A stretch of 64,000 nucleotides of DNA from Henricia sp. BOLD:AAB3569 (taxonomy: Eukaryota > Echinodermata > Asteroidea > Spinulosida > Echinasteridae). The notes below the pieces were generated by a model that saw only the letters and a program-made list of their open reading frames with translations, was not told the DNA's origin and searched no databases. Made by a program: the position numbers and the translations under genes. Below, in pieces: positions 1 to 64,000 of the stretch. The stretch is taken from NCBI GenBank assembly GCA_037783545.1, contig JBBELK010000093.1:124001-188000 (forward strand). Direction: 5' to 3'. Within the stretch, counting starts at the first letter, position 1. Every line of letters starts with the position of its first letter.

Positions 1-596
1 AGAGCCAAAGTGGTAGGGAATTTGACCATAGTTCTACGGAACGAAATGTTTTCACACATGTGGACCTTTTGACTATACCATTGGTGACGTCATTACATGG
101 ACGGTGGTTACGTAATGTACGTCAAATTACGCAAATTTGGAGCTGAGATGTTTTAAAATGCTGTATCTTGAAAACTACAACAGATATTGGTATGATTCCT
201 TCGCCACATTTAAGAACTTGATGTTCAACATATTGTTCAACAATTTGTGCACAAAATTGTGACGTCATGATGTCGTCACAGGTGTCACATTACAAGATTT
301 CAAAGGTTAATTATTATTTCAACAATTCATATCTCAAAACGGTGCAAGCTATCAACCCCCAGCTATGGCGGATATGCAGGGAGGAGATATTAGTTACCGG
401 ATTAGTGTATACAGCAGCCGATTTCACGCAAGTCCACTTACGCCATAAGCTATTGCGCAAGTAATGGCGTAAGTGGACTTGCGCAATTGCGTAAAGTTTC
501 GTGAAATCGGCTGCTGAACTTCCATTTTTGCCATTCCATAGGTGATAACAACGTCTGAAATTCATCACAAAATGTTCATTTAGCCCGATCACCTGG
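1..596. repeat. Tandem-array unit, partial (left edge)
   Basis: The 3' part of the array unit, running into the window and matching 2166-2774 almost base for base. It contains TGACGTCA palindromes and ends at the same CACCTGG/CGTTTGT border as later units. It has a hairpin MITE at 413-515. Confidence 0.85.
413..515. mobile_element. Hairpin MITE, copy 1
   Basis: Near-perfect inverted repeat ending in GCAGCCGATTTCACG/CGTGAAATCGGCTGC. The left arm lacks about 20 bases present in copy 4. Confidence 0.75.
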
Positions 597-2774
597 CGTT
601 TGTAACAACAAACGTCATACCTCTAGTTTTTTTTTTTTTTCTTTTTCCACTCAAACGTTTCCAGAGCTTTTCTTCAAAACGGTTCAAGCTATCAACTTGA
701 AACTTTGTAGGAACATCAACCCCAATGTGAAGATGTGCATACAAGGGTGACGTCATTGTGACGTCATTAGGTATCAAATTACAACCCAAAAATGACCAAA
801 ATATGCATGTTTTAAAATGCTTCCGTCTGGAAAACCACGTGACCCATGATTTTCGTATTTGACAGGCTTATAGATAAGATCATGGCCTACGATTTTCTTC
901 GTGTGGGCATTTTCATCTGACCCTTCCTTCTGGGGTCAATCTGAGGTCAAAGTTCAACGAAAACGAAAATCGCAATTTTTGCACTTATTGAGCAACAATG
1001 CCCATCAAACCAAGCTGAATCTTTAAGTAACTAAGTACAGGCATAGGTCCTATGGCAGACTTTCACCAGCGTGTATAATATTATGATGGCATCAAGCGTG
1101 ACGTCATCGTGACGTCATCAAGTATCAAATTACACACCCAAAAAAACCAAATATGCATATTTTAAAATGCTTCCGTCTTGAAAACCACGTGACCCAGGAT
1201 CTTCGTATTTGGCAGGTTTACAGATGACATTCTGTGCTACAACTTTCTTTGTGTAGGCATTTTCATCTGACCCTTCCTTCTGGGGTCAATTGGAGGTCAA
1301 AGTTCAACGAAACTGAGAATCTCAGTTTTTACACTTACCAGCAACAATGCCTATCAAACCAAGCTGAATCGTTAGTAAATTAGATACAGACATAGGCCCT
1401 ACGGCAGACTTTCACCAGAATGTATAGTATCACGATGGCATCAAGTGTGACGTAATCATGACGTCATCAGGTGTCAAATTACAAAAATTCAAAGGTTATT
1501 ATTTCCAAAATTCATATCTCAAGAACCGTAATAGATACTTGAACAATTCTTTCACAACATGATAAGTCTAAATGAACTGAACAAATCATACGATGTCATG
1601 ACCCCTGTGTGACGCCTACTTCCGGTCCAAACCGGAAGTTGTTCGAAAATGTGCATTTTGTAAGCGTTTTGAATGCAAATAGATTCAAAGTGGTAGTGAA
1701 TTTGACCATATTTCTACGGAACGAAATGTTTCCACACATGTAGACTTTTTGACTATACCATTTGTGACGTCATCACATGGACGGTGGTTACGTAATGTGG
1801 CGTCAAAATACGCAAATTTGGAGCTGAATTGTTTTAAAATGCTGTATCTTGAGAACTACAGCAGATATTTGCATGATTCTTTCGCCACATTTAAGAACTT
1901 GATGTTTATCAAATTGTTGAACAATTTGTGCACAACATTGTGACGTCATGATATCGTCACAGGTGTCAAATTACACAAATTCAAAGGTTATTATTTTTAA
2001 AATTCATATCTCAAGAACCGTAATAGATACTTGAACAATTCTTTCACAACATGATAAGTCTAAATGAACTGAACAAATCATACGATGTCATGACCCCTGT
2101 GTGACGCCTACTTCCGGTCCAAACCGGAAGAGGTTCGAAAATGTACACTTGTTTAGCACTTTGAATGCAAATAGAGCCAAAGTGGTAGGGAATTTGACCA
2201 TAGTTCTACGGAACGAAATGTTTTCACACATGTGGACCTTTTGACTATACCATTGGTGACGTCATTACATGGACGGTGGTTACGTAATGTACGTCAAATT
2301 ACGCAAATTTGGAGCTGAGATGTTTTAAAATGCTGTATCTTGAAAACTACAACAGATATTGGTATGATTCCTTCGCCACATTTAAGAACTTGATGTTCAA
2401 CATATTGTTCAACAATTTGTGCACAAAATTGTGACGTCATGATGTCGTCACAGGTGTCACATTACAAGATTTCAAAGGTTATTATTTCAACAATTCATAT
2501 CTCAAAACGGTGCAAGCTATCAACCCCCAGCTATGGCGGATATGCAGGGAGGAGATATTAGTTACCGGATTAGTGTATACAGCAGCCGATTTCACGAAAC
2601 TTTACACAATTGCGCAAGTCCACTTACGCCATAAGTTATTGCGCAAGTAATGGCGTAAGTGGACTTGCGCAATGTTTCGTGAAATCGGCTGCTGAACTTC
2701 CATTTTTGCCATTCCACAGGTGATAACAACGTCTGAAATTCATCACAAAATGTTCATTTAGCCCGATCACCTGG
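597..2774. repeat. Tandem-array unit with an extra 490-bp sub-repeat
   Basis: Starts with the palindrome GTTTGTAACAACAAAC. It is about 490 bp longer than the later units because the 'gcaaat-aga-tcaaagtggtag' segment occurs twice (1676 and 2166). Sub-repeats of about 350 bp each begin with TGACGTCAT-type words followed by a 'TCAAATTAC' block. No protein frame is maintained. Confidence 0.85.
2581..2693. mobile_element. Hairpin MITE, copy 2
   Basis: Same palindrome as at 413. The right arm lacks the 'ttgcgtaaag' segment. Confidence 0.75.
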
Positions 2775-3879
2775 TAGACCATGGGGCATAGGTGTTTATC
2801 TTTCAGTTTCGTGGCGCATTTCTCAGAACTATGTGGAAATAGCAAATTCTATTAGTCAATGTCAAGTGAATTACAAAAACCAAAATCCACAAACCCGAAA
2901 ATCACCAGATTTTTATATTTTTACATTTAAATTTCTCTTTCAAAAATAGCGCCCTCTGTTGGCCAATTTTGGAGAACTGTGTGCATTTCCTATGGAGGTG
3001 GCCACGGTACAGTGTATATAGCCAAATTTACTGCTGTGTCACTGTGTGTAGTTTATTAGCTTTTGCTATTATAGGAAATCAATGTAATGGTTTCTAGTGT
3101 CACATAATGCTAAAAAATAATTTAAATCATAAGAGTCAAGGCACAACGTATACTCGAAACAAATTTTTTGAGGTTTCACATAGTCTTGCTTTATTCCATT
3201 ACACTTCACTGTGCCAACATCTCATTTGTTTTGCTGAATAGATTTGTGATCTGTGGCCAATTCTGAGATTGGAATACAGTGAAACTTGTATACAGTGGCC
3301 AACCTCGGGACTGCAAAAAAACCTGGCCACTGGCCACATTATAGAGGTTGCTTAATGCTTATGCATTGTACGCGTGGCCACTATCAGAAGGCTTGTTTAT
3401 CAAGGTGGGCTTATTAACAAGTTTCACTGTTACAGTATTATTAAACGCATTATAGGGCCTATACATATAAATTAAAGTTAATTTCCAATATAAACATTTT
3501 TGTGGAGCTCAAAAATATTATTTAACTGACCTGTGCCTCAAATTACATTTTACTAATCTGTTAATAGATGTCCATGTCTACTCAACGTCAAATTTGGATA
3601 ATAAACGAGGAACCTACATGTAATATTTTCAGTAGTATATTGTGAATCATCTCAAACTGTCACTATGATGGAAATTGGGCACACACACTGATAAACAAAA
3701 ATGGGCAAATTTTGCCCAACTTTGTTTCAAATATTAACATACCCATCTTTGGGGCGCAAAATACCCAACTGGTGTTGGTGCCTTACCCAAGCCTTGAGTG
3801 ATACTTTATGCAAAATTTTTGGTTATATTTATTCAACCAATCTTTCGGTGAATGTGCATATTATCCAATTATTGGTTAA

Positions 3880-4452
3880 AGGGCCTGTGACATGCTAAAC
3901 AACTTTGTGCCCAAGCTTTGCTTCATAATGACGGATTACTTGTTCAGCAAGACATACTATTGTTCGTTTGGATGTAAAATCAATAAAAGGTAGTCTTTTT
4001 CAACTTTAAAGATTTCAATGCAATAAATCACAGACAGAGGGCGCTGTTTTCAGTGCATCACATAAGGAAGACAGAAGGGAAAAGTTAAGAAAAAACATAA
4101 GACTTCAAGTTGGATTTGTGGCAAATTGCTGCAGTTTCTACCCCCAGTTTTGTCATGGCTTACAGCAGGCAACATGTAAAACAAACTCAAACAGCCTTGG
4201 ATTACAAAAGTTTTAGGAAAATTGAGAAAAAAGTGGAATCTTTTATGCACAGTTGAATGTGATTTTTCTGTGTTTGCCTCTTGTGACATAGTGACCTTGG
4301 TCATGAATATGCATATTCGCATTAGCATAAAAACTAAAAACCTTTGTTTTAACCCCCAAAGCAAGCTCCAAATAGGATTTTTATGACTTTAACTGAGTAG
4401 AGTGGTTTTAAAGCATAGATTTAATTGATAAAAATCCTAAATAAGGGGCCCT
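3880..4452. mobile_element. TTAA-target MITE, copy 1
   Basis: Termini AGGGCCTG and GGGGCCCT flanked by TTAA at 3876-3879 and 4453-4456. It shares interior blocks with 19713-20201 in opposite orientation. TTAA targets are used by Kolobok and piggyBac groups. It is nested in the 3.5-kb element. Confidence 0.7.
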
Positions 4453-4879
4453 TTAAAAGTTAATTATCCAACGTTTGGGTAAATGTGGATGGCCAATTGT
4501 TGATTAAATTCAATCATCCACGGTTTGGGTAAGATTGCATATATAGCCAATTGTTGGTTACCATTTTACCAACTATGGTGTTCTCCCCTCCCCAACTTGT
4601 CCCAATAATTTGGCACAAGGAAAAGCTAAAACGTTGGGCATCTGCTGACTAATGATTGGTGTTTTCACATTGTAATAAAGAACACTTTCGTATATATTTG
4701 TTTCTGTTTTTAACATGTAGTAACGCCTATTCAGTACTTATCCACACTAATCCGTTCCGTGGTGAAACAACAGTGTACTTGGCAAATGCCGTTTCCTCAT
4801 CATGTTTTGAGAAAACGGTCAAGAACCTTTGTTTTCTAAAGTGTTTTATTCTACACGCACTGGTTTGGTCTAAGTCTAG

Positions 4880-5070
4880 TCCGGCGAGAATCCCGTGTAT
4901 TCTCCATCACAATCGTCACCAGTCCAGATCGAGCAATCATCAAAGCCACAGACACGGATCCAATCGTGTTCAAAAATTTTCAGCACGCGGTATAATAAGT
5001 GCCCAATAAATGGACACCCCTTGACCAACGGAACTTGGGATGAGCGAAAAATCGTACGGGCCGTATATAG
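4880..5070 (-). repeat. Fragments of SINE and 332-bp-repeat families
   Basis: 4900-4985 is the reverse complement of part of the 332-bp repeat found twice at 51529-52192. 5036-5068 resembles the 'gggatgag-gaaaaatcgta-gggcc' tail of the SINE at 25166-25283. Confidence 0.5.
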
Positions 5071-6279
5071 AACTTTGATAGTTTACCTAAGAACATTTTG
5101 TGCATAATGACCCAACAAATGTCCAAATGAAATTCTCCAACTTTATTTTACCCATAATATTTTTTACAGTATACAATGTACTTTGAAGCGCCCAAGTCTT
5201 CACAATCTCCAACAGATGGAGAAAATATTGTTTGTCTGTATAACATGCTCAACCTTTTAATACTTTTAGCAAGAGGTAAAAAAAAACCAATAAATTGCCG
5301 CTGTTTCCCCAATTTACAGAACTTTGCATGTAACCAACGTTGGTGTCCTGGATGTTTTACCCAGCAAGTGTGACATTTTGAAATTTATATTGAAGAATTA
5401 TTGAAATTTCGCTCATAATGTAATTTGAATTTATAAGGTACAGGTTCTACAGGTAGGTAAAACCAGAAGCTACCTTTTCCAGAAAGAACCTGGTCAAAAA
5501 GACTTGAAATGTAATCGTAAGAATTAAAAAATGCCTTGGTGTCCCCACTTACGTCGTTAAACAATTTTCTCGAATATTATCAAAACTATGACACCATGAC
5601 ATGTCTAAATGTTTGGAAATTGTTTCAAATATCCTACACTATCAGAAATTGCACGGAAATTTCTTCAAAATATTTTGGTAACTTGAAAAGGCAATTTTTA
5701 CAAATGCATCAAAATGTCACACTTTGGCCCCCATATTTATGGAATGACCCACATAGGCCTACAAGTTTCACTGTATTCCAATCTCAGAATTGGCCAGATC
5801 ACAAATCTATTCAGCAAAACAAATGAGATGTTGGCACAGTGAAGTGCATAATGGAATAAAGCAAGACTATGTGAAAATTTGTTTCGAGTATACGTTGTGC
5901 CTTGACTCTTATGATTTAAATTATTTTTTAGCATTATGTGATACTAGAAACCATTACATAGATTTCCTCTAATAGCAAAAGCTAATAAACTACACACAGT
6001 GACACAGCAGTCAATTTGGCTATATACACTGTACCGTGGCCACCTCCATAGGAAATGCACACAGTTCTCCAAAATTGGCCAACAGAGGGCGCTATTTTTG
6101 AAAGAGAAATTAAAATGTAAAAATATAAAAATCTGGTGATTTTCGGGTTTGTGGATTTTGGTTTTTGTAATTCACTTGACATTAATTAATAGAATTTGCT
6201 ATTTCCACATAGTTCTGAGAACTGCGCCACGAAAATCACTTTCTGAACACATTTTGCAGCCTTGCCCCATGGTCTATGG

Positions 6280-7966
6280 CGTTTGTAACAACAAACGTCA
6301 TACCTCTAGTTTTTTTTCTTTTTCTTCTTCCACTCAAACGTTTCCAGAGCTTTTCTTCAAAACGGTTCAAGCTATCAACTTAAAACTTGGTAGGAACATC
6401 AACCCCAATGTGAAGATGTGCATACAAGTGTGACGTCATTGTGACGTCATTAGGTATCAAATTACAAACCAAAAATGACCAAAATATGCATGTTTTAAAA
6501 TGCTTCCGTCTGGAAAACCACGTGACCCATGATCTTCGTATTTGACAGGCTTATATATCAGATCATGGCCTACAATTTTCTTTGTGTGGGCATTTTCATC
6601 TGACCCTTCCTTCTGGGGTCAATCTGAGGTCAAAGTTCAACGAAAACGAAAATCTCAATTTTTGCACTTATTGAGCAACAATGCCCATCAAACCAAGCTG
6701 AATCTTTAAGAAACTAAGTACAGGCATAGGTCCTATGGCAGACTTTCACCAGCGTGTTTAATATTATGATGGCATCAAGCGTGACGTCATCGTGACGTCA
6801 TCAAGTATCAAATTACACCTCCCAAAAAACCAAAATATGCATATTTTAAAATGCTTCCGTCTCGAAAACCACGTGACCCAGGATCTTCGTATTTGGCAGG
6901 TTTATAGATGACATTCTGTTCTACAACTTTCTTTGTGTGGGCAATGTCATCTGACCCTTCCTTCTGGGGTCAATTGGAGGTCAAAATTCAACGAAAACGG
7001 AAATCTCAGTTTTTACACTTATCAGTAACAATGCCCATCAAACCAAGCTGAATCGTTAGTAAATTAGATACAGACATAGGCCCTATGACAGACTTTCACC
7101 AGCATGTATAGTATCATGATGGCATAAAGTGTGACGTAATCATGACGTTATCAGGTGTCAAATTACAAAAATTAAAAGGTTATTATTTTCAAAATTCATA
7201 TCTCAAGAACCGTAATAGATACTTGAACAATTCTTTCACAACATGATAAGTCTAAATGAACTGAACAAATCATACGATGTCATGACCCCTGTGTGACGCC
7301 TACTTCCGGTCCAAACCGGAAGAGGTTCGAAAATGTACACTTGTTTAGCACTTTGAATGCAAATAGAGCCAAAGTGGTAGGGAATTTGACCATAGTTCTA
7401 CGGAACGAAATGTTTTCACACATGTGGACCTTTTGACTATACCATTGGTGACGTCATTACATGGACGGTGGTTACGTAATGTACGTCAAATTACGCAAAT
7501 TTGGAGCTGAGATGTTTTAAAATGCTGTATCTTGAAAACTACAACAGATATTGGTATGATTCCTTCGCCACATTTAAGAACTTGATGTTCAACATATTGT
7601 TCAACAATTTGTGCACAAAATTGTGACGTCATGATGTCGTCACAGGTGTCACATTACAAGATTTCAAAGGTTATTATTTCAACAATTCATATCTCAAAAC
7701 GGTGCAAGCTATCAAACCCCAGCTATGGCGGATATGCAGGGAGGAGATATTAGTTACCGGATTAGTGTATACAGCAGCCGATTTCACGAAACTTTACACA
7801 ATTGCGCAAGTCCACTTCCGCCATAAGTTATTGCGCAAGTAATGGCGTAAGTGGACTTGCGCAATGTTTCGTGAAATCGGCTGCTGAACTTCCATTTTTG
7901 CCATTCCACAGGTGATAACAACGTCTGAAATTCATCACAAAATGTTCATTTAGCCCGATCACCTGG
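6280..7966. repeat. Tandem-array unit, 1687 bp
   Basis: Near-identical to the next unit. It has seven perfect TGACGTCA palindromes plus near matches (TGACGTAA, TGACGTTA), two CCACGTGACCC words, and a paired 'tggggtcaatctgaggtcaaa' type block. The unit resumes here right after the inserted 3.5-kb element. Confidence 0.88.
7773..7885. mobile_element. Hairpin MITE, copy 3
   Basis: Same right-arm deletion as copy 2, with one arm change (CTTCCGCC for CTTACGCC) that leaves a mismatch in the stem. Confidence 0.75.
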
Positions 7967-9698
7967 CGTTTGTAACAACAAACGTCATACCTCTAGTTTT
8001 TTTTCTTTTTCTTCTTCCACTCAAACGTTTCCAGAGCTTTTCTTCAAAACGGTTCAAGCTATCAACTTAAAACTTGGTAGGAACATCAACCCCAATGTGA
8101 AGATGTGCATACAAGTGTGACGTCATTGTGACGTCATTAGGTATCAAATTACAAACCAAAAATGACCAAAATATGCATGTTTTAAAATGCTTCCGTCTGG
8201 AAAACCACGTGACCCATGATCTTCGTATTTGACAGGCTTATATATCAGATCATGGCCTACAATTTTCTTTGTGTGGGCATTTTCATCTGACCCTTCCTTC
8301 TGGGGTCAATCTGAGGTCAAAGTTCAACGAAAACGAAAATCTCAATTTTTGCACTTATTGAGCAACAATGCCCATCAAACCAAGCTGAATCTTTAAGAAA
8401 CTAAGTACAGGCATAGGTCCTATGGCAGACTTTCACCAGCGTGTTTAATATTATGATGGCATCAAGCGTGACGTCATCGTGACGTCATCAAGTATCAAAT
8501 TACACCTCCCAAAAAAACAAAATATGCATATTTTAAAATGCTTCCGTCTCGAAAACCACGTGACCCAGGATCTTCGTATTTGGCAGGTTTATAGATGACA
8601 TTCTGTTCTACAACTTTCTTTGTGTGGGCATTGTCATCTGACCCTTCCTTCTGGGGTCAATTGGAGGTCAAAATTCAACGAAAACGGAAATCTCAGTTTT
8701 TACACTTATCAGTAACAATGCCCATCAAACCAAGCTGAATCGTTAGTAAATTAGATACAGACATAGGCCCTATGACAGACTTTCACCAGCATGTATAGTA
8801 TCATGATGGCATAAAGTGTGACGTAATCATGACGTTATCAGGTGTCAAATTACAAAAATTAAAAGGTTATTATTTTCAAAATTCATATCTCAAGAACCGT
8901 AATAGATACTTGAACAATTCTTTCACAACATGATAAGTCTAAATGAACTGAACAAATCATACGATGTCATGACCCCTGTGTGACGCCTACTTCCGGTCCA
9001 AACCGGAAGTTGTTCGAAAATGTGAAATTTTTTAGCATTTTGAATGCAAATATATTCAAAGTGGTAGTGAATTTGACCATATTTCTACGGAACGAAATGT
9101 TTCCACACATGTGGACCTTTTGACTATACCATTGGTGACGTCATTACATGGACGGTGGTTACGTAATGTGGTGTCGAATTACGCAAATTTGGAGCTGAAT
9201 TGTTTTAAAATGCTGTATCTTGAAAACTACAACAGATATTGGTATGATTCCTTCGCCACATTTATGAACTTGATGTTCAACATATTGTTGAACAATTTGT
9301 GCACAAAATTGTGACGTCATGATGTCGTCACAGGTGTCACATTACAAGATTTCAAAGGTTATTATTTCAACAATTCATATCTCAAAACGGTGCAAGCTAT
9401 CAACCCCCCAGCTATGGCGGATATGCAGGGAGGAGATATTAGTTACCAGATTAGTGTATACAGCAGCCGATTTCACGAAACTTTACGCAATTGCGCAAGT
9501 CCACTTACGCCATAAGTTAATTATTGCGCAAGTAATGGCGTAAGTGGACTTGCGCAATTGCGTAAAGTTTCGTGAAATCGGCTGCTGAACTTCCATTTTT
9601 GCCATTCCACAGGTGATAACAACGTCTGAAATTCATCACAAAATTTTCATTTAGCCCGATCACCTGGCGTTTGTAACAACAAACGTCATACCTCTAGT
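7967..9698. repeat. Tandem-array unit, about 1700 bp, last of the array
   Basis: Same structure as the preceding unit, then the array stops after a final copy of the GTTTGTAACAACAAAC palindrome and the 'cgtcatacctctag' border at about 9698. Downstream sequence is unrelated. Confidence 0.86.
9462..9586. mobile_element. Hairpin MITE, copy 4 (most complete)
   Basis: About 60-bp arms, nearly perfect, around a short loop. This copy retains both arm segments lost in copies 1-3. Confidence 0.78.
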
Positions 9699-12600
9699 TG
9701 ACACTTGATGTACATCTGTCAGCAGAACTTGGTCGCTGCAAATATGAAAGAAATATTTATTTCAACACAAAAAACCAGTAACAGAAACAGCATTTTCAAC
9801 AGTTGCTTGTTTTTTCCTAGTTTGTTTTTCCCCATGATAGTAGAAAAGTGCTATAGTCTTTGAGTGAAACAATAGACCTTTTGGGGTTTCCGCAAACAAT
9901 TGAATTAGCATAAATTGGTACAGCGGGCCTTTGACATGTAGACCTATAGGTAGATGGCATTCCGCAATTAGTGATAGGATCGGGAACCGGTCTATACATA
10001 TCAAAGGTCCATTGTACCAATCATGCTATTTCCGTTCTTAGCAGAAAATCCCGAAAAAGGTCTATTATTTCAAATCAAATCAAAGTTGATCATATTTTTT
10101 TTTTAATGACACATCTAGCATAGGTAAGTGCAGATTTGATAGAAAAACCTAAACTTTTTAGTGAGAAATATGTTTTGCACATATTTCTAAAGCCATGATC
10201 AACTGCTCATTTTTTTTCTGGACAGATACGTATAATTAGTGGCCTACATATATGCTCTCATTAAAAAATATATGCCCGAAAATTTGGTACAAATATCGTA
10301 CACGTTCGCCACTAATTCGTCCTAATAAAAATATGACATAGGCCTATAATGCCCCAAAACGTGCAAATTTTGTTAGAGGTATGAATTCCGTTTACGGAAC
10401 AGGGCAGAACAAGTATTTTCAAGGAAAATGGTCAATGTTTTTCACTCCTAAAATCACTCCTCATTAAAATATTAACACGTTTTTGTGGTTATTAAGTCAA
10501 TAAGGAGAATAAGTGGCGACCAGTAAACGGAATTATTTCCTAGTTAGGAAAGATGATTTTAGCAATGAGAAAATATCAAGTCGTTTCATTTAAAACACGT
10601 CATGCGAACAAACGTGTCGGCCTAGTTTTTTCACCTAAAAAATCCCCTTTCCCTCCCCCTGGCCCTAAGCAACTTCAGCTTGCATGGCCTCCCCCTCGGC
10701 AAATTTCTCAGTACATGTAGGCCTATATCCCTAGCTGCATATGCAATGCCTACCTATAATGCCAGGCATGCCAGGTGCATGCTGGCTGATGGCAGTTGGC
10801 CCCGATAACAATTTTTTGGGAATCACCAAAATACATGAAAGATGCAGAGCCGGTCGCGCAGTCATATAGCTGAGCCTAGGTTGAAAACCCACACATTTTT
10901 GTCCCTCCGGGCCTCCACCGCCGGTTGTGGCAGCTCGAAACGGCACAATCTTGAGGCATCGCCGGTACAGCAGCTATAGCACCAACACAAGAAAACCTTC
11001 TCAAAACTAGGCCTTGTTGCCTGGGACTGAGATTTATGCGAATCGACGACAACGTCCGATTTTCCGTCTCGCAGTACACTTCGTCCCGTTTAGGCCTTCG
11101 GGCGAAAGTGCACAGTCTCGCGGTATTAAGTTTCCGTTCCACTTAAAGTAGAGTAAGAATAAAGTCCCTCAGGTGGTGAAGTCATAAATAAATAACAATA
11201 ATATGAAAAGTTCGCACCTGTAACAGGCGGCATTCAGACGAAAACTTGGAAGAAAAAGTGTTAATTTTCTCCGTATAACGGTAGCGCGGCTGAAGGACAA
11301 TAGACTGGTTGTATGCCCCTCCGCTGCGCCAGGAGTACAAGCAGACTCTATCCACTCCCCTCAAGTTGTGGCAATAGGACCGGAAATCAGTCTGGCGTAC
11401 AGTGCCACAGAGAAATTGACTCCCCAGGTTACTGGCAAAATGTCCATTTTAGAAACTTTCTTCATATACGTGTGAACTCGGTATGTCAACTAAATACATT
11501 TTTCTAACTAACCTATGGGTCAACTTCTGAGTGGCCCTGCATTATGGTTGTTCCTATTTGACGCATATCTTTAAATTTTAAGCAAATATTTAAGGTGCTC
11601 AGACAACATTGTTTTTTTTTTAATGAAAGGAGAACCAACAAAACGTTAACAAATTACAGTATGGTATTAAAGTTTGCCATCATGTCTGGTTTATTTTGCC
11701 ATTCTATCAGCTTTAAAACTAGACTGAAAATAAACCAAAATTCCCAAATTTTAAATATATGTACTGTACACGTAACATTAAAAACAAAAATTTCTGCAAC
11801 AGCACATTATGGAGGACTTAAACAGAAATTCACCCAATTTGGATACATTTACATGTAGGTCTTGTTTCTTTTCTCCAGAGAATCACACAGATAAGTGCCC
11901 CACAAGTTGGCTTTGTGGTACGACTTAGACAGCTTTATTTGGTGTACATGTGCTAAGAACTCGTACTCAAACCTGCCGACATGACTTTTGTACATGGACT
12001 TAAAATTATATGTGCCATCTCTAATACATATGTACATGTACAGTTGAACACTGATAATAAGCACTGTTAATACAAGATAATGCTTACAACAAGGGAAAAT
12101 TCAGGTCCCAAGTCTTTGATTTTCTTTGTTTTCAAGACTAATAATACAAGATTACTAGTTAATTATAACGAGGTAATTTACAAAGTCCCAAAGGACCTTG
12201 TATTATCAGTGTTCGACCGTACATGCACACATTAACCGTAAAACATTAAACCAGTGTTTAATTCTTTTTCGATACAAAACAAAGGAAATCAATGTTTATA
12301 CTGTACACGTATGTGTACGGTGTGTATACATCTACAAGCTTATGCAAGTTTCTAAGAGAAAGATTTCCAGTTTGTCATTACTATAAAGTATATACACGTA
12401 CAACCTTTTGAAATCAACTTATTATTTTATCCCATTTTACATAAAAAAATCCAAGGTGACCAATATATCTGGATCAAGATTAGTTAACGCCCATTTCACA
12501 TAAAATTGTACTGAAAAATAAACAAGGAAATAATTAAATACACGTGTAAGAGTATGCTCGGCTCACATATCCACATTGGTGGGCAACATCAACAAAAATA

Positions 12601-13027
12601 TGCATATACAGCATAATGATCTCTGAAATTCAGGCAACATGGTCAACGGAATTCTTAGCTACAAACTGTCAGTTCATTCCTCTCATGATATTTTACAAGT
12701 GCTCATTTTAACAGAATTCAAATGACATACACCTGTACGTGAATTTTAAACAATTTACAAAATTTGGGTCAAGCAACAAAGTGAGTTTGACACACAGTGA
12801 TTAATATTAAATAGGCTTTATGACTCACCTAAAATTTGTTATTTTATGAAATAACGAATACATGAAGTACACAAATCACTGAAGAAATTCAGTTACTCTT
12901 TTACAGTATAAATTACCTGCCTTGAGGTGAACAATGTGAGAGGAATATGAATGCATCAATGCACGACTTAGATGTAACTACAAGTGTGCATTATTATATG
13001 TCAACAAAACCCCGGTGGTTTGCTTAT
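9699..13027. other. Non-coding stretch left of the CXC ORF
   Basis: No reading frame here resembles a known protein; the longest are under 100 codons. 10.7-11.4 kb is richer in GC than its surroundings and could be an old element or regulatory DNA. A small imperfect inverted repeat pairs 12046-12080 with 12195-12216. Confidence 0.5.
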
Positions 13028-13438
13028 TTATTCGTCAGAAAAATCGTCATCCACATCATCATCAAACAAAGCTATTTCTTCATCTTCACCTGCTTCTACT
13101 GCCCTGTTTTCGCAAGCTGTACACTTGCACAGATTTGTGCACTTCAAATTGTTCTTCCTACAAGTGCAACGCTGTAGGAGTTCGTGGAAGTGTCGGCCAT
13201 CGTCAAGCATACCCTTCGTCCGTAAATTTTCCGCTATTTCTCGGTTCTTACCGTCAAGCTTCAACCACGATTGCGCACAAAGCAAAACTTTATTCCATCT
13301 CATTTCACTCATCTGGCTCGCTGGTCCATTTGGAATGGATTGTGAGTGGAAATAACATTTTATTTCGTGGAAATTGTCGCAAACGCTACCATCGGAAGAC
13401 GACTCCATGTTGGTTGTTTGGCATGACGACGCGCTCAC
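13028..13438 (-). CDS. Small protein with a CXC (tesmin-like) cysteine motif
   Basis: A 136-codon frame. Residues about 90-110 read CTCRKNNLKCTNLCKCTACE, similar to CXC motifs of tesmin/TSO1-type DNA-binding proteins and to C-termini of many uncharacterised invertebrate proteins. The tail is very acidic (DDDVDDDFSDE) before the stop. Upstream spliced exons are possible because the N-terminus (MSASSCQTTNMES) has no recognisable start context. It may be a host gene fragment or transposon-derived; function unknown. Confidence 0.45.
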   Translation of the reverse strand: MSASSCQTTNMESSSDGSVCDNFHEIKCYFHSQSIPNGPASQMSEMRWNKVLLCAQSWLKLDGKNREIAENLRTKGMLDDGRHFHELLQRCTCRKNNLKCTNLCKCTACENRAVEAGEDEEIALFDDDVDDDFSDE

Positions 13439-13439
13439 G

Positions 13440-14800
13440 CGCGTGGTTGCTATTGCATGCCCGATCGTGATTGGTCAACTTGTACCACGTGGGTTGGTTT
13501 TGGACGAGGCCGCTAACGGTAAAAATTAGTGGGTTCAAAATTCATAAACTTCCATTTGCCGCCTTTTTCTCGTGCGAACTTCTGATGATATTTTTACTTT
13601 ATTTGTCTCTTTATGGTCATACAAAGTTCACATACTCTACTTCTCGTGGAACGACGATGAAAGATTGCGCTTTCACCGCGAGGCCTAGTTTGTTTACGCG
13701 TTGCTGTGCATACACAACTGTCATATGTCATGGCCGCCACCAAAATGCGCAAGTACACTATAGATGAAAACAAAAATGACGATTGTGGTTAAAATTGTCC
13801 GCAAAGAGCGCTGTGCTAAAGTCGTTGATGACTTTGAAGTATTAATCTGTGCTGACAATCACTTCAATTTCATATAGGTTTTCTTGGCCGACTTCGCATT
13901 TTTGCCTCGCAATGAAAGCGTCCATCCGTTTCACGCGTTTACCCACTGATGGACTGAACACACATTTTCGTTTTCCTAAAACAAGTATTCATATTTTTGG
14001 TTACTTTGCGTTCGAATGTATTTGTTGGACAAGCATGCAGTTATTCTAAAAGATAATAGATCCTAAAAACAAACCGTAAGCTTCAAATTTGTCCGTTTTT
14101 TAGCATTTTAAAAAAAATCAAGGTCACGTGATTATTTGAACCAGATTTCTGGTTTGGATAAATCACATGGCCTTAATTGTGAGTTATAGTTTTATTTCCA
14201 GCCGTAGAAACCAGCGCGAAGTGCGAGTTGCTTCTGTCATAACAATCGCGGCTGGTTTTACTTCTTGTTGGTAAATAATGTCCTATACGAACACTGTACA
14301 TACTGTATTTTCCAATTTGTAGACAAGCCTGCAAACACTGAGGTTTCATAAGAAGGGTTTCTGGGTGTTCAATGGACGACAGAATCTCTTAGATTTTCGT
14401 GTCTTTGTGGCGATAACAAAATAATACCCGAATAAAAAACAGCACTATTGCGGACGTTGAAGAAACTAACTAGTTGCGTTCGAGTTGCTTCCTTAAGTCA
14501 GCGCTGACCTTGGGAGGATCATGGAAGGTGTGATGAGTCAGGAAAAACAAGGAAACGTGGTAAACACGTGTCGACTCGTATCGAACGCCACCTTTATTTA
14601 CGAACACATGATACATAATACAGCGCAGAGCGGCTGGTAAAGCGTATAGGCCTATAGTCCAATGATTTTACCTCTTTTGTTAATTTGAAACATTTCTACG
14701 TGAACTTTTGATGATTTTTTTTACAACTACCATTGTCAATGATGCTAGATCGCTACATGTGTTCCTTACGATTTGTTAAATGTTCGGCATTGTACTATAG
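13440..14800. other. Non-coding stretch between CXC ORF and transposon
   Basis: No supported gene. Short ORFs (13471, 13849) have no recognisable features. GC-rich stretches around 13.4-13.7 kb could be the promoter side of the - strand CXC ORF. Confidence 0.45.
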
Positions 14801-14829
14801 GTTTTCCCGGCGAATTTACGAATATCATT

Positions 14830-16880
14830 TTCATTATCAGCCATTCTATTTCGCCTGATCTTTGCATATCCGATCAAATTTGGGTTTCTTTTTAATTGCT
14901 GGGCATCCAATTTAGATTTTATTGCACTCCTTTTTATTTTCCGGAGCGTTCATTTTAGTTCTGTGCATTCTATTTCGTTTTGGGGCACACAATACTTAAT
15001 ACGCAGCATTCCTAAATTTAATGCTTGCTATCTTTTGATGGTTAATTCATTCAAATTCACGAATGTTGGTGAGCATGTGACACATTTATTATACTTTTCT
15101 TTTCTTTTTCGTTTATGTGCAATCGTTTACATCGTTTGACCATTCAAATTAAAACAAAATTGATGGATAAAGTTACCAGTTTTTGCTTAGGTTCAAAATC
15201 TGTGTGTCTGAAACATTTCTATCAAACAGACATGTGTGATATAACGATATAACGAAATAATGAAACGAAAAGGGACCGGGGTTTTCTTTTTAACTGTTGA
15301 TCTTTTCTATTGTAAGTTTTAATAAATCTTCAGGGGGCATTTTTATGCTGACATGTTTTTAACCCCTTTGACGTTTGTTTACGGTCTCTTGTTCGCTCTA
15401 GTTTTGTAAGCTGAATTACCCATCAATCTCTTGATGTGCAAGACATCGTGGCATGTATGTTTGGCAATCGTTATACCACCGGGAACACTTGGCTTGGGTA
15501 ATTTGTCCAATGTTTTCTTGGGCCACTTCCATCAGACGATCACATCTCCAATCCTGTAGGTTCATTCCTGCTTCTTGCGCAGCTTGTCGATCCCCTACTC
15601 TTTGTTGCCATTCTGGAAGGGCTAGATCTCTGTATTGACTCCGGCTTTGAAGGCAGAGTGAGCCATTTCAGTCATGTTTAGGAATGGGGAGTAGGGAGGG
15701 AGTCGCTTTAACTGGATCAGGTGGTAGCTCTGCGTTCACGTGTGGGCGGGCGTTGTCGTAGACCAAAAAGATCGGCTCATCCTGGGGAAACATATTCTCG
15801 CACTCGCGTGCTGTTTCCGCTAGGAACCCGCTAGGAACCCCTCAAACCTCTCTCTTGTGACGGTTTCAAACGCAATGCGATGATGGACCAGTCCTATCTC
15901 ACCAGAAACTGCAAATGTTACATTGCAATTGCGACCACGTTGCCCATGGACCACTCTTCTAGCTGGGACTCCACGAAGGGCTCGTCCGAACAAACGTCTT
16001 GTCCAGATATTGTAGCCTGTCTCGTCGATGAAGACACAGTGGCCCAACACACCATGTTGGAGAAACCACTGGGCATACTCGACGCGCATGTCAAGTACGC
16101 GAGGGGAGTTCCTTACTTCAGGCACGTCTTCTGCTAGCTTCAGGGTAATCAACATGCCATCCAACGCTCGAGCAATGGTGCTGGAAGAAACATGCGGCTT
16201 CTCAGGCAGGGCATGCTCCAGGTCTTCTTTCATTTGCTTTAGAGTTAGAAGGGGGTTCAAGTCTAGCAGGCGCTGTAGCTCGTTCCTCATTTCATCGTCC
16301 ATATTGGTGTTATGAGCTCCTCCTTTGGGCAGATTTTGACGGCGACCAGTGCGAACATAATTGGCAACAATGGACCTTGCAGTCACTCTTTTTACTCCCA
16401 GAGTATCTGCTAGCTCTAGATAGTCGGCGTTGTTATTCTCGAATGCGTCGATCAACCTCTCCCTATCCACATTGTGTACCCTACTGTAATGTCGACAGGC
16501 CGCCATCTTTATATCTGAACACTTAATTAAGAGAGATATAAAGGTGTGCACACACTGATTGCAGACGTTTGATATGATTACGCTGAGAGAGCCCGGGCTT
16601 TTATATAGGAATACAGATATGCAGGAATGTCCTAAAATATGACTAGAAAAATTTGGAATATGTTTGCCCATTAATGGAATTGAATGCTCGATCAACCCCT
16701 TGCTCCTGTTCAGACGAAATTGAATGACCAGTACCATACTTTTAATTTAAATACAGCTAAACCGCGATAGAATGCTCGGATAGCGAGGTTGAATGATTCT
16801 TTGTAATTGTTGAATAACGCTCTGTACGATTTTTCAATTTCAATCTAAATTGAATGAGCCACGCGTTAAAATGAATAAAC
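14830..16880. mobile_element. Decayed IS630/Tc1-like DNA transposon with subterminal repeats
   Basis: The transposase remnant (15416-16506) is flanked on both sides by clusters of short inverted words of the type GAATG/CATTC followed by AATTT: about five in 14841-15020 and six or seven in 16682-16875, in mirror orientation. Such clusters look like transposase binding sites. I do not see long terminal inverted repeats, so the borders are approximate. Confidence 0.6.
15416..16506 (-). pseudogene. IS630/Tc1-mariner-superfamily-like DDE transposase, frameshifted
   Basis: The start is set at MAACRHYSRVH (16506); an upstream in-frame Met (16737) adds 77 residues that look non-coding. The N-terminus is a helix-turn-helix (LADTLGVKRVTARSIVANYV). 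Catalytic blocks: FIDETGYN (first Asp), VYDNARPHVN (second Asp, near 15740) and PFLNMTEMAH (Glu, near 15670). An 11-bp tandem duplication near 15820-15840 shifts the frame, and at least two more shifts follow before the C-terminal end (ITQAKCSRWYNDC, then stop at 15416). It is therefore inactive. Confidence 0.82.
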
Positions 16881-18178
16881 AAATGTTGAAAATGGCCGGG
16901 AAAACCTATAATAGCCACGTCCATTCTGCAAATAGGGTGTGTATCTTTTCGAAATCAAATATTTATCACAGAAAACACACCCTTTGTAAATTCATTACAT
17001 TTATGCACCTTGGGATTGTAAGAGCAGTAAGAGCATTGGGGGATTGTAAGAGCAGCTGCCCTACTCGGGCAAGGTTGGGGGCGCGGTGAAATTCATGGTA
17101 TGAATTTGTTCGTGGTGTATTGACGAGCCTGCGTCTTTAATTGCCGGAGACCCCAAACCGTTTCAACACGGGGGCATATAAATGAAATCGGTCACTTATT
17201 TGCCGGATGTGACCGCGAAAACCTACACTAAAATCATCCACATTTGCAATATGCCAATTAACCGTAAACGTATAGCACAAATATATGTAACAAATGATTA
17301 AAATGTATTGACATTGAACCGTAATAAATATAGAACTATTTTGGTTAAATGCATTTTAAATCAGAAAGTACGCGCCGAGGAAATCAGATGAAATATTAGG
17401 TATTGGTTTTCTAAATGATATTAACAGCGGTGTGGCAATCTCTTTGAAAAGAAGGAGGTGGGCAAAGCAACATGTAATACAGAATGAAGTACACGATAAC
17501 GCACTGTTCCCATTGAAACAGGAACTGCGCCGGCATTGGTTTTGAAGAAGTCAATTTGTTTACGTCTACGTGAATCATCGCATTAAAATAGTGATTTCAA
17601 GTAAGTCGTGGCCTCCTATCCACCACTTGCACGGAACCGCCATATTGGCAAAACAGCGAGGCTTTCCTTGCATGAACAATGACTCCCTCACTTCGTTAAC
17701 ATGTCGGTTGCTGTGACGTTGACTTTTGTCCATTGTAAAATATGACGTATATGCCAGAAAAGCCTAGTTTTGAACGCGACCGTGCAAGTGGCGAATTGCC
17801 GAGATGCGCATGCTAGCCCAAGAAGTAAAGGGGTGCTCAATGGACAGTTTTTATTGTTTTTTTGCATGGACTGTAGATTGCGGATAAATAAGCTGTTTTT
17901 TATCACAAACACATCCTATATCACAAATGAGATAAAACTGTTTGTAACAGTTTTCCAATCAAGTAATATAGTCCTATCTTGCACATAAATATATGTTCAA
18001 GAGCCTTGTCGTTTTCCTAGTTTGTGGTTCATTTGGAAATTGTTTTTGTATACAGTTTGGTATTATTCAGACCTTAATTCCCTAAAAGTTGTGAACGTAA
18101 TAAATTAGTATTTTGGTAAATTAACAATTGCTCACGTTATGTTGAATCAGTTAGTGATCCTTTCTCTGGTATCCACAG
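16881..18178. promoter_or_regulatory. Upstream region of the receptor gene
   Basis: No ORF of note. Because exon 1 begins at a splice acceptor (18177-18178), the promoter and a non-coding first exon must lie in or beyond this stretch. I cannot identify the start site or a TATA box with confidence. Confidence 0.35.
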
Positions 18179-18181
18179 GCC

Positions 18182-19228
18182 ATGGATGGAGTGGTGAGAT
18201 GTACGCTTATTCTCGCCTCACTCTGCACACTTCTGCCGACACTTAACGCACAACGGACCGGCCAACTTTCAGCCTATCAGATTGCAGCATTCCAAAACCC
18301 AGATCCAGATTCCAACTCTAAGCTTAATCATGTTATTTTAAAAAATTCCAACATATACATCGGAGCTGTAAACTCACTCTACCGGCTGAATGACCAGTTA
18401 CAGGTTCAGGCAAACGTCAGTACGGAGGACGATTGTACACGTGATAAAGATCAGTGTCTCAACTATAACAAAGTTCTCTTCGTGGATCCCACCAGAAATA
18501 CACTGATCACCTGTGGGAGTGAAAGTGGAGGGACTTGTCAGCAGAGACACCTGGAGGAACTGACGATAACCTCAAGGAGTGAGGTTAAGGTGTCTCCAGG
18601 CAGAGACAAAACCACTGTCAGTCTACTGGCTCGTGGTCCTGCAAATAGGGACTGGCTTTACGTAGCAACCACATTTAGTATTTCGGGCACATCAGTTGCA
18701 CCAATTGCAAGACGAGATCTAGAATCACCTGCTTATGCAGGCAGGTACATTACTTTCAGTGATGCTTACTTCGGTGATGCATTTGACATCAACTATGTAT
18801 ACGGCTTTACTTCAAATGGCTTCACATATTTCATCACTGCACAGCAAAGGGAGCAGTCTACACGCACAGTATTTGTCTCCAAAGTTGTTCGTGTTTGCCA
18901 GACCAGCGATAATTTAGATTCATACACAGAAATCACCCTGCAGTGTGGTAACGGACCCAACCTGTACAACCTAGCTCAAGATGCGTACTTTGGAACAGCG
19001 GGACCAGCCTTAGCAGAATCACTAGGGATTGATACAGGAGCTCCGATGCTGTTTGCAGTCTTTGCCAAGAATGTTGGTTCCACCAGTGATCCTAGCGATA
19101 GCTCAGCTCTCTGTGCATTTAGGATGGATGAGATTGAGAATGCATTTGAGACAGCTGTGAGGAGCTGCGTTTATGAGGGATCTGCTTATCAGGTACCTTA
19201 TCTGCGAGGTAGCAAATGCAGTGAAATT
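18182..19228 (+). CDS. Receptor exon 1 (coding): signal peptide and most of the Sema domain
   Basis: The exon starts at 18179 after a CAG acceptor and the first ATG is 3 nt in. Residues 1-349. The hydrophobic leader ends near ALA-like LNA/QRTG at 23/24. Sema features include the Cys-rich stretch [17 protein letters not shown] and CGSESGGTC. The donor is ATT/GTAAGT, phase 0. A single very large Sema exon is common in plexin and MET genes. Confidence 0.92.
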
Positions 19229-22200
19229 GTAAGTTAATTTCTCTTGAGTATTTACTGACACTACATGTAGTAATAATTATTATATACAGTCTTACGTTTG
19301 AAGTCTTCTGATATTTTTGGATTGCAGCTCACATTCCCTAAATTCCTTCGCCTTTTTATGCTGGAATAATCGCCTGTTTCAATTTGCCTCCTGCAGACTT
19401 GGTGATTTCCAATATACTGTGTGTATAGTTTGGCAATCTTTGTGCAAGCAGTTTTTCTTTTTGATTCTGCTTGATTCTTTGCATTATTACATGTACTTTC
19501 ACTTATTAGCAGAATCACTAAGAATTGATCCAGATACTCCTAATTAAGCTCTCTGCAATCTTTGCAGAGATTGTTGACCCCACCAATGTCCCCTGCGATA
19601 CCTCAGCTCTGTATGCATTCAATGTGGTTACATTGATAATGCATTTTGTAACCGAAAGAAAGTGCGTTCAGCAGACGTAATCTGTACGGCATGTATAGAT
19701 GCCCCCACTTAAAGGGCCCCTGAAATGTTTTTTTGTATCAATGAAATCTGTGCTATGGCACTAGTCCATTAATTTTCAATCATAAAAACCCTACTTGAAA
19801 GTTGTTTAGGGGGTTAAAATCAAGGTTTTTGATTTTTATGCTAATGCAAATTTAAATATGCATGAGCAAAGTGGTGATGTCAGTTTAGGAAAACACAGGA
19901 AAATCTCATTCAACTGTGCACAAAAGTTTCCACAATTTTCTCCAACTTGCTGAAACTTCTGTAACCCATGATGGTTAAGGTTTGTTTTACATGTTGCCTG
20001 TTGTAAACCATGAAAACAAACTAAGGCTGGAAACTGCAGCATTTTTCCACATTTCCAGTTTGAAGTCTTAGGCTATGTTTTTTCTTTGCTTTTCTACTGT
20101 GTGTTCCTAAAGTGACATGCCCCAAACAGCGTCCTCTGTCTGAAAAATCCTTCATATGCAGCAAAAACTGTGCATAAAGTTATTGAGCATTTCAGGGCCC
20201 TTTAAGTATTTACTTACACTGCATATGTAGTGTTTACAATGCTTGGAAATGGAATTTCCGACACGCGGATCCGACACGGGTTCGTGCTTTTATTTTCAGA
20301 GAAACACGATAATTTGTGGTACAGTAAACGTGATTGGTAAACTGTTACAAAAGGCGTTATTTCCACTCGTGACACGCCTATGTTGATAAAACTGCCGTGT
20401 AGAATGTTCAGCCAAGTAGATATAGTAATAAATTGTACTTCAGAAAACTTGAAAAATCCATTCATGGTTTTTGTGTTGAGTTGAATTGTAAAAAGGTCTT
20501 TTGCAAAAGACTGTTTTAGAAAACCACCTCTAGTTGTTAATTTCTTACACAAAGTACCATTTTGGACATAAATAAATTCATGTGGTGTTTAGTAGCATTG
20601 TTATAGGATTTCCCGGTTATTTTAGCATAAATATCAAGCAAATTCCCCAGAACGATAATTTAATTTCGTCCCCGAAGAGCGACGATCTCACTTCTCAATT
20701 TGAATTTAGACAAGTCACCAATTGGATTTCATTTGCTGTGCACTTCAAATTAACATGCGTTCTAATTCGTCCTGACTGCGTGGAATTCGTCTAGTGCACT
20801 GTAAACAAATAATGGGTAAATGTTGCCAAACTGTTTACCCAACGTTGTTTTAAATATCAACATGCCCATCTTTTGGGCGCAAAATACCCAGCTGGTGTTG
20901 GGTAACAGCTTTACCCAACCCTTGGTTGGTATTGTATGTACAACTGTTCATATGCAGCACCATATGTGACAAAGAGTATCCCCCTACCATTGTTCCCCCA
21001 TTGGCTCAAACATTCAAGGAATTTTCAAGGAATTCCTTTCAGTTTTTAGGGGGAGTTGGTGCGTTAACAAAAGGGAAGAGTGTGTTAAGGTATGAGTTCA
21101 GAGAGGCAGATAATATTTACAGAAATGTAAAAACCAAAGTGCTAAAATGAATGAAAAAAAAAGACGAATTCACCTTTCTAATACAATGCCGATCACCTTA
21201 CAAGACGACTTCCATGCACGCAATAAGGACGAAATAGAACAACCCGTGTTAATTTAATTTATACTGCATAGCAAATGAAATCCATTGGTGACTTGCCTTA
21301 ATTCAAATCGAGAAGTGAGCTCGTCGCTGTTCAGGGACAAAATTAAAGTATCGTTCTAGGGAATTTGCTTAAGTGCTAAAATAACCAGGAAATCCTATAT
21401 TAACTCTTTTAGTGAGATTTTTCTTGTCAACTCATGGGAAAAATGGGGTCACTAAAATAATGTAATCTACCTTTAAGGCATATGTGATTGCCCAAAAGTT
21501 AAGACGGTGCCTGGTCAAGCACCACAAATACTGACTCTTGAGTCATTTCTATATTCATTGTACGGATCTTCTTACTAAAATATCATACTTATAAAGTCTT
21601 CTGTTTGGATGTATATACAATGCGCGGACATTGTATACCTGCAGAAAATAGCAAATAATACCAGAAAGTACTGATTTTGTTTTACATTGTTTTGTAATTT
21701 TACCACAACGATTTCTAAACTGATGTTCATTTGCGCCAGTTGTGTAGTTACCAGTCCATTCCGTACCTCTATCTTTATACAGCACGATTGATTGCTATTC
21801 CCAAAATGGTGTAAATATATGTTCCTGAAAAAAATCTCTCCCTGCCCCGCACGACGATGGGACTTCTGTAATTTTTCTCACCCATTTGCCGTTCTATCTG
21901 GGCATCATTTAACCTCAAGAACGAAACGCAAGTCACTTGAAAGTCAGTTCTTTTGGGGTGTGGTGTGTGGGTGTGTGCGTTATTAGTGGGTGCCAATTGC
22001 ACTGATCAAGCTGCTTGTGCTAAGCCAACTCTTGGAGGGCCACGGGTCAGCGGCATCAGCGCACACAAATTAAAGGCTTGGAATCGATTTGAGATAATCC
22101 CCTAGGCTCCATGAATGTGGCTATGGCTGGTAAAAGCCCCAAGTTTATTTCTAAATCATTGGTTGGAACTCAGAGATTCAGACAACCAAAATCATTTGTT

Positions 22201-25200
22201 TGGCGAATTGGGTATGCTACGATTTTCGGAACATAGGACCATGCGTGTGTTGTTGGCATGCTGCAACGCATTATGCAAGCTAGAGGTGTTTCCAGACAGA
22301 CAGCAGGCAAGGTAAGAGATTCAGTGATGCAAACATCGTGGATCAGAGCAGATGGGGATCCCAGCGTTACGGTGTGGGTGTGCATCGTAAGGCACATGCA
22401 CGGACAAACTGGTGTTTGTTGCAGATAATCGCAATGTATTACGGACGAGATTTTAAAGGTCCGTTCATTCGATTCCCTTTGTTTGAATAGTGGCGTGCCA
22501 TCCCACAAGGATCTTTACAGCGGCTAGTGCCTATAGTGGTCACCATGTGATGTCGCATCCTAGTTTGCTTTGCAGCCAAAGATAACATAAACTTTACATT
22601 TGTTTATTGTGGAATTTGAGGATCTAACTGTTTTCTTTTTGCAGTCCCTAGATCATATAACATTGCTGTGCAACACAGCAAGTGCATGTACATGTGTACA
22701 TAAATTGCTAAAAATTCCATTTAGTTGACACCCTTGACATGAATTTCATTAAACTACATAGGCCTATACTGGTATTTCTGAATAGTACCGGTATTGACTC
22801 ATGAAATTTGTGAATCTAAAAATAGGGTAAAAACGTCTCGGATGTAACATGTACTGTCTCTCGGGTTAATAGAATTGCTGTACAAGGTTAAGTGAAGTAT
22901 TTTTTTATGTACATGTAATTGCTGAACTTGAGGATCCAATTTGCTTCCCTTTTGCAGCTCCCTGCAGATGTAGATTACAGAGCATTGCTGTGCGACACGA
23001 GCAGTATATACCAGTATGCCAGAGGCAGTGACTCTGATGGAGTTCCAGCAATGCCATTGCTTCAGCTGGAAGGAACTCGCATGTCATCAATAGTGACCAG
23101 CATTGAGATGAATCACACAGTCGCTTTCATTGGCACATCACAGGGTGCATTGCTGAAGGTGAGTTTTGTATCGAAAATTTCCATTTGTAACCGATTAACA
23201 CGTAACCTTCTCATGTATTTTTGTTTCTCGTTCAGATTGAAAACGGATTTTGGTAAATTTATACATGTATAGCTTATTTAATTATAAGATATACTTTCCA
23301 CTTTTGTCGCAAATGTTGCTTTCTGTAGAAAAATCACATTTTCTCCTTAAAAAATTGCATGCAGTTAGTGCACAAGATAACCATTCACGCATGTACGCAG
23401 CGCCCTCTGCCGTCACGCTTACGCACGGACCGCTCGCGCCTTAATTTTGTGCATTACTAATTTATGCAGTAATTTTATCATATATTTATCTCAGAAATGC
23501 AACATTTCCGAGTATATCTTATAATTCAATAAGCTATCGATTCCAATATATAAATTTAACAAAATCAGCGTTCAATCTGAACGAAAAAATACACATTCCC
23601 AATGTGCCTTTTATATTTATTCCTGCATGAGGTAATTTTAAGCATGACCAAAATAATTGTGTCTATTGCATTAAACTAAGGTTCACATTGAGGATGGTGC
23701 AGCTGCCAGACATTACGAGACTGTTCAGCTAGCTAAACCCAGCCCAGTACTAACGGATATCAGCCTCAACGAACAGATGCAGCATATAAACATACTCACA
23801 GAACAACAGGTAATTTCCTTCATATAACTGTTGGCCGAAGAGTTTAAGAGTAAATTTCACCTTACAGTTTTTTCCCAATCGCTTACACACGGTGTGCGTA
23901 TAGCAATATTTCGAAGCGCTATAAACCCAACACGCGTCGAGAAAAAATGTACACGAGCCTCTAAACTAAAAACAGTGTAAACAAAACAAAACAAACCAAA
24001 ACAACATTGGATTCAAAATTTAAAACACATGGTCCAAAAGCACACTGTTTGGCCAAATGTTCCCATGCACTTCCCCAATGAACAAACACTAGTGGCAATA
24101 TGCCTACAACAAGAGAGGAAATGCTAACGCACAAAACTCAATGATGTATTTTCGAGAATGTGCTTCTTTCCATTTCTGTAGTCACTATCGTGCAACAAGC
24201 ACAATTCTTATTTAGAGAATCAAACAGCTAAATCTTTCTATTCAATGAAAGAATAGAACAGTTATGTCGTAATTCTTCTGTATCTTGACATGCCAGTTAA
24301 TACGGGAAATCGATTACAAGTCTCAAGCGACAGTCTCAAGTAGCGGATATACACTGCTAAGTAATGACAAAGTTCTGAGCCTGAATGGTAGTCTTTTAAA
24401 AACCCACGACATTACATAACAAATAATTTGTTTTTTTTAAACAATTGTACAACGGTCGATAACAATGGTGATTTGAAGCTGATTGAGATGTGTATACAAA
24501 TTGTCATTGTTTAGAAAAAAACAACTTCACAAGTGAAAGGCATTCCATCCAGTTCACATTCTTTCCGATTTGAGTTCTGGCGTTTGTTTTCCTGAATAAA
24601 ATTTGTATCAATTAGGGTGACAGGTCTTTTGAAAGGAAAAAAGTCCCTTTTAGTTTCTTCCTCTTTACCTTTCTTTTCTGGATGTCCTTCAGATCCTGTA
24701 AGGCTGTAAGTAATATTTTGTTTTCGCTCGTAATAACTGATCGACTTCGTGTGTTGTTGGCATTTATTTATGTGAGGTACGAACTATTTCAACTGGTACA
24801 AGCTTTCACTTTTTGAAAATACATGTAGTGTCATTTAATTTACAACATAAATGCACACAAAAGAGGTCTGTGTTAAGTATATAGGTTTAATGCAATCACG
24901 TGCTGCCCGAACAGGAGCTCCGTTAAAATTCTCTTTCTGTATGATGCGTACAGTTTTATACCCACCAGACGTACTGAAATTCCACTTTTTGTGACACACA
25001 TTAAGCGTTCTACAATCTTTGAAAACGGAAATGTCGTATACAGTGTGTCCAATTGTAATTTTGATGTGCAAATTATATCAGCGTAACGTTTGTTAACTTA
25101 AGAATATATTGCACTGACAAATGGCTATTCTGTTAGGAACAAATGTTGAACACAACATATGGTATGGTGCCTGATCATCATTGAAATGAAACAACCAAAC

Positions 25201-28200
25201 TTGGGATGAGAGAAAAATCGTAAGGGCCTTATCGGGATTCGAACCCGAGACCTCTGGCTCACTAGGTAGATGCTCTACCAGGCACATATGGTATATACTC
25301 CATCAGGTTTTCCCTATGGACCCAATTCTTCTCTCCGTGTTGCATGGTTAAATGTCTTTTTGTTGTTGTTAGTTTTTAAGATTGAGGGTAGAGAACTGTA
25401 ACCAGTACAAAAGCTGCAACTCTTGTATTGGTGAAGCTGGAGGACAAGATGTCGACCCGTACTGCGGATGGTGCACACTACAAAAGAGGTATTAAGACAA
25501 CATGCTGCACGTGGGCCTATACAACATCACGGCAATAGTATTTGACCTGTCACGACGAAATGAGCGTAAAGTCGAAATTTTCAAAAATTGGATATTGGTA
25601 TTTTTAAATTTAGCAGAAAAAGAGCTTTGCAATGGTATATAACACATAAGGTAAAACTATTCCCCTAACACAACACGCTAGGAGAAGTGGTAGTCTTCAA
25701 ACAAATCTTACAAATCTTAAAACAACATTTTCTACGGGTTACGAAGAAAGCTATCGTCAAAATTGGTCTGAAAATGATGTTTTTATTTGTTGGATGACGA
25801 TAAAATTGGAATCAAATAAAATTTGATTTCTAAACTCTAAAAAACCCTGAAATCGACATTCTTAAATTTTGGCTTTTAACACGTCGGTAAAGTAGGAAAC
25901 AGCGGAGTGCGACTTTACGCTCATTTCGTCGTGACCTGTCACACAACGTATGTTTTCATGTGCATTCCCATTCAATGATGTATAATGGGAAGGGGCCGGC
26001 AGTTCATAGCGATCCAACCTGATTATCTAGGAGGCGACGGATTTCGCACCAAACATGCTTAAAGTCAGGCAAAATACAAAATTGCGTTCAAACTCCAATC
26101 CCGCCGAACCAAATGTTGTGTCTATAAAAAAACAAAAATCTATGAACCTATTGTGGCGGGTTTCCCCGGGCCGAACCTCAGTCTGGGAGGATCAAGTCTG
26201 ACACCATATGTGGCGACGACAAATTCCCTTAAACTAAGATTCTTCCTCGGGCGAGAGTCTACTCTAAGCGACCTCAAGGCAAAAGGTGCTGGTCCGTTTT
26301 GGAGGAAATATACCGCCGGTTGGATATCGGTTGTCAGGCCCTATGACAAATCAAGACTCATAAAATAAAGCAAGGGAAGGACAAGGACTTTGTCAGCAAC
26401 TTATGACAGTTTTATTAATGTTCAACACGTTGGGTGGCTTAATTGTAGGTGTAAACAATTACTTAGTGAAATAAAGAAAAGGTGGTCTTATATAGGGCTT
26501 TCTTGTATTATGACTGACACTTTGTTTCTCAGGGCTTACTTCGGGCGACAGACACACAAGTAAGTAATACACTCTAGGGATCAATGAACCTTACAGTCAG
26601 TGTTGTGCAGCTGGTTCAATATAACGTAGCCGGTAAGTTACACGCACTCGCAGTAAGTCACACGGCAGCTCGGTAAGTTACACGCACTAGCAGTAAGTCA
26701 CACGGCAGCTCGGTAAGTTACACGGCAGCTCAGTAAGTTACACGCACTAGCAGTAAGTTACACAGCAGCTCAGTAAGTTACACAGCAGCTCGGTAAGTAA
26801 CACGCACTCGCAGTAAGTTACACAGCAGCTCGGTAAGTTATACGCACTAGCAGTAAGTTACACAGCAGCTCGGTAAGTTATGCACAGGCAACAATTAACA
26901 TTATTCCACAAGTCTGTGAATAACAGCTCTGTACGTGACGCACATGTACGAGCTTAAGTTATGCACGACTCCACAGCATGTAGCAATGCCCGATGTGTAA
27001 GTAATGCACGCTCACTAGTAAGTACTGCACATTGAGTAAGTAAGGCACGTTGATTAAGTACTGCACGTAGGGTAAGTAATACACATTTACCAGTACGTTG
27101 TCTCGCTCAAAATGGCGAACTTCTTGAGCTGACCTACAGCTCGACACAACGTACCTTGCAGCACACGCCACCTTTAGCCTAAATCGGTACTTCTACCGCA
27201 GTCCGCGTGCCCTTACTCAGTTAATTTAGCACCGTGAACTAGTCAAAGAATGTGGAGCGCCCGGGTTCCAAACTTGGACACTATTCCGCGCCGAACTCGA
27301 AAAGGCATAAGCATCAAACGCTATTAGGAACGACACACGTCCCACCGCAGCGCTGCCTATTACGCCTGCAGACACACTGTCAATAAATAAACCAATTGCT
27401 GCTGCACAACTTACCGACGAACGGTTCGTTACTTTTGCCGGTACACACTCGAACAACTCGTCCGTCTTCGAAGCTCTCTAGAATCGCTCTCTCTGCCCGC
27501 TGGCAGTCACATGCGCGCCCACGGTTACATGCACAGGCGACAGTCGGTGACCTCCCCTGCGCGCGCAACCTAATTATGCACAAATACCATCATCCCTATG
27601 TTTACTATAATATACTGTTTCGCTACACTATTATACATAAGTTAACTCTATACCGATTCGTTGCTTTTTGCCATACAGGTGTACCAGACACAGTGAGTGT
27701 CCGTTGGCTTCTGTGTCCAGTCGCTGGTTACCATACAATGCTGCTCGGTGTGTGGGTATCAGCCAGACAGACCCAAAGAACTTGGCAATAACAGATCCAT
27801 CCCAAATGGTAACGTGCATCGTTTTGACTTGATGACGCGTCAATCAAAGAATTACACCGTAGTCTCCCAGTTTTTATAAAAAAGTAACATAAAAAAAGGG
27901 CAGATTTTTGTGACCTTCCTATTACATAAATCAGCAGTCTTCGGATATAATATTCTATACACGTATAATGCGGTCACTTTCACCAATTTTAACGTATTTT
28001 ATTTCTATCGGAATAAATTCCACAAACGTAACCATCGTCACCGTAATATAAAATACGATGACCTAGTCCCGCTCTACCGATGTTGTTGGTAAAGATCAAA
28101 ACGACTGCCTCTATATGTGTATAAAGACACTTTGAGTACAGTGATCTATTTTCAATCATTTACCAACAGATCACACTGACAGTAGACCAGCTTCCGAACC

Positions 28201-31200
28201 TTAAGGACGGAGAATCCTACAGCTGTCAATTCGATGACCTACCACGGTCTGCAGGAACGACCAACAGCAACACTATACAGTGTAGGACTCCAGATACGGG
28301 GGATAGACCATCAATTCCACCAATAGGTAATTTACCTTTACTATCATTTATAATGATGTGATTATATGTTGTTAGAAAGGCATCACAGTTTAATTTTTAT
28401 CAATTTCTTCCGCTGAACTCAAGGGTGAAATTAAATATACTCTTTGCCATTTGACAACTTGTTGTTTTGTATCTGTTTCGCAGAAGACCACGTTGGGATG
28501 CGGTTGATTGTGTTTTCGTCCGAGACTGACATCAACTTTGTATCTGTAATTTTCAACTTCTATGAATGTTCCAGACACTCCTCGTAAGTCTTTAAATTAA
28601 ACATATCTTTAAGATGTAGACACATATTAATTATGATTGTCACGGTTTTTCACACACAATCCGAGGGATACTTTACATACAGAGGCGCACTTAGAGGCGC
28701 ACTGCGCGCACTTAGAGGCGCACCGCGCGCACTTAAGCCGTGGTCCCAACCCGCCGTACTTCCAAGTGCGTGCTGTCTACTTGCAAAAACGTGGGCAAAA
28801 TTTGGGGATCCGTACGTGGTGGTAGTACCGCCTCAGTACGGATTTGGGAGCACGCAGACACACCGTAGCACTTTTAGTGCACGAGGAACTTTCGCTGCGT
28901 TCGGGCTACGGATTCACCCCCAGTACGGGTGACGCGCGTGCCCTCTACAGCCAATGAGCGCACAACGCACTGACTCCGTGAGTCTTTTAAATTTTTAAAT
29001 TTTAAATTTAAATTTTTCCCACGGTCAGTGCATGCTCTACGGACAGCGCACTTAGCACGTGCGTGCTGCGCACGTGATAAGTGCGTGGTCCGTGCTTACT
29101 CGGCACTTCTCCAGGTCAACTGTCAAATGAGCACGCAGAACTCACGTGGACAGTACCGAGTAAGCACGTGCTCCCCACTTACAACGCACGTTGTGTGCAC
29201 TGATTTCTGCAGTATATATAAAAATCCGAGGCAGCAGCAGCTGTAGTCTGGTACCCGGACCAAAAATCTTTTGACTAGACTGAATTTAAGGTCCGGCAGC
29301 CGCCAATTTCGCCATTTTGAAACAGGAGGAATTCCTCCTTTTTCCGAAGGTTCCCGAAGTTACCCGAATGCACGTCCGGTCGTCCGGACGTTACCGTTAA
29401 TCGTCTTGTACACTTCGTCATTGTTTCGAGAATTTGAATTGACGTCGCGTGCACGTACGTACGTACGTACGTGCGTGCCGCTGCGTGTGTATTTATGGTG
29501 ATGCCACGGATTTAAAACTACGCAGTGGCTGTCAGTCGCTATAGTTACAGGATTGCAACAGCAGATTAAAAGTAATGTACTAGTACATTATGGAGCTCGA
29601 TCATGGGTGATGCAGACAAGGTTTGAATTTTCGTTTTGATGCTAGCCTACATGTATATTAAAATGGGCATATTTAATATTTTAAGGTTAATATATTAAAT
29701 TTGTATTGGTCAAATATGTAATAATCCCTTTCAAATTGTTGTACACTCATGCCATATAGCGCGCAGCGCGCTTTGAAAATTAACGGTTTGTGCTTCTAAA
29801 AATAAATGCATGACGTAATGCTTAAAGTGCTATTTTAAACACCACAGTAGCCGGTCCTCATATTCAGTCGTTGTATGTGGAATATGTGGAGCGGGAACCA
29901 GTCTACAGCAGCTGGGACTTCTGGAGAACCTCGGAAGGTCCTTCTATATATACCCCCACCCCCCCCCCCCCCGACATGGGGCGGAAAAACTCACGTTCAT
30001 CGCACTTGCGCTGTACGCACTTACAACATGCGAGTGAGTAATGCCTAGGTCACATTTGCTCTACGGCTAGGATACGGCGGCCGTAGCCCCCCGAAATCGA
30101 GAAATACCTGCGGCGGCCGCAGAGGATCTGCGGTGGCCTCAGGGTCGCCCTACGGCGTATCCTAACTTTTACAGGCCGTAGGGGTCGCCGTGGGATTATA
30201 GCGCGGAGTTATAACTTTTTTCATTTCTAGGTTCGCCGTAGCAATTACACACGCCGTAGCCATGCCGTAGTGCGGTTCCGCGGCGACCATACGTCGGGCG
30301 TACGGTGGCCTTGCGTTTGCCGTGCGACTGCCCTAGGGTCTTATGAATAACAATTGACTTTTGCGGACCCCCCAAAAATTGCGGCCGCCTTGCGGGCGCC
30401 TTGCGTCTGCCTTGGTATTTGTCAAAACGTACGGCCGCCGCAGGGACGCCCTAAGGTGACCGTACGGCAGCCGCAGGTTTTCTGTCTCCACAAATTCAAA
30501 ATACGACGTGTAGTGCGGCTACCCTAACATATGTGACCGCTACAGTATGTGACCGTGGGAATGCTGCGGCGGCCCTATAATTGCTACTGGCCGTAGAAAT
30601 TTTAGACCCCACGGCCGCCGCGGCAAATGTGACCTAGGCATAAGGACACCGTACGTGAGCAGCACGTGTAAGTACGGCCTCCGTACGATAACGTGGCAAT
30701 CGCACGGAGATCGTACGTTGTAAGCACGTTGTAAGCACGTACAACTCACTTACCACTTGCGCAACGTACGATGCACGCAACCACTCACGGCCAGGGGTGG
30801 CGTGCGGGCCACGTAATTACACCTTGCGCAACCGTGCGGGTGACGTGCGTTGACGTACTCCCTCCCTGCTCTTGCCACTCCCTCCACACGTTTTCAGAAA
30901 AACGTGGCGGCCGTGGCCTCCCAAAAAAACGTACGGACTAAAAACACACACGGTGGGTTGTGACCGGCGTCTTAGATGCGCACTGCCCGCGTTGTTTTCG
31001 ACCAATGGGTGTATTTGCAACAATGGGACGATTTCCTTCATGCGGTGCAAAAAGTCAAAAGGTGCAAAAGTGAATAAATAATTGGTACATGATACATCGT
31101 GTTTGGACTTTTAATTGGGCCGTGGTGTGTCTGGTGCTCAAAAAGGTTTAAATCTCAGCAGAATATATCTTTAACTCTACTTGCGGTACGTGTATTTCCA

Positions 31201-34200
31201 GTAAACAAACTGTCATGATTCAAATAAACTGTCATGATTCAAATAAAGACGCACTATTCTTTTCATTATCTCATTCGCAAACATGAAATGTTGAGATATT
31301 CAAAGAGGAAGAATCCCCCTTGACGAAAATCCAGCATTTAGGATTTTTTCGATAGTCCAAACATCCCTCTTGCCGACGTGAATTTTTATTATTTTTTAAT
31401 TGTCGGTTTTAATTAGATAAATTGCAAGCAAAAGTGCGCTTTTCGAAAATGAGATTTTCGCGATTTCTGAAACGCTCATTAGGTATTCATGATATGCGCG
31501 TGACCCCGTGACGCAATCCTGAGAAAGAGAAGTCAACACGATTGTTAGCTCCATACGTTTACACGCAAAAAAATTGGAAAACCGTCTCTGTTAGATGGTG
31601 TTTTTAAAAGAATTTTGTTGGTCCAAAAAGCCAGAGATATGCCCATATACAGTAGCTGCGTGATTGTATGTTTGCCATATTATAAGCAGTGTCAGTGTGG
31701 AAAAACAGTTCTATAAGAGATTCGTGACATGGAGCTGTAATCATACATATTACCTTTATCGTAGGTGTACACCGTGTGTTACAAGCAATTGGGATTGTGA
31801 TTGGTGTGTGTACGACAACAGGTGCACTCACAGGAGTGAAGAGTACAGTCAGGGAGACTACATCGTCACAGGAGATAATGTAATTCAAAGACGTCATCGC
31901 TTCTTTCAAGGATTCATGCAATGGAATAGCGAAAATATTGACTGTATTGCGGTGTATACAATGTTTAGTCTAGGGCGGATCCAGTAATTTAGGGAGAGGT
32001 TTTGCCACCATGGGAGGGGTTTTTCCAGTCAGATTTCGTATGTCAGCTCGTTGAGGATAGGGGGATACACAGAATATGCATAACATTTATTTGTTGGTGT
32101 CAGATAGAGCAGGGATGGGTTTTGAGCCCCACCCTCCAACCCCACCCCACCCCCACCCCACCCCCCACATCCACCTCCTTGGATGTTAGCGCCTGGCTTG
32201 GCTTGTCTTATCAACAACGAATCAACAACATGAAGCATGCGAAGTTTTGGGAAATAAGCACAGGTCACAATTTGCGGAATAAACTTCCACTTTGTACACA
32301 TTTGCAGAATCCCGATGCGTCCATTATGCGAGGACAGTCCTTCTGTCCACAGTTGCAACCCCAGACGAGGGAGGTGCTTGTGCCGGTTGGCATTCCTAGC
32401 GTTATCTCCGTCAACGCCGTCAACTTGCCCTACCCAAGTCAGGTAAAACTTTGCACAGATTTTTGTCATATTTTGTACTGATCCAAGACAAACACGTTGT
32501 GAGTTATGTTGTGCTACCTCACATGGTTTAAATTTTTAATGGAAATTGTGAAACAATTATTGGTATAATAAAGGATTGGTAAATTGTAATGACACATTAT
32601 AGACATTATAGATAAATTCACTTAACACGTGTTTCGATCTCCAAGTGTTTTTCCTGCTTCACACATATAATGTTTTTCGTAAGTTTTGTTAGCAAATAAA
32701 GTTACTTTAGACGCACATTTATTAACTACACACGGATAGGCATAATTATTACAGGTACTAATTAAATTTCTTTTATTTTCGGCTCACAAAGCAGTACCAA
32801 TGTTTCCTGAGTGTGGATGGTGATGAACAAACCACTACAGCAACCTTAATGTCCAATGATGTTATCCAGTGTGACAGTCGAATGGTACGTTGAGGATTGA
32901 CGGGATGAATTTGTGTTTTTTCATTAATAAGCACCATAAACTGATGAACACTTTGAAGCATTCTAATAAAATGTATCGATACATTATAAGCTCCTGTTGG
33001 TTTTTCTCTTTTCCTTCCTTTCAAAGTACACATATGGCGCCAGAAAGCAGACGTTTGATGCGTTATTGAAGGTGGTTTGGAATGGCAACAGACAACTGGA
33101 CGATATTTATAACTTCATAGGTAAGTGACACGTTGAAAATCGATGACTGCTGGCTATACAACGAGGTTATACATGTACATTTGCCACACTATTTATTATC
33201 TATATAATTTACTGTATTTTCTGAACTAACGTATAAAGCTACATGTACTTAAAATGTTTATAGCCGAACAATGAGTAGAGAATGCAATATATTTGGACCA
33301 TGTGATTTTTCTCCCATCCTACATTTCGTTATTTCATCATACCAAATAATATTATTATTATAAGCAGTTGCGCAACATGCATACTTCATAAGAGAAATAT
33401 TGGGCTCCTGAAAGGAAAATATGGAGCATGCCATTGTGCCTCATAGCGCAGATAATGAAACAACCGCCCGTCTTATTATTATACCAGAGGTGTATAGAGT
33501 TATTTCGTATTCCATGTTTGGTTATTGTATTTCTACTGTGTAGCCACCATACTAGTTATATTGCGTTTAAATTGTTTAGGCAGTTTATGTGTTTATTGAA
33601 ACTAAAATCTTTCTGATATGTGTACTTTCTGATTGTGTACTTTTCAGTCACACTTTATAAATGTGATGTTGAACGTCAAGACTGCAGTCGATGTCTGTCC
33701 AGTGAAACGGCAAGACCCGAGCTTGGGTGTCGGTGGTGCGGCAGCCGTTGTGCGTTCAAGGAGGATTCTGTGTGTAACGCTGGGTCTCTGGATTCCAGTG
33801 ATCCGTGTCCTGCTCCTCATCTGGAAACGGTAAGGCCTGGTTCTCGTTTTTAGAAACTGATATTTTGTTTTAAAATACAAGTAGGGGCCTATTTGATGTA
33901 GGCTATCATAAAATTGGTTGACGCCGGTGAATATAAGTCAAGTAGAATCCGCCGATTGTTACATCTGTAACAATGCAATAAACCATGCACGTCAACGTTG
34001 TTTGACTAACGGTTCTGTGCTTTCAGATTTTAAAATATTGAAAGACGAAACGGCAGGTAATTGGTCCTTGGTTCTTTTAATAAATAATTATTGAGTAAAT
34101 ATTGCTTAATTGATTGTTAAATACGGCATCAGGTGGATCCTCCCACCGGACCAATGGAAGGAAACACCACCATTGAAATCACTGGGACGAATATCGGACG

Positions 34201-37200
34201 AAGGTTTCAGGATGTACGCAGTGTGATGGTGGGTCAGCAGCCCTGTGACTTGACAGGACTCGGTGACCAATATGTTACTGGAAAAAGGTATTTAACCTTG
34301 TTTCAGCAGTAATCTATTTGCACAACCGCCTTTGTTTCCGTCCGACTCCGGCATCTATAGGGTTTAGATATGGGTTAGATGGATTGAGCATAGAAACCGA
34401 AGCCAGAGGAAAGCTCAGCAATGAGGAAGGAGGTCGGGTGGGCGAAAAAAAAAAGGTATATATATAATAATACTCACCAGAAGCTGGCCGCCGAGGCCAA
34501 ACTATTATCTTACCGCCGTTGAGACATACAACCGTATACCGTCCTCTGCCGACTCGTTCCTTCTCGTCCAAATACTCCCCACCTGCCACCTTGGTATACT
34601 CGAGACTGCGTAGATTCCTACGCAGCCCTCAACGTCGGCGGTTGTGCAAATAGTAATCTATTTGCACAACCGCCTTTGTTTCCGTCCGACTCCGGCATCT
34701 ATAGAGTTTAGATATGGGTTAGATGGATTTCGCCAAAACCTGCCCTCTTAGGCCGCCGAGAACCCCCAAGCCTGCCCAAATACACCCCAATCCTTACCCA
34801 AACCTCAAACGAAAGCGGGAGACTGTATCAGATAGAAAGGAAAGAAAAACTGGACTAGTTGTCTTGCTGCCTTTCTTTCATTGTATTTTCTTCTCTTTTC
34901 TTTTCTCAAGCTGTCGCTGCCTATAAAATTGATTTAAAAACAAAATGGGTAGTTTTGTTAGTAGGTGATGGCATTTTTAGACATCATAGCTGCATGTAGA
35001 TGGCGGGAAAGCTACGCGGGCCCCGAGGCCTGAGTTCAGACGCCTATAGAATTGTCCGACGATATCTGCCATTGGACTTTGTTCAGCTGTGGAGACGGCG
35101 TCGCGTAATACCTGGACCGTGCTCTGACGCCTCATAACTCTCTCAACCTGGGTATAGTGTTTGTACGTCTTCCGCGACGCCCATTGGCAGTGGTCCATCA
35201 CCTGCTCGTCCGATGCATCCAGGAGCCGCAGTGTGGTTGCTGCCCAGGCACGGCTGTTGTGCGCTCTCGAAAGCTGGTTTTCAGGATTGTCTGTTGCGGC
35301 AAAATACATCTTCAGCCGTGAATTCGGTCCGTTAACAGGCGAAGGGTTTGTTTACGAGGACTCTGCGATTGGCCGCCAAGGGGCGAAAGATCAACCAGAC
35401 TTTGAACTGCGCCGACTGGATCCATCTTTCCTTGGTCCTGCAACTTTGGAATCATTATCAATGATGAGTCACCCTCACTTACCGTCTTGCCAATAGTGTG
35501 GCTGAATAAAAAATCGCCTCCTTCGATTCTTGTTATTTTTCAGGTTCTGATTCCTCCTAGGTCACCAGCTCTGTCTCGGCCCATTATAGGCAGAGGAAAA
35601 GGGCCAAGTCTCGTTGTACCACGTAGCGCTAGGGGAAAAGACCTTCGCCTTTGCCAAGTCTCCAGGATCGGTCAGTGATCTCTTTCACCGACCATCGTAA
35701 CTTATCAGAAAACAATGGAATTGCCTGCTTTAAAGTGATGTGAGACTCAGCCTGCTCCAGCTGCATTGCATTCATGTATCTACGAACTTGGTGAGAGATG
35801 CAAGGGTTTGCGAACTTTTATCCCACTCGCCAGACTTCGGTCTTACCGAATGAGTTAAGGTATGCCCTTATCTGCCCAACATAAGAGTCCACGGTGCATG
35901 CCGCTAATATAAGCGGGCACCCACAAGAGCGGCAGCCGATTTCACGAAAGAGTGCGCAGCTTGCGCAACTTTTGCAAAATGGCGCAAGCCCTATAGCTTG
36001 CGTGTAATTTTCACAGGAATGTTGCGCAGCCTATGCAATAAAATGTTGCGCAAGCGGACTTACGCAGTGCGTAAGGGTTCGTGAAATCGGCTGCAGATCC
36101 CGTGCTTACCCAAATTTTTTCACCCTAAGCCGTGAATCTGCGTGCGACCTTCTGAGTCACGATCGATCAAAAAGCATAGGATGTCAAGTGGTGTCACTGA
36201 CTCCAGATCCTCTCCTTCAGTACAGCATCATTTGCTTTGATGCTTCCGCAGAAATCGGTCTATATGCTGCAAATAAGTCCGCTCTTTTGCACTCCATATC
36301 CCTGCGTATCCAACTCGTTTCCTAGTTTTGTCAGCCTGGTTGCCGCACTGATCATCTTCAAAAAGATACCAAAACGCTCTCGTGAAGGGGAGGGCATGAT
36401 TGAAGAAGAAATTTAGCATTGTATCGGAATTCCCGAGGGCAAGCCCGAAACGGATCTGAAAACAGCCGCAGCCTGCGCTGGAGCTTAGATATCCCATCAT
36501 CGATAGGTGCACAATGTCCGCAAGATCCTGCTCCACGATGTAATCGTTCGAGAAAAAATTGCCAGCTAGCATTCATGATAGACCTCTTTCAATAATGAGT
36601 TGACTACGGAGACTGAGCGATTGATGTCCACCATCTTGGTTTGGCACCTTGAGGAAAGAACAAATATGCATATTGGGAATTTTTTCCCTGATCAGTTGGG
36701 CAACAGCGCGAAAAACCCCTACCACGTCAAGTACACCCTGCGAAGGGTCGGTCAATCGGCTGAAATCATTTATGCCTCCGCGCAGAACTGCCACCTCCGG
36801 CTGAAAAGCCCTGCAAGATACCACCAGATGTCTACATAACGGGGCCATTTTTGTGCCTCCGTTGGCTAACATTTTCACGCTCAATGCCTTGGGCCAGCCG
36901 AATCCTTTGAACCCTCTGAACATTGAGTCGGACACGAGGAGAACATGGTGACGCTTAACGTAAGCGATATCCATTCGGGGGGTGACAATACGTGGGAAGT
37001 AGCACTGGAAGGCCAAGAGCTCAAACCCCAGCCCTTGAAAAATTCGGGACATTCTAAAAAAACCCTGCTTGACCTGCCTCTGACAGGCGAAAGGAAGAAC
37101 TTGAGTGGAGACCCGTTCCTGCGCGCCGGGACATTTGACGAAAGTGACATCAAATCAAAGGTGAAAACCTGTGGGATTACCAGATGAGACCTAGGTCAAC

Positions 37201-40200
37201 TTGAGCGAAAAATTTGCCTCCAAGGAGAGGGCAAAACAAAAAATTAAACTTCAACATTTTTGAAAGCGGTTTAGACCTAGCTCGGAGGCCAGTCCAAGCA
37301 TCCACCACATTTCTGGAATCTCCAACCACATCCACCATCAAGTTCCATAGCGAATCAAAGACTGAGAGCCACACAAAATATAGATCAAGGGCCTCCTTGC
37401 GACATATACCCGTGTGTCCCAAAATGTCTGCGGACCAGTAATCTCAGAAACTTACACTTAGTTGAGCGAGAGGTTGTCTTCAGCCGACGCCTTCTCGGGA
37501 AACTCTGATGGTCGTCTTCCACGCATCTCGGTCCAGCATCAGCGTCCTAAGCTCAGTTGTTTCTTGTTGTGTTGCGTCCCTCTTCAGCTGATCTACGAAA
37601 GTTAGTCTCCTCCTGCCCTTGCTCCTGTTTCCATCGTCTGGTAAGACTAGGGTACCGCCCTATTTATAGCCAGATGCGTCTGCCGACAGTGCAATGCGAT
37701 AGCAAGGTGGCGGCCTTGACTTCAAGGGATCAGCTGCGAGAAGCTATCGACAAACCTCCAAAATAGAATCTCCTCCCGCACTTGTGGTGACAGAGGCGTA
37801 GGCACGAGATCATATCAAGTGTAGATATGAAGGAGGAGCATTCCCTCAGAAACAAACAAACACCAGAGCAAAACTTTGGCCTTTGCCCACAAAACGTTGC
37901 ATCTGTTTTTAGAGCATTTTATCCTCCCGCAAAATTGTCTCTCGTACCTCAGCGAATGATACCTTTTTATGCTCAGGAATCGGAAATGATAGGGTTTGGA
38001 GCAGATGCCGAACCCGAGATGCACCATGCTGTTCGATGGCTGCCGATGACTTTTCTTTAAGTTGCTGAACAAGCCGAGCTTTAACTGTATGTAGCGTACG
38101 ACGTAAACGGCCCTTAGAGCTCTGATGTAGGAACCGTCCCCATGCATGTCCTGTTCACACCGCAATAAAACAAACACGAGTGAAGTGTTTTAAACCTTCG
38201 TATACTTTGGCCCTCCATCGCTGGGATGGCACTTGCCAATGAAACGGTCGTCTATCCATATTTCTGTATGTATACCTCTGTTCTTAAGCCATGCAGGAAG
38301 ACAAAAGCCAATGGATGAGTAAACTTATGCACTGTTTTTTTTTTTTTTTAAACCAAACCCACTCGAAGCCGGAAAAGGTTCTGGACTCCTTGGTCAAGAA
38401 GATTTGCTTGTATCCCTGGCTGTTGTCGGTACTTGAGAAAATATCGCCTTTGGTTATGGGTCTGACAACATTGCCTAAAGGTACCACACTGAAGGGTGTG
38501 TCCTTGCGCCAAAGATTAGGTCCCTTCATTGATATAGAAGCAGACTGTCAAGGCAGTCACACATTTCGGCGGCTGTACTTCCTTGACCCTACCCACAACG
38601 TATATAGAGCCCTCTATCCACCGCCTGGTGATTGTGTCTATGAAAAGGGCGACATAATCTTGACAAATGAGCGCATTTAAAATACCTTTCGGTGGGCAAT
38701 TATAAACAGCAATTCCTGCCCCTGTATCTGCCATGAAACGACTGGAAAAAATTATACAGACTAATTCCATGATGAAGCCAACCATGAACTTCGTCCCTAT
38801 TGGGTGACTCTGCTAAGATATCGTCCCAAAGCACCAGGATCATTGCTTAATGTGCCGGCTACAAAATAGTTGGATCTCTGAATCCGAGCGCCTATAAATC
38901 TACCTGTAGTCTACCAGAGAGAACTTCAGGCGGGGTGGGTGTAAAAGGGACTGGCAAGCCACTTGGTTTGCCATTGAAAATTACCCACTGGGAGGTGCCT
39001 CGTTTCCGCTTCGCTGCGTGCGTAGCGATGGGATCAAAGATTGATCAAAATCTCTCTCACACAGATGACTCTCCAGCATTTTCAAATACCACTGGTACTC
39101 AATGGTACTGGTTGGTTTTTTTTTTTATTTTTTTTATTTTTTATTTTTAGCAAAACTTTGCGAACGGGGTACTTGAACTTTGGGATTCACAAAATGGCAC
39201 AAAGAGGTGCCCCTGGACCACATTCAAATCAGCGTGCTAGCGAAGGCCCATCAACATGGCATACAGAGGCCCGCCCTCTGCCAGGTACAGAGTACATATA
39301 TGCGAAATAGAAGTACACTGTACCCCAAACATGGCATTCAGAGGCCCGTCCTCTGCCAAATACAGAGTATGCGAAATAGAAGCACATTGTACCACAAACA
39401 TGGCATTCAGAGGCCCGTCCTCTGCCAAGTATAGCGCGCATATGTGCAAAATAGAAGTACATTGTACCACAAACACGGCATTCAGAGGCCCGTCCTCTGC
39501 CAAGTACATTTGTACTTTAAACATAGCATTCAGAGGCCCGTCCTCTGCCAAGTACATTGCACCATAAACATAGCATTCAGAGGCCCGTCCTCTGCCAAGT
39601 ACATTTGTACCACAAACATAGCATTCAGAGGCCGGTCCTCTGCCAAGTACATTGCACCATAAACATAGCGTTCAGAGGCCCGTCCTCTGGCAAGTACATT
39701 TGTACCTTAAACATAGCATTCAGAGGCCCGTCCTCTGCCAGGTACATTGCACTATAAACATAGCACTCAGAGGCCCGTCCTCTGCCAAGTAAATTTGTAC
39801 CACAAACATAGCATTCAGAGGCCCGTCCTCTGCCAAGTACATTGCACCATAAACATAGCGTTCAGAGGCCCGTCCTCTGGCAAGTACATTTGTACCTTAA
39901 ACATAGCATTCAGAGGCCCGTCCTCTGCCAAGTACATTGCACTATAAACATAGCACTCAGAGGCCCGTCCTCTGCCAAGTACATTGCACCATAAACATAG
40001 CATTCAGAGGCCCGTCCTCTGCCAAGTACATTTGTACCATAAACATAGCATTCAGAGGCCCGTCCTCTGGCAAGTACATTGCACCAAAAACATAGCATTC
40101 AGAGGCCCGTCCTCTGCCAAGTACATTTGCACCATGAACTTGCGCGCATCTGCTCGCTGAGCTCCGTGACCCTACGCTCAGCGCAGGAAAATGACACGGA

Positions 40201-43200
40201 AAACAGCCCCTCACTGCGAACTTTTGTGAGTACATAAAAAAAGTACGTCTATGTTTCTCCCCAACTCGCTATGCATTTCAAAGTACAGAGTATTACCTTT
40301 AGTTTGGTTATTATTTCATAAAATATATGATGCACGGGGAAAAGGGGCTTTTTTCACTCAAAGAACGGGTGTTGAACCTCAAAATCGGCAAAGTCAATGG
40401 AGGTCAACACGATTACTGATCATTTTTCAGTAGGTTGTCTCACTGAATTGAACGGCACGGTCGTTCTCTGTGACACACAGATTCAACTCGCACTTATGAA
40501 TAAACTACATAAAATTCCCGTCCCACTCATATATGAAACATTTTGATTGGACAAGGGGAAAAGGGGCTTTTTTGCTTCAAATCATAGAATGTCTCTCATC
40601 TAAGACCATGACCCGATTGTAATACGCAAAATATGGTTACATTGCACATGTACCATAAGCCTGGCATTCAGAGGCACGCCCTCAGCCTGGTACCGAGTAC
40701 ACATGCAAATCAAGGGTACATTCATACAGAGGCCCGCCCTCTGTGTATCGCACCTGCAATATAAATGCTCATCAAAGTTGCACTGCCCTTTTTTTTAATT
40801 ATTTTTTTTTTAGGGTAAAATAGGTAACTTTCCCGAATATAAAAAGTTATCAGCCCCCACTTGGCACCAAGAACGTAAAAAATCCGTCAAGGACCAACGC
40901 CAGTCGATCAAAAACAAGAAACGACCAAATGGCTGGCAGGTCACCCAATCGACAGGGCCATGACGCAAATGCACATGTGCGCGCACATGTGCACATTGCA
41001 CACACACCATGTACATACGAGCGCACGCGCACATGCACAACATGAAAAGCACGTTTCAAGAAAAAGGCCTGCATCTCCAACTGCCGACGTCGGAAACTTA
41101 AGTTTTTGATATTTTTCGTTACAGAGACACGTAAGCTTTATAAATTCGTTCGCTTGTGTAAATTAATTTTTATTTTTAATCCTTTCACCGAAACACGGGC
41201 AATGCAACTTTAAGCTTGGTGTCCCGAGGCCCGTCCTCTAGCACACACGCCATTTATGGGTATATTACACTTGACATACAGGGACCCGTCTGTGCCTAGT
41301 ACCTGTATCTATACACATAGAAAACATGGGCACATTAAAATTTGGCATTCATAAAATTGATTTTTATTGAAATTTGAATTCAGAGACCCGTCCTCTGCCT
41401 ATGTACACGCCCTTATGTACCAAAACCAAATAAGAGCGCATATTAATAGAGATACGCTAATTCAGAGGTCGGCTGTCTAGTAAAGGGTACCCATGCCAAA
41501 ATTAGCGTCACATCAGAACTTGGCATCTCAACTTGGCATTTAGAGGCCCTCCTCTGCCTAGTACACATGCAAGCTATGAGCATATTAAACTTGGCATTGG
41601 GAGGCCCGCCCTCTATCTAGTATATAGAGTACGTGGGCAATATTTACTCGGTCCGTCCTCTGTCTAGTACCGAGTACATGTGGAATATGTATTACCACTT
41701 AGTATTCAGAGGCCCGATCTCGGCAAGTACACATGTAATCTATGGGTACTTTGAACTTGCCCTTTAGAGGCCCGTCCTCGGCCTATACAGATTCTGACTG
41801 GGGTTATGACGAAACTTTAAGTATTGTCAAGCCAAACCCCCAGTGCATCTATGCTTGCTGCCTAATGGCGACACATATCTATCATTCAGTATAATTGACG
41901 TGCTCACGAACAACAGCATAGCATTCAGAGGCCCATGCTCTGCCTCCTCGAAGGAACTGGAAATTAAGACATGGGCTATTTCACAATAAGTGTACACTTT
42001 CAGTCTCACTGGCAAATCGGGGTAAAATTTCAAACTTGTCCAACTCACAAAAGTTTGTTGATCTAAAAACTTCAGGATGTATACTAATAATTCAAAAAAT
42101 ATCAGAGCGTGGCATTATGATTAACGTGTTTATTTTTTCCACTGAAATAATAATTTGTAATTGGTTGTCTGGAGAGGACATTTTGTTAAACACAGAATAT
42201 CACAATATAATGGCCAGACTAAATGTTGAAATGGTAATGCCATGCACTGTCCTGTTAGAAGGAATGGTACTGTTAATTTTACAAACCTAACAACGAAATA
42301 TTTCAATCATGGTTGACATGTTATATTACAATTGAATGCTGTCCTGGAGAGGACAAATGTTTAACGGATTTTCCACAACCCTGAATATGATCTTGATAAA
42401 ATTTACTCAAATCTCTTCCACGATCAAATTGTCATATTTACTCCATCAAATGTGTCATGTGATGATACAAACATCTTTGTGAGTACATATCTCCAAACTA
42501 TTCCATTGTGTGGAATACCTTGACCTGGAGAGGACATTACCATATTTTGTTTGTTTGTTTGTTTTTTTGTTTTTTTGTTGACCGAATTACACCAACCCAA
42601 GTTTCACAATATTGTTGAACACTATATATCCATGATTGATCACCAAATGATCACCACAATAATGCATCATCAACAAATGATTGCACTTAAACTAATGCAA
42701 AACTTGAAATGAGACTCCAAAATGGTGTTAAAAGTGCATGTAAATAGAGAAATTAAAAACGAATAACTCGTAGAATTATGTAAAAATAGTTCTGTAGCTT
42801 GTCCTTCATATTACCCGTCATATAAAATCACTCATAACATGTATATGCACTGATAAAGTTATCCAGGATGGGTTAAACTGTAATCTACTCAAATGACCAC
42901 CCACTGTGAAATAGCCCACATGTACTCAGGGACCAGTCCTGGTCCATAGAAATACGATCTAGGCCTTGATACTCGGAAGCCCAACCCGTGCTTCGTAAAT
43001 TGCCTAACAAAAGATGCGCTTAAACTGCGCGTTTGGGGGCCCGTCCTCCACTTCATACATTTAGTAAGCAAGAGTCCCTTCACTTGCCACTTAGGGCCTG
43101 TTCCATTACCTATGAGGGCGCTAACACAGGTACCTTGAAACAAAAGGCCAGAACCAGATTTCCCAAATGCTAGGCTGACTCCTTTTTTATTGTTATATTG

Positions 43201-46200
43201 CGCTCGCTATACATGCTCGAGCAATAACAAAACAAGAATTGTGAGGGCACTTTCCGAACTACGAATCTTGAAAGAGGCCCGACCTCTATCATCTAACGAA
43301 CATGCCAAACTGGTATTTTAATTCCCACGATTCAAGGGCGTGCCCCGTTTATAAACATGCTAGCATTGCACCCTGAGCCTTGTTTACCCGTTGGAGCATT
43401 CGCTCCAGATTTCGGCGTTGTCCTCCATATAGATCCATAGGACGCCAAGGTGAACAAATTCTCCCTCCAGCGGTCTTCCAGACCTTGCAATTGGTCGATG
43501 TCTTGCCAACCATCCTTGGCATCCGCCTTTTCCTATAGGGAGCACGAAAAAAGCAACAAAGAAAATTGAAATTTCGGAAACTGTTTGTGTAAACGCCAAT
43601 TATCGAAAGCATTTCACCTGCCCATGCCTTCTCCGACCCACGCTGTACCTTGGCCGCCTGGCTCCATGAAAAGGGGGAGAAAAGCACTGTTTCGGAGACG
43701 CGTGTGTTAATTGTTATAATGCGTACTTGTGCATGGTGGGCTTAGTAGCCCAAACTTAATTAAAGAGTCGTATGCATTTGTATACGTACAAAATATTTGG
43801 CTGTATACCTGTATACCTGTCGAATGGCTGGGCCCCCGTCGCCACACGGGTGATACCTATAAAATACGAGCCTGAGGCTACTAGGCCTAATTCGCCATAT
43901 TTATGGGCCTGACAGATGTTTTACCAAAACTGAATAATATCTTATGACATATAAAGCATTGAAGCAATTCGTACCTCAACTAAGGCGTAAATAATGTCCA
44001 TCTTCAGCACATTCAGCAAACGAGTACATGTAGTTGGAAACTTGTCCGGTACATAAAACACGACGAGGCAGCATAACCCGCACACAGCATTGGCACAATA
44101 GCCTATAATACACACGCAAGCCCAATGAGGGGTGCATTGCTTAAGGCACGCGAAAATTCAAAAGGAATTACTGGAGCGCGCTCTACCATTGTTGAGAAAG
44201 AGCCAATTTGACTATGTACGTACGTATAGGCTTTACCCAACGTAGTGCCAACCATGCGTGCGGTAACGGCGATTGCTTGAAGCTGCGTAATGATACTGGT
44301 GCGCGGTGCTGCCCACACCTCGCAAATGTTTAAATGCCTCTAAATTACTCTGGTTACCTGATTTCGCCTTACAAAACATCCCAAACTCGACGCTAGGTAA
44401 CACACTGCTGCACTTTCATTTTCCTCGAAATATATCAGCTAATGGATGATAATTCAAAACCATTGATTATCCCGAGCGATCACACACACGTCCACCCGAC
44501 GGGTTGGTATACTCGAGACTGCGTAGATTCCTACGCAGCCCTCAACGTCGGCGGTTGTGCAAATAGTGGCCTAATCTGAATCTAACTCCAACCCCCCTCC
44601 CCATTAAAAAATGAAGCGCTATAGTCAAGTTTAATATTATGCATAGTGGTTAGAAGGGGAAGTCAGATTCTTCTTGTAGTCTGGCAATAATTAGACAAAA
44701 ACTTGTTTTCTTTAAACTGCTGAAAATCTGGTGCTCTGATTCTACTTTAGTGATTGATTGCTAGCTTTCTGTACCTTTCTTATATAGTGATTATTTTAAT
44801 ACCGTGGACCTTTCCTATTTTAGTTATTGCAAATCTACCTTTTAAGGTTTTACATGCACTAAACATTTACTGGCCAAATTATGCCCTGTTTAATAAGATT
44901 TTGATATTTGTTTTCTTCTTGGAAGTACATGTACAATGGTGCAGTACTTTTAAGCAGGTTCATACATACTTGCATTTTAGTATCATTCGTAGTTTAACTA
45001 AATTACTAGTTCCATCAATGTTTTTCCAGTGTTCGTTGCAAGACCGCTCCAATGAACCCTGGAACACCACAGCCCATTACCGTCTCTGTAGCTCCAGTCT
45101 CCCCTCTAGATGGTGATGAGTTGACCAGCTCTGGTGATGTCAGCTTCACATATACGGTATAACGTTTATGCCATGCCATAAACATTGTTTCTGATATTGC
45201 ATTCAAACCAGTGTATTTCATTGGTTTTAGTCTCGTGCCCAGACATGATGGAGATTGTCGCCCAACAGGTCTGAGCATAAGTTTTGTCGCTAACTAAGTA
45301 CGTCACTATTTATGGAAATGAGGAAGGTCGTGAAGTTTGACGTCAAATATATACGTAAATATTTGTGGGGAAAAAAGAGAAAGTCGTGAATTTGGATGTG
45401 AATATGTACGTCAACCATAATGGGCAACCATAATGACACGTGCTTATAAAACTCGAATTCAAGTTGTAGAATGCGTATCAAGGGGCGGTCCGGTTGGCGT
45501 AGTGGTTCTTTCCTCGCCTTTCACCTCTGGCGTCCTGGGTTCGAATCCGGGGCGTGTATGTGGATTAAGTTTGCAGTCCCTACTTGACTGCGTGGGGATT
45601 TCTCCGGGGTTTTTCCTCCCACTAATAAAACTGTTGATAATAAGTATAGGTAATCTAAATCCGTATAGTTTTAGATTAAGATGCCATACAATTTACAACA
45701 AAACAACAAATGTGTACCAAAGTCAAAAGTTTTACAAGTTCTGGAAATCTATTCTCTGCCACTATTTATTAGTTAGCACCTTCTCTATCTCTCCAGAATC
45801 CCACGATTGGCAGTTTCAGTCCCATTGAGGGAATTCAAGCCGGTGGAACCCTGATCACAGTTACAGGAAGCAAACTGAACACGGGGAGAGACATTCGAGC
45901 TGTTGTCGGAAAGAATATTCCATGTCATATTATCCAGAGCAGGTGAGTACAATTTGCATGCATTCAGTCTTTTCATATTTATTAAAGGGAAGGGTCAAAG
46001 GGAAGCATATACATACCCTTATATCTTATGGTACACCAGAAGCCGCAAACTGATCACTGGCCTTTTATACAGGTATTAAATATTTGGGACATGCTATCTT
46101 CCTTGCATACAGCGTTACTGTTTCCTCTCTCCAATGCCACACTGGAAGGTCAATACAAAACAATACCGGGCGAATTTCAGTGGTTTTCGACGGAGCTATA

Positions 46201-49200
46201 AGAACATCAGCGGAATTGTTTACTTTTAAGGAAAACCCATCTGTACTGGACGTACAACCTCGTAAAAGTTATCAAAGGTAAGCGGCCCCAGGTGCAGATC
46301 AATGTTGTTAAATATAGTACTGCAAAATCAGCTGGTGATTAGATTTATTGCAAGTGCTTCATGAGAAGAGGCTTCTTGGTAGGCTCTACTTCTGTTCAGA
46401 CAAATGCCTCGAGACCCAAAGCTTGCCCGACTGTCATGTACCTCTTTCGTGAAAAGCAAATACCATGCGGCCAAACTCACGGTACATTTAGTTGTGACTA
46501 AATTCTAGTTTTAATGTATCATTCTGTCATAGTGGCGGAAGGACACTGAGGGTCAACGGTACTGGTTTTGCATTTGTGCAAGTAGCAAGAATCTTTGTTG
46601 GAAATGGCCAAGAGGCATTTTATGGAGTGGTAAGCAGTTATTTTGCTAGTCTCACTGACACGCATATTTTTTTCTCGCGTCTCATTCATAGACTGGTAGC
46701 AATCAGCCTTCTACTTATGTTTTGGTTGTACACCATGTGGAATTTCCTGTGGAATTATAAGGCCACCACTGAAATATGAACAACAATTGTCCCGCCCAAA
46801 TTTGATCGTGTATTTACGGAATGGCGGTACTTTTGCCGCATAGTTACATATAAATGTACTGCAAAGTCGGCCCACCTTTCACGCTGTGCACTGCAGCCAT
46901 GGATTTTCGCCTCGCGCGCGTATGGCAATGTCAATGTTTTAGAATGTTGCCAAAGCTTAACTTGACGTTTACCACCAGCTATTTTCTTTTGGTAACAGGC
47001 ATGTAGTATGGTAAGCGATTGGTTTATGGAGTGTAGGTCTCCTGCAGTGAACGAGACACACACATTCACTCTCGGCTTCGTTATGGACGACTTTGCGTTT
47101 TCCATCGGTGAATTCAGTTATTGGCGGGATCCAGACTTCAACAAGTTTGGTGATGGCCAGTTTGAAATTAGTAAATCCGGGAAGAATTTACAAATCACAG
47201 TAAGTATGATCCTTTTATAGCTCCATGGTGTGATGCACCGTACGTATACCCTCAAAGAATATGGGTCATTCTATAAATTTGGGGTCCAACATGTGACATT
47301 TTTCTGTCCCCGTTACACCTGACATACTGCTTTTTGCCATACAAGTATCATTAAAAATGCCTTCAAATTTGTTTATGAATTGTACTTTATGTAATCACTC
47401 TTTGAGATAGAAGGCATTTAAAGAATGTGTCCTAAATTTACAAACTACAACATTTTACAAGATGTCAGATGTAACTGGGACAGACAAATTTGACCCCAAA
47501 TTTATAGAATGATCTATATACGCTACCAAAAGAGCGATCCACGTCTCTCATACAGTCCAAGTATATTACTATCTGTCAAAGTATCAGCCAACCGTTGTAG
47601 ATAGATTCAATAATAGTACCTAACCGGGTAGCAACTCTGCCTTGCATGCTCAGAAGATGGCAACGCGCTAGCTTTTCACACTGCAGAGCCTGTACGGCCG
47701 AGTGTTGCTGCCTGATTGTCGTGATTTGGAGTTGTGCCTCCTTTTGATAGATTTTCAGGTTAACGGTAAAAATTAAGTTTCCGTCTCTTTTTGGGGTCTG
47801 TGACAGGGTGAGTGGCTCAATGAAGCATTGGAGGAAACAGAGTTATACGTGAAGGTTGGCAGCGAGTATTGTACGATTAACATCTTTCATAGCACGCTTA
47901 TTAGTTGTGTGCTTCCAGAGAATGAACCACCTGGCTTGGATGCAGACGGCAACCCCGATACGAGCATACGACCATTAGCTGTTGTAAGATTATTCCCTCT
48001 TTAATTTATTGACATTCTTTTGATATACGCTCCTGAACCATCCCAACTTAATATGCTTTTTGCACACTGCAGGGATCAACCCAGATTAATAATAGAAATG
48101 TAATTCTTAATTAAAAGTCACAGGCAAACAATTGGGATTTCCCCAGTTAATTTAACTCTAAGTATTTTCAGATAAGTAAATTGAGGCGACTGTTTTCCCT
48201 GTCGTTGCAGGTTCACTGGTATACCGACCAAACGTTTACCGCCGGAGAGGTGATTTATCCCAGCAACATTTTGACTATCCTCCTAGCAACCGTCTTTCTA
48301 ACAGTTGGGGTACCCTTGCTGGCTCTTATAGTGGTCCTCACTTTCAAGTACAATAAGCAGAAGCAACTTCTGAGGACATACAACGAGCGCCTCTTAGCTC
48401 TGATACGACATCTTCATGAAGGTATAGTACGATGCCAAATTTTTTTCACAGGACTAACTGTTCACTTTTAACACGTAATGCGAAATATTCCAAGATCCAT
48501 TCCGTTATAAATATATTATAATTTGCGATGATGAGTTTTACAGGAGCGAACGCTCGGAAGCCTTCACTGTTCGGGTGTGTCGCTATATGGATGCACTTTA
48601 ATCTCCGGCGTGTTTGTTTCTTATAGAACAACAAGCTCCTGCAGGAAGGAGACGGCGATCGTTTGGCAGTACAGATGAACAACGTCCACCGGTCATTCCT
48701 GTGAAGACTGTTGCTTTGAATGCCAATATAAGCATTGTGCCAGGCGACCTGCAGATCAAATTCAGTCAGCTGGACATGGGGAAAGTCCTTGGGCGGGGTG
48801 CGTATCACTTGTTTCTTGTTATTGTTTAGCCCTCCGTCGTATCGTACAGTTAAGCCTATAATATAACTTGGAGTCACTAAACTCTTCCGTGTTTCTTCTC
48901 TATATACATGTAGAACAAGGGAGAGAACAATAGAGCCATGAGCGTTTTTGCACGTGGTGCTATTTTTTTCTCTCAACAGACATTTGTTAGATTTGTTGCA
49001 TTTGAAATTGTTGCATTTGAAATTTTTTTTTACAGCTATTCGTTTCTGTTTCTGTTTGTTTTAGTTTCTGTTTCTGTTTCTGTTTCATTCAATAAACCCA
49101 GGTGCTTTTGGGATAGTTTACCAGGCAACTATGAACGCGGCGTCATCTGGATCTGAGCGTCAAGTGGCCGTCAAGACAATACAAGGTTCTATATAGTAAA

Positions 49201-52200
49201 GTTCTAGAAGTGTACTCTCTTTATATCTTTCTTTAAAAAGCCATGCAGAGGATGGAAAGGGATCTTTGATCCATGTCTTAAATGTTTAGCTATATATTTA
49301 TGACTGATTACATCTTTGTACGTAAACAAAATGGAATGTATTATTTGTTGATTTCAGACGCAAGTGATTCACGCAACGTCATAAAATTTCTCGAGGAAGG
49401 GTTAATGATGAAAAACTTTGATCATCCCAATGTACTCGGACTGTTCGGTCTGACCTTTGACCCCAACGGTCAGCCCCTGATTGTTCTTCCCTTCATGGCA
49501 AACGGTGATCTCAAGTCCTATATAGTGAAACGAAAACAGGTAAATAATGAGCTTGTGGAGTTTGCGACTTATTTCGTTTTAAAATTACTTTACTTGAAGA
49601 GATGAGTAAATTCAACTGAAATTTGCATTATTATTTATCCTTTCCCTTTTGTTGGGTAATACAATTTTTACATTTACTTGCAATATAAACACATTAAATA
49701 CAGTTACTCTCACATAATAGGTCGTGGCTTTCTGATTTAGGATAATGCAGTTTTATGTAACTGATGTTCTTGCAAATATTGACATTTTCCTTCACTGTAG
49801 AATCCGAGAGTGCGACAGCTTGTGACGTTTGCCCTGCACATAGCTCGCGGGATGAAGTACCTTTCTGAGCGGAAATTCGTCCACAGGGATTTAGCAGCAA
49901 GAAACTGCATGTAAGGACTGTTATCTTCACACAAAATTTGTCCAATAAAAACAATATTAAAGACTCGCTGGATTGGTTAGTTTGTTTCGCGCGACAGAAA
50001 ACTGTACAGTAGCCCTAAAAAAGCTAAATTCGCCAAAACTTGTTATTCAAGAAACAATAACGGTTGTCGCAGATCACATTTATCGGTTTTCTCCCATTGA
50101 ATACAAGGATCGATGATAAAGAGACAGCCAAAATAGCGGATTTTGGATTATCTCGGGATCTGGATGAGTCGGATTATTACACAAGTGGAGACAAGCAGGC
50201 CAAACTGCCAGTGAAGTGGATGGCACCGGAGTCAATGGAACGAAAGGTGTATAACATGAAAACAGACGTGGTGAGTTAAAGTACAAAGTTAGAACTCTCA
50301 AATGAAGCGAGACGTGCCTAGCCTTATCCAAGGCTATTAAATTGTGTGAATCCGTGAAGAATTTGCCTGTATGCTATGCAGCGAAAGTGCGCCACAACGC
50401 GGTGAATTGTAGCCAACTGCTAAATAGTCTGGTTACCGTAATATCTTGGTCTGCATCCTGACTTCACGGACGAGGCTGTTGTTGTTGTTGTTGTATATTT
50501 TATGGCATCTTCGGCAACTAAGGCCCTTTATGCCATCAACTGGGGTACCGTGGCCGAGCGGTCTAGGTAATTGACTCGCAATCATAGGTGAAAACTTGGG
50601 GTTGCAGGTTTGAACCTTCCCACGGCTACGGTACCTGTACCCTTGGGCAAGGCACTCAACCACACTTGCTCCATCCTTCGGAAGGGATGTAAAGCCGTTG
50701 GTCCAGTGTGTTAGGTAATGGAAACGCACTCTAAAGATCCCAGAGCATTCTTTCGTGAAGAGCAAGGGGGATCATCCCCGGTGTCTCTGGCCATTTCTAA
50801 TTCTAATTCTTCATGGGTTTCCTCACGCTTGCGAGTGACAGTGCAATGAGCACTATTGAGGAATCCTTGGTATGAATACCAGAAAGAAATAATAATAATA
50901 ACTATACGGTTTTAGCTTTCTCTATACTATATTATCAACTTGAAATGACGAAGAAGGAGTTGCAGTTTTAGAAGTGGGAGGAAAACCCCCAGAGAAATGC
51001 CCCAGCGGAAAACCCACGCGGTCAAGTAGGGACTGCAAACCCAATCCACATACACGCCCCGGATTCGAACCCGGGACCCCTAAGGTGAAAGGCGAGGAAA
51101 GAACCCGTACGCCAACCCGACCGCCCGACGAGGCTGGATCATAGCCTTGTTCTTTATGTGTTTTATGGGCGGGGACTCTTTATGCTATTTTTTTCAAAGA
51201 GAGCACCGAGACGTAAAAGCTCATTGGTATAACGGTTGTTTTGACAGAACAATACGGTGCTATTTGAAAAATAGCAGATTTTCCGTACGTAGCCTATACC
51301 CAGTTGGTAAGTTCACAAACACGTCATACCTTTACAGAAAATATGTGAGGGATATCTTCTGGTCTTCGTGAAAGTTTGCAATTTGTAGGCTGCATAATTC
51401 AAACTACCGTTGATTTCCTCAGTTGTAACACTACGTGTGATGTCCCCATAATTGCATTAGACCACCTGCAGACAGACCTACATTAGAGGGGCGGTCGGGT
51501 TGGCGTAGCGGTTCTTTCTGCTGGCCTGCCTGTGATGACCGCTTTCCAAAGGACTACCCTTGCACATAGGTAGTTTGGAGGAGTTTTCTCGCGGAAACCC
51601 GTGTGATGTCCTGGAACGTTGCTCAATGACGGAGTGACCAGTACGTACGTCACCGGGAACGCCGGTACAATTTTGGAACACGATTTGATCCCTGTCTGCG
51701 GTCTTGATGTTGGCTCGACCTGGACTGGTGATGATAGTGGATAATGACCTGGACTGGCAACGACAATGATGGAGGAACTGGTATCAACGGAATCGACATT
51801 GGACTGGACTTGACCTGGCTTGCGTGTTTTATTCGAACGAATAAAACATTTTATAAAAAGCCTGTGATGACCGCTTTCCGAAGGACTACCCTTGCACATA
51901 GGTAGTTTGGAGGAGTTGTTTTGCGGAATCCCGTGTGATGTCCTGGAACGTTGCTCAATGACGGAGTGACCAGTACGTACGTCACTGGGAATGCCGGTGG
52001 AATTTTGGAACATGATTGGATCCGTGTCTGCGGTCTTGATGTTGGCTCGACCTGGACTGGTGATGATAGTGGATAATGACCTGGACTGGTAACGACAATG
52101 ATGGAGGAACTGGTATAAACGGAATCAACATTGGACTGGACTTGACCTGGCTTGCGTGTTTTATTCGGACGAATAAAACATTTTATAAAAAGCCTTTCAC

Positions 52201-54829
52201 CTCTGGCGGCCCGGGTTCGAATCCGGGGCGTGTATGTGGATTGGGTTTGCAGTCCCTACTTGACCGCGTTGGTTTTCCCCTGGGGCATTTCTCTGGGGGT
52301 TTTCCTCCCACTTCTAAAACTGCAACTCCTTCTTTGTCATCTCAAGTTGATAATATAGTATAGTTAAAGCTAAAACCGTATAGTTGATGGCATAAAGGGC
52401 CTTAGTTGCCGAAGATGCCATAAAATAAACAACAACAACAACAACCTACATTAGTACATACTGTAAACTATATACACATGTACGACGTACAAACGTTTAT
52501 ACTTGCAAACCGGCACGTACGCACCATTTGATCCGAGTAGTGAGCTCTGATTGGATATTATGTAAGATATGAATATTTATAAGCACTCGGGTTTCGCATA
52601 GGTAATTGCGTCGGATTTCCAACGCAGTTATAAAGAAACACATAAGAAATCGAGTACATAAAGAACAAGGCTATGATCCAGCCTCGTCCGTGAAGTCAGG
52701 ATTCAGACCAAGATATTATGGTAACCAGACTATTTGGCAGTTGGCTACAATTCACCGCGTGGTGGCGCACTTTCGCTGCATAGCATACATATGCATAGCA
52801 TACAGGCAAACACAATTTCACGGATTCACACAATTTCATAGCCTTGGACAAGGCTACACGTGCCTTGAACTTGTGTATACTATCCCTAAAAAGGAACTAA
52901 AGTGATTCCCACAGCAATGAAATGTGACATTTCCTGTTTATGGGAGAATGTTGTGGTTAAAGGGCTCTCTGCAGAAAACCCATTTTGTTCGGCTTTCAAC
53001 CTGATTGAACCTGCGTGGGTAGTTGACTACTGCGTGGGTTAAACTGACCTCTGGAGCCACGCTTTCCAACGGCCCTCGATCGGGGTGCACGAGCCCAGTC
53101 AGAGAGGTACATCAGGTATACACCCTTTGGCACTTATGGTGGAATTGCCTCAGCGAAATTTTAGGAAGGCTTGTGCAAGTTAGTCTTGCCACGAAAGGTC
53201 ATTACTAACAACATTTTGAAGAAACATTTGAGTAACATGTTATTCTACTTTTCGACCGTTTTATCGAATCTTGCATCACTTTTCGTGGCACTAAAAATCG
53301 CCCAATCTGCATGGGGCTGAATCATCCTTAACCCCTTGCGGATGGGTTTATCTTGCTGGAAATTGGTCCAACAGTCACACGGTGTTCTGTTACACATGTA
53401 GGTAAGTTCAACTGCCAGGCTGCGGCTATGTTGCCGTCATCTGATATGGTGCCAAGGAGTTAAGAAAAATGATAATACACAGTGTGGGGTGAAAGAAAAA
53501 TCAAATGGCTCTCATTGGATTTCGAACCCAAAACCTCTGATAAGATGCACTGTGGCGTACTCCCTCAGGTTTTCCTGTATAATATCCTGGGTTTCAACCA
53601 ACACTGTCACCAGGAGGAACGACACTTTTTTGTTTAGGACAGTTCCCGCCGACGCAACTGATTATATTGTCACACTCAAAACAGTTACATGCATTCTGTT
53701 CTCTGGGTGTTGCATGGAGGCTCACTATGGAGGAAGAATGTTTCACAATATTCCCCTGCTGAATAAAATTGCCAATTTATGAGAAATATTTTCAATTTCT
53801 CCAGTGGTCGTACGGTGTTCTCCTGTGGGAGCTGTTTTCCGGAGGTCGCCAGCCATATCCAGGGGTTCGTAACAGGGACGTGTACAATTTTCTCCAGCAA
53901 GGGAGACGCATGGATCCGCCAAGATTATCTCCACCGAAACTGTACGTAAAGAATAGGCTACCTGTACACATTACATGTTGTGCTTCGTTCTGTTAAAAGT
54001 AGCAACGAGGACGTACATGTACCGGAAAAAGATATTCAGTACCAGTACGTTAAAATTTGCAAGGCTGTCATTAAACACTGCGACCAAACTCGACCCTGCA
54101 GTCCTCTCAGTCGCTATTAAACACCGCTTCAAGAAAGTAAAATAAATTGGTAGCTTATGTGCGAATATCCGTCATTTGTTACGAATACAAAAATTTGTTC
54201 CCGAATCACCCCGACAATTTTCAGGGCTTTCCAAACTTTTACGATCTTGCACAGAGCGAACTGAATCATCCCAAGGCAGCCAAAAACTATTCCCCGATTT
54301 ACTGAAGAATTGCTGTTTTCGCGGCGATTAGGCTTAAATTCGGGAATGGGTGAAAAATAAATGCCTGTATCTGCCAGGAATCTCCTGACAGTCGGATTAG
54401 GGACACCAATACTGTCGCACGTGCATTTTTGAATGAAAATTATAATAAACCTTGTAGCATAAGATGTCTTATTTTTCGATATTTTTGTTCAGATCTGAAA
54501 TCATGCAGCAGAGCTGGAAGGATTCGCCAAAGATACGATGCTCTTTCGGAGAGATAGTTGACGAGCTTGACCGTCTGGTCGCTGTGTTGGATGATGACTC
54601 GTCTCCAGGAGGGGGTTGGAACGCATCGAGTGAGGTTGACAGCCCAGCATCGATCTCTGGAGCCGCTTACTGCAACGAGCCTAGCTATCTCCAGCCAACT
54701 GTGGAATGTGCAACCAAGGGCGGCAGCCACCACATTCCAATGGAAGTCATCGGATGGGGTCAAGAAAAGGATGAAACAGTGGATGTTGATGAGCGACAGA
54801 AAATAGCCCAGTCTTATTTTTCTAACTGA
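18182..54829 (+). CDS. Receptor tyrosine kinase with plexin-type ectodomain and MET/RON-like kinase (27 coding exons)
   Basis: Seen: 27 exons with GT donors and AG acceptors and compatible phases sum to 4959 nt, giving 1652 residues plus stop. Layout: signal peptide 1-23; Sema about 24-458; PSI1 about 467-506; TIG1 about 542-620; PSI2 about 626-650; TIG2 about 685-771; PSI3 about 775-832; IPT repeats about 833-1188; membrane helix about 1208-1233; basic juxtamembrane segment; kinase about 1305-1575; tail to 1652. Kinase residues are present: glycine loop LGRGAFG, K1340 in VAVK, E1357 of helix C, HRDLAARN with D1434, DFG at 1452-1454, and Y1464/Y1465. Family knowledge: plexins have three PSI domains and no kinase; MET/RON have Sema, one PSI, four IPT and a kinase. 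Inference: a ligand-gated cell-surface kinase (HGF- or semaphorin-like ligand) on the MET lineage that keeps the full plexin ectodomain. The start ATG has a strong context (GCCATGG) just after an acceptor, so a non-coding 5' exon lies upstream. Exons are listed separately below. Confidence 0.93.
19507..19708 (+). pseudogene. Decayed duplicate of the 3' end of receptor exon 1
   Basis: This stretch is clearly similar to 19013-19180 in the same order and strand: both share the [10 protein letters not shown]-coding start, the SALCAF-coding middle and the following 30-40 bases. It has a stop after [10 protein letters not shown] and several indels. After a TTAA-flanked MITE (19713-20201), 20205-20233 also resembles the start of intron 1 (19247-19273), so the duplication included the exon-intron border. 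Confidence 0.75.
19713..20201. mobile_element. TTAA-target MITE, copy 2
   Basis: TIRs AGGGCCCCTGAAATG / CATTTCAGGGCCCT with TTAA on both sides (19709-19712, 20202-20205). It lies in intron 1 of the receptor and interrupts the decayed exon-1 duplicate. Confidence 0.78.
20602..21399. mobile_element. Element with about 190-bp terminal inverted repeats
   Basis: 20602-20793 is the reverse complement (with substitutions) of about 21209-21399; ends TATAGGATTTCC / GGAAATCCTATA. The interior (20806-20930) contains a 'TTACCCAAC' type repeat also seen at 3690-3800. No transposase. Confidence 0.7.
21400..22613. other. Intron 1 sequence without recognised features
   Basis: Short ORFs only; no repeat or gene recognised. 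Confidence 0.4.
22614..22690 (+). pseudogene. Decayed duplicate of the receptor exon 2 acceptor region
   Basis: About 75 bases match 22926-23002: the 'ttgaggatc' leader, a TTTTTGCAG acceptor and the first exon bases through 'attgctgtgc'. The coding frame is broken by TAG soon after the acceptor. It sits 300 bp upstream of the true exon 2. Confidence 0.65.
22958..23158 (+). CDS. Receptor exon 2: Sema domain continued
   Basis: Residues 350-416. The acceptor follows a TTTTGCAG tract and the donor is AAG/GTGAGT; phase 0 on both sides, 67 codons. It carries [12 protein letters not shown] and the late Sema strand [13 protein letters not shown], which matches the last propeller blades of plexin and MET Sema domains. 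Confidence 0.9.
23217..23592. mobile_element. Foldback MITE in intron 2
   Basis: About 80 bp at 23217-23296 is the reverse complement of 23513-23592 with a few mismatches ('cgttcagattgaa' / 'ttcaatctgaacg'). The spacer is non-coding. Target duplication not resolved. Confidence 0.65.
23681..23809 (+). CDS. Receptor exon 3: end of Sema domain
   Basis: Residues 417-459, phase 0 on both sides, donor CAG/GTAATT. The acceptor (AAACTAAG) has almost no pyrimidine tract, so it may be weak. The text [18 protein letters not shown] and [15 protein letters not shown] fits the end of the propeller just before the PSI domain. Confidence 0.86.
23810..25150. other. Intron 3, no recognised features
   Basis: AT-rich, no ORF or repeat I recognise before the SINE at 25166. 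Confidence 0.4.
25155..25294 (-). repeat. Short tRNA-derived SINE
   Basis: On the - strand, TGGTAGAGCATC (A-box-like) and GGTTCGAATCCCG (B-box) lie at tRNA spacing, but acceptor-stem halves do not pair, so it is not a tRNA gene. ACATATGGTAT occurs on both sides (25155-25165, 25284-25294) as a possible target duplication, though similarity to a relative at about 53494-53590 seems to continue past it. Confidence 0.6.
25373..25488 (+). CDS. Receptor exon 4: first PSI domain, first half
   Basis: Residues 460-498, phase 0 in, phase 2 out. It reads [15 protein letters not shown] then [12 protein letters not shown], the hallmark plexin PSI pattern C..Y.SC..C....DP.CGWC. The donor GAG/GTATTA joins to exon 5 to give KRC, as in plexins. 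Confidence 0.9.
25552..25932. mobile_element. MITE with 8-bp target duplication (hAT-like)
   Basis: 23-bp perfect TIRs beginning ACGACGAAATGAGCG, flanked on both sides by GACCTGTC (25544-25551 and 25933-25940). 8-bp duplications are typical of hAT-group elements. 381 bp, non-coding, in intron 4. Confidence 0.82.
26630..27085. repeat. Minisatellite of GTAAGT-containing units
   Basis: About 20-22 bp units, alternating CAGCTCGGTAAGTTACAC and GCACTAGCAGTAAGTTACAC types from 26630 to 26885, then looser copies to 27085 (GTAAGTAATGCACG). I count about 17 GTAAGT words on the sense strand. Located in intron 4 of the receptor. Confidence 0.85.
27086..27678. other. Rest of intron 4
   Basis: No gene recognised; moderately GC-rich 27200-27560, with only shadow ORFs. 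Confidence 0.4.
27679..27808 (+). CDS. Receptor exon 5: end of PSI1 and linker
   Basis: Residues 498-541. It starts with CTRHSECP, the last PSI cysteines in plexin spacing, and ends with [10 protein letters not shown]. Acceptor TACAG, donor ATG/GTAACG. This acceptor is the first real one after an array of splice-donor-like repeats. Confidence 0.88.
28170..28326 (+). CDS. Receptor exon 6: plexin-type TIG1, first half
   Basis: Residues 542-594, phase 0 in, phase 1 out, donor [29 protein letters not shown] and CQFDD followed by IQCRTPD fit the plexin TIG segment (ItltV..Lp......Y.C.F) between PSI1 and PSI2. Vertebrate MET and RON lack this PSI-TIG-PSI arrangement. Confidence 0.86.
28484..28583 (+). 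CDS. Receptor exon 7: TIG1 second half, leads into PSI2
   Basis: Residues 594-627. [19 protein letters not shown] and [15 protein letters not shown] match the plexin block (H..vrL...ss...f....F.FYdCs.h.sC) that runs into the second PSI. Acceptor TTCGCAG, donor CTC/GTAAGT, phase 1 in, phase 2 out. Confidence 0.88.
29244..29905. mobile_element. Non-autonomous element with 9-bp target duplication, copy 1
   Basis: Starts TAGTCTGGTACCC and ends GGGAACCAGTCTA (imperfect short TIRs). Flanked by CAGCAGCTG on both sides (29235-29243, 29906-29914). A second copy at 61657-62259 has the same ends. 9-bp duplications suggest a Mutator-like group. Confidence 0.82.
30042..30640. mobile_element. PIF/Harbinger-like GC-rich MITE
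   Basis: TIRs TGCCTAGGTCACATTTGC / GCAAATGTGACCTAGGCA with TAA at both borders (30039-30041 and 30641-30643), matching the 3-bp TWA target of Harbinger elements. The interior is dense in 'gccgtag' and 'cggccgcc' words on both strands. Confidence 0.75.
31315..31670. repeat. Dispersed repeat, copy 1
   Basis: Similar along its length to 54870-55195: shared blocks include 'gcgatttctgaaacgctcat', 'gtgaccccgtgacgc' and 'gtttacacgcaaaaa'. Non-coding. Confidence 0.65.
31765..31879 (+). CDS. Receptor exon 8: second PSI domain
   Basis: Residues 627-665. [20 protein letters not shown] then CTH is the typical plexin PSI2 core (C..C....w.C.WC....C.h). I place the donor at AAT/GTAATT because it restores phase 0 and links to exon 9 in frame; reading through it gives unrelated sequence. 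Confidence 0.88.
32308..32442 (+). CDS. Receptor exon 9: PSI2 end and start of TIG2
   Basis: Residues 666-710, 45 codons, phase 0 both sides. It contains [11 protein letters not shown] and [19 protein letters not shown], the plexin TIG2 entry (CP.......iPvgvp..i.v...nL). Acceptor TTGCAG, donor CAG/GTAAAA. Confidence 0.87.
32795..32884 (+). CDS. Receptor exon 10: TIG2 middle
   Basis: Residues 711-740, 30 codons, phase 0. [18 protein letters not shown] and VIQCDSRM match plexin TIG2 (y.C.l...g....v.A......i.C). Acceptor AAGCAG, donor ATG/GTACGT. Confidence 0.86.
33027..33120 (+). CDS. Receptor exon 11: TIG2 end
   Basis: Residues 741-772, phase 0 in and 1 out. [20 protein letters not shown] then RQLDD fits the plexin strand y.y......l.VvWn....id that precedes PSI3. 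Donor ATAG/GTAAGT. Confidence 0.86.
33648..33829 (+). CDS. Receptor exon 12: third PSI domain
   Basis: Residues 772-832. [18 protein letters not shown] then [10 protein letters not shown] and DPCPAPHLE give the plexin PSI3 spacing (Y.C......C..C.......C.WC...C...C...........Cp.P). A third PSI is diagnostic of plexin-type ectodomains. Acceptor TTTCAG, donor ACG/GTAAGG. Confidence 0.9.
34133..34287 (+). CDS. Receptor exon 13: first IPT of the C-terminal block
   Basis: Residues 833-884. [20 protein letters not shown] then IG is the IPT signature (P..GP..GgT.itI.G.nlg), with [10 protein letters not shown] as the later strand. Donor AAAG/GTATTT, phase 2. The following intron is 10.7 kb and holds a retroelement. 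Confidence 0.9.
34310..34385 (-). repeat. Split direct repeat B2
   Basis: 76 bp, matches 34654-34729 with about one difference; outer edge reads TAATCTATTTGCACAACC on the + strand. Confidence 0.8.
34591..34653 (-). repeat. Split direct repeat A2
   Basis: 63 bp, identical to 44504-44566. Contains the inner palindrome GCGTAGATTCCTACGC. Directly abuts B1. Confidence 0.82.
34654..34729 (-). repeat. Split direct repeat B1
   Basis: 76 bp copy of B2; its junction with A2 forms CAAATAG-TAAT-CTATTTG, a short palindrome that may be the recombination core. Confidence 0.8.
34977..35345 (-). pseudogene. Tyrosine recombinase, C-terminal catalytic part
   Basis: The frame contains [13 protein letters not shown] (the H..R motif) then [13 protein letters not shown] with the nucleophile-type Tyr, as in C-termini of DIRS/Ngaro recombinases. 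The upstream frame closes at a stop near 35345, and the first catalytic Arg is not found, so the gene is incomplete here. Confidence 0.7.
35932..36094. mobile_element. Hairpin MITE family member inside the retroelement
   Basis: It has the same terminal inverted repeats (GCAGCCGATTTCACGAA) as the hairpins in the left array, but a longer and diverged centre rich in 'gcgcaa' words. It shows the family is mobile and not just part of the array unit. Confidence 0.72.
36228..36572 (-). pseudogene. Unassigned ORF of the retroelement
   Basis: A 114-codon frame directly after the SGNH domain (ends meet at 36572/36573). No family recognised; may be the N-terminal side of the recombinase protein. Confidence 0.35.
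36573..37052 (-). pseudogene. SGNH/GDSL-hydrolase-like domain of the retroelement
   Basis: [16 protein letters not shown] resembles the GDS block and [11 protein letters not shown] the later G-ND block of SGNH hydrolases; the region is open for 159 codons. Hydrolase-like domains have been reported in some Ngaro-type elements (from memory). The catalytic Asp-His pair is not obvious. Confidence 0.6.
36881..37422 (-). pseudogene. RNase H domain of the retroelement
   Basis: 37422-37177 reads [16 protein letters not shown] then [20 protein letters not shown], like DIRS-type RNase H (EAL...l....VD...v..aW.g...rs). 37153-36881 adds [12 protein letters not shown], a block that follows RNase H in Ngaro polyproteins. 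Frames are shifted between parts. Confidence 0.55.
37815..38785 (-). pseudogene. Reverse transcriptase of the retroelement, broken
   Basis: 38529-38284 has [20 protein letters not shown] then FSGFEWVWF, a DIRS-type RT palm segment; a poly-A insertion (38338-38350) breaks it. 38177-37815 has [20 protein letters not shown], like the later RT block before RNase H. The active-site double Asp is not recovered in the visible frames. Confidence 0.62.
39255..40135. repeat. Hairpin minisatellite, dense part
   Basis: Seventeen units sharing CAGAGGCCCGTCCTCTG, spaced 63-77 bp for the first three and then alternating about 46 and 49 bp. The core is a 6-bp stem with a 5-nt loop. Two unit types differ in the spacer (TTGCACCATAAACATAG and TTTGTACCTTAAACATAG). 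The - strand short ORFs through it ([12 protein letters not shown]) change frame between units and are not genes. Confidence 0.9.
40650..43290. repeat. Hairpin minisatellite, scattered decayed copies
   Basis: At least fourteen degenerate cores at irregular distances (for example 40668, 40728, 41227, 41382, 41540, 41600, 41709, 41766, 41926, 43037, 43274). 42170-42540 also has three CTGGAGAGGACA words. Confidence 0.7.
43300..44500. other. Retroelement leader without recognised features
   Basis: No ORF resembling gag or another protein is visible on the - strand. The stretch carries only short frames. Confidence 0.4.
44504..44566 (-). repeat. Split direct repeat A1 (5' end of the retroelement)
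   Basis: 63 bp identical to A2 at 34591-34653; flanking sequences differ on both sides. Confidence 0.82.
45030..45156 (+). CDS. Receptor exon 14: end of IPT A
   Basis: Residues 884-926. [20 protein letters not shown] then VSFTYT matches the closing IPT strands (i.C.T.p.......v.V......f.Y). The phase-2 junction with exon 13 across 10.7 kb gives an intact codon, which supports skipping the retroelement in the mRNA. Confidence 0.88.
45483..45711 (+). repeat. tRNA-derived SINE, diverged
   Basis: Starts GGGGCGGTCCGGTTGGCGTAG (A-box-like) and contains GGTTCGAATCC (B-box), then the family body 'gtatgtggatta-gtttgcagtccctacttgac' and a (CAA)n-like tail. It lies in intron 14, same strand as the gene. 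Confidence 0.7.
45797..45942 (+). CDS. Receptor exon 15: IPT B
   Basis: Residues 927-975. [20 protein letters not shown] then [10 protein letters not shown] is a clear IPT start, followed by [14 protein letters not shown]. Acceptor CTCCAG, donor GCAG/GTGAGT, phase 2. Confidence 0.9.
46113..46277 (+). CDS. Receptor exon 16: end of IPT B, start of IPT C
   Basis: Residues 975-1030. [14 protein letters not shown] closes one [23 protein letters not shown] opens the next. Acceptor ATACAG, donor AAAG/GTAAGC, phase 2 both sides. Confidence 0.88.
46533..46629 (+). CDS. Receptor exon 17: IPT C
   Basis: Residues 1030-1062. [20 protein letters not shown] then IFVGNG is the IPT core (GG..l.v.G.gf..v..p.i.v). 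Acceptor CATAG, donor GTG/GTAAGC. Confidence 0.87.
46999..47199 (+). CDS. Receptor exon 18: end of IPT C, start of IPT D
   Basis: Residues 1063-1129, 67 codons. [11 protein letters not shown] closes [12 protein letters not shown] is the strand typical of plexin and MET (lgF.mDd), and [20 protein letters not shown] starts the last IPT. Acceptor AACAG, donor ACA/GTAAGT. Confidence 0.9.
47807..47983 (+). CDS. Receptor exon 19: IPT D
   Basis: Residues 1130-1188. [20 protein letters not shown] then YCTI and LISCVLPE match the membrane-proximal IPT of MET and plexins (i.G..l.......v.vG...C......t.i.C..p). Acceptor GACAG, donor GTT/GTAAGA. Confidence 0.88.
48211..48421 (+). CDS. Receptor exon 20: transmembrane helix
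   Basis: Residues 1189-1259. A 26-residue hydrophobic stretch (about 1208-1233, [20 protein letters not shown] onwards) is followed by a basic stop-transfer KYNKQKQ and a helical juxtamembrane [19 protein letters not shown], reminiscent of the plexin juxtamembrane helix. Acceptor TTGCAG, donor GAAG/GTATAG. Confidence 0.9.
48627..48797 (+). CDS. Receptor exon 21: juxtamembrane segment and start of kinase
   Basis: Residues 1259-1316. It carries a tetra-arginine run (GRRRRS), then [15 protein letters not shown], the first half of the glycine loop. The exon breaks in the middle of the loop glycine codon. No Tyr equivalent to the MET CBL-binding site is evident in this segment. Confidence 0.9.
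49102..49185 (+). CDS. Receptor exon 22: glycine loop and catalytic lysine
   Basis: Residues 1316-1344. [11 protein letters not shown] then [10 protein letters not shown] gives the rest of the P-loop and the VAVK lysine (K1340). Acceptor CCCAG, donor CAAG/GTTCTA, a weaker donor than its neighbours. Confidence 0.9.
49358..49539 (+). CDS. Receptor exon 23: kinase N-lobe
   Basis: Residues 1344-1404. [20 protein letters not shown] and [17 protein letters not shown] correspond closely to the MET/RON helix C to hinge region (FL.EG..MK.F.HPNVL.L.G, L.VLP.M..GDL...I). E1357 is the likely salt-bridge Glu. Confidence 0.92.
49801..49910 (+). CDS. Receptor exon 24: catalytic loop
   Basis: Residues 1405-1441. 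[20 protein letters not shown] carries the catalytic HRD (D1434) and N1439 in the form typical of receptor tyrosine kinases. Donor CAT/GTAAGG splits the Met codon, as in the alignment with MET (ARNCM). Confidence 0.94.
50108..50270 (+). CDS. Receptor exon 25: DFG, twin-tyrosine activation loop
   Basis: Residues 1441-1495. [20 protein letters not shown] then [15 protein letters not shown] motif, twin Tyr 1464/1465 in the same place as the MET autophosphorylation pair, and the P+1 loop PVKWMA. Acceptor ACAAG, donor GACGTG/GTGAGT. Confidence 0.93.
50477..51127 (-). repeat. tRNA-derived SINE carrying a second SINE
   Basis: On the - strand it runs from the GGGCGGTCGGGTTGGCGTA-like head (near 51127) to a (CAA)n tail (50477), flanked by GACGAGGCT at 50467-50476 and 51127-51136. 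It is interrupted at 50542-50899. Confidence 0.72.
50542..50899 (+). repeat. Second SINE family, nested
   Basis: 358 bp starting GGGGTACCGTGGCCGAGCGG (Leu/Ser-tRNA-like A-box), with GCAGGTTTGAACC as B-box, a 'gggcaaggcactcaacc' body and an (AAT)n tail. AACT is duplicated at 50538-50541 and 50900-50903; the uninterrupted host sequence has it once. Confidence 0.75.
51487..52444 (+). repeat. tRNA-derived SINE split by a 664-bp insertion
   Basis: Flanked by CCTACATTAG at 51477-51486 and 52445-52454. The head (A-box part) is 51487-51518 and the rest (B-box, body and (CAA)n tail) is 52193-52444. Confidence 0.75.
51529..52192. repeat. Two tandem copies of a 332-bp repeat inside a SINE
   Basis: 51529-51860 and 51861-52192 are near-identical and end with 'ttcgaacgaataaaacat' / 'ttataaaaag'. 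They sit exactly between the A- and B-box parts of the SINE. A related fragment is at 4900-4985. Confidence 0.78.
53494..53600 (-). repeat. SINE fragment
   Basis: Reverse complement carries 'ggttttgggttcgaa' and resembles the SINE at 25155-25294; diverged. Confidence 0.45.
53805..53941 (+). CDS. Receptor exon 26: kinase C-lobe
   Basis: Residues 1496-1541. [20 protein letters not shown] then [13 protein letters not shown] is standard for the MET family. Donor choice: CT/GTACGT (53942) preserves frame and length with exon 27; the nearby TAC/GTAAAG has better consensus but would need an acceptor that loses four residues. Confidence 0.9.
54493..54829 (+). CDS. Receptor exon 27: last kinase helices, C-tail and stop
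   Basis: Residues 1541-1652. [20 protein letters not shown] is subdomain XI; the usual RPSF reads RCSF here. The tail is acidic and Ser-rich and has YCNE (Y1600, YxN pattern bound by GRB2) and YLQP (Y1606, YxxQ pattern bound by STAT3), suggesting a compact docking site as in MET. The frame ends QSYFSN then TGA. The 3' UTR begins at 54830; I cannot place the poly(A) site. Confidence 0.9.
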
Positions 54830-54869
54830 ATGCTTAAACAGCTAGAATCCCCATACAAAGATAAATCCA

Positions 54870-55195
54870 GCATTTGCATCTTTTTCGACGGTCAACCTAT
54901 CCCTCTAGCCGGTTTATCCCGCAGTTTATTTCAAATTGCCCCTTTTAAGTGGATAAATCGAAACCAAAAGTGCGGTTTCGAAATTGAAAGTTTCGCGATT
55001 TCTGAAACGCTCATTAGGTATTAATAATACGCACGTGACCCCGTGACGCGATCCGGAGAAAGAGAAATAAACACGATCAGTAGCTCCATATGTTTACACG
55101 CAAAAACTCCGAAAACCGTCTGTCAAATGCTTTTTTTTTTAAAGATTTTCTTCGTGCAAAAGGCCAGAGATATTCCCAGTAGTTACTTGTATGTT
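54870..55195. repeat. Dispersed repeat, copy 2, next to the receptor stop codon
   Basis: Begins about 40 bp after the receptor stop and so probably lies in the 3' UTR. Same orientation and block order as 31315-31670. Confidence 0.65.
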
Positions 55196-55199
55196 TTAC

Positions 55200-58100
55200 C
55201 AGATACCATGAAAAAAATAGTAAAAACTTATCGACTTTCTTCTTTCCAAGAGAGAGAAAAATTAGTCGCACATAACATTTCTATGGAGTACCTTGTACCT
55301 GCCGACCGTGACGGGCGCCGGCGATGCGTGTGATGTGTACTGTGGCAGAATTTTAAACACTACTCGGCAAGAGACCAAAATGGACTGTGCATACCATCTA
55401 CGCACGTACCTTTAGTGTGTGCAAAAGTATGGTTTAGTACGCGTCTCTCGATTAGAAAGTTTTTTTTCACACAGCACCATCCTAGAATCTCCTGAATTTC
55501 GGATACGAAATAAGTACATAGAAATTTTGCATCGCCGCTATTAAAGTACATGTGCACAACATTTATTTTTACTGTTTTCGCGACCACAACAGAAACATCT
55601 TTCTGGCGTAATAGACTGATTCAGCTAATGGACGGCTTCGGCCGGTTGCCAACAACCAAAGCTGTACATTAATTGGTTGAACCCGCAACTGTGTTAGAAA
55701 CATGATTCTGATTGTGGTCGCGAAAACGGTTCCTACGGACTGCTGTGTATCTGTCGTACCGTGTAAAAACTACGCCGCAATGCACTGGAATTTATTTTAA
55801 AAGAGCCCCATTAATTGTGAGCCACAATTTCATCTTTTGTTTCCACAAAAAGATGATAAACTGTTGTCATGATGTTATAGAAAGTTATTTTCCACGTTTG
55901 AAATGTTAATTACATGTACAAGAACAAAATAGGCATGATGAACATACGCTCCGTATATTTTCCATTGAATACTACACAGGCTACACAGTTTTGTGTTCTT
56001 CTCAGGATGACGTCACAATCATGTTTGTAAACAAACCAATTGACCTCGATCATTTCATTTCTGAACTGCGTTTAGAAAAAGTCGCGTTATGGCGGAAAAC
56101 ACGTTTTGACGGAGTTGTAGAAACATACACCTCAATGATAAACAGAAAAACTTTTTAAAATGTGGATAGGGGTTACTATAGCTGTTTAGAACAACAGGAC
56201 AGTGAGGACACGGCAGCAACACGTTTCAAGCTGATACATACGCAACCACAAAGTGTACATGTATCTTTGTCGGAAAAGAACGAACAAAGCATTTTAATTG
56301 TCAAATTACTCTTATAGCATACTCAGACGACTGATAATGATAATAGTGTAATAATAATGGCGTGGTCTGATATAAAATAATGTAGCGCACATAAATCCTG
56401 CAGGACATTTATACGGCGCTCTACAAACCTGGTAACTGGGCACAACTGCCCATCAGCAGCCTGACACAAGCGCTCAGAGGTATCACCCGTTGCATTTACT
56501 CCTTAATTGATGGAGATGAAGAAGCGCAACATATGGCTAAGTGCCTTGCCCAAGCACATAGAGGGCCTACGCACCACATACAGATGGGACCGCGATTCGA
56601 ACACACATTTGTTGGAATTAAATAAACACTTCAATGCGCCAATATGTTGTTTTAATCAATGACTTTAATAGGCTGTATATTTTGCTAAGTCTGTTAAATA
56701 CTTTTTGTTAGATACTGATCTACGTAGAAATCGTCTGCACGGGCTTCATTTTGCGTGTTGGTTGTTTATTAAAGGCAGGGAAAGTACTTGCAGATGGTTT
56801 CTTTGTTTTGCAGAGAATCGTCAGCACAGCAAAGTTTGTAATAAAAGTAGAAAATGAAAGTGAACTTTTCAAATCATTATTCTGTCCTTAACAAATGAAG
56901 AAAATAAAATCACCTAATTTGTGTTTAACTTCGCATCATGTAAGTCGCCTTGAATGATTGGCAGTTTTTGCGCTTGGACTCGAGAGGGCATTTTATATTT
57001 GTACAATATTGTATTTTAAAGCATTTCTGCACTCTTTCCCGTGACATAAAACGCAAGGACGTTGCTGTTGATGTCGTCAGTGTTCGAGCTGGCAAATTGT
57101 TAAATATATTGTAATGGCCAATAAAATTAATCAAGAGTACAATTTTGTATACATTGCTATAGATAAACAGAAATATTTTACACAGAAAGACTTGCTAAAT
57201 TTTGAAAACAACTGGTGGTACGAATTGCTTACGATTGGAGACAGTTTGATGAGAAAACGTACAGTAATTATTTAGAAATATTTTACACAGAAAGACTTGA
57301 TCAATTTTGAAAACAACTAGAGGTACAAATAGAGTACTAAAGTAAAAACGTCACCCTTTGTGTGTTGCAGTGGTTACAGGGTCTACACTAAAACCAGTGA
57401 ACTTTTCCCCTACGCTTTAGCAATGGAAGTTTCAGATTACCAGCGAATGTTTAGACCCAGTTACCACGGCAACTGACGTCACACTTTAGTAGTATATTGC
57501 TTACGATTGGAGACAGTTTAATGATAAAACGTACAGTAAATTACTACACAAAATTACAGTAAATATAACGGCACTTTTTCGACCACCCTGTATGCTAGTG
57601 GTACAAATTCCAATAAAATACGCAGGTTATGCATGAACGTTATACATATACATGTACTTGTTATACTTATGTGGATCAAGCCATACGAACGCGTTCCCAG
57701 TCGGGGACCGGTAGCCCATGGAGTTCGGCCTAGCTGGAATGGTAACCTATTTTTATGAGCGTGGCATAAGCAAACGGACGTCTGCCAGGCGCATAGTAGC
57801 CAACCCCTCCCAAGAAAAAAAGAAAAAAGAAAAAAATCTTAGCTAGATCGGTCCTCGAGGCACTTCCATGAAACCTATACTGAAAGTATAGTCCAATGTA
57901 TTGTGAACAACGACAGCTTTCATCCGGCCACATACGAGTTGATCTAGCACTATTTTCGAGGTGGGTCATTGGGGGCATGTGGCAGGCACAACGTCACTAC
58001 AGAAAGTGTACCAGTGTATAAGATACCTGGGATTGTGACAAATTTCCAGTAGGCTTCATAAGGTTGACCCATGAGCTGATCTATCTCGATTTTGGGGACC

Positions 58101-58400
58101 ATTTATGGCAGCCCTCCTGTCTGGGGTCAATTTCATAGCGCTGCTTAACATAAATTTGCTGAGCACAGCATTCACTTACTTTATTATATACATGTACTAA
58201 TTTGAGTAAGCCATTTTCTCTTTATAATTGATAAACTCACAGGCGCCTGAATGAAACTGGCTGAAAATATTCCTACGTTGATATATCAGACTGGTTTAAA
58301 ACCTAAAGGGTCGATTTAAAAAAAAAACATGTTACTTTTAATAATTATATCTGGTAATTACATTGAAAGAGGACATATACAGTGTGGATTGTAGTGCCTA
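55200..58400. other. Intergenic stretch right of the receptor gene
   Basis: No supported gene. 56400-56600 contains a reverse-strand 'gggcaaggcactta' body typical of tRNA-SINE tails. 57171-57230 and 57280-57340 are a tandem duplication (offset about 109 bp) and 57226-57270 recurs at 57498-57541. Confidence 0.45.
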
Positions 58401-59513
58401 CACTGTTAAAAAAATCTCTGTTCATTTACAGTACATTCATATGTCAATTGGCATTACATAGCGTACTCTTTTTAAACAGTACATTCTACTTTTTTGTTTT
58501 ATCTGTTTGCATACAGTAGACTCTACTGTTATTTGGAATTGTAAATTTACAGAAGATTCTTCTGTTTTTCAACAGACGACTAAGTGATCGTTTTGTGCAT
58601 GGTTTTGTTCTTTAGCAAAGCCTTCTGTGCAGAAACAATTCTATGTAACTGAACGAAGCAGTCCCGGTTATTGACGACTGTTTCTTGTTGACCTTTACAG
58701 TTCACTTTTTGTGCTGTAGATGCACCACACTTCATGTAAAATAAGTCGGCATGTTTCTCTCAATTTCCTAGTTTTTATTTGCATGCCGGGGTGCAGTGGA
58801 GTTTCAACAGGGTGTACAATTTACCAAAAATGTAACCCGACTCACTGAAATACAGGAATATGATAAATTCAGGGGGAATTTCTGCCCGAGTCTACTGTAT
58901 TCCCGCACTTTGAGGCAGGTTACATGCTCCCGTGTATATCCGCAGCAGGCAGTATTGCACGGCAAATAAAAAGCAAATAAAAACCAAAAAATGTACGAAA
59001 ATACCGACTTGCCTTTCACGACATGTACAGCAGCTACTTCTCGTTCAAGTCGGAACTATAAACTGAACAGTCTCCAGTATATATTTCGACATAACGCCCG
59101 CCAAAATCTGTCATTTCATATACGAACGGCACAACTACAAAAAGCGCACTGCGCAGTTTGAATTTACTGCAGTGATTTCCCAGCATGCAACGTACCATGG
59201 TACTCGCTATCAACGCCGCGTAATTTCTGCCGCATACCAGGGAACATCGATGGGATAACAGAAGGCCCTCTGTTACTAAACAGTAACATGGCTGTATTTT
59301 AACAGATGAAGATTAAAAGTTTCTTGTTTCTGAACAAACCTGTAATTTAACGGCAAACCGTCTGTAATCATACAGAACAATATTTTTAAAATGTACACAG
59401 ACGGAAGAACGTTTGTGCAATAACAACAAATTCCAAAAACAGTAAAAGTTACTGTTCGATTTTGACTTTTTCAACAGAAAAACACCTGTGACTCAACACA
59501 ATTTTTTACAGTG
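58401..59513. mobile_element. 1.1-kb TIR element with TA borders
   Basis: Ends CACTGTTAAAAAAAT and ATTTTTTACAGTG, with TA on both sides. The CACTG start is reminiscent of CACTA/EnSpm derivatives, while TA borders fit Tc1/mariner, so the class is open. The interior repeats short 'acagta..tctactg' words; no ORF. Confidence 0.65.
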
Positions 59514-59582
59514 TAGAGCAAACTTTACTCAGCTAACTATCCCTCAAACATTGCGCACGTCTCCCAAAGTCGTTTCGAGCTA

Positions 59583-60112
59583 CACAGTAGGGGCGTTCGA
59601 GATGCTGACACCGCCGGTAACACCAACTTACACCGGAGCGTTATTTTAGCCATCACGGCGTGCTACACGAGTCTGCCCCGGTGGCAGGGCTCGCGGGCGG
59701 GTCTGTGGTGTAAAGCAAGGTGTAATGACGTCACCTAGTAACCGCGAGTAGTAAAACATGGCGGATAGTTTGGAATCGCGACGTAAGTACGAAGAAAAAC
59801 ACTTATTTATGACACAAAATAGGAGGAAATAGGGCTGTAAATACATTTTGCTGAATCAGTAGATACCTGTGGGCATTGACGAAGTTTATTTCGGTACTTT
59901 AGGGCTACTATTTTTGCGTGGCGCCGGCTTCATTTTTCATCCTGAGTCAAACGATAACGGCGTTTATAAAGCGCCACCCGGCAACAACCTTTGACCACGT
60001 GTTCCCAGAATTCAAAACGAGACCCTGTGTCGTTCGTTTTGCATCTTCTGGGGGCTTCCCCGGTGTAAACCCCGTGTTACCCGGTGTAAGCATCTCGAAC
60101 GCCCCTACTGTG
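59583..60112. mobile_element. 530-bp MITE with GGGGCGTTCGAGATGCT termini
   Basis: Left CACAGTAGGGGCGTTCGAG and right CTCGAACGCCCCTACTGTG are perfect inverted repeats of about 24 bp. The inversion continues through what should be the target site, so the duplication cannot be read. Confidence 0.7.
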
Positions 60113-61647
60113 AACATGTGGCTGTACTGACCGATGGGTCAGACATTGCCTATTTGTACAACATTTGCAGGGGTGGGTTATAGAGTGGAGGGGAAAAACA
60201 TAGTTCCCTGGTTAACACATGCCGGAATATTAATGCACTGCGACGAAACAATCCTTGGTGAGATCGTTCACGAGTGCATCATTGATATATTTTTTGCAGC
60301 CATGCAAGCCTATTTTTCTTACCAGACATTAATTATAAAGGACTGTAGAATCGTTGACAGGATAAAAGATACGGAGGGAACAAACATGAAGGAACAAACA
60401 AGATACCAAACTGAAGTCATTGTGGACTTGATCTCACAGCATCGCATCCGGGGGTTATGTACCAAGACCCCGTCGAGGGGGAATTGCCAGAAAAAAGTAT
60501 GAGAACCAGAGCGTTAAAGGGTGGTTTCACATACGGAATGTGTAGTGATTTCCTCCTCCCACAATCAGCTCCACTGCAAAAGCCACGCCCCTCCCCCGAA
60601 AAATATATCTGATTATGAAAAATATAACTAAAATAGCAAAATATATTTATAAGTAATGATAATACGCTCGAACTTCAATTAATTTGCACATTTCATTGAA
60701 ATCCATTGAGAAAAGGCCGGGTCACTTTGTAAAAGACGACCTTGGTAAGTGTTTCTCCGGGTTGAAATTTTCACACGCACGTACATGTATCGGTACGGTC
60801 CTATAAACCCAACGCCTTGATGGTTCTGCATTCAGCCAGCGAAACTTATTACAGTAATAGGGAAACCACCCCAGCGTGAGCGGAGATTTCATTGGTCGAC
60901 GCACGATAGGTTATGTTTGAAAAACGCTATGATCTGCGATCCCCAGTTTGTTCATCCGAGGCAGTATTAAGAGCTCCCACAAATCATTCAGGAAAGCTGC
61001 CATATTACGACCGTTGTCCCCCAGAAGTGTAATCAAATACGTAAACAGACGAGCACAATAAATGCTACGGCGAACCCGAGAATATTTGTTGTTTTCGTCC
61101 ATCGATCATGCCACGGTTCTCGTAACATGAGGACGCTATCACATGCATAATGCATGCATCGCGTCATTACGTGCTACTCATGAAGCTCTTGATTGGCTCA
61201 AGACAAATGTTAAGTATTCATACCTTGCATACCCGCATATCCGAAGCCCGCCCATTTTCGGCCATAACTGTTCGAAAAAAATAAAGAAAAACATTAAACC
61301 CGGAAGTGCAGACTCGTCAAGGCTGTCTTTCGAGCTGGGCCAGGCCGTACGCAGCTTGTACGCAGTATGTACGCAGCCAGTGTGTTGCCGTACGGGTTTA
61401 CTACGGAAGTCGTTATCTCACAGTGGCTCGTTTTGATGCCGTGTGCAGTTTGCATGTGCTAGACCCAATATTCTCTCGTACAGCAAAAAATCTGGAGACG
61501 GCCTTGGTCAAGGCTACTTGCGTGTATGTACGTGTGGATAAACACCTGAGATTATCGTTTATTACGAAGACAGATTTGTTGTCCGCGTGTAACTTGAGAG
61601 TTAGTAACATGTGGGTATTTCTATTGTGCATGGCCTGGTGACGTCGA
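60113..61647. other. Intergenic stretch without recognised features
   Basis: A 122-codon frame at 60134-60502 has no recognisable features and no supporting codon bias; I do not call it. Confidence 0.4.
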
Positions 61648-61656
61648 CGTGTCTAT

Positions 61657-62259
61657 TAATCTGGTACCCGGACCAAAAATTCTTTGACTAGACTGAATTT
61701 AAGGTCCGGCAGCCGCCAATTTCGCCATTTTTAGACAGGAGGAATTCCTCCTTTTTCCGAAGGTTCCCGAAGTTACCCGAATGCACGTCGGGGCGTCCGG
61801 ACGTTACCGTTAATCGTCGGGTACAATTCGTCATTGTTTCGAGAATTTGAATTGACGTTGCGTGCACGTACGCGTGCTGCTGCGTGTGTATTGATGGTGA
61901 TGCCACGGATTTAAAACTACGCAATGGCTATAGTTACAGTAACCGTAGGAGCTCACTGGATGATGCATACAAGGTTTGAATTTTCTTTTTGATGCTGGCC
62001 TACATGTATATTAAAATGGGCATATTTAATATTTTAAGGTTAATATATTAAATTTGTATTGGTCAAATATGGAATAACCCCTTTCAAATTGTTGTACACT
62101 CATGCCATATAGCGCGCAGCGCGCTTTGAAAATTAACGGTTATGTGCTCCTAAAAATAAATGCATGACGTAATGCTTAAAGTGCTATTTTAAACACGACA
62201 GTAGCCGGTCCTCATATTCAGTCGTTGTATGTGGAATATGTGGAGCGGGAACCAGTCTA
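61657..62259. mobile_element. Non-autonomous element with 9-bp target duplication, copy 2
   Basis: Collinear with 29244-29905 apart from indels; flanked by CGTGTCTAT at 61648-61656 and 62260-62268. Interior carries 'gcgcgcagcgcgc'-type and ACGT-rich palindromic words; no ORF. Confidence 0.82.
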
Positions 62260-62940
62260 CGTGTCTATAAGCATTTCAATCTGGCCGACGTAGTGCACGC
62301 GAGGTGCAAACATGTCTGGATTGGTCCTGTCCCTGAAAACAGTCTAGCGTCCTTGCACTTGCGCCCTGTATTCTCCCATTGTAATTTCGAGCATCAATGC
62401 ATTCATTGCGACTAAGCAGTACGGCTGTTCGCCAGGAAAGATGTCGATAAAGCCCCCTTCCCACATACAGGTATAGTACGTCGTATCGACGGCGGATGCC
62501 CATCCCTGCTCATCCGGGAGACATCCCTAAGGAACCCAAGTACACCCCTGGGCATCCCTAGTAGCAGTGGCGGATACGGCGAAGCCGTGGCCACGCCGCG
62601 AAAATTTCAAACATGTTTGAAATTTCCGGGAGTCTGCTCTCGGTAAGACACACCCGTAGCACAGCCGGCGGACATCCGACGGCATACGCCTACACCCGGC
62701 GGCTAATCCGGCGCATACGTGAACAGCCGTGGCAGACACGTGGCGTGTGAAGTCGTCGGATCCACCACGGCTCCATGCCGGGTGTGCAGGGATGCGTCAC
62801 GGATGGGTTCACGGCTGTGACGGGTGTACCAGGTATGAGGTACGTATGCGACGGATAGCGCCGGCTGATTGGCGGATACCACGTATGATCCGACGAGTGG
62901 ACTACGGCTTGAGGACGGGTCCACTACGGTTTGGAGGTAG

Positions 62941-62948
62941 TATAAATA
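62941..62948 (+). promoter_or_regulatory. TATA box for the MADF-like gene
   Basis: TATAAATA lies 85-92 bp before the ATG at 63033, preceded by a GC-rich region (62565-62940) with recurrent 'ccgtggc' and 'ggcggat' words. Confidence 0.55.
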
Positions 62949-63032
62949 GGTTAGCGCTGGCCCAGAGAAGTCATTCGTATCTCTGCTTTCGACGAGATCA
63001 CATCGACGTGTACGACAACATAATATACAAGA

Positions 63033-63065
63033 ATGCCTAGAGTCAGAGCTTCCAAGAAGTCCACA

Positions 63066-63112
<47 letters not shown>

Positions 63113-64000
63113 AAGAGAGCAGGAAGAACAGCCACTCCAGTCAACGCCTGCTGATGAGGGGCCTGCTGAGGGGCCTACCGAAGAGCCTGCTGAAGAGCCT
63201 GCTGCGGATCCTGCTGAGGATGTTGAGCCAGCCAGTCCGGTTCCTGGACCTCCTTCGCCAGTTTTGGGCCGGACCTCCAGACCTGGATCATCCTTGTCTC
63301 AGCGCAGCTCTGAAGACCCAGCCAGGAGAAGACATGACAAGCTGCACATGCCTCCCGAAGATGAACAGAAGGTGGCTGACTGGTTCGAGGACCACCCTAT
63401 GTTCTATGACAAGGCCCGGCGTGACTACAAGGACACTGCCCTGAAGTCCCGGAAGCTGGAGGAGATAGCTGCCTCTCTGTCTGTTCCCTGCTCTGCCCAC
63501 GCCTTGAAGACCTCGCTGGATTCCATGCGGACATCGGCTGGCAAGCTTCTGAAGCAAGGTCCTTCTGGAACAGCGAAGAAGAACCCAACGGAGAAGGAGT
63601 CCTGGGTGATCCAGAACTTTGGGTTCCTCGCCGACCACATCAAGAGGGTGCCCGGCAGACAGGCTGGTCGGATCGTGCGGCAGAAGAGGACCTCCGACTC
63701 CAGTTCCAGCGAACAGCGCCAGTCAGATCCCGAGGAGGAAGAGGAGGAGGAAGAACCTGAGGTGGCCTTCATCGAGGAGCCTGTGGCCGGAACCTCCAGG
63801 GGGAAGGGGAAGAAGAGGAAGACTGAAGGACCTTCTCCTATGGTCCAGCGACTCGTCGATGCTGCCCTGCTGACCTCCCAAGCTGTGGAACAGAGGACCA
63901 AGGTGGAACAGGCACCCAAGGACCCCCACAGCCTGCGTCTGAAGAACTGGTGCCAGTACCTCTACACCGAGGCCATTGAGCTTGAGGAGGATGACTACGA
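63033..64000 (+). CDS. MADF-domain-like DNA-binding protein (5' part, runs off the window)
   Basis: The frame is open from ATG 63033 to the window edge (322 codons, no stop). Features: basic start MPRVRASKKS; 14 alanines (13-26, mostly GCT); a Pro/Glu-rich segment with PAEEPAE-type repeats; about 114-174 a MADF-like block with VADWFEDHPMFYDKARRDYK and KLEEIAASL; then basic and acidic linkers (an EEEEEEEE run near 235) and GRGKKRK-like nuclear signal. MADF domains bind DNA and occur in host factors and as the accessory protein of PIF/Harbinger transposons; the GC-rich promoter region and intronless start favour a transposon gene, with the transposase expected beyond 64000. Codons are GC-rich at third positions, unlike the receptor exons. 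Confidence 0.72.

Follow-up and report, generated by a model that had tools for sequence, protein, structure and literature searches.

The window, by which we mean the whole 64,000-nucleotide stretch of Henricia DNA analysed here (C93:124001-188000, within the 740.7 Mb assembly that we searched), contains a gene of 27 exons on the plus strand (18182-54829), whose 26 introns are all GT-AG in a homology-anchored splice search. The coding sequence of 4962 bases is in phase, has a single stop at its terminus and specifies 1653 residues, with hand-set ends for exons 1 and 14 (the anchored search's own optimum was 1635 residues) and the homology anchors partly picked with the help of plexin sequences. 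This bears out the preliminary description of the locus, which had joined 27 exons in phase into 1652 residues. Two unguided gene models, one of 20 exons and 1217 amino acids and the other of 28 exons and 1485 amino acids (both including the stop), were wrong and shared the same spurious exon ending at 30033. We additionally dropped a frame at 24273-24430 as the last Sema exon because it is broken in two copies of the gene by a 2-base difference, and exon 3 at 23681-23809 took its place.

Exon 1 (18182-19228) carries the start codon, the signal peptide and most of the Sema propeller, for which plexins are the best PDB matches, while exon 2 (22958-23158) continues the Sema domain and exon 3 (23681-23809), whose frame is preserved in the copies where aligned, ends it. 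PSI1, with the motif CGWC, occupies exon 4 (25373-25488) and ends in exon 5 (27679-27808), where TIG1 starts and from which it extends through exons 6 (28170-28326; Pfam TIG_plexin) and 7 (28484-28583). PSI2 follows in exon 8 (31765-31879; Pfam PSI_PlexinA-B, CDWC), TIG2 in exons 9 (32308-32442; Pfam TIG_2, plexin), 10 (32792-32884) and 11 (33027-33120), and PSI3 in exon 12 (33648-33829; CRWC, under the Pfam cut-off). TIG3 is divided between exons 13 (34133-34287) and 14 (45030-45156) and TIG4 between exons 15 (45797-45942) and 16 (46113-46277), with TIG5 in exon 17 (46533-46629), TIG5/6 in exon 18 (46999-47199) and TIG6 in exon 19 (47807-47983). The membrane helix (approximately residues 1209-1233) and the start of the juxtamembrane region are encoded by exon 20 (48211-48421), and the rest of the juxtamembrane region and the start of the kinase P-loop by exon 21 (48627-48797). 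The remaining P-loop and the lysine motif AVK lie in exon 22 (49102-49185), alpha-C and the hinge in exon 23 (49358-49539), the catalytic loop HRDLAARN in exon 24 (49801-49910), DFG, the twin tyrosines 1465-1466 and APE in exon 25 (50108-50270), the C lobe in exon 26 (53805-53941), and the kinase end, the C tail with Y1601-C-N and Y1607-L-Q-P, and the stop in exon 27 (54493-54829).

Intron 13 holds a 10 kb insert (34310-44565) that is missing from three copies of the gene and contains a 47-base minisatellite of approximately 14 copies (39455-40139) as well as minus-strand open reading frames. One of these, at 34980-35351, had no Pfam match and has what we take to be a resemblance to a tyrosine recombinase. 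Elsewhere in the window, a minus-strand frame at 15823-16746 with HTH_32 and DDE_3 matches, both under their cut-offs, is probably a Tc1/mariner-like transposase remnant, and a short minus-strand frame at 13031-13474 gave a weak Tesmin/TSO1 CXC match (17.3 bits, under the cut-off). An open plus-strand frame at the window end (63024-63998), in which a MADF DNA-binding domain scored 34.7 bits, could belong to a neighbouring gene or encode a transposon protein.

A plexin-type ectodomain and a MET-like kinase

The predicted protein reads, in order, signal peptide, Sema, PSI-TIG-PSI-TIG-PSI-TIG, additional TIGs, a single membrane helix and a tyrosine kinase. Pfam matched Sema, PSI1, TIG_plexin, PSI_PlexinA-B (PSI2), TIG_2 and TIG repeats; PSI3, in which the CxWC is present, scored 24.6 bits and so fell short of the cut-off of 27. 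The three PSI domains and plexin-type TIG segments of the preliminary description are therefore upheld by plexin-specific Pfam models and three CxWC motifs, weakly so for PSI3. Its other structural claim, a full tyrosine kinase with MET-like twin tyrosines and no plexin GAP domain, was likewise confirmed by motifs and Pfam: the kinase scored 298-301 bits as PK_Tyr, the catalytic residues are intact (AVK 1339-1341, HRDLAARN 1433, DFG 1453) alongside the twin tyrosines, and Pfam found no plexin GAP (PF08337) in the window protein. Among the 33 genome matches reported for the GAP domain, none lies on contig C93.

Comparison with PDB chains gave different best matches for the ectodomain and the kinase. 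The Sema region matched fly plexin A at 152 bits and MET at 86 at best, for a query that included a piece of the rejected 24273-24430 frame and no exon 3, with matches almost wholly upstream of that piece. The segment from PSI1 to TIG6 matched plexins A2, A4 and A1 at 259-270 bits (A2, 270), compared to 108 for MET. The window protein shares with plexins A and B the full ectodomain order, the plexin-specific PSI and TIG models and these best matches, and differs in having a kinase where they have the GAP domain. In contrast, the kinase ranked MET first (274.6 bits), followed by RON (260), MER (231), AXL (225) and INSR (224), once the top row, a chain with two EGFR kinases at 162 bits each, had been set aside. 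A kinase tree of nine rows joined the window kinase to MET and RON, although with support of only 56/57, and groupings with MER (p-AU 0.126) or with INSR (0.118) were not rejected. The grouping with MET and RON on which the preliminary description had staked its reading was recovered, but not to the exclusion of these two alternatives.

The window kinase domain is 48% identical to that of human MET and 45% to that of human RON. Both likewise have twin activation-loop tyrosines and an ectodomain of the Sema-PSI-IPT type, in which one PSI stands against the three CxWC PSI domains of the window protein. MET has a furin-type site, a DYR (Cbl) motif and a YVHV/YVNV tail pair. The window ectodomain contains no furin-type RX[KR]R, the sole match in the protein being cytoplasmic, at 1267; its cytoplasmic part contains no DYR motif; and a ten-residue sequence in its tail differs from the MET pair. 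We take tail tyrosine 1601 (YxN) to be of the Grb2 form, and the intron positions of the MET kinase appear to match those of exons 22-27, a resemblance that plays no part in our argument. On the evidence of the gene model, the predicted product is a complete plexin-type ectodomain joined to a MET-like kinase.

This architecture is not new in kind. Receptors with Sema, three PSI domains, plexin TIGs and a MET-like kinase were named Met-LP in 2019, from an annelid, a mollusc and a starfish (Junqueira Alves et al., PMC6374515), and the window protein resembles them in its Sema domain, three PSI domains, plexin TIG/IPT series, membrane helix and MET-like kinase. In that paper, the starfish family is also expanded, and starfish Plexin-B1 adjoins Met-LP1 as a plexin/Met-LP neighbour pair; the published numbers are one each in the annelid and the mollusc and four in the starfish, against at least 12 kinase loci here. 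The same study infers two Met-LP origins by kinase acquisition from Sema+PSI trees (PMC6374515). It was the only source that a search of the open-licence literature for 'Met-LP' with plexin and kinase returned. We regard the structure and the assignment to Met-LP as close to certain.

The preliminary description had gone further, proposing that the window gene could be the MET orthologue, an ancestral intermediate from which vertebrates later lost PSI2 and PSI3. The kinase is indeed nearest to MET and RON by score, a plexin ectodomain is present, and among the 147 of 362 candidates scored in the genome, none was conspicuous as a separate canonical Met kinase. In that search, 12 matches to the human MET kinase query were limited to alpha-C and the hinge (query 34-105), all at Met-LP loci and with 45-54% identity, while the wider matches of other kinases spanning query 34-105 had 25-41%. 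Nevertheless, according to PMC6374515, Capitella, Aplysia and the starfish Acanthaster have both Met-LP and a single-PSI Met, and a single-PSI Met is present in lancelet. Since Met coexists with Met-LP in three phyla and occurs in lancelet, the single-PSI form predates vertebrates, and the later loss of PSI2 and PSI3 is not supported. The kinase genes also do not form one clade in Sema trees, and we consider it improbable that the window gene is the MET orthologue and preserves such an intermediate.

Copies of the gene on two contigs

We compared the window gene with copies on the same contig, whole at 35k and 273k by the position of their Sema exons, from exon 4 on at 352k, and truncated at 212k. 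Not only the exons but also the introns of the copies align to the window; DNA identity is for the most part 80-99%, dipping to 67-77% over short distances. Aligned splice dinucleotides were unchanged in all cases, at 48/48, 51/51 and 45/45 sites in three paralogues and 12/12 in the fourth copy, with 4, 1, 7 and 40 of the 52 sites, respectively, unaligned. In the 35k and 352k copies, coding length changes sum to multiples of three where aligned, and the twin tyrosines and tail tyrosines are retained in three copies. Kinase dN/dS was 0.14 against the 35k copy and 0.19 against the 352k copy; against the 273k copy it was 1.42, from changes too few to tell (dN 0.006, dS 0.004). The first two values point to purifying selection on the window kinase.

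Such selection on the kinase, together with the conservation of every aligned splice site in the paralogues, makes a join by chance unlikely. The corresponding error would be the merging of two adjacent genes, a tail-less plexin and a head-less kinase, as might be suspected from the 10.7 kb intron between exons 13 and 14 and from the adjoining plexin and Met-LP genes of starfish reported in PMC6374515. However, the phase is continuous, three copies without the 10 kb insert have the same exon order, and every aligned splice site is conserved, which makes such a merger very improbable.

Exon 1 has 12 close loci of at least 78% identity, on C93 and C311, which correspond to 14 of 23 match rows, one degraded copy accounting for three rows. 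Kinase exons follow downstream in order at nine of the 12, seven on C93 and two on C311, in both orientations; C93 and C311 may partly be two haplotypes of one cluster. The remaining exon-1 loci are the truncated copy at C93 212k, a degraded copy at C93 47k, and one at C311 634k that continues into GAP exons. Further, more distant kinase loci on C84, C861 and C93 601-626k bring the total to at least 12, the locus counts being lower bounds and the distant paralogues having been compared through exon matches. GAP exons were found on C84 (and C1480), C34, C861 (three sets) and C311; to judge from its nearly equal scores, C1480 seems to be a haplotig of the GAP region on C84. The truncated copy (C93:212001-228811) has frame changes in exons 5-6, and the degraded copy lies at C93:47622-48483. 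In addition, the Sema exon of the 273k copy contains a stop within a frame-shifted stretch, and the last-exon match of the 552k copy contains a TGA; given these defects and the frame changes at 212k, some array copies may be broken.

Window positions 46486-50478, covering exons 17-25, are 99.35% identical to C93:252074-256070 in the 273k copy, while exon 1 is 86% identical, and this tail tract suggests recent conversion or local duplication. Among ten array Semas, a set that includes the GAP-bearing and the truncated copy, dN was highest at alignment columns 151-190 (0.32, with dN/dS 0.84), and dN/dS was 0.68 in columns 176-215 and 0.20-0.31 in columns 1-90 and 226-290. The ratio climbs at the exon end, to 0.70 and then, in the last 20 columns only, to 1.15. 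In the patch the ratio, at 0.68-0.84, is not above 1, which falls short of demonstrating selection for diversity. The concentration of differences between array copies in one part of the Sema domain suggests that they may have different ligand specificities and one output.

Heads and tails that do not match

The minus-strand locus at C311:564000-635367 (C311 634k) has Met-LP-like head exons 1-14 followed by plexin-like exons 15-16 and GAP exons, with the joint at approximately 599.9k-601.3k. Compared with the window gene, its Sema is 84% identical, PSI1 85%, PSI3 85% and TIG3 94%; exons 2, 3 and 5-9 range from 71 to 87%, exons 10-11 are at 57-58% and exon 14 is at 76%. Identity drops to 44% in exon 15 and 45% in exon 16, the membrane and kinase exons of the window gene have no match there, and GAP exons then follow on the same strand. 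Identity before the joint (exons 1, 4, 12 and 13) was 404/473 as against approximately 51/114 after it (Fisher p = 3.7e-18), where the second fraction was back-calculated from percentages and rounded, the first omits the lower exons 10-11, and residues are not independent. If read as one gene, this locus would be a Met-LP reverted to a plexin, exon 14 being the last before the joint and exon 15 the first after it.

Two of the distant kinase loci display the converse arrangement. On C861 (237360-310345, plus strand), a kinase gene has a Sema and PSI1 like those of a GAP plexin located at 665k of this contig, together with a PSI3, TIG3 and kinase like those of the window gene. It shares 73% of Sema residues (240/330) and 88% of PSI1 (30/34) with that plexin and 48% of TIG3 (24/50); against the window gene it has 40% in Sema, 71% in PSI1, 79% in PSI3, 78% in TIG3, 81 and 92% in two kinase exons and 65% in the last exon. 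The C84 kinase gene (C84:419494-451670, plus strand), for which no PSI2 match was reported, is 31% identical to the window in Sema, 47% in PSI1, 81% in PSI3, 92% in TIG3, 76% in two kinase exons and 78% in the last exon. Its Sema joins the C34 GAP plexin with support of 94/91 in an 18-row Sema tree and 100/100 in a 7-row Sema+PSI1 tree.

On the 18-row tree, which came with a warning that long branches join at C84/C34 and within the C861 group, the kinase label requires four changes, at least three of them forced by starred branches; shuffled labels required 5.7 on average and as few as four in 53 of 500 shuffles. For Sema, a grouping of the array with the C861 kinase gene was rejected, as was one with the C84 kinase gene (p-AU 3.7e-11 and 3.6e-4), the groups having been named after the tree was seen and the GAP-bearing and truncated near-identical copies being kept with the array. 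Three earlier AU tests were confounded by the near-identical copies, GAP-bearing and truncated, that fall within the array. For the PSI3+TIG3 module, the Sema grouping was not rejected for C861 (p 0.448 and 0.295) and barely rejected for C84 (p 0.043). Because the PSI3+TIG3 tests are not decisive, the case for exchange rests on near-identical heads with different tails.

Could unequal rates alone, with slow kinase, PSI3 and TIG3 and a fast Sema, produce this conflict without exchange? The C861 result for PSI3+TIG3 is compatible with that explanation, as are the long branches flagged in both places on the Sema tree, and the TIG3 of the C861 665k plexin, on a long branch with 42-48% identity to the two rows compared, may be fast. 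However, the C861 kinase gene and its neighbouring plexin agree in Sema and PSI1 and yet differ in TIG3, and the C311 locus falls to its low in exons 15-16 and then enters GAP exons; near-identical heads with different tails require exchange at any rates, if the exons belong to one gene. We therefore consider unequal rates alone unlikely as the full explanation. With moderate confidence, we favour the reading that in this animal plexins and Met-LP kinases are one recombining family, whose genes have exchanged heads running from Sema to TIG and tails consisting of either GAP or kinase, on the assumption that neighbouring exons in order represent one gene and that contigs are correctly joined.

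No description of head-tail exchange was found in the parts of PMC6374515 used here, and a search of the open-licence literature on plexin gene conversion and domain shuffling showed no other report of it among the papers listed. What seems to be new is the presence of at least 12 kinase loci, including nine near-copies on two contigs, and heads and tails that appear not to travel together.

Proposed function and meaning for the receptor family

Taken together, the window gene very probably encodes a Met-LP-type single-pass receptor tyrosine kinase, one of the nine near-copies on C93 and C311. A ligand would pair two receptors, the plexin-like Sema head making a semaphorin the probable one, and the paired kinases would phosphorylate one another at tyrosines 1465-1466. 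Adaptors may then dock at tail tyrosines 1601 and 1607 and turn on Ras/MAPK-type signalling, where the same head joined to a plexin GAP would turn Rap off instead. For the ligand and signalling output in this form, we see the chances as about even.

On its own, the window gene adds one member to a known receptor class, and the cluster matters more. If the exchange is true, the same guidance-type head would be wired either to turning Rap off or to turning tyrosine-kinase signalling on, and the cluster would be a natural receptor series that combines one head with tails acting in opposite directions. Since modules appear to have been exchanged, trees built from Sema and PSI only may miscount kinase gains, and the two independent Met-LP kinase acquisitions proposed in 2019 from such trees would need retesting. 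The cluster also makes it testable whether MET-type receptors go back to several kinase captures or to a single one, with heads swapped afterwards.
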